64,000 nt of DNA, from assembly GCA_036362985.1 (NCBI GenBank), contig JAYGXS010000003.1, positions 798,141-862,140 of the forward strand, read 5' to 3'. The notes under the pieces were generated by a model. The model was not told the origin of the DNA and searched no databases. It saw nothing but the letters and a program-made list of their open reading frames with translations. This DNA comes from Ligula intestinalis (Eukaryota; Platyhelminthes; Cestoda; Diphyllobothriidea; Diphyllobothriidae). This document shows, piece by piece, positions 1 to 64,000 of the stretch. How positions within the stretch are numbered: position 1 is the first letter of the stretch; every line of letters begins with the position of its first letter. The translations under genes and the position numbers were made by a program.

Positions 1-2138
1 GCATATTTGACAAAAGAACGTGCGTTTGCAGATCGTAGGTCATCAGTATGGAGGGAAAAAAGATGAGGGGATAATATAGACCCCTGCAGAACTCCACAAT
101 TGTTGGGAAGGACCGTCGATTTTCGCTTCCCGGTCTGAACGAATTGGGTGCGGGAAGAAAAATAGTCCCTTAGCCATGAGACAACCCAGCCAGGAGAGCC
201 ACATGCAGAGGTTTTACTAAGAAGAAGATGGCGCGGGATCGTGTTGAAGGCTGAGGAATAGTCAAGAAAAGCACACGCGTAAGCACGGCATCCCTTATCC
301 AAGTCCCTAAGAGCAGAGTGGACTACTAAAGCAACTGCATCTAGTGTACTACGCCTCGCCTTATACGCAAACTGCAAGGGATCAGAAAAATTGGATGAAA
401 ACGGCTTAATGATGTCCAAAGCGACTCGTTCTGTAAGTTTGAGGAGTGCAGAAGAGCAGGCGATTGGGCGAAAGGATTTGGGACCCGTTGAAGTGGGTTT
501 TTTCGGGATAGGAGTGATTTTGACCGAACGCCAACCGTCAGGAATCTTGGACTCCATGAAAGATAAATTTATAAGATGTGCCAAGACAGGAGCTAATTGA
601 AAAGAGCAAGATTTAAGGAGAAATGGGGAGACGCCATCTGGTCCGGCAGCTGTTGTACCTTTAACCTTGTTTAGGTGTTTCATCACTGTTGCCACAGACA
701 CTGGAGAAAAATCACTTAGTGGTAACGAAATATCATTTGTCGGGAGATAGGACTCGGTGGGAGTATGGATGAAGTTTGAGTTTAAGCTGTCTAGGTCAGC
801 GTCAACATGTGCCAGCGTATTGCGTTGACCAGTGAGACGTTTAAGACTTTTCCATATTTCGGATGAAGAGAGAGGAGACGAAGATGTAGAAGAAGTAAAT
901 AACTGACTAACAAAAAGGTCATTTAGTCTTGCGATCTCGCGTTTTATAAGGGCATTAACGTCCTTCAATCTTTCTCGTAAACCTAGTTTGTAGAACAGTT
1001 CCTTGTCTCTTCTCAAAGTTTTTAAGTGGGGAGAAGATATTCGGTCTGGTCTAACCATGACCGTGTCAAAAGGACAACAGATGTTAAAAATTCCGTTGAG
1101 AAATGTTGTAAGATAACTCGAACACGACTCGACATTCCTGTTTTCGAGAAAGATGGGAATGCATTCAGATATACAAGTCTGAAGCAAGGAAATATTATGT
1201 GGGGACGTGTCACGAATGTGTAATTTTCTCTCGGGCGTTACTAGTAGCCCTTTGTTGGTCTTAGAATAGATTTTTGGTTGACAGAGCAGTACGGAATGGT
1301 CTGAGCCTGCCAATGGAGCTCTATTTTTTACAGCAAAAAGCTTTGGATAGTAAGTCAGGATATGATCGAGTGGGGCGTCATCTCGTGTATTGAAATTAAC
1401 TAAGTCACTAAATCCTAACAATATGAGGGGACGTAGATTTACTCGATTGAAGTCCCCACATAAAATAATTACATGCTCGCAAGACAGTGCGGCAAGCTTT
1501 TGGGAAAGAAAATCGAAAAAGTGGGTAAAGGCATCTTGACAGGTGGAAGGGGGTATGTAAATACTAACATAAATGATGCCTTTTGAGTTGTGTAAAAATT
1601 TAGGCCTACAAACTACTGCAATAACGTCTATGTGGTCTTCGGAGTAAGAAAAAAGGGACTTACAGTTTGTGCACCATTGCTGGTTTACAAAAACTGCTAC
1701 TCCGCCACCTCTGCTGATTGATCGGGATTTTCTGTCCGAACGAAAACAGCAATACGCTGGAGGTGTGATGAGCTGCGATTCTATATCCCTATTGAGCCAG
1801 GTCTCTTGAAGACAGATTACACCGCACTTACTGTGTTCCTGTTTCAACATAAGTGCATCCAATTCGAGACTTTTATTGAAAATAGACCTGCAGTTAGTGA
1901 ACATTAGACCCGGAAGAGACATTGAGGCTAATGGTTGACGCTTCATAGCTTGTTTCCAACCGCATCGGTGCTTACGCGATCGTATTGCATTCCATCGGAT
2001 AACATTTGGTGCTGGTGTACTGCAGGTTCTGCAAATTAATCCAAAAGTACATGAATGTTCGTTATGAATTTCCGTCGATAGAATATTTGTCCTTCGAGCA
2101 TTCAAAAAGGTACGAGTGTACAGCAGAGATGACCTCAT
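1..2138 (-). CDS. L2/CR1-group retrotransposon ORF2 (endonuclease + reverse transcriptase), partial, open
   Basis: One uninterrupted minus-strand frame of about 712 codons runs from a candidate Met at 2138 to position 1, where the window cuts it. I translated it by hand and found no stop or frameshift. The first part is an apurinic-like endonuclease: CLQETWL (near 1800), RGGGVAVFV (near 1710), CGDFN (near 1450) and GSDHSVLLC (near 1290). After a linker comes the reverse transcriptase: AAGPDGVSPF, then FRPIACSS, QFAYKARRSTLDAV, motif A as FLDYSSAFNTI, and GVLQGSILSPHLFSLHTDDL. The frame ends at VKYA, so the catalytic ADD lies just outside. The QFAY...STxDAV and SSAFNTI forms favour the L2/Rex1 side of the Jockey/CR1 superfamily; the exact clade is uncertain. 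The start is uncertain because the frame stays open upstream to about 2225. It is the best preserved element here. Confidence 0.8.
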   Translation of the reverse strand, partial: MRSSLLYTRTFLNARRTNILSTEIHNEHSCTFGLICRTCSTPAPNVIRWNAIRSRKHRCGWKQAMKRQPLASMSLPGLMFTNCRSIFNKSLELDALMLKQEHSKCGVICLQETWLNRDIESQLITPPAYCCFRSDRKSRSISRGGGVAVFVNQQWCTNCKSLFSYSEDHIDVIAVVCRPKFLHNSKGIIYVSIYIPPSTCQDAFTHFFDFLSQKLAALSCEHVIILCGDFNRVNLRPLILLGFSDLVNFNTRDDAPLDHILTYYPKLFAVKNRAPLAGSDHSVLLCQPKIYSKTNKGLLVTPERKLHIRDTSPHNISLLQTCISECIPIFLENRNVESCSSYLTTFLNGIFNICCPFDTVMVRPDRISSPHLKTLRRDKELFYKLGLRERLKDVNALIKREIARLNDLFVSQLFTSSTSSSPLSSSEIWKSLKRLTGQRNTLAHVDADLDSLNSNFIHTPTESYLPTNDISLPLSDFSPVSVATVMKHLNKVKGTTAAGPDGVSPFLLKSCSFQLAPVLAHLINLSFMESKIPDGWRSVKITPIPKKPTSTGPKSFRPIACSSALLKLTERVALDIIKPFSSNFSDPLQFAYKARRSTLDAVALVVHSALRDLDKGCRAYACAFLDYSSAFNTIPRHLLLSKTSACGSPGWVVSWLRDYFSSRTQFVQTGKRKSTVLPNNCGVLQGSILSPHLFSLHTDDLRSANARSFVKY

Positions 2139-2230
2139 GTCCAGAAATGCAGAAAAACAAAGTAGAGAAGTAGACAGTCTGGTATACACTAATAAATTCC
2201 CGCGTGAATGGAGAGCAAAAAAAACCGGCA
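1..2230 (-). mobile_element. L2-like non-LTR retrotransposon (family L), 3' end outside window
   Basis: The element is antisense to the window. Its 5' boundary is near 2225-2235, where L sequence meets family B ORF1 sequence on the plus strand. I saw no clear target-site duplication at this end. It appears younger than its neighbours because its frame is intact. Confidence 0.7.
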
Positions 2231-2980
2231 GCTCAAATTCGAAAGCCCGCACATTGCCGAGCAAATAGATTTGTCTGCAATGAAAAATTGCATCGATTTT
2301 ATGGTGAAATTTGGGTCAGTGCCCTCAATCCTTGGGACCCTGTTTGATGGGAATATCGCTGAAATTTCCTCCGAGGAATGAAAAAGTTTCGATACTCTTG
2401 TTAATTTGAAATACGTTCCAAAATAAATTCGACCAATGGACTTTGAAATGCATTTCCTCTACTCCTGCAGATTTAAATATAAAATAGCAGAGGCTATTAG
2501 ACTGTTATCTCACAGTTAAAACCCACCCATTTTAGTCAAGCTATTTTTATCCATTGAAATAGACGGCATTTTTAAAAAAGCAAGAGCTTGTTTCCATATA
2601 TCTAAGAAATACAAAGTATTTCCTCTGTCATAATCTCAGTCCAATGAAGTGAAGAATCTTGTCAATTTCTTCTAATTAAATGCGAAATTCACCGCAACGG
2701 GCTAAAGTTCCTGTTCGTAGCCCTAGGAAGCCCAGCGAGCCATGTACTCTTATTCCTGGCAAACCTAGATTACTGCTCTCCAGTACTGCAACTGTATCAG
2801 CCCCCTTAAGTCCCCAGACATCCCCATCTACTTCCAACTTAGATGCTTTCCCAATTGCCATAGCTAGTAATTCTTGTAGCCGTCTTAGAAATTCCGAGAA
2901 GCCCTGTACGTCTGGTAGACCAACAGCGTCGATACTTGATCAGAATCCTCCCAAACCTTCTATAAAATCACAAAATTAAG
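2231..2980 (+). pseudogene. Family B CR1-like ORF1 remnant
   Basis: This is a decayed ORF1 (RNA-binding partner of the retrotransposon). The start matches the N-terminal piece shared by B and F copies (EQIDLSAMKNC, FMVKFGSV, about 2260-2340). The RNA-binding segment follows (YKIAEAIRLLSH, NPPILVKLF; 2460-2570). The low-complexity Pro/Ser tail is open from 2680 to 2979 (RSPRKPSEPC, PSTSNLDAFPIAIASN). Stops and frameshifts occur near 2380, 2430, 2515 and 2630. The 23150-24585 minus copy shows the same order in a better state. Confidence 0.7.
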
Positions 2981-2989
2981 GTTGCCGAA

Positions 2990-4250
2990 AGGGTGGTTTA
3001 CCGAACTCAACCACGGGCATGCTGCCTTCCAAAACACAACTTAAGCCTATGCAACAAAAAGATAACACACATATATGTTACCTTACTTGTCACAATTATC
3101 ATACTGGGCCAGGCTTTCCACAGCTTAATCCTCATAGTATCCTTACCTTACCCACCAGCCTCTCACAGAGCTTTCTTTTTGCAGATTGTAGCTATATACC
3201 TCAGCTTTCTAATTTTAATTGTCTTGCTCCATTCGATGGCTATTCTCCAAACGTCCGACCAAATTACCGACCTCCAAATTTTTATTGCTGAATAAAGATG
3301 ACTCTAGTTCGATTTCTCAAGCTATACTTGACATCATCTCCCTTAATGCAAGATGTGTTTTAAATAAGATGGCTCAACTTAGAGCCATTGCGTTCGAGCT
3401 GAAGCCAGATATTATATGCATTACGGAGTCATGGACCCATCCACAAATTTCTGATGCTTTACTCATAATAGACGAGTATGATTTCTACCATCAAGACCGC
3501 CCTAGTAAGCCTGATAGCGGTTGTCTTCTCTCGAACTAAGCTATTTTTAAGCATTTCCCGTTCGACCTAGATGCTGAGTCATTCTCGGGTAATGACTGCT
3601 TTGCATCCGTTTTCCTGTTTTCCCGTCAAAAGGCGATTATCGGATGCATGTATAGTCCCCCTTACTCTCATTTGAAGGTAGTGAAAAGCTTTGCGAAATA
3701 TTAAGGCTGATTTCGCAGTCCGCCTTTGATGCTAAAATTATCGCTAGGGATTTAAACTTTCCTGAAATTGATGAGTCAATAAACTGTTTTCCATACCTAT
3801 TTCAGCCTTTTCTAGATACCATCAATTTTTCAAATTGGTCTCATTTGGCCTGTTTCCCAAGGGATCAGCACATATTAGATTGAATTTGCACGAATGACAT
3901 TCACCCCCTTTTTGTTGACTACGATCAGAACCTCTTCCCAAGTGACCATAATTTAATCCATTGTTGCGTTCCGCTTGCTTCTACGAAAAAGGCTAGCACC
4001 ATTCGAACCTATCGTGCGTTTGACCTAGCAGGTTTTAATTTAATTAACTTTTTTGTGGACTCACTAGACTGGCAGGAGCTTTCCTCCACAAACAGTTTAA
4101 CAAATCTCGGTGACTTAATGACGGCAATTTTAAATAGCATTTTAGAATTTTTGCCGATCAAATTTGTTAAGCCTTATACTTCGGACCCCACCGTTTCTCA
4201 TTTTATTTTGTCTAGACTAAAAAATTGCAACGACAGTTGATTCGCCTTGC
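2990..4250 (+). pseudogene. Family B CR1-like ORF2 remnant, endonuclease part
   Basis: A spacer at 2990-3290 is followed by the N-terminal endonuclease in frame from about 3300 to 3537: SLNARCVLNKMAQLRAIAFELKPDIICITESWTHP, here split as SLNARCVLNKMA and DIICITESWTH, then DEYDFYHQDR. A stop at 3538 and several frameshifts follow. Further pieces are recognisable to 4240: FSNWS near 3835, the SDH box near 3945 and the linker MDSLDWQELSSTN at 4055. The reverse transcriptase is missing. The copy ends near 4250 at a junction with an unrelated endonuclease piece. Confidence 0.75.
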
Positions 4251-4282
4251 ACGTGACAAACAGAGGGAATCTTGTGCACTCA

Positions 4283-4380
4283 GCGAGTTAAACTTCCTGA
4301 CGTGCAATGGTTTCCAACATCCGGTCATTCAAATTTCCAGAACTTACTTGATGCAGTAGATACCTTACTCTTCTACCCTA
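4283..4380 (+). pseudogene. Family C-like endonuclease scrap
   Basis: A short stretch reads LPDVQWFPTSGHSNFQNLLD. It matches the endonuclease segment after GDFN in the family C copy at 36530-36600 (LPDVQWFPPSGPSKFENLL). It directly abuts the broken family B copy, so it is either a recombination product or a tiny 5'-truncated insertion. Confidence 0.6.
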
Positions 4381-5030
4381 CAAGATCACAGTCGATATTT
4401 CCCGTCGCTCCTCCTAGGATATTTCTACATAGATATCCCCCATCAATTATAATCTAGGATATTGTGGCTGCTACCGTTCGTATACAATTTTTTTCTGCGC
4501 CTCTGGAATCATTTTTCTTGCGTGGACGATCTTGTGAAGCTGGAATTTAAAAAGATTTGTTTTCCAACCAATTCGACCGAAAGGCAAATTCTTTAAACCG
4601 AACGCAACCTCTTCAAACCTGCAAATTCGCAGCCTACTAAAAGAAATCGTCAAGATCAGAATATTCTAGAGACCTTCAAAGGCTAATTTGCTTCCCAATA
4701 TTGAATACACTTTTTCAAATAAATTTAAAGTGCTTATTAAAAAATAGCTTGAATATTTGATAAGTTCCCTCGGATTATTTGTCGTGAGTCATAATCTGAA
4801 AATTATATCAACTGTTTTTTGCTGAACCTAATAACTTATACAGTTTGTTAAGCAATTTTAAGAGATTTTAACAACCAGCTGCGGTAAAATCATATAAGCT
4901 GAATTTTTTAAATCATCTCACGTTTAAAGCAGATTTATATCAAAATTATGAGAACGAAAATTATAGCTCATCGTAAGATATCTGCTCCCAGACCCAAGCG
5001 GTGCCTGACCATGCCTACAAGGCAATGACT
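4381..5030. other. AT-rich spacer, nothing recognised
   Basis: Reading all frames gives no conserved motif. The short minus frame at 4471-4653 shows no family signature. The sequence is AT-rich and may be old retroelement UTR. Confidence 0.5.
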
Positions 5031-5040
5031 TGATATCAAC

Positions 5041-5955
5041 ATGCAGCACATTGTCAAGGCTAGGCAGATTGATTTATCTGCATTACAGAACTGTAATGAC
5101 TTCATGCTGAAGTTTGGTTCTGTTTTGTCAATACTAGACAATCTGTTTGATGGTAAGTTTTCAGATAAGCCCTCGCATGATTGTAAAAAGTTAGACTCCC
5201 TCCTCAATCTTATAACCACGGAAGCTTTTAATAGACAAAAGCGAAGCTTTAACTTGATACTATAAAATGCCTCCATATTAAGTCGCCCTTTGGATATTGC
5301 AAAAGATTTTCTATGTTCGGATGGTTTCAACTACAAATTGCAGAAGCCAAACCCTCCAATCGCGCAGCAAAAACCCGCCCATCCTAGTTAAATTGTTTTC
5401 ACCGTTCGAGGTGGACTCAATCTTTGCTCAACGAAGTCGCATTTCCCGATAGTAAGAAATAACGAAGAGTTTCCTCTGTCGAGATCTTACACCAATGGAG
5501 CGAAGAAATGCGGCTCTCCAGTCCAATAGATCAATGACTGCTCAGCCTACTATTCCAAAATCTGTTCGTAGTCCCGAAAGGTTAAATGTACTCGCTAATC
5601 CTCCCCCCGCAAAACTGGCCAAACACCCACTACTGTCAGTGCACCCGTTTTCCCTGCCTCCCATATGTCTATTCATAGTCCCGAAACCGTCAGTACACCT
5701 ACTATTTCTTCCTCCCGAATGTCTAGTCATAGGCTCACAAACATCAGTGCACCAGTTAGCCCATCCCTCTTGGTGTCGGTACCGTCAGGGTCCACCGCCC
5801 CGTCATCAACTACGATTAAAACTAGGCTTAATACATTCCCTGTCCAACTATCGATAAATTTCACTGCCTCTAACTCGGAAAAAAGTTCATCCAGAATGTC
5901 GCCAACACCATCGAAAGCGTTTAGGCCGAGCGCTTCCCCACCACAACCTACAACT
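5041..5955 (+). pseudogene. Family F CR1-like ORF1 remnant
   Basis: This begins with the N-terminal segment ARQIDLSALQNCNDFMLKFG (5041-5265), which ends at a TAA. It continues in shifted frames through the RNA-binding part (LDIAKDFLCSDGFNYK near 5290). The conserved box before the low-complexity tail is at about 5493 (TPMERRNAALQSN). The Ser/Thr/Pro tail is open at 5665-5955 (SPETVSTPTISSSRMSSHR). Parallel copies lie at 7650, 27600 and 40246. It is interrupted near 5955, where sequence changes to the 3' end of a minus-strand family B copy. Confidence 0.65.
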
Positions 5956-7535
5956 TGCGTGTTTGGAAAGGAAATAGACAGTAACGACTTTATTTCCTCT
6001 AAATTTAAATGCTTATATAATTTGCCTTAAAAAATCGACAGTGTAGAAGAAAGTCTAATATCGAGTGGAAGGTTGTTCCAAATTAAAGCATTTTTCGAGG
6101 TTAAAAAAGCGAGAACGGTTAGATGTGGAGCTACGGGCTGGTTAAATTATCAAGGAAGAGTTACGAGTGGCGAAAGGTCGGTCTACTGGAGGGTTAATTT
6201 GCAGGAGATTAGGACTATTGTTAACGCGAAAAAGAAAACAAAGACCAGCTTCTAGTCTTCTTATCCAAAGAAATTTAATGTTTGATCATTGACATCTATC
6301 TGTATAACACATACCAGACCCAGAAACAGAAAATACTTTATGAGTTAAAACTTGCTGAACCTTTTCAATCTTACTAAGGTCATGCTGGGTCATGAGGCCA
6401 AAAAGCAGGCAGCAGTATTCTTGTATAGGAAGAACAAACATGCGGTATAGTTTAAGTATCATTTCTGGAAGTAAAAAGTTATGCGATATAAACCCGCATG
6501 TCTGTGCGGCCTTCGCAGAAATTGGATCTGCATGAGGTGAAAATCCAAGCTTATTAATGTAAGTACGACCCAAATCCTTTATCGTAGAAAGTTCTAACAT
6601 TGCACCATTTTGGAAGATAATGGGTCCAGGAAGCCTTGCGGGACCAAAACTCAAAAAACTACATTTTGATGGAGAAAACTCCATCTGCCATGTAGCGCTC
6701 CAACTTGGAAAAAGCGCAAGTCTGCGTTATCTTTATCAACAAAAGTACTGGCCATGTGTTTAGAAAATGAGTGAAAACACTTAAGGTCATCAGCATAAAT
6801 GAACATTTTCCGAAGTATTTATCAGTGTTGACGTTTCATTTCTATAAAGAATGAAAAGGAGGGGACCTAACACCGTGCCTTGTAAAACACCACACGTGAT
6901 CTGATGAGGCATCGAGTAGCTATTGCCTATTAAGAACTTATGGCTGCGGTTAGGAAGGTAGGAGGCAATGAAATCAAGGAGGTTAGGCCTGATGCGTAGG
7001 GCTTCCAGTTTCACTCAGAGCGCATATGCGGGACGTTGTCAAAAGCTTTATTAAGGTCAAAGTAAATCATGATGACTGTTCATCACGAAGTGAAGTAACT
7101 AGGTTAAGGAAAACCAAGTGGCAGGTTTCGCATGATTTTCCACGTAGAAATCCATGCTGTCAGGCGTTAAATAATTTATTATTTACACAAAAATCGAGAA
7201 TTTGATTCAAAATGGTCTCTCCTCAAAAGTTTGGCTTGGACCGGTGTTTTATGAAGACCTGGGTAGTTATTTACATACGAACGAGATCCTGACATAAAGA
7301 CTGGAAGAATAATACATATATTCCATGAGTCAGGAAAGAAACCGTTATGAAGATAACCTGAGAATAGATGACTTAGCAATCGGGAGAAGCTGAATACTCT
7401 CTTGATAAGTGAATTTCGAAGGCCGTCATTTCCCGAGGAGTGCGAGTTTTTTAGACGGATAATGTGCTTACGAATAACTTCTATAAAGAACTCAATGGTA
7501 CTGATAGTATTGACCGAACATTGCTGTGAGGCGTT
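5956..7535 (-). pseudogene. Family B CR1-like reverse transcriptase remnant with 3' end
   Basis: Reverse-strand sequence matches the 3' half of the family B copy at 20300-21800. The C-terminal part is open at 6286-6684 (MEFSPSKCSFLSFGPARLPGP, QEYCCLLFGLMTQHD). The palm region is broken (6790-7014, GVLQGTVLGPLLFILY). The fingers are at 7179-7379 (NGFFPDSWNICIILPVF). Many indels separate these pieces, and the catalytic box is lost in a frameshift near 6800. The lower boundary at 5956 falls inside ORF2, so the true 3' UTR is absent. Confidence 0.75.
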
Positions 7536-7649
7536 GAAAAGTTTATTTTCTACGCAAAAATCGAGAATTTGATTAAAAATGATCTTTTCCAGAAGTTTGG
7601 CTAGGGCCGGGGTTTTATGAACACCTCAGTAGGTATTAACGTCTGAACG
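7536..7649 (-). pseudogene. Second family B reverse transcriptase scrap, fused to the first
   Basis: About 110 bp repeat the segment already present at 7160-7260 (AKLLEKIIFNQILDF, then VENKLFNAS). It joins the neighbouring copy so that NASQ runs straight into CSVNTISTIEFF, two parts normally far apart in ORF2. This is a rearrangement joint between two B copies. Confidence 0.6.
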
Positions 7650-7911
7650 GAAGCTTTTGATAGACAAAAGCGAAGCTTTTACTTTACACTTAAAAATGCC
7701 TCCATATTAAGTCGCCCTTTGGATATTGCAAAAGATTTTCGATGTTCGGGTGGTTTCAACTACAAAATTGCAGAAGCCAAACGCCTCCAATCGCGTAGCA
7801 AAAAACCGCCCATCCTAGTTAAATTGTTTCTACTGATCGAGGTGGACTCAATATTTGGTCAACGTGGTCGCACTTCCCGATATTTAGAAATGATTAAAAG
7901 TAGCCTCTGTC
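7650..7911 (+). pseudogene. Family F ORF1 scrap (RNA-binding segment)
   Basis: It repeats the segment seen at 5220-5460 in a cleaner frame: DIAKDFRCSGGFNYKIAEAK, then NPPILVKLF-like KKPPILVKLFLLIEVDSIF and SRYLEMIKSSLCQ. It ends exactly where the CAAGT repeat of the next element begins. Confidence 0.6.
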
Positions 7912-7930
7912 AAGTCAAGTCAAGTCAAAT
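7912..7930 (-). repeat. 3' tail microsatellite (TTGAC)n of the family A copy
   Basis: The plus strand reads CAAGTCAAGTCAAGTCAA, so on the sense strand the element ends in TTGAC repeats. A short hairpin (AGGC-GTTT-GCCT) and a TTTAATAAA stretch lie just upstream. This is a typical non-poly(A) CR1-type 3' end. Confidence 0.6.
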
Positions 7931-8119
7931 TTATTAAAGGAACTATAGGCAAACGCCTTTGAACTTTTTCTTGGTACATAGGATTTAAGAAGTTCATCGG
8001 TAAAGCCGAACATTCTAAAGAAGTCGTTGACAAAATTTTAAAGGAATACTCGCTTGTTTCAAGTAATAAACTCACTCTCAGTTTACACGAGCCAGCAGTG
8101 ACACTGAAGAAGAAGAGCA

Positions 8120-8196
8120 GATAGTGAAAAAACTCCTAAGGCTGGCTCATAATTCAAAATGGAAATTCATTTTTGGTTTTTAGGAGAAAAACTGTC
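8120..8196 (-). promoter_or_regulatory. ENE-like hairpin with U-rich internal loop (type 1)
   Basis: Sense strand: lower stem GACAGT with ACTATC (5 of 6 pairs), U4 on one side and U6C on the other, upper stem CTCCTAA with TTAGGAG (7 pairs), apical loop about 40 nt. It lies in the 3' UTR about 190 nt from the tail. Function is inferred from architecture only. Confidence 0.5.
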
Positions 8197-8639
8197 GCTC
8201 GTGGGGAAGCATGTGAATGATAGGGGCATGATGCTCCTGTGAATGTTGACGGTAGCCATGGCTTCCATGACGAGTAATATCTACACCCGAAGGACCATAC
8301 GAGGAGGAGACCTCGGAGTCACGAGAACGTCCCGAAGACCGGAGATGCGACCATGATACGACTTTGCTGTGCCAAGAGCCGAGGAACCCACCACGTCGTC
8401 AGCAGTCGGTCGATACGAGAAAGGGTGTGACAGGGCCGCATAGCCTAGGACCATAGGTGCGGTAGATGCGTCCTCAGACACGATCGGCGCGGATCGCATA
8501 GTGAGAAGAAACGTCATAGCTAGATAATGTCTGAAACACTCATTTGGTTAGAAACAAATAATATTACTTACAGATTACTATTAGCATATATTTATAGCAT
8601 TTCTAGCATTTCAGGGCTTGGATGTAGAGCGCTTCAATT

Positions 8640-11070
8640 TTTAGAATCGGAATACTTCAGTGATAGGATTTGGAGAACTTAATCGTGACGATACTCCATA
8701 AGTCGGTCTCCGTTTGCCTTAAAAACATCCACGGAAGGGGTCATGACAATATCCGCAGTAAGGGCATTCCATGCCTAGATTACCCTCTTAGAGAAAAATA
8801 ATTTTCTTGGGTCAAATCTTGCCCTAATCACACGTAATTTGAGGGGGTGTCCTCACAGCCTATGGTGGTGGCCCGCTCAAAGAAGTCATTTGTGTGAAGG
8901 CAGCAATCCTGAACACGCAACATGTGAAATGCCTGGATTAGGTCCCAACGTATCTGCCTGTAATCCAGAGGAAAATTCAAGATTTACTAATCGGGTCTCA
9001 TAAGGGAGGTTCCGTTGGCCTCGTACTAATTTTGTTGCGCATCTTTGTACCCTTTCGAGGTTTTTTTGTCCTTGGCTGTCCAAGGTCTCCAGGCTTGGAT
9101 GGCAAATTCCTGTTGAGGTCGCACGAACGTGCCGAATACCTTGCCAAATACAACTTTGTCAAACTTAGCAAAGGCGCACTTGATTAGATACCAGCTCGAC
9201 ATTGCGGACTAGGCCACTTTCAGGATGTGGAGTGATGGCTTCAGTGAAGGCGCGAACCACACCCCCAAGTCTTTCTGAGCCTCTACCTCTGTCGGCGGCG
9301 TGTGATTCAGGTAATACACCCTCCGAGGCGTGTGCTGGTTCTACCAAAGCGCATTAGGTTGCATTTGGCAACATTGAATGGCATGAGCCAAAAGGTCGAC
9401 CGTTGCTCCAGTGTATTCAAATTTGCCTGGAGGTTTAATTCATCGTCTTGGTTGCGTATGACCTTCCAAAGTTTTATGTCATCAGCAAACACTGTGATTT
9501 CACAGTCTAGTCCGCTTATGCAGTCATCAATATATATAAGGAAGAGAATAGGGCCAATAACAGATCCTTGTGGAACCCCGCTCTCGACTGCTACCTCCGC
9601 CGACCGCTGTTCGCCAATACATACGGTCTAAATACGACCAGTCACGAAGTTTTCTATCCACTGCAAAAGGTTTTCCCTTCCCCCTATGCGGCTGAGCTTG
9701 TATAAGCGACGTTGATGGGGCACCGTGTCAAACGCCTTCTTGAAGTCTACGAAGACTGTATGCACCGTATTCCCTTTATCGATCGCTCGGATCCATTGTT
9801 CTAGACAATAGAGCAGATTGGTCAAGCAGGACCTTCCCCTGCGGAATCCGTGCTGCTTATCAGAAAGAAGATGATGTTGCTCCAAAAAGTGCATCAGCTC
9901 GCGTTTGACTATGCGTTCCATAAGCTTGCAGGATATTAAGGTGAGGCTGACCGGTCTATAGTTATTTGCGGTCGCCCGACTCCAACTTTTGTGGATGGGT
10001 GAGATCCACGCTGCCTTCCAATCGGGTGGCACTTGTCAAGTATTAAGAGAAGCTCGGAAGATAAGGTATAGGGGAACCGCCAACTCTATGGCTAGCTCTT
10101 TTAATAGCTTTGCAGGTATCTCATCCGGACCTGACGACTTCGTTTCTTTAAGATGTAGAAGTTCTCGCAGAACGGTAGCTTCCGTGAGTGCAACCGAGTC
10201 TATGGACTGGCTCACACCCACACTGCAGTTAATAGCAGTGAACTCAGCCTCTCTCGTAAAGACCGACTGGAAGAAGCAGGATAGATGTTCCGCCTTTTCG
10301 CTAATCTCGCAAATTTCTACACCGTCGTCTGTTTTTGGCAGTGGAATAGGGTCTCTATTTCGAGTACATTGCCTAACGTAGCTGTAGAAAAGCTTTGGGT
10401 TTCCTACTGCACGATTTATAAGATTACTCTCGAAGTTTTGTCGGCTAATTCGTATCAGGCTTTTCATTTTGTTTCTCTGTGCTTTATACCTATTGTACGA
10501 TTCAGGGGTCCTCTCTCTGCGATAGATTTTGAATAGCCTGCCTTTGCGGTTTATTTCCCTTTTTAGCGTCGGCGGTAGCCATCGAAGCCTATTTGTTACT
10601 TTTTTTACCGTGGTAGGACAGAAATCGGTAATAAGTCCGTGTAATACGGCTTTGAATGCCAACCAATCATCGAGAACGCACCCGGTGAATAGTTCATTCC
10701 AGTATATCTCGCTCACTGTGGTTTTCATTTGTGTAAAAACCCCTCTCCAGATGTTGCGTCTGGTTACCGCACTACGATCGGGCACAGAGAAGAGTGAATA
10801 TTCCCAATGTAGCACTACGTGATAACTTTTTCCGAGTGGTGGTAAACAATTTACATTGTCCACGCTATCAGGTGCTTTGGTAAGTACTAGGTCTTAGCAA
10901 TTAGCTTGTTGCGCTTCGCGTAATCTGGTCGGATATAGGACGTGTTGCGTTAGGAAAGATGCCTGTACTGTGCGCAGGAGTCGTCGATCGAAATTTACTT
11001 CTGAACCGGGCGCAGAACTCACATTTCAGTCGACATGGGGGGCGTTCAAGTCTCCCATGACCATGACATC
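8640..11070 (-). pseudogene. Family A CR1-like ORF2 (endonuclease tail + reverse transcriptase)
   Basis: Read 5' to 3' on the minus strand. The endonuclease end (MGDLNAPHVD near 11055, broken by a stop) leads into a long open stretch at 10036-10863 covering LPPLGKS, the linker and the first RT motifs (KSSGPDEIPAKLLKE). After one stop, 9628-10032 is open with NNYRPVSLT, HGFRRGRSC and motif A as VDFKKAFDTVPH. A frameshift near 9630 leads to GVPQGSV and the intact catalytic box FADDIKLW (9490-9307). The C-terminal thumb is at 8886-9083 and 8650-8880 (WNALTADIV). Only a few lesions separate these blocks, so this copy is moderately old. It is truncated at the 5' end near 11070. Confidence 0.8.
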
Positions 11071-11073
11071 GGA

Positions 11074-12329
11074 TCTAATAATAAACATAAGTTGTATATT
11101 TCAGGCCCAATGGGCCTCATCAATAAACCGAAAATTCGATAACACGAAGTGCTAGAAATAATTGCTTTCACAAACAGTATCCGTAGTCCATAGATATAAG
11201 ACGAGTATAACTGTTTAGAAGCGAATTTGTTAGATTCGAAAAAAATGAATATAGCAGTGTCATGCGAAAGGTGAAATTCAAGGGAACACACAGATGAGCG
11301 ACATCGTTATCTAGAATTCTGACTATGTATTCTGGTACCCGCTGCCTCCGTTAGTAAGGGGGAGGGGCTTGGAAGCAAACTCAGGCGAGGCTGAGTGTGG
11401 AGCAGAACAATAGGTATTACCGAAACATTACTGGTAAAGACGGGTTCCCGGCACTACACTCGGGTTCCCAAACCTGTGCGGCATAATGGAACATAGGGAA
11501 CCCACCAGCTTATGATCGTGATTGGCACCGCTGTATGATATCCAAAAGTCCGTCAAATTTACAAGACCATCGTTGGGCATGTCTGAGATGTGACCAAATA
11601 TAAGGCCCTGATGATGGTTGATGACCAGATAAACGAGAGCCGTCAAGACTGCGTCCTGATTCCGGGGTACATGAGTCAGAGGAAGGTAGTTTCAAGAAGG
11701 AATCCTAAATTTCCGATGGTCCTTTCTCCGGATTGTGGAGAAAGCTGCACGGAAAAGATGAGGAAAACAAAAGGTTAATAGATTCAGTGTTAAGATAAAT
11801 GTGCAGTCTTCGCTTGAATGCACATAGACTAGTCAATGCCCGAATATCAATCGGCAAATTATTTCCGAGCTAGCTATACCTAGAAGCAAAAAATAGAGAT
11901 CGCTTAGAAGTGGAAGAAGTAGGAGGAGGTATAATCAACTTTGAATTTCTTAGGTTGTAAGGGCGAGTAACGGGAGTAAGGGCAGAAATCTTGGGAAGAT
12001 TTGACCTATTATTAAGGCGAAACAGGAGACAAAACCCTGCTTCCAGTCTCCTGACCCAAAAAAATTTCAGTTTCGTTATCTCACATCTATCTGAGTAGGA
12101 AGTATCTGAAAATGCCGGATAGAGGACCTTTATAGTGAATCTTCTTTGGACACTTTCAATTTTTGAACGGCCAGATTCATTCATTAGACCGAAGAATGGA
12201 CAACAGTATTCGAGAATAAGAAGCACATTCATTCGATAAAGTCTTAGCTGCATTTCGGAAAGGTGGAAATTATAAGAGACGAAGCCGCATATCTGAGCAG
12301 CTTTTGCTGTAATTCTATCAGCGTGAGGT
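11074..12329 (-). pseudogene. Family B2 ORF2 C-terminus and 3' UTR (downstream half of a split copy)
   Basis: The frame at 11870-12325 carries the C-terminal thumb of a family B-type reverse transcriptase (PHADRITAKAAQICGF, ILEYCCPFFGLMN, FFWVRRLEAGF). It starts abruptly at PHAD, and the missing upstream part is found at 16210 (ending LDLSP), beyond an inserted family A element. The 3' UTR covers about 11074-11870, and no type 1 module was recognised in it. The first codons of the long frame at 12326-12460 belong to the inserted element, not to this copy. Confidence 0.75.
11104..11116 (-). promoter_or_regulatory. 3'-terminal hairpin GGCCC-ATT-GGGCC of family B2
   Basis: A perfect 5-bp stem with a 3-nt loop sits about 30 nt from the element's 3' end and is followed by an A/T-rich tail. 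The same stem with other loops occurs at 19803 and 49858. It is a candidate recognition site for target-primed reverse transcription. Confidence 0.5.
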
Positions 12330-12478
12330 ATCAGTATCAGTATCAGTATATTGAGGGTATGTAGGAAAAATTCCTTTGAGTGCCCTTTTTGTACATATGT
12401 GCAGTGGAAGCAAAAAATTTGTTGCTTAGACTGTTGGCGAGGCCAGTTTTCCTTAGTCATAGGATGAAAATAGGAGCA

Positions 12479-12522
12479 GACAGTGAAAAAACTCCTCAGG
12501 GATTTTTAGGAGAAAAACTGTC
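12479..12522 (-). promoter_or_regulatory. ENE-like hairpin with U-rich internal loop (type 1)
   Basis: Sense strand: GACAGT pairs with ACTGTC (6/6), the internal loop is U4 opposite U6C, CTCCT pairs with AGGAG, and the apical loop is 11 nt. It lies about 150 nt from the 3' end. A nearly identical module is found in the A copies at 44552 and 58029. Confidence 0.55.
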
Positions 12523-12903
12523 GCCGTTGTGGGGGTAATGCGTGGGATTTAGGAGAAAAAAGGGTGTTCCCACTGGGGGGGGGGGCATTGCAAATGTTCC
12601 CAGGATCATCACCGTGTGGAAGCCACGTCCTGATTCTTCCTTGCTGATTGCAGAGTCCACCGCGGAACTGGAAAAACAGAGGCATCCGTCCAGATCGTCG
12701 CCAGTCCGCTTTGGGTCGAACCCAGGGTGACTGTTTAGACCGGCAGGTCTGGCTGATAAAATCGCCCGCGGGTAATCACGGTACGCAGATAGCCAAGTAG
12801 GATAGTAGGAGGCATGAGGCTATGCGTGGGAGGGCGTTATAAATAGCAAACGTGAATGGATATAAAAACTAATACTACTTAAAAATTGGAAGTAGAATTA
12901 TTG

Positions 12904-15900
12904 TTATTGCAAATTGTCAGTTCCGATCCATCGTGCACTGCTATATCGATCCAGTTTTCGCTTAAAACCCTCTAGCGATTCCGACATAACAACGTCCTGA
13001 GGAAGCGCATTCCACGCTCCGACCACGCTTTTTGAAAAAAAGTGTTTCCGAGCGTCCAGCCTGGCCCCTGTCACCTTTAATTAGAGGGGATGACCCCTCA
13101 GATTCGTGGTCGTTGCTTTTCTAAAAAATCCTCTGATATAAGACAGCAGTCTTGAAGACGTAATACGCGGAATGCTAGTATCAGGTCCCCCCGAAGCTGC
13201 CTGTAGCGCAAAGGAAAGAGGTTGAGATTCGACAGCCGTGTTTCATAAGGCTGCGAGCCCTGCCCCATAACAAGTTTGGTTGCGCGCCGTTGTATCTTTT
13301 CCAGGATGTTGATGTCTTTCCTGGCCCAGGGTCTCCAAGCTTGAATAGCGGATTCTAGGTGCGGTCGTACGAAGGTTCCGAAGATTTTGTGAAGCACTCT
13401 TCATTGAAGGTAGAAAAAGCTCGTTTGACGAGGTATAGAATCGACATCGCGGACTTGGCTATCTTTGTGCAATGCAGGGAGGGTTTAAGCGAGGGTGTGA
13501 TCCAGACTCCCAAGTCTTTCTGGGCGTTCACTTCCTTAAATGGTATGTCATTCAGTCGGTAAGCCGTGCCGTTTGAAGAACCAGATTTGCCAACTCGAAT
13601 GGTGGTGCACTTGCTCTCATTGAACGGTAAGAGCCAGTGCGCCGACCATTTTTAAAGTCTATTTATATTTTCCTGTAAGTGCACTTTGTCAGCCGCAGTT
13701 CGAATTACGCTCCAAATTTTTATATCATCGGCAAACATGGCGATGCCGCAATCCAGTTCGCGGACACAGTCGTTGATGTAGATAACAAACAAAATAGGGC
13801 CGAGACCGGAGCCAAGGGGAACACCACTCTCAAACTCAACCTTGGCTGACTGTTTGTCGCTGATGTGGACAGTTTGCGAGCGACCGATTAGGAAGCTTTT
13901 TACCCACGTAAGGAGCCTACCCCTTACTCCTATGCGGCTGAATTTATAAAGGAGGCGGTGGTGCGGCACGCTATCGAAAGCCTTTTTGAAGTCAATATAG
14001 ACAGCATGCACTGAGTTTCCACTATCGACTGCCTCAGTCCACCATTCTAAACAGTAGAGCAAGTTTTTAACGCAGGACCTACCTCTACGAAAACCATGCT
14101 GAGCATCCGATAGCAGATTGTTTTGTTCCAGGAACTGAATAAGTTGTTGCTTGATAATTTTTTCGATGATTTTGCAACAGATTGCAGTAAGGCTGACTGG
14201 TTGGTAGTTATTCGCTGAGACCCGGCTTCCCCTCTTGTATAACGGTGTAATCCTCGCGGATTTCAAATCTACTGGTAGGCATCCGGTTTCGAAGGAGGTT
14301 TGGAAGAGCATAGAGAGTGGTTTGGCCAACTCATTGGTGAGCTCTTTCAAAATCTTGGCTGGTACGTTGTCGGGACCTGGTGACTTAGATTATTTAAGCT
14401 TAAGAGTTCCTTAAGAACAGCAGCCTCGGGGAATTGGACAGTCTTAACTACTGTATCCGCTTCGGTGTCGTCGGTGGGGTGATCTTATGCCGTTTCTTTT
14501 GTGAAGACTGATCGGAAAAATTTCGACAGATGATCAGCCTTCGCTTCATCATCTACCAAGTCTCTTCCCTCAGCGGTCCTTAGAAGGGGTATCGGATCCT
14601 TGTTTTTGTTACTCTGCCTGAGATAACTGTAAAACAGTTTGGGGTTCACTGTGGCCCAGTTTAGCAAGTTTGCTTCAAAAGCCCGTCTTGTTTTGAGAAT
14701 AAGACCCTTGACCCGGTTTCTCTGAGTTTTTTAGGCACTGACAGATGCAGGAGTCCTGTCTGCTAGCATTTTTTTCAACAGCTTCCGCTTTTTGTTCACT
14801 TCTATTTTTAAGGCCTGCGTAAGCCATCGCGGTCTAGTGTTCACCTTTTATCGCGAAATTGGACAGTGGTTGTCGATGAGTCTGTGTAGTGTGGTCCGGA
14901 ACGCTTCACAGTCCGCAGTTATGTTTCCAGAAAATAGAGTTTCCCAATCGGCGCGCGTGAGTTCGGTCTTCATTCAATCGAAATCGCCTCGCCAAATATT
15001 TCGTCTGGCTGTTGAGGGTCTCTCCGGTATTGAGAATAACGAGTACTCCCATAGCAGTACAACATGGTCGCTTTTACCTAGTGGTGGGAGACATGACACT
15101 TCATCGATGCTGTCCTACGATTTCGTGAGGACGAGGTCCAGACAGTTGGACTGTTGGCCATCGCGCATCCTCGTCGGAAAAGTGACGTGTTGCGTGAGAA
15201 ATAACTTCAGAGTCATGCTCAGAAGGCAGCTGTCGAAGGTTAGATCGGAGCTATGTGCGCAGGCCGCACCCCAGTCGATGTGAGGTGCGTTAAAGTCCCC
15301 CACAATCAGGATGTCCGATTGGGCAGTAATCTTTTCCAGCTCCTCTAGCAAGGAGGCATCCACTACTGGCTCTCTTCTCGGTGGTCGGTAGAGTGTCAGT
15401 ACATCGAGGTTGGGTGCACCTGGTACTTTAATGGACAGCCAGATGGCCTCCGAAGTACACGCCAGTTTCTCCGTTTTGTCTAAAACTGTGAGTCCATTTT
15501 CCATGTATGTTGCTACGCCACCGCCTTGACGACCTTCTCTGTCTTTTCTGAACAGTTGATAGCCAGGCATGGATACCTCGCCGTCGGCTACCTGTTCAGA
15601 CAGCCAAGTTTACGTTTTTAAAACTAGATCTGGTGATAACTCAAAGGCATGAATCCTCAGCTCGTCAAGTTTTGAAAGCGTACTCTGTGCATTTGTGTAC
15701 ATGAAAGTTAACTTTCTGTTTGCTCGAGAATTTGTTACAGTCAGGTTCTCCCCGCCCCTTTCCGGGTCGACTGTGCGGTCATCCGGGGAGCACCTTTCCT
15801 GGGGGAGAACAGTGGACGCTGGATCACTTGGTTGTTGTAAATAACCAAATGTTTTTCCCCTTCGTTCTGCCTCTGCATGTTTTTCGATTGGGCTCAATCC

Positions 15901-15948
15901 TCCCTCTACTGAGCGGACTGTGTGGTCATCCGGAACGGACCTATCCAA
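12904..15948 (-). pseudogene. Family A ORF2 (endonuclease + reverse transcriptase)
   Basis: The candidate start is Met at 15948, overlapping the end of ORF1. The endonuclease is open at 15115-15570 (MPGYQLFRKDREGRQGGGVA, VGDFNAPHIDW, CLDLVLTKS). A TGA follows RGDFD near 14966. The reverse transcriptase is open at 13652-14350 with NNYQPVSLT, HGFRRGRSC, motif A YIDFKKAFDSVPHH and the catalytic FADDIKIW intact; the conserved GVPQGS is changed to GVPLGS. The thumb is at 13098-13397 (FVRPHLESAIQAWRPW). The stop is at 12904-12906. About five lesions break it. Its closest relative here is the plus copy at 41125-44164. Confidence 0.85.
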
Positions 15949-15996
15949 GGTGAGAACAATGGACGTTGAATCACTTGGTTGTTGTAAATAACCAAG
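15827..15996 (-). repeat. 147-bp-spaced duplicated hairpins at the ORF1/ORF2 junction
   Basis: CTTGGTT-(9 nt)-AACCAAG occurs twice, at 15827-15849 and 15974-15996, exactly 147 bp apart, with similar flanks. The same arrangement is present in the plus copy at 41077-41246, so it belongs to the family. Confidence 0.6.
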
Positions 15997-16209
15997 TTTT
16001 GTTCGCCCTTGCTGGCCCGCTCCCTCTTTTCGGAAATAAGTTGACGACGTTTGTTCCGTTCTGCAGCTGAGAACTCCTGTTGAAAAAAAACTCCCGGGTC
16101 AGAGTCTTTTATTTTAATACGCCTAGATTGAATGAGCTTGGCGTCTTGGCTTTTTGTCATGACCACTTCCAGAGGTCTGGGACGTGCCGTTCCAGTTGGG
16201 CTCTCAGGC
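15906..16209 (-). pseudogene. Family A ORF1 C-terminus (truncated)
   Basis: This open end of ORF1 reads VMTKSQDAKLIQSRRIKIKD, SDPGVFFQQEFSAAERNKRR and then a basic stretch. The xPRPxKVV...A(K/E)xI...F...ERxxRR pattern is the RNA-binding ORF1 layout seen in several CR1 and Jockey families. It overlaps ORF2 by about 40 bp. The start is missing because the element is 5'-truncated at 16209. Confidence 0.7.
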
Positions 16210-18000
16210 AGGTGAAAGATCTAATTTATTGGTGTGACTTAAACCTAAGTCCTTAATGCTAGAACATTCAGCCATGGGGCAACCTTGAAAAATGATAGGC
16301 TGTGGCAGCCTTTCAGGTTCAAAACACATTAACTGGCACTTAGACGGCGAGAACTCTATCTGCCAAGTGGAGCTCCACGCACATAGAGCGTCCAAATCCG
16401 AATGAATGCGTTCTAAGAATTCCTCAGCCGTAGAATTAGAGAAGGAGTATACACACTTCAAGACGTCCGCGTATATATACGATTGAGCATGTTTAACTAT
16501 TGTTGAAATATCATTTATATAAAGCAGGAACAACAGGGGGCCCAGAACGGTACCTTGAAGGACACCGCTTTAAATAGCGGTAGGGGTAGAGTATGAGGAC
16601 CCCACTAAGACCTGTTGTTTTTGATTAGAAAGATATGATCTAATAAAGTCAATGAGAGGACTACAAAATCCTATAGCCTCTAGTTTGGCTAGTAGTCTCC
16701 TATGAGGTACTTTATCAAATGCCTTACTAAGATCAAAATAGATGACCACCACAGATAAATGATCGTTACGAAGAGAAGTGAGGAGATTAAGAAAAGACAT
16801 ATGGCATGTTTCACAAGATCGGTCCGGTAAATAACCATGCTGAGATATATTCAATATTTGATTGCTTATGCAAAATTCTGTAATTTTATTGGCGATTAAT
16901 TTTTCAAACATTTTTGCTAGAGAAGGTGTTTTATGAAAAATTTCAGATCTGGAACCAGATTTAAAAACTGGAATTACTATAGAAGTTTTCCAAGAATCAG
17001 GAAAAAAAATTTTCGAGAAATATTGTATATAATTTGCTCAGTAAAGGAGGAAAATATCTTAATTGCTTAAAAATGACTTTGGAATGGTATCCGTGCCGAC
17101 TGAATGTGAATTGCTGAGACAAGCTATTTCTTTATGAATACTTCTAGGTAAGAAATCAATTTAAGTGATATTTGCATCACACATCAGAGGTATTTCGGGT
17201 GTTGGACTAGTCTCTTTTAAAGAACATGGCGACGAAGTAATCTAACATTTCTGCTTTGGCCAAATGCTCTCTAACATAATGATTTTTACTATCGAGTTAA
17301 GGCGGAATGACTTTCTGAAGCTTAGCGGATGACCGAAAATGGAAGACATGAACAACGGATTTGGAAGAGTCAGCATCATTTAGTGCCAGGGACTCTCTAC
17401 GCCTATTTCGTGCAAGTCTTATTTTGAGCACTAATTCAAATATTTGCGCTATCCTTAAGTGCACCAACAAAGAGCTATTAGACGGATCCTTAAGTTGATT
17501 CCGTTATTTTTTTTAAGTATATTCTGGAGAAAATGTGGAACGGTAGATGAAGCTGAATTTGATTTAATAGGCTTTAGTGGGATAAAAGTCCAAATTTTTT
17601 TTGTAAGGTTTTTGTAAAAGTTCATTTAAAAAGATTAAATCATTAGTTGAAAAAATAGTATGCCAATCTAGAGTACTTCCGAAGTCATTTATGGGTTCAA
17701 GGTTTGCGTTAGCAAAATCGATGTTATTGCATTTTACCTCAAGCTTTTTTGAATGAGAGACTGGAAAACAACACTGAATTAATGCGTGGTCACTTGTAAA
17801 GAGATGAGGATGAAAATTCATAAACAGAGGGTGGACGTCATTTGTAAAAAGTAAATCTAATATGCTCTCATTTGTAGTCACTGAATTGACCAGTTGTGAC
17901 ATGTTTATAAAGTTCATAGTTTCTACCAATTTTTGAAATTTTGGCGGGCAAGTATTTGCCTACCAGTCAAAGTCTGGCATTTTAATATCACCAATGATTA
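16210..18000 (-). pseudogene. Family B2 ORF2 (upstream part of split copy), catalytic residue lost
   Basis: The endonuclease end is open at 17564-17929 (NFINMSQLVNSVTTNESILD, TSDHALIQCCFPV). A worn linker spans 17160-17560. The reverse transcriptase is open at 16570-16911 (HGYLPDRSCETCH, motif A VIYFDLSKAFDKVPHRR) and, after one TAA, at 16204-16533. The catalytic box reads YADV instead of YADD, so polymerase activity would be lost. The frame ends at LDLSP at the family A insertion and continues at 12325. Compared with 46274-47121, the N-terminal half of the endonuclease is deleted near 18000-18030. Confidence 0.8.
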
Positions 18001-18029
18001 TTTTGACATCAACTTCAGCTGCTGCAACT

Positions 18030-19365
18030 TGCGCTCATCCGTATTTATAAAAAAGGGAAACTTGGTGACGGAAAGGGAACTGGCATGGTAGAAACAAAAG
18101 GCGAAAAGCAAGATTGCTGTGGTCTACAATTAGCTGAAATATAATTGTTAAATATATTAAAATTATTGTATGGCGGCAGATTCGCTTGAAAATTGAGGAA
18201 AGGGTGCCCGTTTTGTGGTGTAAGAAAAGTAGGAAGCGGTCGTAAAAATGATTATGATTATGATTCCGCGAGTATTAACATCTGCTATAGGTGCTGAAGC
18301 ATAATTTGTCGGAGGACGGGCATTCGAAAATGGCATTGAAGGTTGCGAGAAGCTATTCATAGTATTATTAGAGTGAATTAATTGTGGACTGTGGGCCATT
18401 TTGGGGATTGGATAAGTCAAAACATGACTGTTTACATCTGGTGTGGATGCTGAAATGTTAGTATTGTTCCCATAATTAGGTAAATTACTGATTTTTGCAA
18501 TTGGCTATGATTTACGGGGGCACGTTTAGGTCCTTTAGGTTTAGTCTCTTTAGCAGGCGAGGTTCGCTCGGAAGGTGATGGAATTTCACTCGAGCCAGGA
18601 GTAAAGATTGCGGGTGAGTTTTCGGGTGAAATTATCGTTGTCCCTGATCCGGAGGGACGTGAACTTGCGTCTGCCTCAGGAAAAAGGACTACGAGTGAGG
18701 TTTCTGGTGAACTTAACGTTGTCGCTGATCCCGAGGGACATGAACTTGCGTCGACATCAGATACCACATTTGGAATAGAAGGGGTAGGAGTGGGCCTAGT
18801 TTTTGCAGATGAAGGCGAAATCCTACGTTCCATGGGGGTTTTATCCCTACACATAAAAAGCTAATGTTCTTTCAGGTATTGAGCTGAACGCTCATGCTGA
18901 GAGAAGAGACTGTCAACTTCTATCGCCGAAAAACGTTTTGCCAAAATCGGCGGATTTTTGATAAGAGAGGACAATATTTAAGCTTCTGCGACCTTAAAGT
19001 TAAAGCCACAATAGTAAGGGAATTGACAGGCGACGTCTACTGGAATTTTACTTTTTTTGGCCACTCTTTAAAAGAAAATTATAACTTCTTTTTTGCCGGT
19101 CACAGGTCTCATTAGACGACAAATTGATCAAGGGCTCTTATTTCTCACATTGCTGAGAAGTGAGCGAAGAGACATTTCCATCAAAGATGGTACTGAGAAC
19201 CGTAAGCAAACATCCATATTGAGACATGAAATTATTAAAAGTGTCCAAAGCGTCAAGATTAAGTTTTTTCATATTTAAGACGGGTTGATCTTGGAAAAAT
19301 TTAACAGCAATAGGGTCGTTAAGGGGGGATTTTTGTCTAAAATCTGACTGTAATTTCATATTGAA
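18030..19365 (-). pseudogene. Family B2 ORF1 remnant
   Basis: Going 5' to 3': an N-terminal segment at 19138-19359 (NMKKLNLDALDTFNNFMSQY), an RNA-binding stretch in broken frames near 18900-19090 (ALTLRSQKLKY), the conserved box CRDKTPMERR at 18854, a Ser/Pro-rich tail to 18432 containing a 27-residue tandem repeat, and a Pro/Asn-rich end at 18163-18420. An ATGATT microsatellite at 18247-18266 creates an odd Ile run. The last part matches the copy at 47040-47498. Confidence 0.65.
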
Positions 19366-19489
19366 GTTTAAAATATCAGAAGGATATGCAGTTAGATATA
19401 TTTTTAATCAAGGCTATGCAAGAAAGCTTCTCTTATACAGAGAATAAAATTGACGAGTCTACGCTTGATGAAAACTCACTCGATTGATA

Positions 19490-19766
19490 TTGCAAAAAGT
19501 GCTAACTGAATCTTGTTGGAAATTGCAAAATCATTTTAAAATTTGCAATCTAAAATAAACATTCAGATGAGGCTATGTCGGGTGAAATTATGAGGCTATG
19601 TAGGGTGAAAAATATCTGGATTGATATTTCGACCAGTGTGCACTATTTCTTGTTGGACAAAGAGTATTCTTTCAAAATATACAATCTGATTTAATATTCA
19701 CGCAATTAATTACGTGTTATTCAACTGAATCGTAGAGAATTCCTAGGAGGCTTTGTCGGTTGAAAC
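19490..19766 (-). repeat. Two diverged tandem units, possible B2 5' UTR
   Basis: Units at about 19492-19612 and 19619-19766 share, in order, GATTGATATT, TTGTTGGA, a middle A/T stretch and GAGGCT(A/T)TGTCGG. They lie just upstream of B2 ORF1 and end at the 3' tail of the next element. Repeated 5' UTR units act as promoters in some LINEs; here that is only a guess. Confidence 0.4.
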
Positions 19767-19790
19767 AGTAGTAATAATAATAATAATAAT
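19767..19790 (-). repeat. 3' tail microsatellite (TTA)n of family B
   Basis: The plus strand reads AGTAGTAATAATAATAATAAT. It marks the 3' end of the near-complete family B element that extends to about 24585. Confidence 0.7.
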
Positions 19791-19802
19791 TTGTATATTT
19801 AA

Positions 19803-19815
19803 GGCCCAAGGGGCC
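19803..19815 (-). promoter_or_regulatory. 3'-terminal hairpin GGCCC-CTT-GGGCC of family B
   Basis: The 5-bp stem and triloop lie 13 nt before the TTA tail. The stem is identical and the loop different in two other B-type copies (11104, 49858). Confidence 0.55.
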
Positions 19816-19894
19816 CTGTCGTTACAAACTTAGTGCTATCGTGAAAATAAAAATAATAATGATAAGCAGTGAACTCTTATAAATAATTGTCATC

Positions 19895-19975
19895 GGCAGT
19901 AAAAAAAACTCCTAGCTCGGTGGATGAGTTCAGCGGGCCACCGAGTTCAAAAAAAGTTTAGGAGAAAAAACTGCC
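19895..19975 (-). promoter_or_regulatory. ENE-like hairpin with U-rich internal loop (type 1), compensated lower stem
   Basis: Sense strand: GGCAGT pairs with ACTGCC (6/6; family A has GACAGT with ACTGTC). The internal loop is U5 opposite U8. CTCCTA pairs with TAGGAG. The apical part contains a second perfect hairpin, CTCGGTGG with CCACCGAG. It lies about 105 nt from the tail. Confidence 0.6.
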
Positions 19976-20283
19976 TTAATAGGTAAAAGGGTTTGATGTG
20001 GTTAGTTTGGGACCTGATGTTGAGGGTTCGGGACGTTTATGGTCATGGGAAAAAATAATATATCGTTGAGTTAGGAAGGAGTCATCCGGAAGGCAGGAGA
20101 AGGCAGTAGAAGTCAAGGCAACGTCATCGAGTTGCGACCCACCAGATTCCAGAGCCAATCGCGAAGACCACAACGAAGGTTGCAAAAACGGAGAAGAATT
20201 CGCAGCCCTTGGAAGTGATGCTTGACTCTTCAGAGGGAAATGCTAACATATTTAGAAACCATTTTAGCATCCTGGGAAGAGCT

Positions 20284-23145
20284 TCAAATGCCAGGAGGAC
20301 CCTTTTCAAAATCTACAACTTGCGTGTTTGGAAAGGAAACAGACAGTAACGACTTTATTTCCTCTAAATTTAAATGCTTATATAATTTGCCTTTAAAAAT
20401 CGACAGTGTAGAAGACAGTCTAATATCGAGAGGAAGGTTGTTCAAAATAAAAGCATATTTGGAGGTAAAAAAGCGAGAACGGTTAGATGTGGAGCTACGG
20501 GGTGGTAAAATTATCATGGAAGAGTTACGAGTGGCGTAAGGTCGGTCAACTGGAAGGAGAGCGTTAATTTGTGGGAGATTAGGACTATTGTTAACGCGAA
20601 ACAGAAAGCATAGACCAGCTTCGAGTCTTCTTATCCAAAGACATTTCATGTTTGCTAATTGACATCTATCTGTATTACACATACCAGACCCAGAAACAGA
20701 AAATATTTTACGAGTGAAAACTCGCTGAACCTTTTCAATCTTACTACGGTCATGCTGGGTCATGAGGCCAAAAAGCAGGCAGCAGTATTCTAGTATAGGA
20801 AGAACAAACATGCGGTATAGTTTTAACTTCATTTCTAGAAGGAAAAAGTTATGCGATATAAACCCACATATCTGTGCGGCCTTGGCAGAAATTCGATCTG
20901 CATGAGGTGATAATGCAAGCTTATTCGTGTAAGTAAGACCCAAATCCTTTATCGTAGATCTTTCTAACAGTGGACTATTTTGGAAGATAATGGGTCCAGG
21001 AAGCCTTGCGGGACCAAAACTCAAGCAACTACATTTCGATGGAGAAAACTCCATCTGCCATGTTGCGCTACAACTTGAGAGAGTACGCAAGTCTGCGTTA
21101 ACTTTATCAACACAAATACTGGCCGTGTCCTTAGAAAATGAGTAAATACACTTAAGGTCATCAGCATAAATGAAATTTTCCGAATTATTTAGCACTGTTG
21201 AAATTTCATTTATGTAAAGAATGAAAAGGAGGGGACCTAAAACCGTGCCTTGTAATACACCACTCGTGATCGGCTGAGGCATCGAGTAGCTATTGCCTAC
21301 TAAGACCTTCTGGCTGCGGTTAGACAGGTAGGAGGCAATGAAATCGAGGAGGGGAGGCCTCATGCCTAGGGCTTCCAGTTTCACTAAAAGGCGCCTATGA
21401 GGCACCTTGTCAAAAGCTTTACTAAGGTCAAAGTAAATCACGATGACTGATTGCTGTTCATTACGAAGTGAAGTAACCAGGTTAAGGAATGCTAAGTGGC
21501 AGGTTTCGCATGATCTTCCAGGTAGAAATCCATGCTGTGAGGCACTTAATAGTTTATTTTCTACACAAAAATCGAGAATTTGATTAAAAATGATCTTTTC
21601 CAGAAGTTTGGCTAGGGCCGGGGTTTTATGAACACCTCGGAAGTTATTTACGTCGGAACGAGATCCTGACTTGAAGACTGGAAGAATAATAGATGTCTTC
21701 CATGAGTCAGGAAAGAAACCGTTTAGAAGATAAGCTGAGAATAGATAACTTAGCAATCGGGGGAAGCTGAATACTCTCTTGATAAGTGAATTTGGAAGGC
21801 CGTTAGTTCCCGAGAAGTGTGAGTTTTTAGACGGATAATGTGCTAACGGATTACTTCTATGGATAAATCTATGGTACTGATAGTATTGACTGAGCATGGC
21901 TGAAAAGACGGGACCGGTTCAGATTCCGTCGTAAGGTGTTTTGCAAAGAACGCATTGAACAGTTCAGCCTTCTCAGACTCATCTTGCACATAGTTTTTAT
22001 TTTCATTCAGAAAAGGGGGGATTTCGTGACCTCGTTTAGCGGAAGACCGACGGCGGAACAGTTGGGCAATCGATTTTGCAGAGTTTAACTCGCTGAGTGC
22101 GCAAGATTCCCTATGTTTGTCACGTGTAAGACGAATCTTAGACGCTAATTCGAAAATCTCTGCGATTCTAAGGTGCACCGATAATGAACTAGTAGACTGG
22201 TCTTTCAACTGTCTTTGCAATTTATTCAGTCTAGACATAAGAAAATGAGGAACGGTGGGGTCCGAAGTATAAGGCTTAACAATTTTGATCGGCACAAATT
22301 CCAAAATGCTATTTAAAATTGCCGTCATTAAGTCACCGAGGATTGTTACACTGTTCGTGGAGGAAAGCTCCTGCCAGTCTAGTGAGTCCATAAAGTTTTT
22401 AATTAAATTAATATCAACTAGGTCAAACGCACGGTAGGTACGAGTGGTGCTAGCCTTTTTCGTAGAAGCAAGCAGAAGGCAACAATGTATGGTCACTTGG
22501 GAAGAGGTTCTGATTGTAGTCAACAAAAAGGGATGAAATGTCATTCATGAAAAGTAAATCTAAAATATGCTGATCCCTTGTTGGGGAACAGACCAACTGA
22601 GACCACTTTGAAAAATTGATGGTATCTAGGAAGGGCTGAAATCTGGATGGACAACAGTTCAATGACCAATCAATTTCGGGAAAGTTGAAATCCCCTGCGA
22701 TAACTTTAGCATCAAAGGTGGACTCCGAAATCAGCCTTAATATTTCGCAAAGCTTTTCATCATCTTCCGATGTTGAGTTAGGTGGACTATAAATGCATCC
22801 AATAATCGCCTTTTGACGGGCAGACAGGATAATGGATGCAAAGCAGTAATTGCCCGAGAATGACTCAGCATCTACGTAGAAGGGGAAATGCTTAAAAGTA
22901 GCTTTAATATAGAGAAGACAACCGCCACCACGTTTACTAGGACGGTCTTGACGGTAGAAATCATACTCGTCTATTATGAGTAAAGCATCAGAAATTACTG
23001 GATGGGTCCACGACTCTGTAATGCATATAACATCTGGCTTCAGCTCGAACGCAATAGCTCTAAGCTAAGCCATCTTATTTAAAACAGATCTTGCATTAAG
23101 CAGGATGATATCTAGTGAAGCTTGAGTAATCGAACTAGGGTTATC
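20284..23145 (-). pseudogene. Family B CR1-like ORF2 (endonuclease + reverse transcriptase), few lesions
   Basis: The best B copy. The endonuclease at 23145-22450 has NARSVLNKMA, DVICITESWTHP, KRGGGCLLYIKATF, AGDFNFPEIDW and LDLLFMND; it is hit by a TAA near 23065 and a frameshift near 22490. The linker is open at 21843-22544 (MDSLDWQELSSTN, VPHFLMSRL). After a frameshift near 21870, 20284-21897 is one 537-codon frame with SGSRSDVNNFRG, HGFLPGRSCETCH, motif A VIYFDLSKAFDKVPHRR, GVLQGTVLGPLLF and an intact YADDLKC box. A long thumb follows, ending at FEKGPPGI. Ancestrally this is a full ORF2 of roughly 950 codons. Confidence 0.9.
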
Positions 23146-23149
23146 TTTA

Positions 23150-24094
23150 TTAAGTAATAAAAATTTGGAGGTGGGTAATTTGGTTGGAAGTTTGGAGAAA
23201 AGCCATCGACTGGAGCAGGACAATTAACATAAGAAAGCTGAAGGGGATAGCTGAAAGCTGCAGGTAGACAGCTCTGTGAGATCGATGGGCCATAGGGATA
23301 CGTGCCGTGGTGAGTTTGCTGATAGTTACCGGGAAATTGGGAAAATCAAGACAGAAAGACGGCAAAGAGAGGCTGGAGGGCGAGGTAAGGTAACTATGAG
23401 GATTAAGTGGTGGAAAGCCTGGCCCAGTATGATACTTGTGATAAGTAGGGTAACTTATATGTTTGTTAGCTTCCTGTTGTAAAGGCTTAGTTAGTGTTTG
23501 GGAAGGCTGCATGCTCGCGGTTGAGTTCCGGATAACACCCTTTCGACGACCTGAATTGGGTGCTTTAATAGAAGGTTTGGGAGGACTCTGATCGAGTATC
23601 AAAGCTGTTGGTCTACCTGACGTAGAAGGCTTTTCGAAATTTCTAGAAGGGCTACCAGAATTACTAGCTATGGCAACTGGGGAAGCATTAAAGTTGGAAG
23701 TAGACGCGGATGTCTGGTGACCTGAGGGGGATGAGACAGTTGCTGTACTGGGGAGCAGTAATCTAGGTTTGGCAGGAATAAAAGTACATGGCTCGCTAGG
23801 CTTCCTAGGGCTACGACCAGGAACTTGAGCCGGTTGCGGTGAAATTACTATTTTATTCGAAGAACTTGACGCTATTCTTCGCTCCATTGGAGTGAGATCA
23901 TGACAGAGGAAAAACATTGCATTTCTCAGATATTTGGAAACAAGCTCTTGCTGTTTAAAAATGGCGTCTATTTCAATGGGTGAAAATAGCTTGACTAAAA
24001 TGGGTGGGTTTTTACTGCGAGATGACAGTCTTATAGCCTCTGCTATTTTACAGTTAAATCCACAGGAGCAAAGGAAATGCATTGCAACGTCCAT
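23150..24094 (-). pseudogene. Family B ORF1 body, open 314 codons
   Basis: The frame contains the RNA-binding segment (CNCKIAEAIRL-like, NPPILVKLF, DAIFKQQELVSKYLRN), the conserved box CHDLTPMERR and a long Ser/Pro-rich tail (PQPAQVPGRSPRKPSEPC, ASTSNFNASPVAIASN). It runs to the start of the ORF2 endonuclease. It is classed as a pseudogene because the N-terminal part lies in another frame (24095-24585) behind an in-frame stop after QDRQKRS. Confidence 0.75.
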
Positions 24095-24585
24095 TGGCCT
24101 AATTGATTTCGGAACGTTTTTCAGAATAAAATTTTACGACCTTTTTTGTCTATCCTGTGACTCACTTGCGACCAAATTAACGTGACTATCTAAACGTTTG
24201 CATTCCTGAGAGGAAACTGCAGCGATATTCCCATCAAATAGGTCCCAAGGATTGAGAGAACTGACCCAAATTTCAACATAAACTCGCTGCAATTTTTCAT
24301 TGCAGACAAATCTATTTGGTCGGCAGTTAGATCAGGCTGAATACTGATGTCAGGCTGAAGACTGATATCAGTTATTATGTTTGCCTTTCGCAGACACCGC
24401 TTGGGTCTAGAATTCTGTGGCTTCCTACTGAATGAAAGTGTCGCCTTCATACTTTTCGAAGCAACAAGTAGACATATCACGAAAACAGTTGGGAATTCAG
24501 AATAAACTAACTGTTCAAGCTTATATAAGTTGCTGAAAGCAAAACAGATGGTTAACGGAATGCTAGGTAAGCAAGCAGAGACCAA
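24095..24585 (-). pseudogene. Family B ORF1 N-terminus
   Basis: The frame at 24190-24585 includes the segment DQIDLSAMKNCSEFMLKFG found at the N-terminus of the other B and F ORF1 copies (2260, 5060). The segment between 24095 and 24190 (LVASESQDRQKRS) continues in another frame. Its first 60 residues resemble nothing I recognise, so the true start may be nearer 24420. Confidence 0.6.
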
Positions 24586-24934
24586 ACCAACAAAAGGAAT
24601 GGAAGCAGATTTTTCAAGCGTAAGAACTGGTACTTACGGATAATTTATATAAGAAAACGAAAGACTAATAGTCGTATCTTCTCTTAGATAAATCGATTTA
24701 TATAAGACTGATGACTTAGCTGAAATTTCGAAACCAGCGCTCGACCTCGACCTCGACTGTATATTTCCACCTATAGTCAAAGAAAATGACCACCGGTTTG
24801 TGGAGTGGCTTAGGGGTAAAAAATTTGAATTATGAACAACTATTATGCTAATAACGTCGACAGGATGCGATAAAGTCCTATAAAAACTTGAAAATTCACT
24901 TAGCTGCGAAAAATCGAGTTGCGCGCTAAGGTCA
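24586..24934. other. Spacer, nothing recognised
   Basis: No coding motif or repeat recognised. It may include the 5' UTR of the family B element. A short CGACCT repeat occurs near 24746. Confidence 0.4.
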
Positions 24935-25380
24935 AGGGCCTCTTAGCAAGGATCTCCTAGCAATTTCTTCGACTCCTTCTATCAGACTATTGTCTGACTG
25001 TTGGTTGCTAGATGGTGAACGGCAGACAACCATTATGTCAAGGGTCTGTGACCCCGATGCTCTAACGGGGAGCCCTATTGCCTCTATATTGCCCGAAAGG
25101 TTTTGGGATTTGTCGGACACGAGCTGGCCGTGTCTAACATAAATTTGCACACCCCCGCCTTGACGCCCGACTCTATCTTTTCAGAAAACTTGAAACCCGG
25201 GGAGAGCAATTTCCTGGTCGCTTACCTTCGTGGACAACCATGTTTCTGTTATGCAGACGACGTCTGGTTCCAGTTGGCACGTAATAATCTCAAGCTCATC
25301 TTATTTGGAGAGCAGGCTTTTTACATTGGTTTACATGCACTTGAGTTTCTTTGTACGGTGTAACCCGGTTGTGACAGTCT
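24935..25380 (-). pseudogene. Family E endonuclease N-terminal half
   Basis: On the reverse strand: LEPDVVCITETWLSTKVSDQ, then ALPGFQVF, a stop, KDRVGRQGGGVQIYVRHGQL and IMVVCRSPSSN. This is the start of an apurinic-like endonuclease closest to family A (PGYQLFRKDREGRQGGGVA). Sequence stops near 24935, before the GDFN box, so no reverse transcriptase is attached. Confidence 0.7.
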
Positions 25381-25537
25381 CTTCCCGACCGTCGTTCGGA
25401 GTATTACAGTTTGGTTCAATGTTTTCTTCTGAATTATCTTCCCGTTGAAGATTTTCAGGCCTACCTCGCCATTTGTGTTCCTCGACTGCAGTTCCGCTAA
25501 TAGTTCTCGGCGTTTCAGCCGTTCCTCCAGGGAGTAG

Positions 25538-26733
25538 TCAGGTTAAAAAAAACCTCTTTATGCGCGTGACGTAGGTTAGTTTTTTAGACAGGATTACTTG
25601 AACATGTTCCTTGTTTTTAAATACTATTTTTATCGGTCTGGGTCGGGTCATTTCTGCAGTATATGCCGGCCTTTTCCCGATACGAAATGACTTGAGCACT
25701 TCAAATTCTTTACCTGGCGGGAACAGATCGCTCAAGAAATCGTTTAAGGAAACCAAGTTCGGATCGTTCTGGTCGTTTGAGCGGTTTGAAATGGCTTCTT
25801 TTAGCTCCTGTACAACTAGACAGTATTCATGATCCTCTCGGTGTCGTGTGCACTTAGCTGAGGTTTTCGCCACCCTTTCTGCAGTGGGCTTGGAGCTCGA
25901 ACTGTGTGGTGTGACTGCTTGGTCGGCAGAACTGCCTGAAGTTGCTTCTTGCAACCCCTGAACAACTATACCATGATCACCCTCCTGTCGGGAGTCTTTA
26001 GGTACGGTTTTGGCCACCTTTGCTGCAGTGGGCCTGGAGCTCGAACTGTGTGGTGTGACTACTTGGTCGTCAGAACTGTCTGAAGTTGCTTCTTGCTACC
26101 TCTGAACAACTACCCCATGTTCACTACCCTGCCGGGAGTATTTTATTTTGGTTTTGGTCATCTTCGCTGCAGTGGGCCCGGAGCTCGAACTAGGTGGTGT
26201 GATTGCTTGGTCGTTTGACCTGTATGAAGTCATTTCTTGCTGCCTACAGCGTTAAACTTTCAGCTTTATCGAATGCCTTTTGGCTGTGTACAGTGACCTT
26301 GCCGGTTTTTATCGATTTTTTCTGTATCAATTCAGTTGTGTATTTTCTCTAACGTTCATTCCCGTTATGAATGAGGGGTGGCAACTGAAAAGCCCTCTCG
26401 AAATTTATGGATCCATTAAATTTTGCTGTTTATACAGTGTTCAAACTCCTGAACAACTACACGATGATAACCTTCCTGACGGGAGTCCTGAAGTATAGTT
26501 TTGGTCACCTCCGCCGCAGTGGGCCTAGAGCTCGAAACGGATGGTGTGACTGCTTGTTCATCACATTTGTCTGAAGTTGTCTCACCTGTGTCTATGTTGT
26601 CCACTTTGGTGGCCTGTACGTCTGGTATATGCATCCTCTGTTCTTCTTTGGGCGGTCCATGCGTTTGCACTGAAGTCATCACTTTTTCCATCGCAGCGAT
26701 GGTCTGCTGGAGGATTTTTTTCATATTTTCCAT
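25538..26733 (-). pseudogene. Family E ORF1 with tandem 48-residue repeats
   Basis: From Met at 26733 there is a short helical, coiled-coil-like start (ENMKKILQQTIAAMEKVMT). Then come four units of the pattern DQAVTPHSSSSRPTAAKVAK...SRQEGDHGIVVQ (anchors at 26516, 26169, 26026, 25881; period about 144 bp). A 203-bp unrelated piece separates the first unit from the others. The C-terminal RNA-binding part follows in frame to 25538 (FEVLKSFRIGKRPAYTAEMT, RPRPIKIVFKN, VQVILSKK). This is the usual CR1/Jockey ORF1 layout. Lesions: a stop near 26100 and the inserted piece with its stops. Confidence 0.7.
25862..26590 (-). repeat. Tandem about 144-bp repeat inside family E ORF1
   Basis: The anchor GCAGTGGGC recurs at 25881, 26026, 26169 and 26516. 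The first three are in tandem. The fourth is displaced by 203 bp of unrelated sequence at about 26236-26450. Confidence 0.7.
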
Positions 26734-26845
26734 TTCACCTTCAAGTTTGCTACACTAAGAAGCAAGAATTTGATATCCTTCGCGTCGGTTCTCCGTGTGT
26801 GTCGATCGCACCCAATTAGTCAAGCTTTTCGATCGCCCGTTAGAG

Positions 26846-26920
26846 TGTGCGGCGATAGCGCAGAGGTTAGCACGCAGTCTTATTGTGAAGGGCTTTTGAG
26901 TTCGAGCCCCTCTCGCGGCA
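26846..26920 (+). tRNA. tRNA-like sequence, probable pseudogene or SINE head
   Basis: The A-box-like TAGCGCAGAGGTTAGCACG is followed 30 nt later by the B-box-like GAGTTCGAGCC. The ends TGCGGCG and CGCGGCA pair at 6 of 7 positions. The anticodon arm can be drawn with wobble pairs, but the T arm does not fold well, so I do not call a functional tRNA. Confidence 0.35.
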
Positions 26921-26979
26921 TATTTTGCATTTGACTTCTCGTTTGCATTATTTTCGCACGACAATTGAAATGTCCGCAA

Positions 26980-27560
26980 AAAAGGATTCAGATGTATAGC
27001 TTTACTTTATAAACGAGACAGATAGCCTAAGTCGTCGCTTAGCTTATGTAAGAATACGTTAAAGACGATTCTCCTTACTTAAGGCGATTTGTTTTAGAAT
27101 TTAAGAAGCAGCACTTTGACGGAATACTAAAACAATGTCTAAACATGGAAACTTTGTTCAAAGTTGGTAAGAGCAGGCGTAATAACTGAGCTAGTTTAAT
27201 TTCTAACTATGCAGTAAGTTACTAAAATACTGGTATCAAAGCAAATGTGATACAATAGAATTAAGCGACTCAGCCTTTGCTCCTTCGTGTGTACTAGCGT
27301 CTGAGAATTTTACCAGCACCAGCGTTGTAGGAGTTTGGTTGGCCGATCTCGTGTAGGAAGATTTTCGACGATTGTCTGCTTTTCTAGTCACAACGTAACA
27401 GTGCGAGCAGATGGATTTAGAACCAGATGGCGACTAAGGAGAGGAATAATGTATTACGGTTTTTTCAGGGAACAAATTTTGTGAGTATCCGGCTTTGTTC
27501 GTAAATCAAATGTGTTGATCTTGACACACTATCCTTTGCTTGTTGGAAACAAGTATTTTC
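26980..27560. other. Spacer, nothing recognised
   Basis: No frame with a known motif and no repeat structure seen. It lies between the family E 5' region and a family F copy. Confidence 0.4.
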
Positions 27561-27599
27561 CTCTTGAAACGCCACTTCTTAAAAATTTCGAACCGCGCG

Positions 27600-28570
27600 G
27601 GGGCAGGATTTTTTCAAGATCTTACACCAAGGGAGCGAAGAAATACGGCTCTCCAGTCCAATAGACCAATGACTTCTCAGCCTACTATTACCAAATCTGT
27701 TCGATGTCCCGATAGGGTAAATGCACTCGCAAATCCTCCCCCCGCATCACTGGTCATACACCCACTAACGTCAGTGCACCCGTTATTACTGCCTCCCAGA
27801 AGTCTATTTATAGTCCCATAACCGTCAGTACACCTGCTATCCCTACCTCCCGAATGTCTAGTTATAGCTCCATAAACATCAGTGCACCAGTTAGCCCATC
27901 CCTCTTGATGTCGTAACCGTCAAGGCCCGCCGCTCCGTCATCTACTACGATTAATACTACTCTAAATACATTCTCTGTCCAACGATCAATAAATTCCACC
28001 GTCTCTAACTCGGCAACAAGTTCATCAAGAATGTTGCCAGCGCCGTCGAAAGCGTTTAGGCAGAGCGCTTTACCACCACAACCTAGCTCCTATTTTGACC
28101 GTGGGAGTCATATTATTCCCCGTATAATGCATTATTGAACACAACGGGCCCGAACCAAGAAAAATTTAATTTGCACGGCAATAACCCAAACTGGTATAGT
28201 TTTAAATCTAGTCGGAGTTTCCGTACAGGACATTCACTGATTAAGACCACTAGTCATTACGCGAGTGGCCCCAACACTAATTTTATGTCACCGTTCCCCC
28301 CTATCAGTTCCTTTGCCCATCCTCTACCACACAAACCTGCAAACTTCTACATGCCTTCTTGCCTCCCCCCATTCCTCCCAAACGCTCCAGAAGCTTATTT
28401 TGGTTTACCCCCTCCCCATTTTTCCCTGCCAGAAAGTGAGGCCCCTACATATCTCAGACCTTATTAGCCATCTATTGTGTGTTACCCATATGCTAACAGC
28501 TCTATACCCGTCAGTACTTATTTTACAAATAATAACGGCCTAAAGTTTGCCTACCTATCCTCAATTTCTG
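27600..28570 (+). pseudogene. Family F ORF1 remnant
   Basis: It opens with FFQDLTPRERRNTALQSN (27600-27660), the conserved box before the low-complexity tail. The tail continues in shifted frames (SPITVSTPAIPTSRMSS, NSTVSNSATSSSRM) to a Pro-rich end at 28265-28543 (FAHPLPHKPANFYMPSC in one frame). It breaks off near 28570, where the 3' end of a minus-strand family C copy begins. It is parallel to 5041-5955 and 40246-45250. Confidence 0.65.
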
Positions 28571-28599
28571 TTTATAATATAATATGTTTAGTATGCCAG

Positions 28600-28617
28600 T
28601 TTACAGGCAATTGTAAA
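28600..28617 (-). promoter_or_regulatory. 3'-terminal hairpin TTTACA-ATTGCC-TGTAAA of family C
   Basis: A perfect 6-bp stem with a 6-nt loop, identical in the plus copy at 40174-40191. It lies about 30 nt before the A/T tail. Confidence 0.5.
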
Positions 28618-28657
28618 GAGTTGGTAATGCACCTCCTGGGCACCTTCCAACACCTCG

Positions 28658-28778
28658 AAGACCGGAAAAAACCTAAAACAAACTCCGTATGTTGCGGCCA
28701 GTATTGGTTTTGTTTCAGGTTTTTTTTGTCAATACTGGTCGAGATAGGGAGTTTGTTTCAAGTGAAAAAACCTGCCTT
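28658..28778 (-). promoter_or_regulatory. Large hairpin with U-rich internal loop (type 2)
   Basis: Sense strand: AAGGCAGG pairs with CCGGTCTT (one mismatch and one wobble). U6 lies on both sides, followed by a long stem AAACAAACTCCCTAT with ATACGGAGTTTGTTT (one mismatch) and an inner stem CCAGTATTG with CAATACTGG. Confidence 0.5.
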
Positions 28779-29022
28779 CAAAGGTATGATACAAACGGAA
28801 TAAATGTACAGTTGTAAGCTGAGTTGCCTCGTGAGCAGGAGAACTGCTTCATATCGTTTAAAAACATAAGTTCCAGACGGAGAGGATAGGCAAAAGAACA
28901 CAGTGTTCTCAGTCTTCCTTCAATGGTTGTCGGCAAAAGTTGCACGCTATCGGCTGAAGGGTGAGCAGACTGCGGGCTGCTGCTTCAGCCGCATTATCTT
29001 CAGCAGTGAAGCCTGGCGGGGT

Positions 29023-31245
29023 TCAAAGTCCACGAACGCCATCAGAGTGAAGGAGAGATTCCACCGAGTCTGCAGCCAAAATTCGTGAAAGTTGTCCTGA
29101 ATGTAGAAAACTAGTTATAGCTCTGTTAAATATAGGGTAGTTTTGCTGGGTTTTAATACTCTTGGGCAGCTTATTCCAGATTGATATGGCATTTACTGAA
29201 AATAATTGCCGGTACTTAACTGTGCGTGCCATAGGAAGAAATAAAAATACGTCTCGATGACTCTCGCGTCGGGAGTGCTCAAGCTGCCTTATTGTACTAA
29301 GAGGATTACAGGTTTGCCCATTCAAAAGTTTAAACAGTAAAAAAGACCCTTCTGCAATCGACGAAGCCATTGGGGATCCAGCTTTATAAGTTCGCACCTT
29401 TTTTGGTAGGTTAAGTTACGGTGTTCTGTAGTGAAAACTCTTCTAGTGAAGAAGTGCTGCACCGATTCTATTTTCTTCCGTTCACTAGTGCGCAGAAGAC
29501 TGAATAGAGGCGAGCAGTATTCAAGACCAGGTCTCACGTACATATTATAAAGGCTAGTTCTAACCTTGATAGTCTTAAAATTTCTAAGGATAAATCCGGT
29601 GGTTCGGCGTGCTTTCGAGACTATCAGGGCACAGTGCTCTGACAAATTGAGACTATTAGAGTATAATTGGCCAAAATCCTTGATAACTCCTGGGACATTT
29701 AATTCGTGGCCGTCAATGCTTAATTCCGGTTGATGATCGTCGCCAACAACCATAACGGAACATTTGTGCCATGAAAGGGTGAGGCGCCATGTGCAACACC
29801 ACTGGGCGAAGGCCTGAAGATCCTTTTCTTATCAGCTCGAGGACGATGTTGCGATCTGCCGGTTCATATCGATACGCGAGTTTTACATCATCAGCGTACA
29901 TGAAGGGTCTGCCATACTGAAAACAATCTGAAACGTCGTTGACAAACAGGCAAAATAGGAGCGGACCCAGTACACTACCCTGTATAACTCCACTCCTCAC
30001 ATGCGTGGGGTACGAGATAACATTGGAAAATTTACTCGTTGTGTGCGAGCACCCAAATAGGAAGATATGAAGTTCAGTGGCTTGCTACCTATGCCCAAGG
30101 AGGCTACTTTCAGAAGTAGGAGGTTATGATCGACCCGATCAAAGGCCTTAGTAAAATCAAAATAGACGCTATAAGTCGCAAAACCGCTGTCTCTAGATTG
30201 CAGCACATAATCAAAGAAAGAGAGCTGACAGGTGTCTCAAGATCGTTTCTCGATAAAGCCATGTTGAGCTGTATTGAGCAGGTTGTTTTCTGTCAAGTGA
30301 CGCATCATCTTTTCTTTGACTAAGGTCTCCAAGATATTCGAGGCTGTGGGAAGTGTATTTATTGGCCTAAAATTGTCGAAAGAGGTCGATCGGCCATGCT
30401 TGCGAATAGGCATTATGTGCGATTCCTTCCACAACGAAGGAAAGGTTTCGCTCTCAAGAGCAACCTTAAATACCTTACAAAGAATAGACGGAAAGATATC
30501 GTTCGCTTCAGCTTTTAGAAGGCTAACTGGGACGCCATCTGGTCCTGGACTATAGGATTGACGATAACGACGAATGGCTACAGTCACATCCCAGACGGTA
30601 AAACTTATGGTTTCGAGTATGGCACCCGTCCAAGCCTGGATAACTGGAGGTGCAGCGAACGAGCTTTCACTTAACAGTTTGGATAGGAACGCATTGAAGC
30701 TATCGGCGGTCAACTTAGCGTCAGCTATGGGGTTTCCTAAAGCATCTTGAAGAATGGGGTATTGCGTTTTCCTCTGCGCTTTAACTGTACGCGAAAAGAG
30801 TTTCGCAACATTAAGGGAAGGATTTTCAGCAAAGTGAGCCTCATCGGCTACCTGCTTTTCTTCGGAGAGCTTCTTGGCCTGCTTAAAGATCAGTGTGATC
30901 AAGGGCAGAACGGAAGTGCCGTTCTGCCGATGCAAACGACGAGAGAGTTTACGCAGCCTACGACGGGAAGACAGAGGAAGGTACACTTCATCTTTGACAT
31001 GTATTACTTTCTTACGGGGGACAAAGTGGAGGATGAGTGGATCCAACACTTTGTACAGTGCATCGGTACAAACATTGACATCCAAATATTGGAAAAATTC
31101 AGACCAGTCGAGAGCGTTTAGATGTGCCAGTAGGTCAGCCGTGTTTGCTGATCGCAAGTCATGATAAAAACTATACTTTTGGGAAAATGTTTCATCCGCC
31201 TCCAGTTCTAGTTCACTAACAACTGTAAGATGGTCTGAACTCCCA
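29023..31245 (-). pseudogene. Family C ORF2 (endonuclease end + reverse transcriptase)
   Basis: It begins at the end of the endonuclease (GSSDHLTVVSELELEADE, 31243) and is open to 30237 through the linker and the first RT motifs (SYSPGPDGVPVSLLK, FRPINTLPTA, HGFIEKRS). A TGA follows EKRS. Motif A is VYFDFTKAFDRVDHN (30150), then GVIQGSVLGPLLFCLFVND and an intact YADDVKLAY box near 29890. Frameshifts lie near 30000, 29820, 29740 and 29400. The C-terminal part is at 29023-29397 (SIWNKLPKSIKTQQN). It is the better of the two family C copies for the catalytic box. Confidence 0.85.
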
Positions 31246-31345
31246 NNNNNNNNNNNNNNNNNNNNNNNNNNNNNNNNNNNNNNNNNNNNNNNNNNNNNNN
31301 NNNNNNNNNNNNNNNNNNNNNNNNNNNNNNNNNNNNNNNNNNNNN
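31246..31345. other. Assembly gap, 100 N
   Basis: Exactly 100 undetermined bases, the usual placeholder for a gap of unknown size. Family C on the left and family G on the right both break at it. Confidence 0.98.
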
Positions 31346-32337
31346 TAAATTTAACAAACTTTATTGAAAAGTATGAACCTGTATTTAAGATGCTTAATTC
31401 ACTTCTGGACTCCAATTCATTTGAAAGCAACCTCACGAATTTACCTCAGATTGAGTCTGTGGTGCATTTAGTATCATCAGAAGTTTCAGATAGATCAAAA
31501 CGTAGCTGTAGTATAATCTTCCACAACTTTCCTCAAACGGGTAATCCAATGGTAGCAATACAAAACGTTTGTCAACAATTTGGGGTAAGTATAGGCATAG
31601 TGTCTATCAAAAGACTAAATTCGCGAAGTAAAAACAAACTAATTTTGCTTACATGTTCTACCCACGCCAAAGCTCAAATGCTACTACAAAACTCTGAAAT
31701 AAATAGGAGTTTCCGGAGTTTTAAAGCATATATAGGCCCTGACTTGACCCCAATGCAGCGCAGACAAGTTTTTCACAAAGACAAAGGGCGTAAACAAAGT
31801 CAGCCACATATAGTGTCAGAGGACGGAAGCACTCCACAAAATGCTACTTCAGAGGAACAATTAACGAGTTCCTCCTCCTCTGGGAAAGAAAATAAAAACT
31901 ATCAACGTAGCATCAACTAAGTTGAAATGAGAGCGACTTCTTCTAATTATAATTATGACAACCAGAAAGCAAATAATAAACCTGCCGAAGCAATTAAGGG
32001 AAAGAATAAGGTCCAAACAAAAAGACCCCGAAAAAGTACAACCCCATTAGACATGAATGACATTTATTCTGGATATAATCAAGATACACTGATAAATAAC
32101 AACACACGTCTAAACATGTCCATAAATAGCAATACCAGTCCTAACTCAACGAACCAAATTAGTAAACCAGTGTTAGATTTTTTCCCTCGAACAACCCAAA
32201 ATAGACCACCAGTCCCAAACAGAATTGCAGATGAAAACGAATATCCGTATTTAAATGCACACCCTCAAATGACACCTAACCCCTTCTCTCAACACATGTA
32301 TCCTAGCCCATACACAAGACGACCACCGCACACCTAA
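31346..32337 (+). pseudogene. Family G ORF1 (RNA-binding part + low-complexity tail)
   Basis: The first part is open from the gap to a TAA at 31918. It has an N-terminal helical stretch, then a compact domain starting SKRSCSIIFHNFPQTGNP and ending with KAYIGPDLTPMQRR. The charged/aliphatic pattern and the DLTPxxRR ending match the ORF1 RNA-binding region of the B and F copies. A Ser-rich tail follows. A second open stretch at 31927-32337 (Asn/Pro-rich) looks like the continuation after the stop. Base composition is clearly more A-rich than in the other families. Confidence 0.7.
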
Positions 32338-32595
32338 CCCTTTCAATATAACACACACACTCAAATCCCACCTCACACAACACCATACCCTCCAATAGTT
32401 ACACAATGTCATCGAATTCCATCACTCTCATCCCAAATTTTTCCCAATAATGCACGATTCGCCACAAATAGTCCAACACCACCATATTATCCACCAATCA
32501 CACAATTTCCGCACATGAGCCCTCAACACAGTCAACCAAGTAATAGGAATCCATTTTTTCACAACAGATTCCAGCTTTTGTATCCGACACTATAA

Positions 32596-32997
32596 GTGTT
32601 GCCCTTATTAATGCTAGATCGATAGTTAACAATATTCCACGACTTAGGACTTGTATTGACACACACAATCCCGATATAGTCTTTTTAAGAGAAACATGGG
32701 TAAACGAATCAACCTCCAATGCTTCACTTTTTTGTTGCAAACTACGACATCTTAACCTTTGATAGTGATCCCAAGTCAATCATAGCAGTGCTCCCTCTTA
32801 ACATTCAAATAAGACCTGATCCTAGTTACACTTCTATAAACCCCAAAAATCTTGACATTGAATCTATGAATAACTACATTAGGTCATTGGATTGGAGCTC
32901 TTTCCTCCTAACAGCATCCCCTCTCGAAGCTGTAAACATAGTATATGCCACCCTTAATTTAATTCGAGATACCCTAATTAACGAGAGATCCCCATGA
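32596..32997 (+). pseudogene. Family G endonuclease with its core deleted
   Basis: The start of the endonuclease is visible (NARSIVNNIPRLRTCI, PDIVFLRETWVNES). It passes straight from a YDIL segment (family B: DEYDFYR) to SDPKSIIAVLPLN, which aligns with the SDHxLIxCCxPL box at the far end. The RGGG and GDFN boxes are missing, an internal loss of roughly 450-600 bp. The linker follows (MNNYIRSLDWSSFLL). Confidence 0.65.
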
Positions 32998-32999
32998 AA

Positions 33000-34978
33000 G
33001 AAATCACTTATCCCAAACTTCCTTTCCAAACGGCTAAAAAACTTAAAAAACAACTCCACGACCCATGTATTAGTTATCTATCTACGCTCAGACGCATTAC
33101 AGAGATTCACGAGTTAGCCCAGAACATTGAAACAAATAAGACGATAGCAGCAGAACATCGGGCAATCGAGTCCCCAGAAGGGACAGCCCAAATCTTCAGG
33201 AAACAAATAAATAATCATCAAAAACAAGGCCCCCAAATCATGCTTGATGACCAAGGAATAGTAATAGCCAATGAATACCAAATAGCAAATCTTTTTAACG
33301 AGTATTTCTCAACCAACTATTCAGTCGAGGAAGACCCAATCCCCCAACAAACAGAAATTACGGCACTTGTATTAAAAGAGATATCGTTTAACGAAGAAAC
33401 TGTAGAGAAAGCTATCCGCCAACTGTCCAATTCCACATCATAAAGAACGGATAGAATCCCTCCTTGCATACTGAGACATATGACATATGCCCCAATACTT
33501 CTGTCTAACCTTTTCTTGTTACTGCAGTCTAATGGTACTTATCCAGAAATATGGAAAAATCATGTATCACCCCAATTTACAAAAACGGAAATCGGTCCAA
33601 TGCCCAAAATTATCGTGGTGTTCACCGAACATCGGTTTAAGCAAAAATCTTAGAAAAAATTAATTTATAACCAAATGTTAGACCATCTGACGTAAGTAAA
33701 TCTCATACCTCCCTCTCACCATGCCTTTTTACCCAAAAAGTCATGTCATTCCTGCCATCTCACTTTTTTGGAATTCGTCTCCAGAAATCGAGATGATGGG
33801 AACACGGTAGCTACAATTTACTTTGATCTAAAAAAAGCCTTTGACAAAGTTCCCCATAAAAGACTGATCGTGAAGCTAGTGAGTCACGGGATTCGCTCCC
33901 CCCCCCCACCTCGTTGATTTCCTCAAATCCAATCTTCAAAACCGATTCTAAGTAGTACAACTTCGAAATATAGTATCAGAACCAGCTCATATAAGCAGTG
34001 GTGTTTTTCAAGGCACTATCCTAGGTCCCCTTTTATTTCTCATTAACATTCATGATTTATACACGATATCAACCTCTGCTAAAACATTTTTATGTGCAGA
34101 TGACTTAAAACTCGCATATGTCTATAACAAAAATTCGATAAGTAGTGTGCATAGAACAATTGAATTAGACCTTCAAAAACTAAACGACTGGAGTGTTCAG
34201 TGGCAAATGCCATTTTCACCAACAAAATGTCATCACATGATTTTTGGTCCACTAAAACTTCCCCCCATAATGTTTAGTGGTCAAGAAATAAAAGAGCTAA
34301 CATCTTTAAAAGATTAAGGTCATAGCTATTCTAATACTCTTGACTTATCCCCACATGTTAAACAAATCGCACCAAAAGCCAATCGACTATGTGGCTTCAT
34401 AAGTAAAAATTTCACATTAATTACACTTAAGACTAAACTTTACAAAATGTACGTTTTACCTATTCTAGATTACTGCTCCATATTTTTCGGTACCATGTCA
34501 TCAGATGACAGACAGAAACTCGAAAAAATCCAGCGAAGTTTTACCACAGTTCTGTGTAAACGCGATGACCCCCGACACTCCTATTCAATAATGTACAATA
34601 GATATGGTCTTAAACCCCTCTGGCAAAGGTGACTCCAAAATGGTTTAACTTTCCTATTTAAAGTGACACATAATCAGAACATCCTTAGCAATAATATATT
34701 AACAAATCAAAACGGTTCCCGTCCCACTAGAAACAACCAGCATACAATTCATAACGCTAAAGCTAGGACGGCCCAGCGATCAAATTTCTACACCATAAGA
34801 TATGCGATCATATGGAATGCCCTACCCAACGATATTCGCAAAAGCCACAGTTAAGCCGAATTTAGAAGAAAGACCAAGCAGTTCTTCTCAAATGACAGGA
34901 CGCATATATTTCTGAACAAAATAGGACACTTTGCTAACCAGTTCTTTGACGTCCAATTCGGACCAAAAGGGATCTAAC
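33000..34978 (+). pseudogene. Family G reverse transcriptase
   Basis: The linker is open at 32994-33443. Motif A is IYFDLKKAFDKVPHKR near 33820, then GVFQGTILGPLLFLINIHDL near 34005 and the catalytic CADDLKLAY near 34095, with the aspartates kept. The thumb runs to 34976 (YVLPILDYCSIFFGTM, IIWNALPNDIRKS). Lesions include a poly-C run at 33899-33909 that shifts the frame, a TAA in KDLG near 34315 and stops near 34630 and 34853. The 3' UTR after 34978 is A/T-rich. Confidence 0.75.
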
Positions 34979-35635
34979 AGTCCAGGAGAGTTCCCGCACA
35001 TTTTAGAGAAAACTGGCTGCTGTTGGAGGCTTTCCAGTCAATGGTCTCCAACGCTGATCAAATCAAAACTTAAGCAAAATTGTGCCTTGCCTCCTTTTCT
35101 AATCCTTAAAAATAAAAAAAACTAAGAAAAATTTATCGATTCCAATATTCTTCGAATTTCATCTCAATGTTTATAAAAAATTATTATAAAAGAAAATAAT
35201 TTTCCCTTCAACTATACTAAAATATATATTTTTTCCTCTTATATTGTATCAGAAGTAAAAATACTTATCATGTAAATCTCAATCTCACTTAGATATTCGA
35301 CAAACGAAAGGCCAAGTGTCTTCTGCCGATGCACTTGAATAACGATGGTGCTTCGCAGCTGCCTCGACCCCCCTCAGACATTTGCAACGTCCCAGCTAAT
35401 TATCAAACTTGTGCCAATGGACAACGATTATAATCTCCGTATCGAGCAGACCCGTGCTTACGAAGGATGCGATGTCCTCAGCTGATTTTTTTTGCCTTCA
35501 AACTGACCGCGGCTAAGTATAACTCAGTCAAAGGACATGACAGTTTTTCCATACCCCAAGTATTCTTTATATAAAACCGTAACACGTTCAATGTATAGCT
35601 AGTTAATTTCATGTTTTCCTAGATTTTTGCCCTAG
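34979..35635. other. Family G 3' UTR and unassigned spacer
   Basis: The first about 300 bp is A/T-rich and probably 3' UTR of the G copy. I recognise nothing at 35280-35635. Confidence 0.4.
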
Positions 35636-35815
35636 AAGTCAGGTTTTTTTCACTTAAAACAAACTCCTTATTTTGCACACTATTGACCTAGCAAAAGACC
35701 AAAACAAGTACAATAATCACTGCGAAAGAAGGGGTTTGGGTTAGGTTTTTTCCTGCCTTTCCGGGTTTTTGACGGCGCCAAAGATGTGCTTTACAAATAA
35801 ACCGTATTTAGACCT
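35636..35815 (+). mobile_element. Family C-type 3' end remnant with a type 2 U-rich hairpin
   Basis: AAGTCAGG (35636-35643) pairs with CCTGCCTT (35752-35759) except at one position. U7 and U6 flank it, and the next stem starts AAACAAACTCC. The sequence after it resembles the family C 3' end (GGCGCCAAAGATGTGC compared with TGCGCCAAATAGGTGC at 40148). It is an older, diverged copy. Confidence 0.5.
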
Positions 35816-35819
35816 CTAA

Positions 35820-36190
35820 AAGTTATTTTAGAAACTGAAGCACAGGCGAAACTCTTGCTAGAGCGCAAACCATCCTTACGGAGTCTGCATTCGCAAGTTT
35901 TTTCAGCCGGATTACGAGTTGAAAGAGCGGAGAAAGATGAGACAGCTAATAATAGAGCTGGAAAAACAGAGAACCAATGGCGAGACAAATCTCAAAATAA
36001 GAGAGGGAAAAATAGTTCAGGTCAAAAGGACATCGCTCTGGTCGAAGCCGGTAACAGTAACGGCCTAGCTGTCCCGCCACCGAAACCTCAGACATGCCCT
36101 CATAAATTGATCGTTTTAAATGCCAGATCACTGATCAATAAAATGCCTCTGCTCCAGACTATGGTTTTCGTCAACAGCCCAGACATTGTT
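35820..36190 (+). pseudogene. Family C ORF1 C-terminus and ORF2 start
   Basis: The first part reads VILETEAQAKLLLERKPSLR and LHSQVF, then after a frame change FFQPDYELKERRKMRQLII, the C-terminal RNA-binding pattern of ORF1. The endonuclease start follows from about 36100: HKLIVLNARSLINKMPLLQ and NSPDIV, ending at a TAA at 36195. The copy is 5'-truncated near 35820. Confidence 0.65.
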
Positions 36191-37192
36191 AGGTAACTGA
36201 GACATGGGCATCGGCCTCTGTAGCTGACTCATAACTCTCTGTTCTAGGCTATGAATGCGTTCGGAACGATCGAAACACTTGCCGTAGCGGAGAAAGATGC
36301 ATCTATATTAAGCAGCCACTTGCATTTTTCCCGTTGGACTATCCACAATTCACAGCGGTGGAGGAGAGATGCTGGCTACGAGTCGTTCTAAAAAACAAAT
36401 ACTCCTTACTTGTTGGCTGTGTTTATCGTCCACCTAATGCCAATGCAGACTACGATCTTTGTCGCTCGCAGGCATTTCATGCCGCAGCTGACTTGAATCT
36501 TAAGTATTGCTTGATTGCAGGCGATTTTAACCTTCCTGACGTGCAATGGTTTCCACCATCCGGTCCTTCAAAGTTCGAGAACTTACTTAAGGCAATACAT
36601 ATCGGCATGTGGGCTCAGGTAGTCAATTTTCCCACTCGAGGAGCAAACATACTCGACCTAATTTTTTAAAGGGGATGCGAACCACTTTCAGTGTCATCCT
36701 TAGACGCACTTGGGAGTTCAGACCATCTTACAGTTGTTAGTGAACTAGAACTGGAGGCGGAGTAAACATTTTCCGAAAAATATAGTCTTTATCATGACTT
36801 CCGATAAACAAACATGGCTGACTTACTGGCACATCTGAACGCTCACGACTGGTCTGAATTTTCCAATGTTTGGATGCAAATGTTTGTACCGATGCACTGT
36901 ACAAAGTGTTGGATCCACTTATCCTCCTGTTTTTCCTCCGTAAGGAAGTAATACATGTCAAGGATGAAGTGTACCTTCCTCTGTCTTTCCGTCGTAGGCT
37001 GCGTAAACTCTCTCGTCGTTTGCATCGGCAGAACGACACTTCCGTTCTGCCCTTGATCACACTGATCTTTGAACAGGCTAAGAAACTCTCCGAAGAAAAG
37101 CAGATAGCCGATGAGGCTCACTTCGCTGAAAATCCTTCCCTTAATGTTGCGAATTTCTTTTCGCATATAGTAAAAGCGCAGAGGAAAACGCA

Positions 37193-37781
37193 AAGAAGGA
37201 TTACCTGCACCTGCAACGAGTGCAGGCGAGGGCTACGAAGATGGTCAAGAATCTTGGTCATCTGCCTTATGAAGACAAACTGACTGAACTTGATCTTTTC
37301 CCTCTCAATTATAGGCAACTCCGCGGGGACCTCATACAAACCTACCGAATTGTTAGAGGCCAAGACTGCCCTCTAGAATTTGATGATTTCTTCGAATTGG
37401 CTCGGACTGACCATCTGCGAGGTCATCCTTTTAAACTACAGAGGAAACCGGCCAGTATCGACGTTCGACGAAACGCCTTCTCGCAGAGGGTCATTGAAGC
37501 TAGGAACGGACTCCCAAAAGATGTGGTCCTCTCAGATACTCTTGACATTTTTAAACACAAACTTGATTCTCATTTGCTGAGAAACTGTGGCAGATATAAT
37601 GAACAAAGTGTCAGTAGCAGCACCTTGCAACTGGCTCACACTTATCGCTGATGTAAAGCCTACATTTGTTCATTTGTATGATGTACTATTGTTACGGTGA
37701 ACCTATTATGCGATTTTGGTTATGAATAGGGAGCTCAAGGGCGAAAGCCTTCTTCCCTTAATAAAGTGACTGAAAGTGACT
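37193..37781 (+). mobile_element. 5'-truncated family D insertion (first), plus orientation
   Basis: It carries the reverse-transcriptase C-terminus, open at 37220-37651 (QARATKMVKNLGHLPYEDKL, LNYRQLRGDLIQTYRIV, ARNGLPKDVVLSDTLDIFKH), then a 3' UTR ending GTGACTGAAAGTGACTG. Family C reading is continuous across it (AQRKTQ before, PILQD after), which fixes the borders within a few bases. No clear target duplication. Confidence 0.8.
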
Positions 37782-37991
37782 GACCCCATACTTCAAGATG
37801 TTTTAGGAAACCCCATAGCTGACGCTAAGTTGACCGCCGATAGCTTCAATGCGTTAGTATCCAAAACGTTTAGTGAAAGCTCGTTCGCTGCACCTCCGGG
37901 TATCCAGGCTTGGACGGGTGCCATACTCGAAACCATAAGTTTTAACGTCTGTGATGTGACTGAAGCCATCCGTCGTTATCGTCAATCCTAT

Positions 37992-38231
37992 AAGTCACTT
38001 TAAGTCACTTTATTAAGGGAAGAAGGCTTTCACCCTTGAGCTCCCTATTCATAACCAAAATCGCATAATAGGTCCACCGTAACAATAGTACGTAATCCAA
38101 ATGTACAAATGTCGGCTTAACATCAGCGATAAGTGTGAGCCAGTTGCAAGGTGCTGCTACTGACACTTTGTTCATTATATCTGCCACAGTTTCTCAGCAA
38201 ATGAGAATCAAGTTTGTGTTTAAAAATTTGA
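37992..38231 (-). mobile_element. 5'-truncated family D insertion (second), minus orientation
   Basis: This short copy contains only the 3' UTR and the last codons. It is the inverted counterpart of 37572-37775, including the hairpin GGGA-AAGG-loop-CCTT-TCCC beside the AGTGACTT tail. Family C resumes directly after it (SPGPDGV). Confidence 0.8.
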
Positions 38232-40008
38232 TTAAGTCCAGGACCAGATGGCGTCCCAGTTAGCCTTCTAAAAGCTGATGCAAATCATATCTTTCCATCT
38301 ATTCTGCGTAAGGTATTTAATCTTGCTCTTGAGAGCGAAACCTTTTCTTGGTTGTGGAAGGAATCACAAATAATGCTTATTCGCAAGCATGGCCGATCGA
38401 CGTCATTCGACAACTTTAGGCCAATAAATACACTTCCCGCAGCATCGAAGATCTTGGAGACCTTAATCAAAGAAAAGATGATGCGTCACTTGACAGAAAA
38501 CAACCTGCTCAATGCAGCTCAACATGGCTTTATCGAGAAACGATCTTGAGACCCCTGTCAGCTCTCTTTCTTCGATTATGTGCTGCAATCTAGAGACAGC
38601 GGTTTTGCCACTTATGGCGTCTATTTTGATTTTACTAAGGCCTTTGATCGGGTCGATCATAACCTCCTACTTCTGAAAGTAGCCTCCTTCGGCATAGGCA
38701 GCAAGCCTCTGAACTTCTTGTCTTCCTATTTCGATGCTCGCACACAACGAGTAAAAATTTCCAATATTATCTCCAACCCCACGCATGTGAGGAATGGAGT
38801 TATACAGGGTAGTGTACTGGGTCCGCTCCTATTTTGCCTGTTTGTCAACCACGCTTCAGATTGTTTTCAGTATCGCAGACCCTTCATGAACGCTGATGAT
38901 TTAAAAATCGCTTATCGATATAAACCAGCAGATCGCAACATCGTGCTCGAGCTGATAAAAAAGGATCTTCAGGCCTTCGCCCAGTGGTGTTGCACATGGC
39001 GCCTCACCTTTTCATGGCACAAATGTTCCGTTATGGTTGTTGGCGACGATCATCAACCGGAATTAAGCATTGACGGCCACGAATTAAATGTCCCAGGAGT
39101 TATCAAGGATCTGGGCGTATCCTACTCTAATAGTCTCAATTTGTCAGAGCACTGTGCCCTGATAGTCTCGAAAGCACGCCGAACCACTGGATTTATCCTT
39201 AGAAATTGTAAGACTATAAAGGTTAAAACTAGCCTTTATAATATGTACGTGAGACCTAGCCCTGAATACTGCTCGCCTCTATTCAGTCTTCTGCGCACTA
39301 GTGAACGGAAGAAAATAGAATCGGTGCAGCACTTCTTCACGTGAAGAGTTTTCACGACAGAACACCGAAACTTAACCTACCAACTAAGGTGCGAACATAT
39401 AAAGCTGGATCACCTCTGGCTTCGTCGACTGCAGAGGGGTGTTTTTTTACTGTTTAAACTTTTGAATGGGCAGACCTTTAATCCTCTCACTACAATAAGG
39501 CAGCTTGAGCACTCTCGACGCGCCAGTCATCGAGACGTATTTTTATTTCTTCCGATGGCACGTACAGTTAAGTACCGGCAATTATTTTCAGTAAATGCCA
39601 TATCAATCTGGAATAAGCTGCCCAAAAGTATTAAAACCCAGCAAAACTACTCTATGTTTAAGAGAGCTATAACTATTTTTCTACATGCAGGACAACTTTC
39701 ACGAATTTTGGTTTCTGACTCGGTGGAATCTCTCTTTCACTCTGATGGCGTTCGTGGACTTTTAACCCCGCCAGGCTTCATGCTGAAGATAATGCTACTG
39801 AAGCAGCAGTCCGCAGTCTGCTCACCCTTCAGCCGATAGCGCGCAACTTTTGCTGATAACCATTGAAGGAAGACTGAGAACACTGTGTTCTTGTGCCAAC
39901 CCTCTCCGTCTGGAGCTAATGTTTTTAAAGGATATGAAACATTTCTCCTGCTGATGAGTCAACTCAGCTTACAACTGTTCATTTATTCAGTTTTTTATCA
40001 TACCTTAG

Positions 40009-40133
40009 AAGGCAGGTTTTTTTCACTTGAAACAAACTCCCTATCTCGCCCAGTATTGACAAAACAAAAAACCTGAAACAAAACCAATACTGGCTGCAAC
40101 ATAGGGATTTGTTTAAGGTTTTTTTCCGGTCTT
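40009..40133 (+). promoter_or_regulatory. Large hairpin with U-rich internal loop (type 2), family C 3' UTR
   Basis: AAGGCAGG (40009) pairs with CCGGTCTT (40126; one mismatch, one wobble). U7 lies on each side. The long stem AAACAAACTCCCTAT pairs with ATAGGGATTTGTTT apart from one bulge. The inner stem CCAGTATTG (40050) pairs with CAATACTGG (40085). It lies about 110 nt from the 3' end. Confidence 0.55.
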
Positions 40134-40173
40134 CGAGGCGTTGGAATGCGCCAAATAGGTGCATTACCAACTC

Positions 40174-40191
40174 TTTACAATTGCCTGTAAA
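40174..40191 (+). promoter_or_regulatory. 3'-terminal hairpin TTTACA-ATTGCC-TGTAAA of family C
   Basis: It is identical in stem and loop to the minus copy at 28600-28617 and is followed by the A/T tail. Confidence 0.5.
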
Positions 40192-40199
40192 CTGACATA

Positions 40200-40245
40200 A
40201 TAAACATATTGTAATATAATAATTATTATTAATATTATTATTATA
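40200..40245 (+). repeat. A/T-rich 3' tail (ATT)n of family C
   Basis: TAATAATTATTATTAATATTATTATTATA closes the family C element. Family F ORF1 sequence begins at 40246. Confidence 0.7.
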
Positions 40246-40536
40246 CCTGGCCATACACATACTAACGTCAGTGCACCCGTTATCCCTGCCTCCCAGATGT
40301 CGATTCATAGTCCCATAACCGTCAGTACACCTACTATCCCTACCTCCAGAATGTCTAGTCATAGGCTCATAAACATCAGTGCACCAGTTAGCCCATCCCT
40401 CTTGATGTTGGGACCGTCAAGGCCCAACGCTCCGTCGTCTACTACGAGTAAAGCTAGTCTAAATACATTCTCTGTCCAACGATCGATAAATTCCGCTGCC
40501 TCTAACTCGGAACAAGTTCATCAAGAATGTCGCCAG
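40246..40536 (+). pseudogene. Family F ORF1 tail, left part of a split copy
   Basis: The Ser/Thr/Pro tail is open at 40297-40548 (SPITVSTPTIPTSRMSSHRL, SLNTFSVQRSIN). It breaks at about 40537 inside SRMSPA and resumes at 44745 (KAFRPSTS-like), with the family A element in between. Confidence 0.7.
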
Positions 40537-40546
40537 TGTTGGTGTT

Positions 40547-41167
40547 AGTGTTACAGGTCCGAGCCTGAAGCCCACAGTAGAAAACGAGGGCATAACATCA
40601 ACCATAGAGTCCGGTTGCACACAAGATGGTCATAATAGCAGCACAAGCGCTGTTAACGAGCAAGCAAGCGACAGTGTCGTAGGCACGAAAAATGGCACTA
40701 AGAGAGAAGCCAGCATCATAAGACAGGGATTGACGGAATCAACCGCAGCCACTCCCATGGACCGGCATTCCGCAGATGTCCAGCTCTTCCATGCACTTAT
40801 GAACAAAATGCTGGGACCCAATGTACCATTAGAGTGCGAAAAGGCCTTACGCCTTGGCAAATGGCCTGAGAGCTCAACTGGAACGGCACGTCCCAGACCT
40901 CCGAAAGTGGTCATGACAAGAAGCCAAGACGCCAAGCTCATTCTATCTAGGCGTTTTAAAATAAAAAACTCTGATCCGGGAGTTTTTTTTCAACAGGAGT
41001 TCTCAGCTGCAGAACGGAACAAACGTCGCCAACTTCTTTCCGAAAAGAAGGAGCGGGCCAGCAAGGGCGAACAAAACTTGGTTATTTACAACAACCAAGT
41101 GATTCAAAGTCCATTGTTCTCACCTTGGATAGGTCCGTTCCGGATAACCACACAGTTGGCTCAGTAG
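40547..41167 (+). pseudogene. Family A ORF1 (C-terminal two thirds), open
   Basis: The frame is open from the insertion border to a TAG at 41165. A Met at 40730 could start translation, but similarity across the border cannot be tested. Ser/Thr-rich start, then LFHALMNKMLGPNVPLECEK, ALRLGKWPESS, ARPRPPKVVMTRSQDAKLIL and a basic ERNKRRQLLSEKKERASKG. This is the RNA-binding ORF1 pattern. It overlaps ORF2 by about 43 bp. Confidence 0.7.
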
Positions 41168-41246
41168 AGGGAGGATTAAGCCCAATCGAAAACCATCCAG
41201 AGGCAGAACGAAGGGGAAAAACATTTGGTTATTTACAACAACCAAG
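41077..41246 (+). repeat. 147-bp-spaced duplicated hairpins at the ORF1/ORF2 junction
   Basis: CTTGGTT-(9 nt)-AACCAAG at 41077-41099, and TTTGGTT-(9 nt)-AACCAAG at 41224-41246. They straddle the ORF2 start at 41125 and the ORF1 stop at 41165. The same pair occurs in the minus copy at 15827-15996. Confidence 0.6.
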
Positions 41247-44164
41247 TGATCCAGCGTCCACTGTTCTCCCCCAGGAAAATGCCTCCCCGGATGACTGCAC
41301 AGCCGACTTGGAAAGGGGTGGGGACAGCCTGACTGTAAACAATTCTCGAGGAAACAGAAAGTTAACTTTCATGTTCACAAATGCACAGAGTATGCTTTCA
41401 AAGCTTGACGAGCTGAAGATTCATGCCTTTGAGTAATCACCAGATATAGTTTCAATAACGGAAACTTGGCTGTCTGAACAGGTAGCCGATGGCGAGGTAT
41501 CCATGCCTGGATATCAACTATTCAGAAAAGACAGAGAAGGTCGTCAAGGCGGTGGCGTAGCAACATACGTGAAAAATGGATTCACAGTTTTAGACAAAAC
41601 GGATAAACTGGCATGTAATTCGGAGACCATCTGGCTGTCCATTAAAGTACCAGGTGCACCCAACCTCGATATACTGACACTCTACCGACCACCGAGAAGA
41701 GAGCCAGTAGTGGATGCCTCCTTGCTAGAGGAGCTGGAAAAGATTACTGTCCAATCGGACATCATGATTGTGGGGGACTTTAACGCACCTCACATCGACT
41801 GGGGTGCGGCCTGCACACATAGCTCCGATCTAACCTTCGACAGCTGCCTTCTGAGCATGACTCTGAAGTTATTTCTCACTCAACACGTCAATTTTCCGAC
41901 AAGGATGCGCGATGGCCAACAGTCCAACTGTCTGGACCTCGTTCTCACGAAATCGCAGGACAGCATCGACGAAGTGTCATGTCTACCACCACTAGGTAAA
42001 AGCGACCATTTTGTACTGCTATGGGAGTGCTCGTTATTCTCAATACCGGGGAGACCCTCAACAGCCAGACGAAATATTTGGCGAGGCGATTTCGATTGAA
42101 TGAAGACCGAACTCACGCGCGCCGATTGGGAACCTCTATTTTCTGGAAACATAACTGCGGACTGGGAAGCGTTCCGGAACACACTGCACAGACTCCTCGA
42201 CACCCACTGTCCGATTTTGCGAAAAAAGGTGAACACTAGACCGCGATGGCTTACTCAGGCCTTAAAAATCGAAGTGAACAAAAAGCGGAAGCTGTGAAAA
42301 AAAATGCTAGCAGACAGGACTCCTGCATGTGTCAGTGCCTACAAAACTCAGAGAAACCGGGTCAAGGGTCTTTTTCTCAAAACAAGACGGGCTTTCGAAG
42401 CAGACTTGCTAAACTGGGCCACAGTGAACCCCTAACTGTTTTACAGTTACCTCAGGCAGAGTACCAAAAACAAGGATCCGATACCCCTGCTGAGGACCGC
42501 TGAGGGAAGAAACTTGATAGATGATGAAGCAAAGGCTGATCATCTGTCGAAATTTTTCCGATCAGTCTTCACAAAGGAAACGGCATACGATCACCCCACC
42601 GACGATACCGAAGCGGATGCAATAGTTGAGACTGTCCAATTCCCCGAGGCTATTGTTCTTAAGGAACTCTTAAGCTTAAAAGAATCTAAGTCACCAGGTC
42701 CCGACAACGTACTAGCCAAGATTTTGAAGGATCTCGCCAATGAGTTGGCCAAACCACTCTCTATGCTCTTCCAAACCTCCTTCGAAACACGATTCCTAAC
42801 AATAGATTGGAAATCCGCGAAGATTAAACCGCTATACAAGAGGGGAAGCCGGGTCTCAGCGAATAACTACCGACCAGTCAGCCTTACTGCAATCTGCTGC
42901 AAAATCATGGAAAAAATTATCAAGCAACAACTTATGCAATTCCTGGAACAATACCATCTGCTATCGGATGCTCAGCATGGTTTTCGTAGAGGTAGGTCCT
43001 GCGTTACAAACGTGCTCTACTGTTTAGAACGGTGGACTGAGGCAGTCGATAGTGGAAACTCAGTGCATGCTGTCTATATTGACTTCAAAAAGGCTTTCGA
43101 TAGCGTGCCGCACCACCGCCTCCTTTATAAACTCAGCCGCATAGGAGTAAGGGGTAGGCTCCTTACGTGGGTAAAAAGCTTCCTAATCGGTCGCTCGCAA
43201 ACTGTCCACATCAGCGACAAACAGTCAGGCAAGGTTGAGGTTGACAGTGGTGTTCCGCAAGGCTCCGTTCTCGGCCCTATCTTGTTTGTTATCTACATCA
43301 ACGACTGTGTCCGCGAACTGGATTGCGGCATCGCCATGTTTGCCGATGATATAAAACTTTGGAGCGTAATTCGAACTGCGGCTGACAAAGTGCACTTACA
43401 GGAAAATATAAATAGACTTCAAAAATGGTCGGCGCACTGGCTCTTACCGTTCAATGAGAGCAAGTGCACCACCATTCGAGTTGGCAAGTCCGGTTCTTCA
43501 AACGGCACGGCTTACCGACTGAATGACATACCATTGAAGGAAGTGAACACCCAGAAAGACTTGGGAGTCAAGATCACGCCCTCGCTTAAACCCTCCCTGC
43601 ATTGCCAAGTCCGAGATGTCGATCCTATACCTCGTCAAACGAGCTTTTTCTACCTTCAATGAAGAGTGCCTCACAAAAGTATTCGGAACCTTCGTACGAC
43701 CGCACCTAGAATCCGCTATCCAAGCTTGGAGACCCTGGGCCAGGAAAGACATCAACATCCTGGAAAAGGTACAATGGCGCGCAACCAAACTTGTTATGGG
43801 GCGGGGCTTGCAGCCTTATGAAACACGGCTGTCGAATCTCAACCTCTTCCCTTTGCGCTACAGGCAGCTTCGGGGGGACCTGATACTAGTGTTCCGCGTA
43901 TTACGTCTTCAAGACTGCTGTCTTATAACAGGGGATTTTTTCGAATTAGCAACGACCACAAATTTGAGGGGTCATCCCCTCAAATTAAAGGTGACAGGGG
44001 CCAGGCTGGACGCTCGGAAACACTTTTTTTCAAAAAGGGTGGTCGGAGCGTGGAATGCGCTTCCTCAGGACGTTGTTATGTCGGAATCGCTAGAGGGTTT
44101 TAAGCGAAAACTGGATCGATATAGTAGTGCACGATGGACCGTAACAGACAATTTGCAACAATAA
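41125..44164 (+). pseudogene. Family A CR1-like ORF2, nearly complete with few lesions
   Basis: Start Met at 41125. Endonuclease: ITETWLSEQVADGE, MPGYQLFRKDREGRQGGGVA (41503), IVGDFNAPHIDW (41765), CLDLVLTKS and GKSDHFVLL. Linker: NIWRGDFD. Reverse transcriptase open for 382 codons at 42514-43662: SPGPDNVLAKIL, NNYRPVSLT, HGFRRGRSC, motif A YIDFKKAFDSVPHH, GVPQGSVLGPILF, catalytic FADDIKLW. Thumb at 43616-44164 (FVRPHLESAIQAWRPW, WNALPQDVVMSESLEGFKRK). Lesions: TAA 41434, TGA 42097, TGA 42295, a frame change near 42300-42500 and another near 43617. The TGA after RGDFD is shared with the copy at 12330-16209. Confidence 0.9.
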
Positions 44165-44551
44165 TAATTCTACTTCCAATTTTTCAGTAGTATTGGTTTT
44201 TATATCCATTCACGTTTGCTATTTATAACGCCTTCCCATGCATAGCCTAATGTGAAGGTGTCCGTGGTCTTCCCTACTTGGCTATATGCGTACCGTGATG
44301 ACCCCGCTAGCGATCTTATCAGCCAGACCTGACGGCCTAAACATTCACCCTTTGTTCGACCCAGAGCGGACTGTCGACGATCTGGACGGATGACTCTGTT
44401 TTTCCAGTTCCGTTGGCGGACTCTGCAATCAGCAAGGAAGAATCAGGAAGTGGCCTCCACACGGTGATGATCCTGGGAAACTTTGCAATGCCCCCCCTCC
44501 AGTGGGAACCCCCTTTTTCTCCTAAATCCCACGCATTACCCCCACAAGGGC

Positions 44552-44595
44552 GACAGTTTTTCTCCTAAAAATCCCTGAGGAGTTTTTTCACTGTC
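44552..44595 (+). promoter_or_regulatory. ENE-like hairpin with U-rich internal loop (type 1)
   Basis: GACAGT (44552) pairs with ACTGTC (44590). The internal loop is U4 opposite U6C, and CTCCT pairs with AGGAG. A second TTTTTCTCCTAAATCCC occurs 45 nt upstream (44513), so the motif is partly duplicated. It lies 150 nt from the 3' end. Confidence 0.6.
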
Positions 44596-44744
44596 TGCTC
44601 CTACTTTCATCCTATGACACAGGAAAACTGGCCTCGCCAACAGTTTAAGCAACAAATTTTTTGCTACCACTGCACATATGTACAAAAAGGGCACTCAAAG
44701 GAATTTTTCCTACATACCCTCAATATACTGATACTGAATACCAT

Positions 44745-46020
44745 CTATAGCGTTTAGGCCGAGCACTTCCCCACCACAAACTAGCTCCTATTTTGACCGT
44801 GGGATTCATATTATTCCCCCGTAAAATGCGTTATTGAACACGCAGGGCCCGAACCACGAAAAATGTAATTTGCACGGCAGTTACCCAAACCGGTATAGTT
44901 TTAAATCTAATCGAAGTTGCCGTACAGGATATTCACTGATTAAGACCAGTAGTCCTTAAGCGAGTGGCCCCAACACTAATCTTGTGTCACCGTCCCCCCC
45001 TATCAGTTCATTTACCCATCCTCTACCACCCAAACCTGCAAACTTCTACATGCCTTCTTGCCTCCCCCCATTCCTCCCAAACGCCGCAGAAGCTTATTTT
45101 GGTTTATCCTCTCCTCGTTTTTTCCTGCCAGAAAGTAAGGCCCCTAGATATATCACACCTTATCAGCCATCCATTATTGGCTAGCCGCATGCTAACAGCT
45201 CCATACCCGTCAGTACTTATTCCACAAACAATAACGGCCTACAGTTTGCCTACCCACCCTCAAATTCTTTTTACGAATAACGATAGCCATTGTCCTGTCA
45301 CTCGAAACACACTAGATGTCATAGTGCTAAATGCGAGGTCCGTTATAAATAAAATGGCTCAACTTCGATCTATCGCTTTCGAGATGATGCCCGATGTTAT
45401 ATGCATAACAGAATCTTGGACCCATCCAATCATTTCTGACTCCTCCCTAATCATAGACGAGTATGATTTCTATCGTCACGATCGCATAAATAAGCGTGGT
45501 GGTGGTTGTCTTCTCTATATTAGAACGTCATTTAGGCACTTTCCTTTTATCTAAATAGCACGTCCTTCTCTGGAAATAACTGTTTCGCTTCTTTTATCAT
45601 GTCGCCCCAGCAAAAGGCGATTATCGGATGTGTATATCATCCTTATAAGTCTTCATCTGAAGAATATGCAAATTTGTGTGAAATATTCAAGTTTACTTTA
45701 GAATCCACTTTGAAGTTAAAATTATTGCTGGAGATTTTAATTTTCCTGAAATCGACTGGCGTTCAAACTAGTCTCGACCTAGATTTCAGCCTTTCCTAGA
45801 TACCATTAATTTTTCTAACTGGACTCAACTGGTTATTTCCCCAACAAGACAGAATCCTATCCTTGAACTGATTTACAAAAATGTTATTGCCCCTCTCTTC
45901 GTTGATTTTAAGCAGGACATCTTCCAGAGTGATCACACACTAATTCACTGTTGCCTTCCGCTTCCTTATATGGAAAAGGCTAGAACTAGTCGTACCTATC
46001 ATGTGTATGACCTCGCCTAT
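44745..46020 (+). pseudogene. Family F ORF1 end and ORF2 endonuclease remnant, right part of split copy
   Basis: The Pro-rich ORF1 end (FTHPLPPKPANFYMPSC, 44984-45184) is followed by the endonuclease start, open to 45554 (VLNARSVINKMAQLRSIAF, DVICITESWTHP, KRGGGCLLYIRTSF). Later boxes are visible only in shifted frames (GCVYHPYKSSSEEYAN at 45612, DHTLIHCCLP-like near 45930). It ends near 46020 against a minus-strand copy. Family F is therefore a close relative of family B. Confidence 0.75.
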
Positions 46021-47465
46021 CTCGTGCAAGCCTTATTTTAAGCGCTTATTCAAATATTTGCGCTATTCTTAAGTGAACTGATAAAGAGCTATTAGACGTA
46101 TCCTTAAGTTGTTTTTGTAATTTCTTAAGTCTATTTTGGAGAAAATGTGGCACAGTAGAAGAAGCTGAATTTGATTTAAAAATCTTAAGTGGGGTAAGAG
46201 CCTGAATATTTTCTGCAAGGTTTTGCAATAGATCCTGAAAGAAGTAGGGATCGTTAGTTGAAAGTATGCTATGTCAATCTAGGGTACTTACGAAATCATT
46301 TACTAATTCATGGTTCACGTTACCAAAGTCGAGGCTATTGCATTTTACATCGGGCTTTTTCGAAAGAGAGACTGGAAAACAACAGTGAATTAAGACATGG
46401 TCACTTGTAAAAATATCACGATGAAAATTCATAAAAAGAGGGTGGACATCATTTGTAAAAATTAAATCTAATATGTTGTCATTTCTGGTCACTGAACTGA
46501 CCAGTTTTGACATGTTTGAAAAGTTAATAGTGTCAACCGATTTCTGAAATCTTGGTCGACAGGTATTTGCATGCCAGTCAATGGCTGGCAGATTAAAATC
46601 ACCTACAATTATTCTGACATCGAATTGAGTCTCTGCAACTTTTTCAAGCATTTCACACAGCTGCATTACATTACTTGAGTTACAGGGGGGATTGTAGACA
46701 CACCCAATTATCGCTTTTTATTGTGTGGCAGGATGACTGAAATAAGACAAAAATTTCCAGAAAATGACGAAATGCTCAGGTGATACGGGAAATGTACAAA
46801 GGATGATTTAATATAAAGAAGGCAACCACCGCCACGCTTTTCAATGCGGTCTTGTCTGTACAAACTATAATCATCTTTGGCGAGTGTCGAGTCAGAAATA
46901 AGAGAGTGTGTCCAAGATTCAGTGACACAGAGCACATCTGGATCAAGCTCAAATGCTACTGTTTTAAGTTCTGTCATCTTATTAACAACTGATCTCGCAT
47001 TGAGTGAGACTATACTGAGCGTATCCTTCAGATTCAGGTTACGCTCGTCAGTATTTATAAAAAAGGAAAACTTGGTGGCGGAAAGGGAAACGGCATGGGA
47101 GAAACAAAAGGTGGAAAGCAAACTGGCCCTGGTCTAGAGTTTGTCAAGTAATAATTATCAAATGAACGGTGCATATTGTAGAAGGGCATATTAGAGGGGG
47201 CTCCATAGAAAGGGCGGCTGAAGTGTGGCATGGGAAAACCAGGAGGGGGCATAAATATAGGATTTTGAGGCATTATATCAAAATTTGACGGAAAATTTGC
47301 CTTCGAAATTTCCATGACTGGTTTTGGAAAACGGTTAATTTTATAAGCTGGCTGATTTATTTGGGGATGTTGATGAGATTTGGGGATAGGAAAAGCGCTA
47401 GCTTGAGCGGTTGGGTCTTTGTTAGATACTGAGTTATTATCGGTAATCATATTGCCGAACGAGGA
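46021..47465 (-). pseudogene. Family B2 endonuclease plus ORF1 end
   Basis: On the reverse strand, the Pro-rich ORF1 end (47055-47498) overlaps the endonuclease, open at 46708-47121: IVSLNARSVVNKMTELK, DVLCVTESWTHS, KRGGGCLLYIKSSF. After a frameshift it is open again at 46274-46666 (IIVGDFNLPAIDWHANTC, LDLIFTNDVHP, TSDHVLIHCCFP). The linker follows at 46046-46228 (VPHFLQNRLKKLQKQ). The reverse transcriptase is absent. It supplies the endonuclease half missing from the split B2 copy at 16210-18000. Confidence 0.8.
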
Positions 47466-47469
47466 ATTG

Positions 47470-49100
47470 AAATACCCCCATTGCTTGAGGAAAATCAAAC
47501 ATTTGTACTAGATGAGTCTGATAAGGCTGAATTATTCAATGTTTTCTTTGCGAAACATTTTACGACACCATCCGAACCGGTCCCGTCGTTTCAACCATAC
47601 TCAGACAATACTCTCGGGAACATTGATTTCTCCATAGAATCAATTTGTAAGCAGATAATTTGCCTAAAAAACTCGCACTCTTCGGGAACTGATGGTATCC
47701 CAAATTCAGTTATCAAAAAAGTGTCGACCTTTCCCAAATTACTCAGCCGTATATTTTCAGTCTATCTCTTAAATGGTTAGTTTCCTGACACTTGGAAGAC
47801 ATCCATTATTCTTTGAGTCTTTAAATCAGGATCTCGTTCATAAAACCTCGGCCCTAGCTAAACTTCTGGAGAAGATAATTTTTAATCAATTTCTCGATTT
47901 TTGCCTAAAAGGCAAGCTTTAAAGTGACTCGCAGCATGGTTTTCTACCCGCAAGATCATGCGAGAAGTGTCACCTAGCTTTTCTTAACCATGTCACTTCC
48001 CCCTTTAACGAGCAATCATCCATGGTTGTTATCTACTTTGACCTGAGCAAAGCCTTCGACAAGGTACCGCACAGACGGCTTCTGGTAAAATTGGAAGCCA
48101 TTGGCATCCGTCCCCCTCTCCTCGACTTCATCGGTTCCTACTTGTCTAACCGCAGCCAGAAGGTCCTAGTAGGTGATAGTTACTCCGCTCAGTTGGTCAC
48201 GATAGGCGCTTTTCTAGGCGCTGTCTTGGGTCCTTTACTCTTCATTCTATACATAAACGAAATTTTGACTGTTCTAAACAATTCACACAATCTCATTTAT
48301 GCAGACTACCTGAAATGCATCGACTCATTTTCTAAGGACACGGCAAGTATATGCGTTGATAAAATCAATGCCTACCTACTTACACTCTCACGTTGGAGTG
48401 CTACTTGGCAGATGGAATTCTCTCCATCTAAGTGTAGTTTCATGTGTTTTGGTCTAAAATACACAAATAAACTAGCATTGTCGCCTCATGCGGATCGAAT
48501 ATCTGTAAAGGCTGCACAGATATGTGGTTTTATATCACACAATTTCTTCCTGCTGGAAATAGAGTTAAAACTTTATCGCATGCATGTCCTACCCATCCTA
48601 GAATACTGCTGTCCCCTCTTTGGTCTGATGAATGCTTCTGACCGTGGTAAGATTGAAAAGGTACAGAGGGTATTTACTCGCAAAATATTCGCTCTTCTTC
48701 GATCCACTATTTCTTATGCGGAGAGATGTCAGTTAGCGAACATGACATTTCTTTGGGTCAGAAGACTCGAATCGCGCCTCTGTTTCCGCTTTCGCGTTAA
48801 CTCTAACCCTAACCTTCCACGAATCAACGCTCTCATTCCCGCAGGTAGACATTTTGCCACTCGTTATTCCTCCAGGAATAACGCTCAATTTCGAACTTCT
48901 CACTTCTCACTTCTTTGCCTCCAAATATGCCTTCCTCTGGAATGACATTCCCCTCGAAATTAGGCTGTCATGTAACTTAGCAGTTTTAAAGTCAAATTAC
49001 GTAAACACTTAACTTCAGAAGATATGAAGTCCTTGTTATCCATCTCCTTCCCAAACACACAACGTTTGGACTTTGCAAAGGGTCCTCCTGGTATCTGAGG
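47470..49100 (+). pseudogene. Family B reverse transcriptase, catalytic residue lost
   Basis: It begins in the linker (LLEENQTFVLDESDKAELF, 47483) and is open to 47780 (NSHSSGTDGIPNSVIKK). After frameshifts, 48022-48945 is one frame: VIYFDLSKAFDKVPHRR, then a changed GAFLGAVLGPLLF and YADYLKC in place of YADDLKC. About 25 residues are deleted between FMCFG and LKYTNK. The thumb ends in another frame with FAKGPPGI at 49098. It is truncated at the 5' end, adjoining the minus B2 copy. Confidence 0.85.
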
Positions 49101-49592
49101 TGGTTATGTTTATGCCAAATTTTTTTCCATACCCGTCTATTTATTCCTCTTTGAGTGATATTTGCAACGATGTTTCGTCCACTTCTCTGTCCAGTCATCA
49201 TTGCCATATTCTCCATTCTCCGTTTTAAAACCCTGACAATAGGCTTCATGGTCTTTAGTCATGCTCGTGGCGGTTCTGCTATTTTCGCAATCTCGTCGCT
49301 AAACTCCGCAGTCTACAAGGTCATATCTCCGGCGTTTCGTTGATGATCAGGTGACCTCTGCCTTTCACTCTCTTGTCCACCCTGTTGTCGGCGATGGCCT
49401 TCTCCGGTCTCACCTCCCTGATGGTTGATCATGAAGCCTGTTGGGCGGTGTAACAGTGGTGAACGACAGCCTCTGCTGTTATTTGATTTCTCCAATTACA
49501 GGAAGCGTTTCCAGCCCTCATTCGTTCTCATAAACAGTCCTGTCTCATTTGCACTACAATCAATATTCTCAACCAACCCCCTTAGTTTTGTT

Positions 49593-49684
49593 GAAGCAGT
49601 TTTTTCTCCTACGTTTTGTTTTTTAAGCGATGGTTCGCTGAACTCCGCCCCAGCTTTAATGGTAGGAGTTTTCTTCACGGCTTC
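49593..49684 (+). promoter_or_regulatory. ENE-like hairpin with U-rich internal loop (type 1), compensated stems
   Basis: GAAGCAGT (49593) pairs with ACGGCTTC (49677) at 7 of 8 positions. U5 lies opposite UUUUCUUC. CTCCTAC (49606) pairs perfectly with GTAGGAG (49662). The apical part contains AGCGA-TGGT-TCGCT and shares CGCTGAACTC with the copy at 19895. It lies about 210 nt from the 3' end. Confidence 0.6.
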
Positions 49685-49857
49685 CTCCTTAGTTCACCAT
49701 GCGTTGACTACTATTTTAAAACGACGATATGTTGGTGAATATGAATTAATCTACCAACACTACTAAACGTTCCCGCTATCTATGTGGTTGTTTCATGGAA
49801 AGTAGCATTTATCAACTTTGTATTTATTTTTCCACAGCTAAAAGTTTGCAATGAAAA

Positions 49858-49870
49858 GGCCCTCCGGGCC
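49858..49870 (+). promoter_or_regulatory. 3'-terminal hairpin GGCCC-TCC-GGGCC of family B
   Basis: Same stem as 11104 and 19803 with a different loop, followed by TTAAATATAAAATTTATTTAG, the A/T tail. Confidence 0.55.
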
Positions 49871-49904
49871 TTAAATATAAAATTTATTTAGTTATTTATA
49901 GAAG

Positions 49905-51505
49905 AGGATGTATAAGATTGAAGAAATGTAAATCTCTGGGTCCAGATAAGATTCCTGCGAAATTGCTCAAGGCACTTGCTAGAGCGCTGGCTCAACCGCT
50001 TTCCATCATGTGCCAGAAATCGTTTGATACTGGAATCCTTCCTGTGGATTGAAAAAACAGTGAATATGGCACCGCTGTATCAAAACGGTAGAAGTGCAGC
50101 TGCGAACAGCTACAGACCTCTGAGTGTGACCTCCATATGCTGCAAAGTTATGGAGAAGATCGTCAAGAAGCAATTGCTGATTTATTGTAAAACTTATAAT
50201 ATTTTGTCTAATTCACAATATGGCCTTCGTAGGAATAGGTCATGTGTAACAAATTTGCTTTACACGATGCAAATCTGGACAAGGGCAATTGATGCAGACA
50301 AAACCATGCATGTGACCTACAGTTATTTCCGGAAGGCCTTCGACAGTGTTCCACACCAACGTCACGTACACAAGCTACGATTGATGCGTATCGGAAGCCG
50401 ACTTCTTAGTTGGATTGAGAATTTTCTCACTGGTCGTTTCCAAGCCGTGTGTATAGGACGACAACAATCAAGGCTGACAGTCATCGAAAGTGAATTCACC
50501 GTAGGTTCAGAACTCGGACTAACCTTCTCTCTCCTATTCGTTAATGACTATGGACAGCAATTGGACTGCAAGTGTCCGCTGTTTACAGATTATGTAAAAA
50601 ATGGAGGATCGTCAAATGTGCTGCCGATTAAGATAATTTCCAGGAAAATATTTGTCGGTTGGTCGCATGGATGGCTGCTGCCTTCAATTCGAATAAATGC
50701 ACCCTGCTGCGTCTAAGAAATCGAAATCAATTCCTTGATGCGCGACGATACCATCTGAACGAAATCTCCCTCCAAGAAACAGAAATACAGAAATATCTCA
50801 GCATCTGAATGACAGACAACCACAACGCTTCTTCACAATGTTGTTAGGTGGCTAAAAATACAACTTCAATGTTGTACGTCATCAAGCGGGCATTCACGGT
50901 TTTTGATGAAGACGGTTTCTGGAAAATCATCAGTACCTTCATAAGGCCACATCTTGAATACGCGAATCAAGCCTGGAGAGCGTGAAGTGGCAGGATTATA
51001 AGGTACTTGAAAGAATGCAGCGGTATGCCACAAAATTAGAAAGAGGGCAAGATTCACCACCATATGAGATCCGCTTGAAAAACCTTACTCTCTAACATCT
51101 GATTTATGGACAGTTACGCGGAGATTTGATGCAAACTTTCTGTATTGTGCGTGGTTTGCACTGCGCTCTCCTGTGTGACGACTTTTTACACCTCGCCACC
51201 ACAACTAATCTCCGAGGACATCCCTCGGAAGTATTGTTTCACTTATTAAGTCGTGGCGATTGTTCTGTCCCAATCTGTGGCAATATTTAGGCACAGATTT
51301 CATATACACATGCTACAGCACAACGGGAACTATGTGACAAATTAACATTAAAACACCACTGCACCATGTGACGGTCTGTATTTTCCTGACTAAAAATTCG
51401 TTAACATTATTTCTGAATCATGACATTTTAATTTTACAAATAGGGAGTTTAAAACCGCAAGCCTTTTTTTCCTCAAAAATACTGACTAACTGACTGACGG
51501 ATTTC
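49905..51505 (+). pseudogene. Family D CR1-like reverse transcriptase, heavily decayed
   Basis: It starts inside the fingers (LGPDKIPAKLLKAL-like near 49940). It is open at 49976-50716 with NSYRPLSVTSICC, YGLRRNRSCVTNLL and motif A reduced to YSYFRKAFDSVPHQ (catalytic Asp replaced by Ser). The catalytic box reads TDYVKN instead of ADDIKL. The thumb (YGQLRGDLMQTFCIV, near 51105) is in another frame. The 3' end near 51505 has ACTGACTAACTGACTGA repeats. It resembles family A with its own tail. It lies about 230 bp before the start codon of the host gene. Confidence 0.7.
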
Positions 51506-51738
51506 AAGATATATTCCTCGGTCCATCCTTCTCATTTCTTTGATGGAAATTCACAAACCTTCCAAATGGTGTTTCTTTATATTCTTAAAAGATCGGATAA
51601 GAAAAGGTTGCAAGAAATAAACCGATCAAAAGAAATAGAATTATAAGGTATAATTGTTTTTGTTATTAATTTATTTGAGGGACGCTCCGAGTATCGGTCG
51701 CGTCAATTCAAAGTTTCACTTCACGGCTACGTTGGAAA
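51506..51738 (+). promoter_or_regulatory. Presumed promoter and 5' UTR of the endophilin-B-like gene
   Basis: This is the only non-repeat sequence between the family D tail and the start codon. A TATAATTG-type A/T stretch lies at about 51650-51670. I see no defined core promoter element. The start codon context is GGAAAATGG, with A at -3 and G at +4. Confidence 0.35.
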
Positions 51739-51804
51739 ATGGCACTTGACGGTCTGCGGAAGTTCGTTGACTCGACAAACACCGCATTTAACAGGGCTGT
51801 TCAA
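51739..51804 (+). CDS. Endophilin-B-like gene, exon 1
   Basis: Encodes 22 residues, the N-terminal amphipathic helix typical of N-BAR proteins. Ends RAVQ, phase 0, followed by GTAGGG. The next intron is only 35 nt (51805-51839) and ends TTTTTTGAAG. Confidence 0.8.
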
Positions 51805-54800
51805 GTAGGGTTTAGTTTTTGATTATAATTTTTTTGAAGTTTACCGGCGAAGCGGCAGGTTCCTATTCTAAAACAACCTACGATGGTGAGATGCAAATGT
51901 TGATGGATGCTGCCGACAAAACCCATAAAACATGTGATAAACTTCAGAATGGCATAACAGCCTGGTTAAATACTAATCCAAGTATGTGTATGATTTTTTT
52001 GCACTTCTTTTCATTGTGTATATACATTGCTGCAGCAATATACGTGCATCATCATGATGACACAACATATACTGGCTAAAACCGCTATTTTAAATGTCTT
52101 TCTTGTGGGGATTTTCGTAACATATTTGAACGCATGAACAGTTATAAAATGTTGTTTTTTTATTACCTAAGTCGACAGAGTGCAAGAAAAGGTGCTTGAC
52201 AAATTCGATGCGAAAAAAACCCAGAAATTGACTACCTCTGAATTGTTTGGCCAACTGCAACAATCTTTGGCCCAGGACCTTCCTGGAACCAACTTGAGTA
52301 CGTTTTTATGGTCGTTTTTTCTGTTCTTTATATACACTGGACCTTTAATGTGAGGCCTATAATGAACTATACAGTACACTATATCTGAACTTTGGGCGAT
52401 TTTAGGCATTGCGCTCTCTCAGTATGGTATAGTTGAAGTCGAGATTGGACAAGCAGAACGCCAGTTGGCAACAGACATCCAGAAAAATATCCTCACAATC
52501 ACAAAAGATTTCCTCACTGGTATTTGGCCGGATATTCAGGTGAGATTGCGAGATAAACCCCCAATTGAAATGCATACTGTAGTCCGTACATCACGAACTT
52601 TAAGTTTTGTGTGTGCCTTTAAATAAAACCTATTTCATAAGCGCTTTGCATGTATATAGTTTAATTCTAGATGAATAAAATGTGTATTAAGATGAGTGTT
52701 TTTCCAGGAAAAAAGTTCAGCACTTGCGTGCCGCCCGTTTCTGTTTTAACAAAAATGTGGTCTTCGAGGTACTCATATTCTTAAAGCATTCAAGAAATTG
52801 TTGAAGAAGTATGTATGTATGTCTGTATGAAGAAGTATGTATTTTACATGCCTCATTAACAGCCGATGGCGCGTTGTACATTTTGGGCATTCACAACTTA
52901 CTTGGCGAGTGCTCTCGTAATCCTTTTTCTCGCAATGTTTTGCACAAACAGTACTGTTTTCCACCTATACTCAATAAATCAGCCGACGCCAGACTTCAGG
53001 TTTTATGAACAAACTGTTTCAGCTTCCACACGCAACGTAATGATGATGAATACATTATCTGTCTATTCTTTATAGAAAGTGTCATTTAACAACAATGTCG
53101 AGGACAAAATTATATGGAATGCATGCTAGTGTAGACTAATTACTTGATGATTGCATTTTTTTGCTGTTTTTCACGGGTAACACAGTTTAAATAGCCGTTC
53201 TCGAAGCAGCCTCGGGGTAATGCACCGGCTTTTATTCAAGCATTTATGTTATCGAATTTGACCGTCCGGCAAATAGCAACTCTATTTACATTTTTGTCCA
53301 AGAATGTAATCTACGAGGGGCCCACAATAATGCATGTTAAGCTTAACGAAGTTGGCTGAGGTTTTCGTTTAGGGTAAAATTATAAATGAGAATGTTCTGA
53401 GGTTAAATAATGGAGATCTGGAAGCTGAGAGCCATCTGAGCCATCCATGTGTAATTTACGCTCTATTTTATGATTCGCCAACTTGTTTTTTTGAAAAGGA
53501 GACACTGTAGCCTTATTTTAAAATTTCGACCTAGACAGTTAACTTTTCAGTGAAATTCAGCCTTCAGACTTCTCTCAAAGTCTGTTCCTACAAATGGTAG
53601 AATTTAACTTATAAATCATTGTTTCGCTCTATCAGTGAATTCTTTAAACGCTCATCCACGTAGAAACCATCCAAGCAGTTTGTTCTGCCTTGCTTCTAAC
53701 TTCGTGATGATTCTATCAGAGTAGCTAATGTTTTCAAATTACTGAATTATGGCGGGAAATTTAACCAGTGATAAGGCAGCTCTATACTCAACAGTAAACT
53801 CAGCCGTGCAGATTCAAAAACAAAAGTTTGTTAATCCGAAACTTGAAACAAATCTAATTGTTTAAATCTCGCACACGTCCCTTACTGATTTCCTAAATGT
53901 TTATGGCTACAAATTCTTGCAGTAATCATGGAGAATGTTAACCGTTTGTAGCGAAATCGGAGATCTCTAGAGGCTTTCCGTTTAGACTACGATGCGGTCG
54001 CCCAGAAACGGAGTCGTTGCACGGATCTGAGCAAACAAAGGGCGGTAAGTATGTAGACGTCTGTCTATCTTTGTTAAATTTTTCTTCCCTATGCTAAATT
54101 TAATGATAAAAACTGGCATCTCAGGTCACTTGAGTGTCGAACAACTAATTTACAACCTCCAGTTGTTTTTTATCCATAGTTTCATCAAACCGAAATTATT
54201 ATATCCCTTATTAAAAGATCATCCAGTGTCCTTCCCCCCGAAGAAATTGTACCTTGCAGCAACCGCCAAACCTTTTCAGTGCCTTTCATGGTAGTTGGGT
54301 GGGGAAATAAAGAAAAAAGAATACGGCCTGGGACGATGTTGTTAAATCGTTCACCAGCTACGTTAATCCAAGCCCTTAAAAACTGATTTATTCTATTTTC
54401 AAGGTTCCATTTCTGCAGCATGCTTTCAGGCATCTTAGAAAAAATTGAGCAAAGATGCTGGGTCAGTTTGTTTTGACAAAAAATAAGGACGATTTTATAT
54501 TATCCCGGTAGACTTTAAAGCCATAAAACGTTTTTGATAGTAATAGTGACGGAGAGAGCGAAAATGGGAAAGGGGATGCTGTTTTAGATGAGTGGGTAAC
54601 ATCTTGATTTGGGTTAGCAAATTGTTCAGCGGAGTAAGCTAAAGCGTTTTATTCCGGAATGTGAGTAGCCTAAAACCGCTACCTTACAATTTGTTATTGG
54701 ACCTGAAGACTAAAGTCTTAATGCGTGCTCCTATGAAAGCTTTTTTGCGCGGAAACTCGCGGCCACGAAGATAATTACCCTCACCGAAACACAACAAGTC

Positions 54801-57800
54801 CCGAATTAATTAAAGTCTGGACCTCTGATGAACACTCAGTCAATCGATAAATTAATCTGTCGCCGGCACACAGGATCACTTCCGGGACGGGGTTGCTGAT
54901 GATGGATCGTTTTTATTTCTGACGGTATGCTCTTATAAGAGTTTGAAAGCTCAGAAAGATAAAATCATGATTCTTGCGAGCGTAAGGTTACTTCTTTACT
55001 GGAACTCGTTATCTTAAACTCTCAAGTAACAATTACTCGCTTATCACGTCAGAGTAAACTTTCGAAAGCTCAGGTGCCTCAAAGAATTATTTTGGTGATC
55101 GAACAGCCTACTTCTCTCTTTTTAGTGTTCTACATTTTTCTGATCAACGGGCAGTAATTTTAATTTGTTTCTTCCTATTATTTTGAAGTTCGTTTACTCG
55201 GCCGTCACTCCTGTATGCGCCTCGGCTGCCATGATGCCCGGGTGTCCTACCGTTTCAAAGTAGGATTGTCGTGAGTGCTTTACTTAGGTCGGTTCTGGTG
55301 CATAAGGACAATACATTTCCTTGATTGCAATGCCTTCCCTCATGGGTGGGTCATGCCGCCTACCTGAGGTCCAAGTCCGATCCGCATTTTCTCCATCCCT
55401 ATAACCACTTCGATTAGCGGGTTAAATTGAACGTGTTTTGGTTGGAGTTCCCTCTCCTCTTGAATCTGCGTTCAGTAGAACCAGAGCATATGTGTAGTAC
55501 GCGTAGCAACATGTCGGAACTCGTCTTTAGTTGTCAGACGTCAGAACACTTACGCTAATCAACTCTCCGAGTTAGTATTCATCCTCATCATGTTTGCGTG
55601 ACTAATGTGGTGAGTTTAGTTTCTTAAAAGAAGGCTGATTGTTCCTCCAATAAGATAAAAAGTGGACTTTCTCTCTGTGCACCCTTTTTCCTTTCGTTGA
55701 CCTACCCGCATTGCGATGAGTATGATGCTTTAGCAGTAACTACGTTGGCAATTGAGCTGCCGTTAAACTCCCCAATCTTGAAATCACCCTCCATTTACAC
55801 CCTGCCTATGTTTCTTACCTTGATAGCTTGACGCCGAAAAGGAAACAAAGAAGGCCAAATTTGATGAGCAATTGGAGATCACCCGAGCCGTTCTGAAGCA
55901 GGCAACAGGGGTACAGGTAAGCCATTTTTTAACCACAGCGTGTTTCCCTGTCGGGGGCGGCCTGTTACAGTCGGCAATAAATTTACCCCCTTGGTCTTCC
56001 TGAGCACCTCTTATTACTTGCTCAATTTGCGTGACATTGGTTTGCATGCATGCGTGCGTGCGTGCGTGCACGGTCCCACGACATGGCTTACGGCGCGTGC
56101 TTGGCACGCATGCTGACTGCAAAAAAGGCAGTGCAGCGATCTCGGTGGGCTCAGAACGCACGGACTGGATGTGATGCCAATATTTCCTGCTAATTAAGTG
56201 TGCCTTTTAGGTATCTGGGAGATCCTAGGCTGACTGCTCAGGAGATCCTGCTTGGGCAGTCAGCTTACACTATCAGAATTGTGCCGATTCCACATGTTGC
56301 AGCAGGCTCGCCTGGTAACCTTACCTAAGTGTCATTAAATTCACGGCTCAGGGTGACGGCCTCGTAGCTCAGTTATCTAGAGCATTGGCTGTACTAAAGC
56401 CTTCCCTTGCTTGCTTGGGCCTGAATTCCGCCGAAGCCGGCGAATGTATTCAACTAAGACAGTCGAAAGAATTTGGTGGGCTGAGAAGGGCGCTTCTGTT
56501 TTTACTTCAGCCGATTTTGTCCGTGTGGGGACGAAGGTATTCTTCGGCTTGGTTACTATTGCCCTACTAGCGTAGCTGAAGTTCACAGCTCCAGGTAGAG
56601 TACGAGACTTTGCCGCTGCGTTCGACGCCACCCATCGTGACTCCGTATGGCGGACAACAGCATTTTATGATGTATCAACAAAAATAACCGCTTTGATCAA
56701 GGCATACTACCGCTCAAACACTGCGTGACTTCCAGTCCATTAAAACCTTTCAGAAGCTTTCGCTATTCGGTCTGGCGTTCGACACGGCTGTGTCCTGTCG
56801 CCCATCTTTTTTACTCCGCTATTGACTGGGTCCTCGGGAAGGCGCTACAGGACAATGACGGTCTTTAGCTAAGACCCGGACATCAACTGACTGATCTGGA
56901 CTATGCCAATGATATCGCTTTATAAGCTTCAAGTTTTGGCGATCTACAGTCTAGGGTGTCACGGGTGAACCAGGGCGCGAAATCAGTCGGCTCTTCCATA
57001 AATGCTGGGAAGACCAAAGTGTTTTCATGCGGCATCCGTGTCCAAGTGAAGGCATCTTTCGAGATTAGTGGCAACCAACTTGTAGAAGTAGATAGTTTCA
57101 AATACCTCGGAACGAGATTGCTGCCGAATGGAAAAAGTAAGGATGACATTGTCTCCCGAATCGACGCAGTTCGACGAGTTTTCTCCAGCTTTCGAAAGTG
57201 CCTATGGACCCGACGTGGTATTTCTACCTTCACAAAGGTCCACATCTATCGTGAATCTGTGCGGTTTGTTCTTCGAATGCGAATGTTGGGCAATGGGCGT
57301 TGATGATAAGCTGAAGCTGGAGCTCTTTGACCATTACTGCTTGAGAATCATCTTTCGAGTGAAGTTCACCGACTTCGTCTCAAGTGAGACAGTTTGCACT
57401 CGCTGCGACAGCATCGCAAGCATATCCCAGGCAGTCCAAGAAAAGCGAGTGAAGTGGTTTAGACTCATTTTTTATCGGCAGGCTCACGAGCTCAGTGGTA
57501 CAGCCCTTGACCCGGCAACAATTACCTAATTGGAAACGTCGACGGGGGGATCAGCTTAAAACGTAGCTCGACTCAGTCCGCCAAGCTATCGAAGTCGTTC
57601 TTGGACTTTCGGTATTCGGTCTCCGGCGCTGGCGAAGAGAATGGGTTAAAGTGTCCAGATCGTCGCGCATGGAGAAGCATCGTAGGGACGGCATTGAGGC
57701 GGGCTACATCAGTCATGATCGCAGCCGCAACAAGTACGCAAAGAGTCAGAACTACTCTAGTGTCAGCATATTCCTGAATAATAGCATTTCTTCCAGGATC

Positions 57801-59777
57801 TGCACTAATGTCACAACTCGAAATTATACCCTTAGGCATAAAACGGTAGCCTTGGGCGGCAGTCACAGCAATGAAAAACGTGACACACTTCAGTCACGAA
57901 GTTCTCGAATATCATCAGTATCAGTATATTGAGAGATATTGTACATATGTGCAGTGGTAGCAGAAAATTTGTTTCTCAGACTGTTGGCGAGGCCGGTTGT
58001 CCTGTGTCATAAGATGAAAATATGAGCAGACAGTGAAAAAACTCCTCAGGGATTTTTAGGAGAAAAACTGTCGCTCTTGTGGGGGTAATGCGTGGGATTT
58101 AGGAGAAAAAAGTAAGTTCCAACGGGGGGCATCGCAAAAGTTCCCAGGATCATTACCGTGTGGAAGCCGCGTCCTGATTCTTTCTTGCTGATTGCAGAGT
58201 CCGCCAATGGAACTGGAAAACAGAGGCATCCTAGATGACGAAAATTGTGAGGATTTTTCCCATTTTGTTAGGACGTCCTGTGAATCTGTAAGGCTAAGTT
58301 ATTACAGTACACGATGGTTCGTATTTCACGATCTGTCTTAGTGAACAGTGCCCTCCAACAAACTCTTCGAGCCAGAGTTCACATTTTCAAGTAGAATAAT
58401 AGCACTGATATCCTCATCTCGTAAGGGCGATAGTATATTCAAAGCACACAAGCAACGGTTGCCCTTCACCATATCAAGAACGTGCAATGCAGCCGAATTA
58501 TTCCTCGTCAATCCTACTAAAAGCCTTCCAACTAACGGAACAAAGGATGCCTTGCTGTTGCCTACCACGCTTAGGTGTGTGGATGAATCCACATGCACTT
58601 GGGGATGCGGGTATATTGGGCGAACACAAAGGCAGTTGCAGCCAGGGCTGCTGTGCACTTGTCTAAGTGGCTTTTCAAACATCAAAGCACAATACCACTG
58701 TTGGGACGGTCCGGACGCCTGTTATCATACTGTGAATCCGGAGGATACAAGAGCAAAGGCATCTTACTGGCGACCGGTTCATGCAGTTACAAGCGGCCTT
58801 CAAAGAACGGACATGAGCCAGGAAAAAGGAGGCACACGCAAGCAAGACTGCCCCGCGACCGGGTTGCTGTTTTCTGGAGGTCACGCTGAGGACAGATGCA
58901 CAGGCGCGCGTAAGCAAGCGCGCGCACGGCCACTGTTAAAGAGCCAATGACTACTGGCCCTTCAATATTCTGCCACCGCTGAAGGCGACACACTGCTGCC
59001 GGACACACAGAAGACCAAGCTGCTGGACACACAGGAACAGAGCTGATGCACTAGTAGAAGTGGCAGTAAAGTACTACCTGCTATCCTGTACTGCCTCCTC
59101 TTCCTAACACGTAACTGGGGGACATAGTCGGTGTTGACACAGGAACACACTCGCTTATAACAACTACGGTCCTCGATTACAAAGCAGCCACTAGACGGTG
59201 GTCATTCTGTTGACGGCTAAACAGCTTTGCGAGTACTCGTCCGCTGACGAATAACTCTAACCCTGTGCTATTTGAAGGCAGTCTATATGCGGTGAGTCAA
59301 TCTTCAATGACCCTGGTAGTCTCACGCCTAATTTCATGATTTGTGATAGCTTCCTTCCCCCCCCTCCCCTTTTTTTCTTTCCTATATGCCGGTTTCGAGG
59401 TAAAGTCTTTCATTTGATCAGTCTTTGCGATGAACTTTGATCCTTGCTGTGGAAATTCAAGCTGCTGTGTACTAATATTCGTTATCCATCTTTTTAAAAC
59501 GACGGCTTGCGTCTCATTAGTGGCCGGTGATTAGCGAAAGAACATCGCGGTTTGTACATATCAGCGGTTGAGGTGTGGTGGTAAAAACAATTTACTGAGT
59601 ATTAGGAACTCGCCTTTGAAAGATGCTTTTTCTTAACATGAATATGCTTTTTGGCTTTTACAGGACAAATTAACCAGTGGTCTAAAGGAGATGGCAGCAA
59701 CCCAGATGCGTTTCTACTCGATTTGCCTAGACCAAATGAAGGTGCTCTCGGAAAGACTGGAAAACCCTAAATTTTAA
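51739..59777 (+). CDS. Endophilin-B-like N-BAR domain protein, 7 exons
   Basis: Joined exons encode about 239 residues: 51739-51804, 51840-51981, 52172-52297, 52406-52539, 52721-52768, 55827-55916 and 59664-59777. All introns are GT-AG and all phases agree. The protein starts with an amphipathic helix (ALDGLRKFVDSTNTAFNRAV), continues through BAR helices (TYDGEMQMLMDAADKTHKTC, KVLDKFDAKKTQKL, VEIGQAERQLATDIQKNILT, FDEQLEITRAVLKQATG) and ends MRFYSICLDQMKVL...ENPKF. Order and spacing follow animal endophilin-B (SH3GLB), which bends membranes in endosome, autophagy and mitochondrial traffic. It lacks the usual C-terminal SH3 domain. Exon 5 is the least certain. Introns measure 35, 190, 108, 181, 3058 and 3747 nt. 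Confidence 0.85.
51840..51981 (+). CDS. Endophilin-B-like gene, exon 2
   Basis: Continues FTGEAAGSYSKTTYDGEMQM and ITAWLNTNP, BAR helix 1. The donor is A|GTATGT, phase 1. The RAVQ-FT junction matches the animal family. Confidence 0.85.
52172..52297 (+). CDS. Endophilin-B-like gene, exon 3
   Basis: Reads DRVQEKVLDKFDAKKTQKLT, then ELFGQLQQSLAQDLPGTN. Acceptor CCTAAG, donor A|GTACGT, phases 1 and 1. Confidence 0.8.
52406..52539 (+). CDS. Endophilin-B-like gene, exon 4
   Basis: Reads IALSQYGIVEVEIGQAERQL and FLTGIWPDIQ, the central BAR helix. Acceptor TTTTAG, donor CAG|GTGAGA, phase 0. Confidence 0.85.
52721..52768 (+). CDS. Endophilin-B-like gene, exon 5 (predicted)
   Basis: Sixteen codons reading HLRAARFCFNKNVVFE, chosen because the TTCAG acceptor and GAG|GTACTC donor keep phase 0 on both sides and fill the expected position between helices. 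An acceptor 13 nt upstream (TTCCAG) gives a stop in the required frame. Needs transcript support. Confidence 0.55.
52769..55826 (+). other. Intron 5 of the endophilin-B-like gene, nothing recognised inside
   Basis: About 3 kb without a recognisable exon, retroelement or RNA gene. The short frames inside show no motif. No further exon is needed to keep the protein in phase. Confidence 0.5.
55827..55916 (+). CDS. Endophilin-B-like gene, exon 6
   Basis: Thirty codons, LDAEKETKKAKFDEQLEITR and AVLKQATGVQ, matching the family's last long helix. Acceptor TTGATAG, donor CAG|GTAAGC, phase 0. Confidence 0.85.
56044..56070 (+). repeat. (GCGT)n microsatellite
   Basis: GCATGCATGCGTGCGTGCGTGCGTGCA, in intron 6. 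Confidence 0.9.
56352..56430 (+). tRNA. tRNA-like sequence in intron 6, probable SINE head or pseudogene
   Basis: CTCGTAGCTCAGTTATCTAG is a good D-arm/A-box. GGCT-GTACTAA-AGCC makes a 4-bp anticodon stem with a 7-nt loop. The B-box-like GCCTGAATTCC is imperfect and the acceptor stem does not close. It may be the head of a tRNA-derived SINE. Confidence 0.35.
56590..57730 (+). pseudogene. RTE-like reverse transcriptase fragment in intron 6
   Basis: Shifted frames show the RT in order: DFAAAFDATHRDSVWR (motif A, near 56612), ITALIKAYYRSNTA, IRSGVRHGCVLSPIFF (near 56770), LDYANDIAL in place of YADDIAL (near 56900), NAGKTKVFSCG, VDSFKYLGTRLLPNG (57090), then a thumb (RISTFTKVHIYRES-like; 57320 HYCLRIIFRVKFTDFVSSE) and the C-terminal WRRRRG-like part to about 57730. 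The GVRxGCxLSP and YLGxxxxxxG motifs mark the RTE group. The endonuclease is missing and the catalytic Asp is Asn. It is on the same strand as the host gene. Confidence 0.75.
57905..58240 (-). mobile_element. Family A 3'-end fragment in intron 6
   Basis: It matches the 3' UTR of the A copies at 12330-12720 and 44360-44744: ATCAGTATCAGTATA tail, CATATGTGCAGTGG, GGCGAGGCC and GGGGGTAATGCGTGGGATTT. It is severely 5'-truncated and carries no coding sequence. It is antisense to the host gene. The small AGGAA-TTT-TTCCT hairpin present in the other two copies is deleted here. Confidence 0.8.
58029..58072 (-). promoter_or_regulatory. ENE-like hairpin with U-rich internal loop (type 1)
   Basis: Stems, internal loop and apical loop are the same as in the family A module at 12479-12522. 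Its preservation in a non-coding truncated copy reflects its 3' position. Confidence 0.55.
58348..58770 (+). pseudogene. Penelope-like element fragment with GIY-YIG-type endonuclease remnant
   Basis: The frame gives CNAAELFLVNPTKSLPTNGTK, then after DESTC the motif WGCGYIGRTQRQL. After a frame change it continues AAVHLSKWLFKHQSTIP (58637-58690). A Cys-rich lead followed by YIGRT and an LPxWL-like segment is the layout of the C-terminal endonuclease of Penelope-like retroelements. The reverse transcriptase is absent. It is on the same strand as the host gene, in intron 6. The longer open frame to 58950 continues past the element and is probably chance. Confidence 0.55.
59664..59777 (+). CDS. 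Endophilin-B-like gene, exon 7 with stop
   Basis: Reads DKLTSGLKEMAATQMRFYSI and LDQMKVLSERLENPKF, then TAA at 59775-59777. Acceptor TTTTACAG. A CTCTCAG|GTAACG donor-like site lies 14 nt after the stop. In animal relatives the linker and SH3 domain would follow here. Confidence 0.8.
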   Translation, partial: DKLTSGLKEMAATQMRFYSICLDQMKVLSERLENPKF

Positions 59778-60503
59778 ATACCTCTCAGGTAACGATGTAT
59801 TTCTATACCTTAACGGGTATTCTTTGGCTTGGCTGACTCCTTGCTTGTACCATCACTGCCACATGGGTTCATTTACCGCTGCTTATAATTAATATTTCGT
59901 CAATACAATTATTATTAGTAGCGGTACTAGCATGTCTGCCATCTCCGTTACTACCCACTTCCACAACAGGTCGATTCCGAAAATTTCTTCTATATGTTCC
60001 ACAGCCTAGTGGTGCAGGGACGGTGACATTCGTGTGTGTTACTTTTAAGTGGTTCAAGATGCCTGTCGTGCCGTTGTCTGGTCCCTTCTTTGGTCGAGCG
60101 CATCCTTCAACATGAGCTTCAGACGTGCTACCACTGTACCTAACGATACAACATTCATGCCCACAGAAGAAGATGTAATCACATGACTTCTTAATTAAAC
60201 TCCCTATTAGGGGTAACTATCCATCCAAAGCCTACTTTTAATTAATAACCACCAAATCACTTAATCTCTCCTGTTCTCAAAAGATAACAAATTGAGTCAC
60301 TGGCGGTAAGGGAGTTGAAGGGGTCGCTCTCGTAGTTTTTTGTTGCAAGGATATTCTGTCTGGGCTGTTTGTTTGATTCCTGAACCCATCTTTTTAAATG
60401 ATCGTCGACTCATCTGTGGGTATATAGTCGTGGGACATTCTCACTCTGTGGTGGCTCTGGCTGCCTGTGTCCGATTCTCCTTCCGGACTCGGGTGGATTA
60501 GGA

Positions 60504-60530
60504 AAGAGAGTGAGAGAGAGAGAGAGAGAA
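60504..60530 (+). repeat. (GA)n microsatellite
   Basis: AAGAGAGTGAGAGAGAGAGAGAGAGAA. Confidence 0.9.
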
Positions 60531-60887
60531 ATGGAATTCGTTGCGGTAGATCCACAAATGACATTTGGGTGCTACTATCAGCCGCTGTATGAGTATCCCA
60601 GATTCCCCAATAACATTTAAGGGCTCCAGATCTGACACCAACATCCTGTCCCGTGATATTCCGTGCTGGTGAGCAACAGTTATATTCCCTTCAGTATACT
60701 TGGAAGTAGCAAGTCATACTCTTGAAAATACGGTTTCGCCAGCACTGACTAAGCTAGCAGATTTACGACTATTCATTGTTGTGTGCGCGCGCGCATGAAC
60801 CGAGACTTCTTAAGTTGCCTGGATTCAAAGAGCAGCGCCTGCTCACGTGAATTCAGTAAAAGAAATTATGCAAACAGTTGGCGATCG

Positions 60888-60909
60888 CTGCGTGCGTGCG
60901 TGCGTGCGT
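60888..60909 (+). repeat. (TGCG)n microsatellite
   Basis: Five TGCG-type units. Together with GT-rich sequence to 61030 it generates several spurious Cys/Val-rich frames. Confidence 0.9.
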
Positions 60910-63900
60910 CTGCTTTGCATTGCGTGTGTTGTGTGCACGCGCAACTATGTGAGGCAGTCTGCATTGATCGTGTGGTTATGTGTGTGTGTATGCTGTGTGC
61001 TCTCTGTGCGTGCGTATGCACACACAGGCGTGCTTAACAGGCGCTTGGAACTTTGGTCGTTTTTTGGTTTCCTTCTCCCAATTCTCCTCCCCCCGCCCCA
61101 ACCCCACAAAATCCACAGGCGTTATCGAAACGGGGCTTGTATTACGTGCGTGCGTTGGGCCTGTTGGCGGTAGTTTGTCGACCGCTGGCGATTATGAATG
61201 CGTAATTACTGTCGCCGCGCTGAACCCTTTGCCGCCTGCAGAGTTTGACTCCCAGCAGGCAATTTAGCAGCTCTCTTCCCATCTCAGCAACGTCTGGACA
61301 TTTAGGTTTTTTTTGTGCATATTGTCAAAATCAAATACGGAAGGATTTAGTCGCTCTCGTGAAGCAGGATGAATAGGACAAAGACGTCTGTAAAAACTTG
61401 CATGATCTGTGCAGAAATGAGTTTAACACGAACATGTCATAAATGGTTGGTGTCGATAACGGACGATTTTCCAAAGCACAAGTCATAGAAGGTGGAATAA
61501 ACTGGAACATCTTTACTGCAGGGAAATGAACTGTACAGTGCCCGCGTCACGCGCCAGTTGCCAGCACGCCAGGTGTATACGTGAGGTTTTGTTTGTTGTG
61601 AGACCTTGATTGCGGGATGAATATTCTACCGTATGCAGCCAATCAAATAAAGCGGGAGTATTGATTAGCTTTGGGCGTACGCGTGGCCAGTCAACAACGA
61701 GCGTGAGAAAGGACAAGAGCGTACAGCGTGCAGGGCTTTTCGAAGAAAGACAGCATGGGAAACCGCAATGGCGCTGGGCGCGTGAACTCACAGAAACACT
61801 CGCCTGTTGGTTTCGTTGACGCCCGTTTCAGGCATCATGTTTTGAATCTGTTTGATTTGCCCTCATGATGCACCGATATTGAAGGGACTGCGTTTCATTA
61901 TGGTACAGTCTGGATTAGATTCTGTAGTGGTAGAAACCACTGCGCGGAGCATAAACCAGTGTTCAATGCCTGACGAAGAGCCGCATGCTAGACTTTTATA
62001 ACGTCGATCGCGTTACAGTACACACTCTTCCTGTCAGGTCTCGATCTACCTATAGTGTAGCTGACGTGCCCCATGGCAGCCGACAAGACAATGACCTCGT
62101 GAATCTTTGGGCTGACTGAAGATGTCTACTACGCCAGAAATGGCTGACTTAGCCTCTCTCGTTTTTGTCGGTAATCTCGTGTTGCATGAACTACGCACTT
62201 CTTCTTGCTCGGCACTACAGTCTGAACCACTTGCAGGTTATGAAAAGGTGACAAGCGATCAATACATAAGGTATTTATTTTTCTAAAAGGGAGAGTTCCG
62301 CTAGTCATGCCAGAAACTAACGCCTGGACTTTGATCATGAATCGTAGGTCAAAGTTCAACGTCCGGGCTCTGATAACAAGACGGAAACACCTATTCCAGC
62401 CTCCTTTACCTTCGTGTCCCGTGGAATGATCCACCTGACACTTGACCATCGTTACCAGTGATGTTTGTCATTTGCTCCGCTGCAAGGTGTCTGCAGAGGC
62501 AGTGAATTTCGCGCAAATTAATTTGCAATGATAGTAAGCTTGCAATGTATCTATCTCACTCCCTCAAGCACCTGAGTCTTGCTTGAAAATAGAGTCGAGA
62601 GTACCAGAGGCTGGATCTGGAGAAAGTGCCTGGCAAAGCTAAGCAGCCCAATTCCGCGTGCCACACAGCCTGCTCCTCGCACAATCGATCAGGTTTTTCT
62701 CAAATACGTAGGGTTCAGCCTAGAGTCCAACTGCGTAAAAATGTCATAGAGGCCTCCGTAAGGATTCGTTGCAGCTGGAATCCATAGGTATGCTGACAGT
62801 TGGCAACCTTTCAGGCTATGGCTTTCGGCGGATCATAATACCATTCTCTCTTGTTCGCTCACCGAGCTGATCAGTCCTATGATGCGGTGGTTTGACGTAG
62901 TGACTAGTAGAGCTTCTCTACGTGTGCCCCACATGACCTGACTCCCATACAACGCACTAGGTTTACAAACAAAAGGGACTGATCTGGTGGTACTTAACCC
63001 GCATAGGAAGGGGGCCATATAAGCGGGCTTCTCGCCGACCTGACAGGCATCCATTCCCTACCGACAAACAATGATATGTGTGTGCTGTATTTGCGGATGA
63101 GGAGGTGTCTGCTAGCGTGTTTTGATTGGAGGTTTTCCTGGATGCGCATATGGCCAATTAGGTCCATGTGCTGTGTGTACATAGGTTGTACGGCCAGCTA
63201 AGGTGAGTGCAATGGGTATATTTTCGTGCTCCTGGCACCGTTTCGCCAGTCCTTGTGTGATGGATTTGAACTATAAGATATACATGTGCGGTGGCACATG
63301 GGAGCTGCTGTGGAGTCAGTTTTAGTAATGATGCTGTCGAATATAGGCATTGCGATAACTTATAACGTGATTTTAAGTGAATTTATCACCTACATGCGAA
63401 AACCTGTCCTCCTTTTTCTGTACCTTTATCTGTTTTAGGAACACCACCTTTCACCGCATCGTTTGCCTTCTTGCGTCGCTCCAGCGAATGTTTACCTTCG
63501 ATGACACTTCGTTTCATTAGCTTTTTCACTCGCGTCTCCTCCGACAGGCACAAAAAACTGGCTTTTGCTTTGAAGCCCTATTATCCCGTTGTAACTGAAC
63601 CACCACCACGGAGCTTTCTATAGAATACTATTTCGCATGTACTATTGGCAATGGATTTTGACTGTTTCCTAAGCTTTCTTTACAAAAAATCTCCACTCGG
63701 CTGATGGCCATAAAAACACCTCTTGATTTGTTGTCCTCTGATAAGTGTAGGGATCTAAGCATATTTAGTACTCAGAGCACTACCCTCATCAGGCCAAATC
63801 AAAAGTTGTAGGTAAAGGATAAGAGGTACCTGCGGGAGGGATTTATCGTACACAAAACTCCTAGTTGCTGTGTCCGGCGGCAATTTCTACTGGCGAACTC

Positions 63901-64000
63901 ATGGCCAGTGTTGACAGCGTACAGCCAGGCCTACGAGAATTCGAGACGCAGTGGCAGCTGCTTATATTAGCTTAAGTAGTATGCGATTGGTGTGTTGCAT

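Follow-up and report, generated by a model that had tools for sequence, protein, structure and literature searches.

Among the closest described systems is the ENE of the Arabidopsis LTR retrotransposon Evade (Copia93), a fold-back with U-rich tracts in the 3' UTR that is reported to make the RNA more stable and the element more mobile (PMC12501189). It contains four U tracts, its triple helix has been tested, and the tests reported there lay stress on G-C pairs next to the U-rich loop (PMC12501189). Hairpins with U-rich loops are likewise described from the RNAs of plant and fungal transposons (PMC12501189, PMC11411715); one account gives about 200 such motifs, mostly in plants and fungi and strongly linked to LTR elements (PMC12501189). 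The ENEs of PAN RNA and MALAT1 belong to noncoding RNAs, with triple helices described there as demonstrated (PMC4246217, PMC11411715). In contrast, the tapeworm module that we describe here is carried by coding RNAs of non-LTR retrotransposons (LINEs), has one U loop, and is a prediction in its fold and its triple helix. The transposon ENE set of Tycowski, Shu and Steitz (2016) reportedly includes one fish species. Conserved hairpins of LINE 3' UTRs are also described for UnaL2, ZfL2 and SART1, as 3'-terminal recognition stem-loops (PMC5135761); in several of the tapeworm families the candidate counterpart of such a stem-loop stands separate from the module. The literature that we searched contained no report of this LINE module among the ranked matches listed.

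The window, that is, the whole stretch of DNA analysed, comprises 64,000 nt of Ligula intestinalis (contig JAYGXS010000003.1), and genome-wide counts were taken from its own 644-Mb genome, for which the closest proteins were those of Spirometra-type tapeworms. Pfam matches on the module-bearing elements were to an Exo_endo_phos endonuclease and an RVT_1 reverse transcriptase, with one additional sub-threshold DUF match. Both domains lie upstream of the modules on the same strand, and by these domains the elements are APE-type non-LTR retrotransposons. The reverse transcriptase domains (PF00078) include:

42436-43659, plus strand: family A copy 2
20287-21918, minus strand: family B
38550-39341, plus strand: family D copy 2

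The initial annotation had described six hairpins of one architecture in two families. All six were found at the positions and on the strands given, each in a LINE 3' UTR and in sense orientation, but they fall into four subfamilies (A, A', B and B') rather than two families, and the letters fit the proposed stems except for one lower-stem mismatch each in A' and B'. We refer to these copies as type I:

8120-8196, minus strand: family A' module; lower stem GACAGT/ACTATC with one C.A mismatch, U tracts, upper stem CTCCTAA/TTAGGAG
12479-12522, minus strand: family A copy 1 module
19895-19975, minus strand: family B module; lower stem GGCAGT/ACTGCC, tracts U5 and U8
44552-44595, plus strand: family A copy 2 module; lower stem 44552-44557/44590-44595
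44558-44561 and 44583-44588, plus strand: U tracts of the same module
44562-44566/44578-44582, plus strand: its upper stem
49593-49684, plus strand: family B' module; lower stem with an A.G mismatch, 3' tract TTTTCTTC
58029-58072, minus strand: module of a truncated family A copy
44514-44530, plus strand: family A half-site TTTTTCTCCTAAATCCC upstream of the module; further copies near 12551 and 58101, minus strand

Three of the six copies belong to family A and show no differences across 44 nt. On both strands of the window, TTTTTCTCCTA occurs nine times, always in a sense 3' UTR; these occurrences are the six type I modules and the three family A upstream half-sites.

The module is more widespread in the window than was first described, with variant (type II) copies at three further places:

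28653-28781, minus strand: family D copy D1, GAAGGCAGG-U6 ... ACTTGAAACAAACTCC/GGAGTTTGTTTTAGGT ... -CCGGTCTTC
40005-40138, plus strand: family D copy D2
35630-35765, plus strand: family E

The stem beside the U loop in the D and E modules differs from that of type I, and a type I hairpin model gave no significant match to them. We therefore placed them with type I by architecture and position. Each of the nine window modules, from six families (A, A', B, B', D and E), has a run of at least four U on either side, the two being positioned opposite one another, and scans of the window found no module in the LINE 3' UTRs of B3 and F.

Next, we asked how often such loops are predicted. An unbiased local-folding scan of the window found eight U-rich internal loops, of which seven lie in LINE 3' UTRs on the sense strand (in 10 Markov-shuffled windows the number ranged from 1 to 4 and averaged 2.2), and recovered seven of the nine modules, missing A' and B'. 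Counted per 3' UTR, the loop was present in the sense strand of 7/9 module-bearing UTRs, in 4/440 shuffles, and on the antisense strand in 0/11 UTRs (the nine and those of B3 and F). Within the window, modules were thus not equally frequent on the antisense strand or outside 3' UTRs, and the loop was biased to sense 3' UTRs. A stricter scan of the letters alone found six places, five of them type I modules and one elsewhere, compared with an average of 0.2 in 20 shuffled windows.

When whole 3' UTRs were folded, the module was dominant in A_c4, B, D1 and D2 and partial in A_c2 and E (A_c6 was left out); in A' and B' it was not the favoured fold. The folding-energy z-scores of the sense and antisense strands were -1.6 and -1.9 for A, 0.1 and -1.8 for A', -3.7 and -5.3 for B, and -1.2 and -2.4 for B', the whole-module sense values of A, A' and B' being unremarkable. 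By this score the sense strand was favoured only in D1, D2 and E, and in type I the antisense strand was at least equal. A function of the antisense strand was rejected because the U loop was found on the sense strand only, although the type I z-scores are a point to the contrary. Exchanging arms between families was a weak test, as some foreign pairs outscored real ones (for example, the D1 5' arm with the E 3' arm).

In the 644-Mb genome, two type I patterns gave 3134 and 1131 matches (sets that share some loci and are not additive) against 0 and 23 for reversed controls, and a D/E pattern gave 1759 against 0; all are counts of sequence-pattern matches, the LINE 3' UTR setting being established for the window modules. 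Among 57 distinct genomic copies, 93.8% of 777 cells could pair, compared with 87.0% after shuffling. In seven of nine lower-stem pairs both partners were altered (shuffled 4.6, 1 of 500), and there were 50 double-change cells (shuffled 15.2, 0 of 500), located in the lower stem and at upper-stem positions 6 (A-U versus U-A) and 7 (A-U versus C-G). The CUCCU/AGGAG core was set by the search pattern in these fetched copies, and its constancy there is uninformative. Compensatory change in the genomic copies thus supports the predicted secondary structure.

The reverse transcriptase DNA of A and A' is 64% identical, whereas their module arms are 100% and 91% identical, and no significant match was found between their 3' UTRs outside the module. 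For D and E the values are 56% for the reverse transcriptase and 76% for the module, with a 30-nt match elsewhere (E 0.004); for B and B' they are 71% for the reverse transcriptase, with 70% retained in the module and 74% in the terminal segment. Across the three family A copies, 0/44 module columns vary compared with 37/229 in the flanks (p=0.0013). Between related families, then, the module is the chief conserved part of the 3' UTR, largely together with the terminal segment. The feature is a conserved LINE 3' UTR hairpin, supported by covarying stems, with covariation in the lower stem and at two upper positions, and a predicted U-rich internal loop between two stems.

No Rfam family matched at its gathering score, and at E values up to 5 bases 8000-58300 gave one unrelated weak match only. 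Searches of the viral_contigs and genome_contigs collections found no relatives of the reverse transcriptases. In the viral collection, 33 stretches matched a short pattern and were inspected by eye; the hairpin model scored some of them weakly (best E 0.0038), so short pattern matches alone are no evidence.

We then considered the 3' ends of the elements, where the following features were located:

44722-44727, plus strand: AATATA hexamer, 3' end of family A copy 2
7930-7935, minus strand: AATAAA hexamer, 3' end of A'
19794-19815, minus strand: family B terminal hairpin GGCCC..GGGCC, then AATATA
49858-49879, plus strand: family B' terminal hairpin GGCCC..GGGCC, then AATATA
40174-40204, plus strand: weak terminal hairpin TTTACA..TGTAAA of family D copy 2, then AATAAA
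35796-35801, plus strand: AATAAA hexamer 3' of the E module, the E 3' end being undefined

AATAAA or AATATA lies 3' of the module in 6/6 families, compared with 33/754 background 60-nt windows. For cestodes, AATATA has been suggested as a polyadenylation signal, and in a cestode retrotransposon it is described as lying mostly 12-15 bp upstream of the polyadenylation site (PMC4558846). The hexamers downstream of the module in six families partially support poly(A) as its partner. The module ends 80-176 nt before the 3' end (arbitrary in E), and in 11 family A copies from the genome its end lies 126-148 nt before the terminal repeat. The initial annotation had suggested looking for oligo(A) in element 3' ends; the readable genomic ends of insertions finish in short repeats, not poly(A). 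A separate hairpin just before the tail was clear in B, B' and B3 and shorter in A, A' and D2, and none was clear in D1 or E.

On balance, we lean towards the view that the module is an ENE-like poly(A)-clamping element of non-LTR retrotransposons. The element RNA would end just past AATAAA or AATATA and bear a poly(A) tail, around which the two U strands would close to form a U.A-U triple helix; a tail clamped in this way may be deadenylated more slowly, and the element RNA may decay more slowly. Reverse transcription would begin inside the 3'-terminal repeat, so that the tail would not be copied into DNA, and insertions that end in short repeats fit such a start. In its favour we count the covarying stems, the U tracts on both sides, the conservation of the module, the genome-wide counts and the downstream hexamers. 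As for the pairs next to the loop, type I has C-G above the loop and U-A, then G-C, below it, so that its innermost lower pair is U-A; type II has G-C below and A-U or C-G above. Besides this U-A pair, we counted against the clamp the fixed CUCCU/AGGAG, the antisense energy z-scores, the folds of A' and B' and, in part, of A_c2 and E, the module-free B3 and F, the lack of an Rfam match and the genomic ends without poly(A).

If the clamp is real, RNA-tail clamping would reach animal LINEs, beyond viruses, lncRNAs and plant and fungal transposons, and LINEs that end in short repeats may still rely on a poly(A) tail on their RNA. It would also place a step at the RNA level in tapeworms, a lineage reported to be without the canonical piRNA pathway (PMC6880638). 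The broader proposal, that at least six tapeworm LINE families carry a triple-helix poly(A) clamp in thousands of copies and that in family D an A strand encoded by the element can take the place of the tail and toggle the clamp, is one that we put forward tentatively. Even with a protein ligand, the module would be a conserved 3' UTR structure whose pattern recurs thousands-fold in one genome.

Such a ligand might be a protein of the element itself, its reverse transcriptase or its ORF1 protein, which would read the sequence of the U strands and of CUCCU/AGGAG; we regard this explanation as unlikely but worth weighing. CUCCU/AGGAG has the same letters in 4/4 type I subfamilies of the window, and in most of about 100 matches listed when any pyrimidine/purine stem was allowed, mostly family A copies; a clamp would not require such constancy, which is compatible with a protein ligand or with reverse transcriptase recognition. 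Stringent LINEs are described as needing 3' UTR stem-loops, and R2 as needing 250 nt of its 3' UTR, but the recognition stem-loops described there lie at the extreme 3' end of the UTR (PMC5135761). The separate terminal hairpins of several tapeworm families weaken this explanation; B3 retains such a hairpin without a module, and the D/E stem beside the U loop is unlike that of type I.

Less likely still is that the module forms no triple helix and instead binds a host RNA-binding protein that acts on export, translation or localisation. The U strands and pyrimidine stem would then be the binding site. This is favoured by the strong pyrimidine tract UUUUUCUCCU, of which family A has a second, upstream copy that is equally conserved (the TTTTTCTCCTAAATCCC half-site has 0 variable columns among the three copies of this family) and that lacks its own partner arm. 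However, single-strand binding would need neither facing U tracts nor covarying flanking stems.

We think it very improbable that an A-rich strand of the element itself, and not the tail, closes the U loop. In D and E this would be the apical strand, which in D1 can pair with the 3' arm including its U tract at -18.7 kcal/mol (1/500 shuffles as good) and in D2 at -16.2 kcal/mol (2/500), but the pairing is weak in E (42/500) and an apical A tract is absent from B and B'. A downstream A tract encoded by the element was also considered as a general partner and rejected, since the 3' ends inspected by eye have none in common.

Finally, chance, or a functionless relic of common ancestry, can practically be dismissed: many copies are old and decayed, and in evenly spaced samples of the genome, 200 kb in all, local folding gave similar loops at about the chance rate (eight matches, two of them clear modules), but the reversed controls gave 0, 0 and 23 against 3134, 1759 and 1131, conservation is mostly limited to the module and the terminal segment, and the stems covary.

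The stretches of all six hairpins (modules) predicted in the initial annotation, in which U-rich strands face each other between a lower and an upper stem, were confirmed when re-read in the sequence. All of them belong to LINE 3′ UTRs and are in the sense orientation. Their shared architecture stood, but the two host families, A and B, gave way to four subfamilies, A, A′, B and B′ (type I), with family A accounting for three of the six modules. The DNA identity of the reverse transcriptase (RT) is 64% between A and A′ and 71% between B and B′. LINEs are nested on both strands of the window, with endonuclease and RT domains, and their closest named proteins come from the tapeworms Spirometra, Sparganum and Schistocephalus, which are diphyllobothriideans. 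Nine occurrences of the 11-mer TTTTTCTCCTA were counted in the window: six belong to modules and the other three to a half-site located upstream of the modules of family A. This half-site duplicates the 5′ arm (TTTTTCTCCTAAATCCC, at 44514-44530 and near 12551 and 58101), has no partner arm of its own and is conserved equally to the module among the three copies. Another recurrent CTCCT..AGGAG hairpin, without U tracts, was seen in a different repeat (loci L047 and L048).

Reading the other LINE 3′ UTRs revealed modules of the same plan (type II) in families D and E, which are more distant than the four type I subfamilies:

28653-28781, family D module
40005-40138, family D module
35630-35765, family E module

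In these modules the lower stem pairs GAAGGCAGG with CCGGTCTTC, including one A·G mismatch and one G-U, or GAAGTCAGG with CCTGCCTTT, which leaves a single mismatch; there is U6-7 on each side and an upper stem far longer than in type I. In both family D copies (28653-28781 and 40005-40138), an A-rich apical strand shows complementarity to the module 3′ arm including its U tract, a pairing equalled by 1/500 and 2/500 shuffles, so that two mutually exclusive folds are possible. No module was found in the LINE 3′ UTRs of B3 (11080-11707, -) and F (51225-51500, +), which were both read and scanned.

Internal loops with four or more consecutive U per side, flanked by stems of 5 bp or longer, were sought in an energy-based scan. 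Eight were returned for the window, of which seven fall in sense LINE 3′ UTRs and one at 34129-34228 (-); modules A′ and B′ were missed, and ten Markov-shuffled windows gave 1-4 cases each. A stricter letter scan picked up five of the type I modules and a single further site, 51573-51643 (-), compared with a mean of 0.2 in 20 shuffled windows. The two loops outside sense LINE 3′ UTRs are probably due to chance. Counted per UTR, the U-loop was present in 7/9 module-bearing UTRs in sense, 0/11 UTRs in antisense and 4/440 shuffles. Within the window the loop was therefore not equally frequent on the antisense strand, which would have counted against the interpretation in the initial annotation.

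Genome-wide searches covered the 644-Mb assembly containing the window (C3:798141-862140). The energy scan of 20 evenly spaced 10-kb stretches gave eight matches, close to the chance rate, and two of these were clear modules: L061, which has a 62-67% identical RT upstream of it and in the same orientation, and L057, of D type, for which the script located an RT only on the opposite strand. A search with a hairpin model added a further module, L059. On both strands, and with the identical pattern read backwards as control, three type I patterns gave 25/0, 1131/23 and 3134/0 matches (pattern/control) and the D/E pattern 1759/0; the type I patterns overlap in part, and these are counts of pattern matches, which need not each have a LINE upstream, and may be lower bounds. 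Thirteen family A copies were fetched (L034-L046), 12 of them picked up by script and one (L036) missed by the pattern. A TGATAC-type end lies 126-148 nt beyond the module 3′ arm in 11/12; L041 has a degraded end.

Between the A and A′ 3′ UTRs, the module arms (20/20 and 20/22 bases) were the only significant similarity. Similarity was found between D and E in the module (76%; RT 56%) and one 30-nt piece, and between B and B′ in the module (70%) and a terminal segment (74%). Among the three family A copies, 0/44 columns varied in the module compared with 37/229 in the flanks (p=0.0013), and 2/87 columns varied in the stretch that begins at the upstream half-site and ends just beyond the module.

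With a model based on A and A′ only, B was the next best match in the window (E 0.0006), followed by B′ at E 0.29, which is not significant, and a match at E 0.43; D and E were not found in this search. A 40-row fit (37 distinct) had 96.0% of cells paired and seven pairs changed on both sides. In a 60-row alignment, of which 57 rows are distinct, pairing held in 93.8% of the 777 cells compared with 87.0% when shuffled; the distinct rows held seven pairs changed on both sides versus 4.6 (1/500) and 50 double-change cells versus 15.2 (0/500), shuffle frequencies that are not probabilities because the alignments were structure-fitted and the rows related. Sliding partners by 1-3 columns reduced pairing to 30-56%. 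On raw letters, which are independent of the structure fit, 40/49 paired both at upper position 6 (AT 33, TA 7) and at position 7 (AT 24, CG 11, TG 4, TA 1), with 0/2000 shuffles as high for either. Over 28 distinct combinations, 22 paired at position 6 (6/2000) and 21 at position 7 (0/2000); pairing at positions 8 and 9 was not beyond chance. When arms were exchanged among the six families of the window, the lower stem was matched by 12/720 permutations and the upper by 6/720, the latter driven largely by the difference between types I and II. Double changes and upper positions 6 and 7 indicate that the stems covary on genomic copies, in agreement with the structure first proposed.

Folding of the 3′ ends revealed a clear hairpin directly before the terminal repeat in B, B′ and B3 (-12 to -17 kcal/mol for the folded stretch), shorter terminal hairpins in A, A′ and one family D copy (D2), and no clear one in the other D copy (D1), E or F. 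B3, in which no module was found, still has a terminal hairpin, and its 3′ end carries AATATA. AATAAA or AATATA was found downstream of the module in 6/6 module-bearing families, the 3′ end of E being undefined there; D2 has a hexamer and D1 has none, and F has neither near its end. The background rate was 33/754 60-nt windows, for a hexamer pair chosen after the sequences were seen. According to PMC4558846, AATATA mostly lies 12-15 bp before the polyadenylation site in an Echinococcus retrotransposon. The one family A insertion readable against its uninterrupted target repeat, at about 28040, ends in a TGATAC repeat without poly(A).

Our preferred reading, held as more likely than not, is that the module is an ENE-like poly(A) clamp. 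The sequence, orientation, location, conservation and covarying stems of the module are shown; beyond that, element RNA would be polyadenylated near the hexamer, the tail would enter the U-rich loop, decay would be slowed and retrotransposition might increase. Some results fit the clamp poorly. CUCCU/AGGAG does not differ among the four type I subfamilies of the window, and by folding-energy z-score their modules do no worse in antisense than in sense, whereas D1, D2 and E favour sense. In whole-UTR folds, computed with a program whose model does not include a bound tail, the module was dominant in family A copy A_c4, B, D1 and D2. It was partial in copy A_c2, with P about 0.4, and in E, where the lower stem reached 0.2 and the upper 0.6; in A′ and B′ it was close to zero. 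A structure recognized by the reverse transcriptase, the other role raised in the initial annotation, is less likely than the clamp, and a host protein binding site is less likely still. For the poly(A) clamp, the literature search recovered a precedent, the ENE of Evade in Arabidopsis (PMC12501189). Among the matches listed, which did not include the main survey of transposon ENEs, none described an ENE from a LINE or a flatworm; in one list, which gave ten of 246 papers, the word ENE was absent from all ten. The whole word 'ENE' does not occur in PMC5135761.

Family A copy 1 (12329-16210) was inserted into the RT region of B3. Copy 2 (40537-44740) lies inside a dispersed repeat, whose uninterrupted copy at 27614-28574 gives the insertion site; this target repeat contains arrays of 54-bp units (27761-27893 and 40264-40385). 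An assembly gap of 100 N lies at 31246-31345, and a 201-aa open frame at 58345-58947 (+) had no match in a Pfam search. A separate tandem array at 25862-26245 consists of 2.7 copies of a 144-bp unit.
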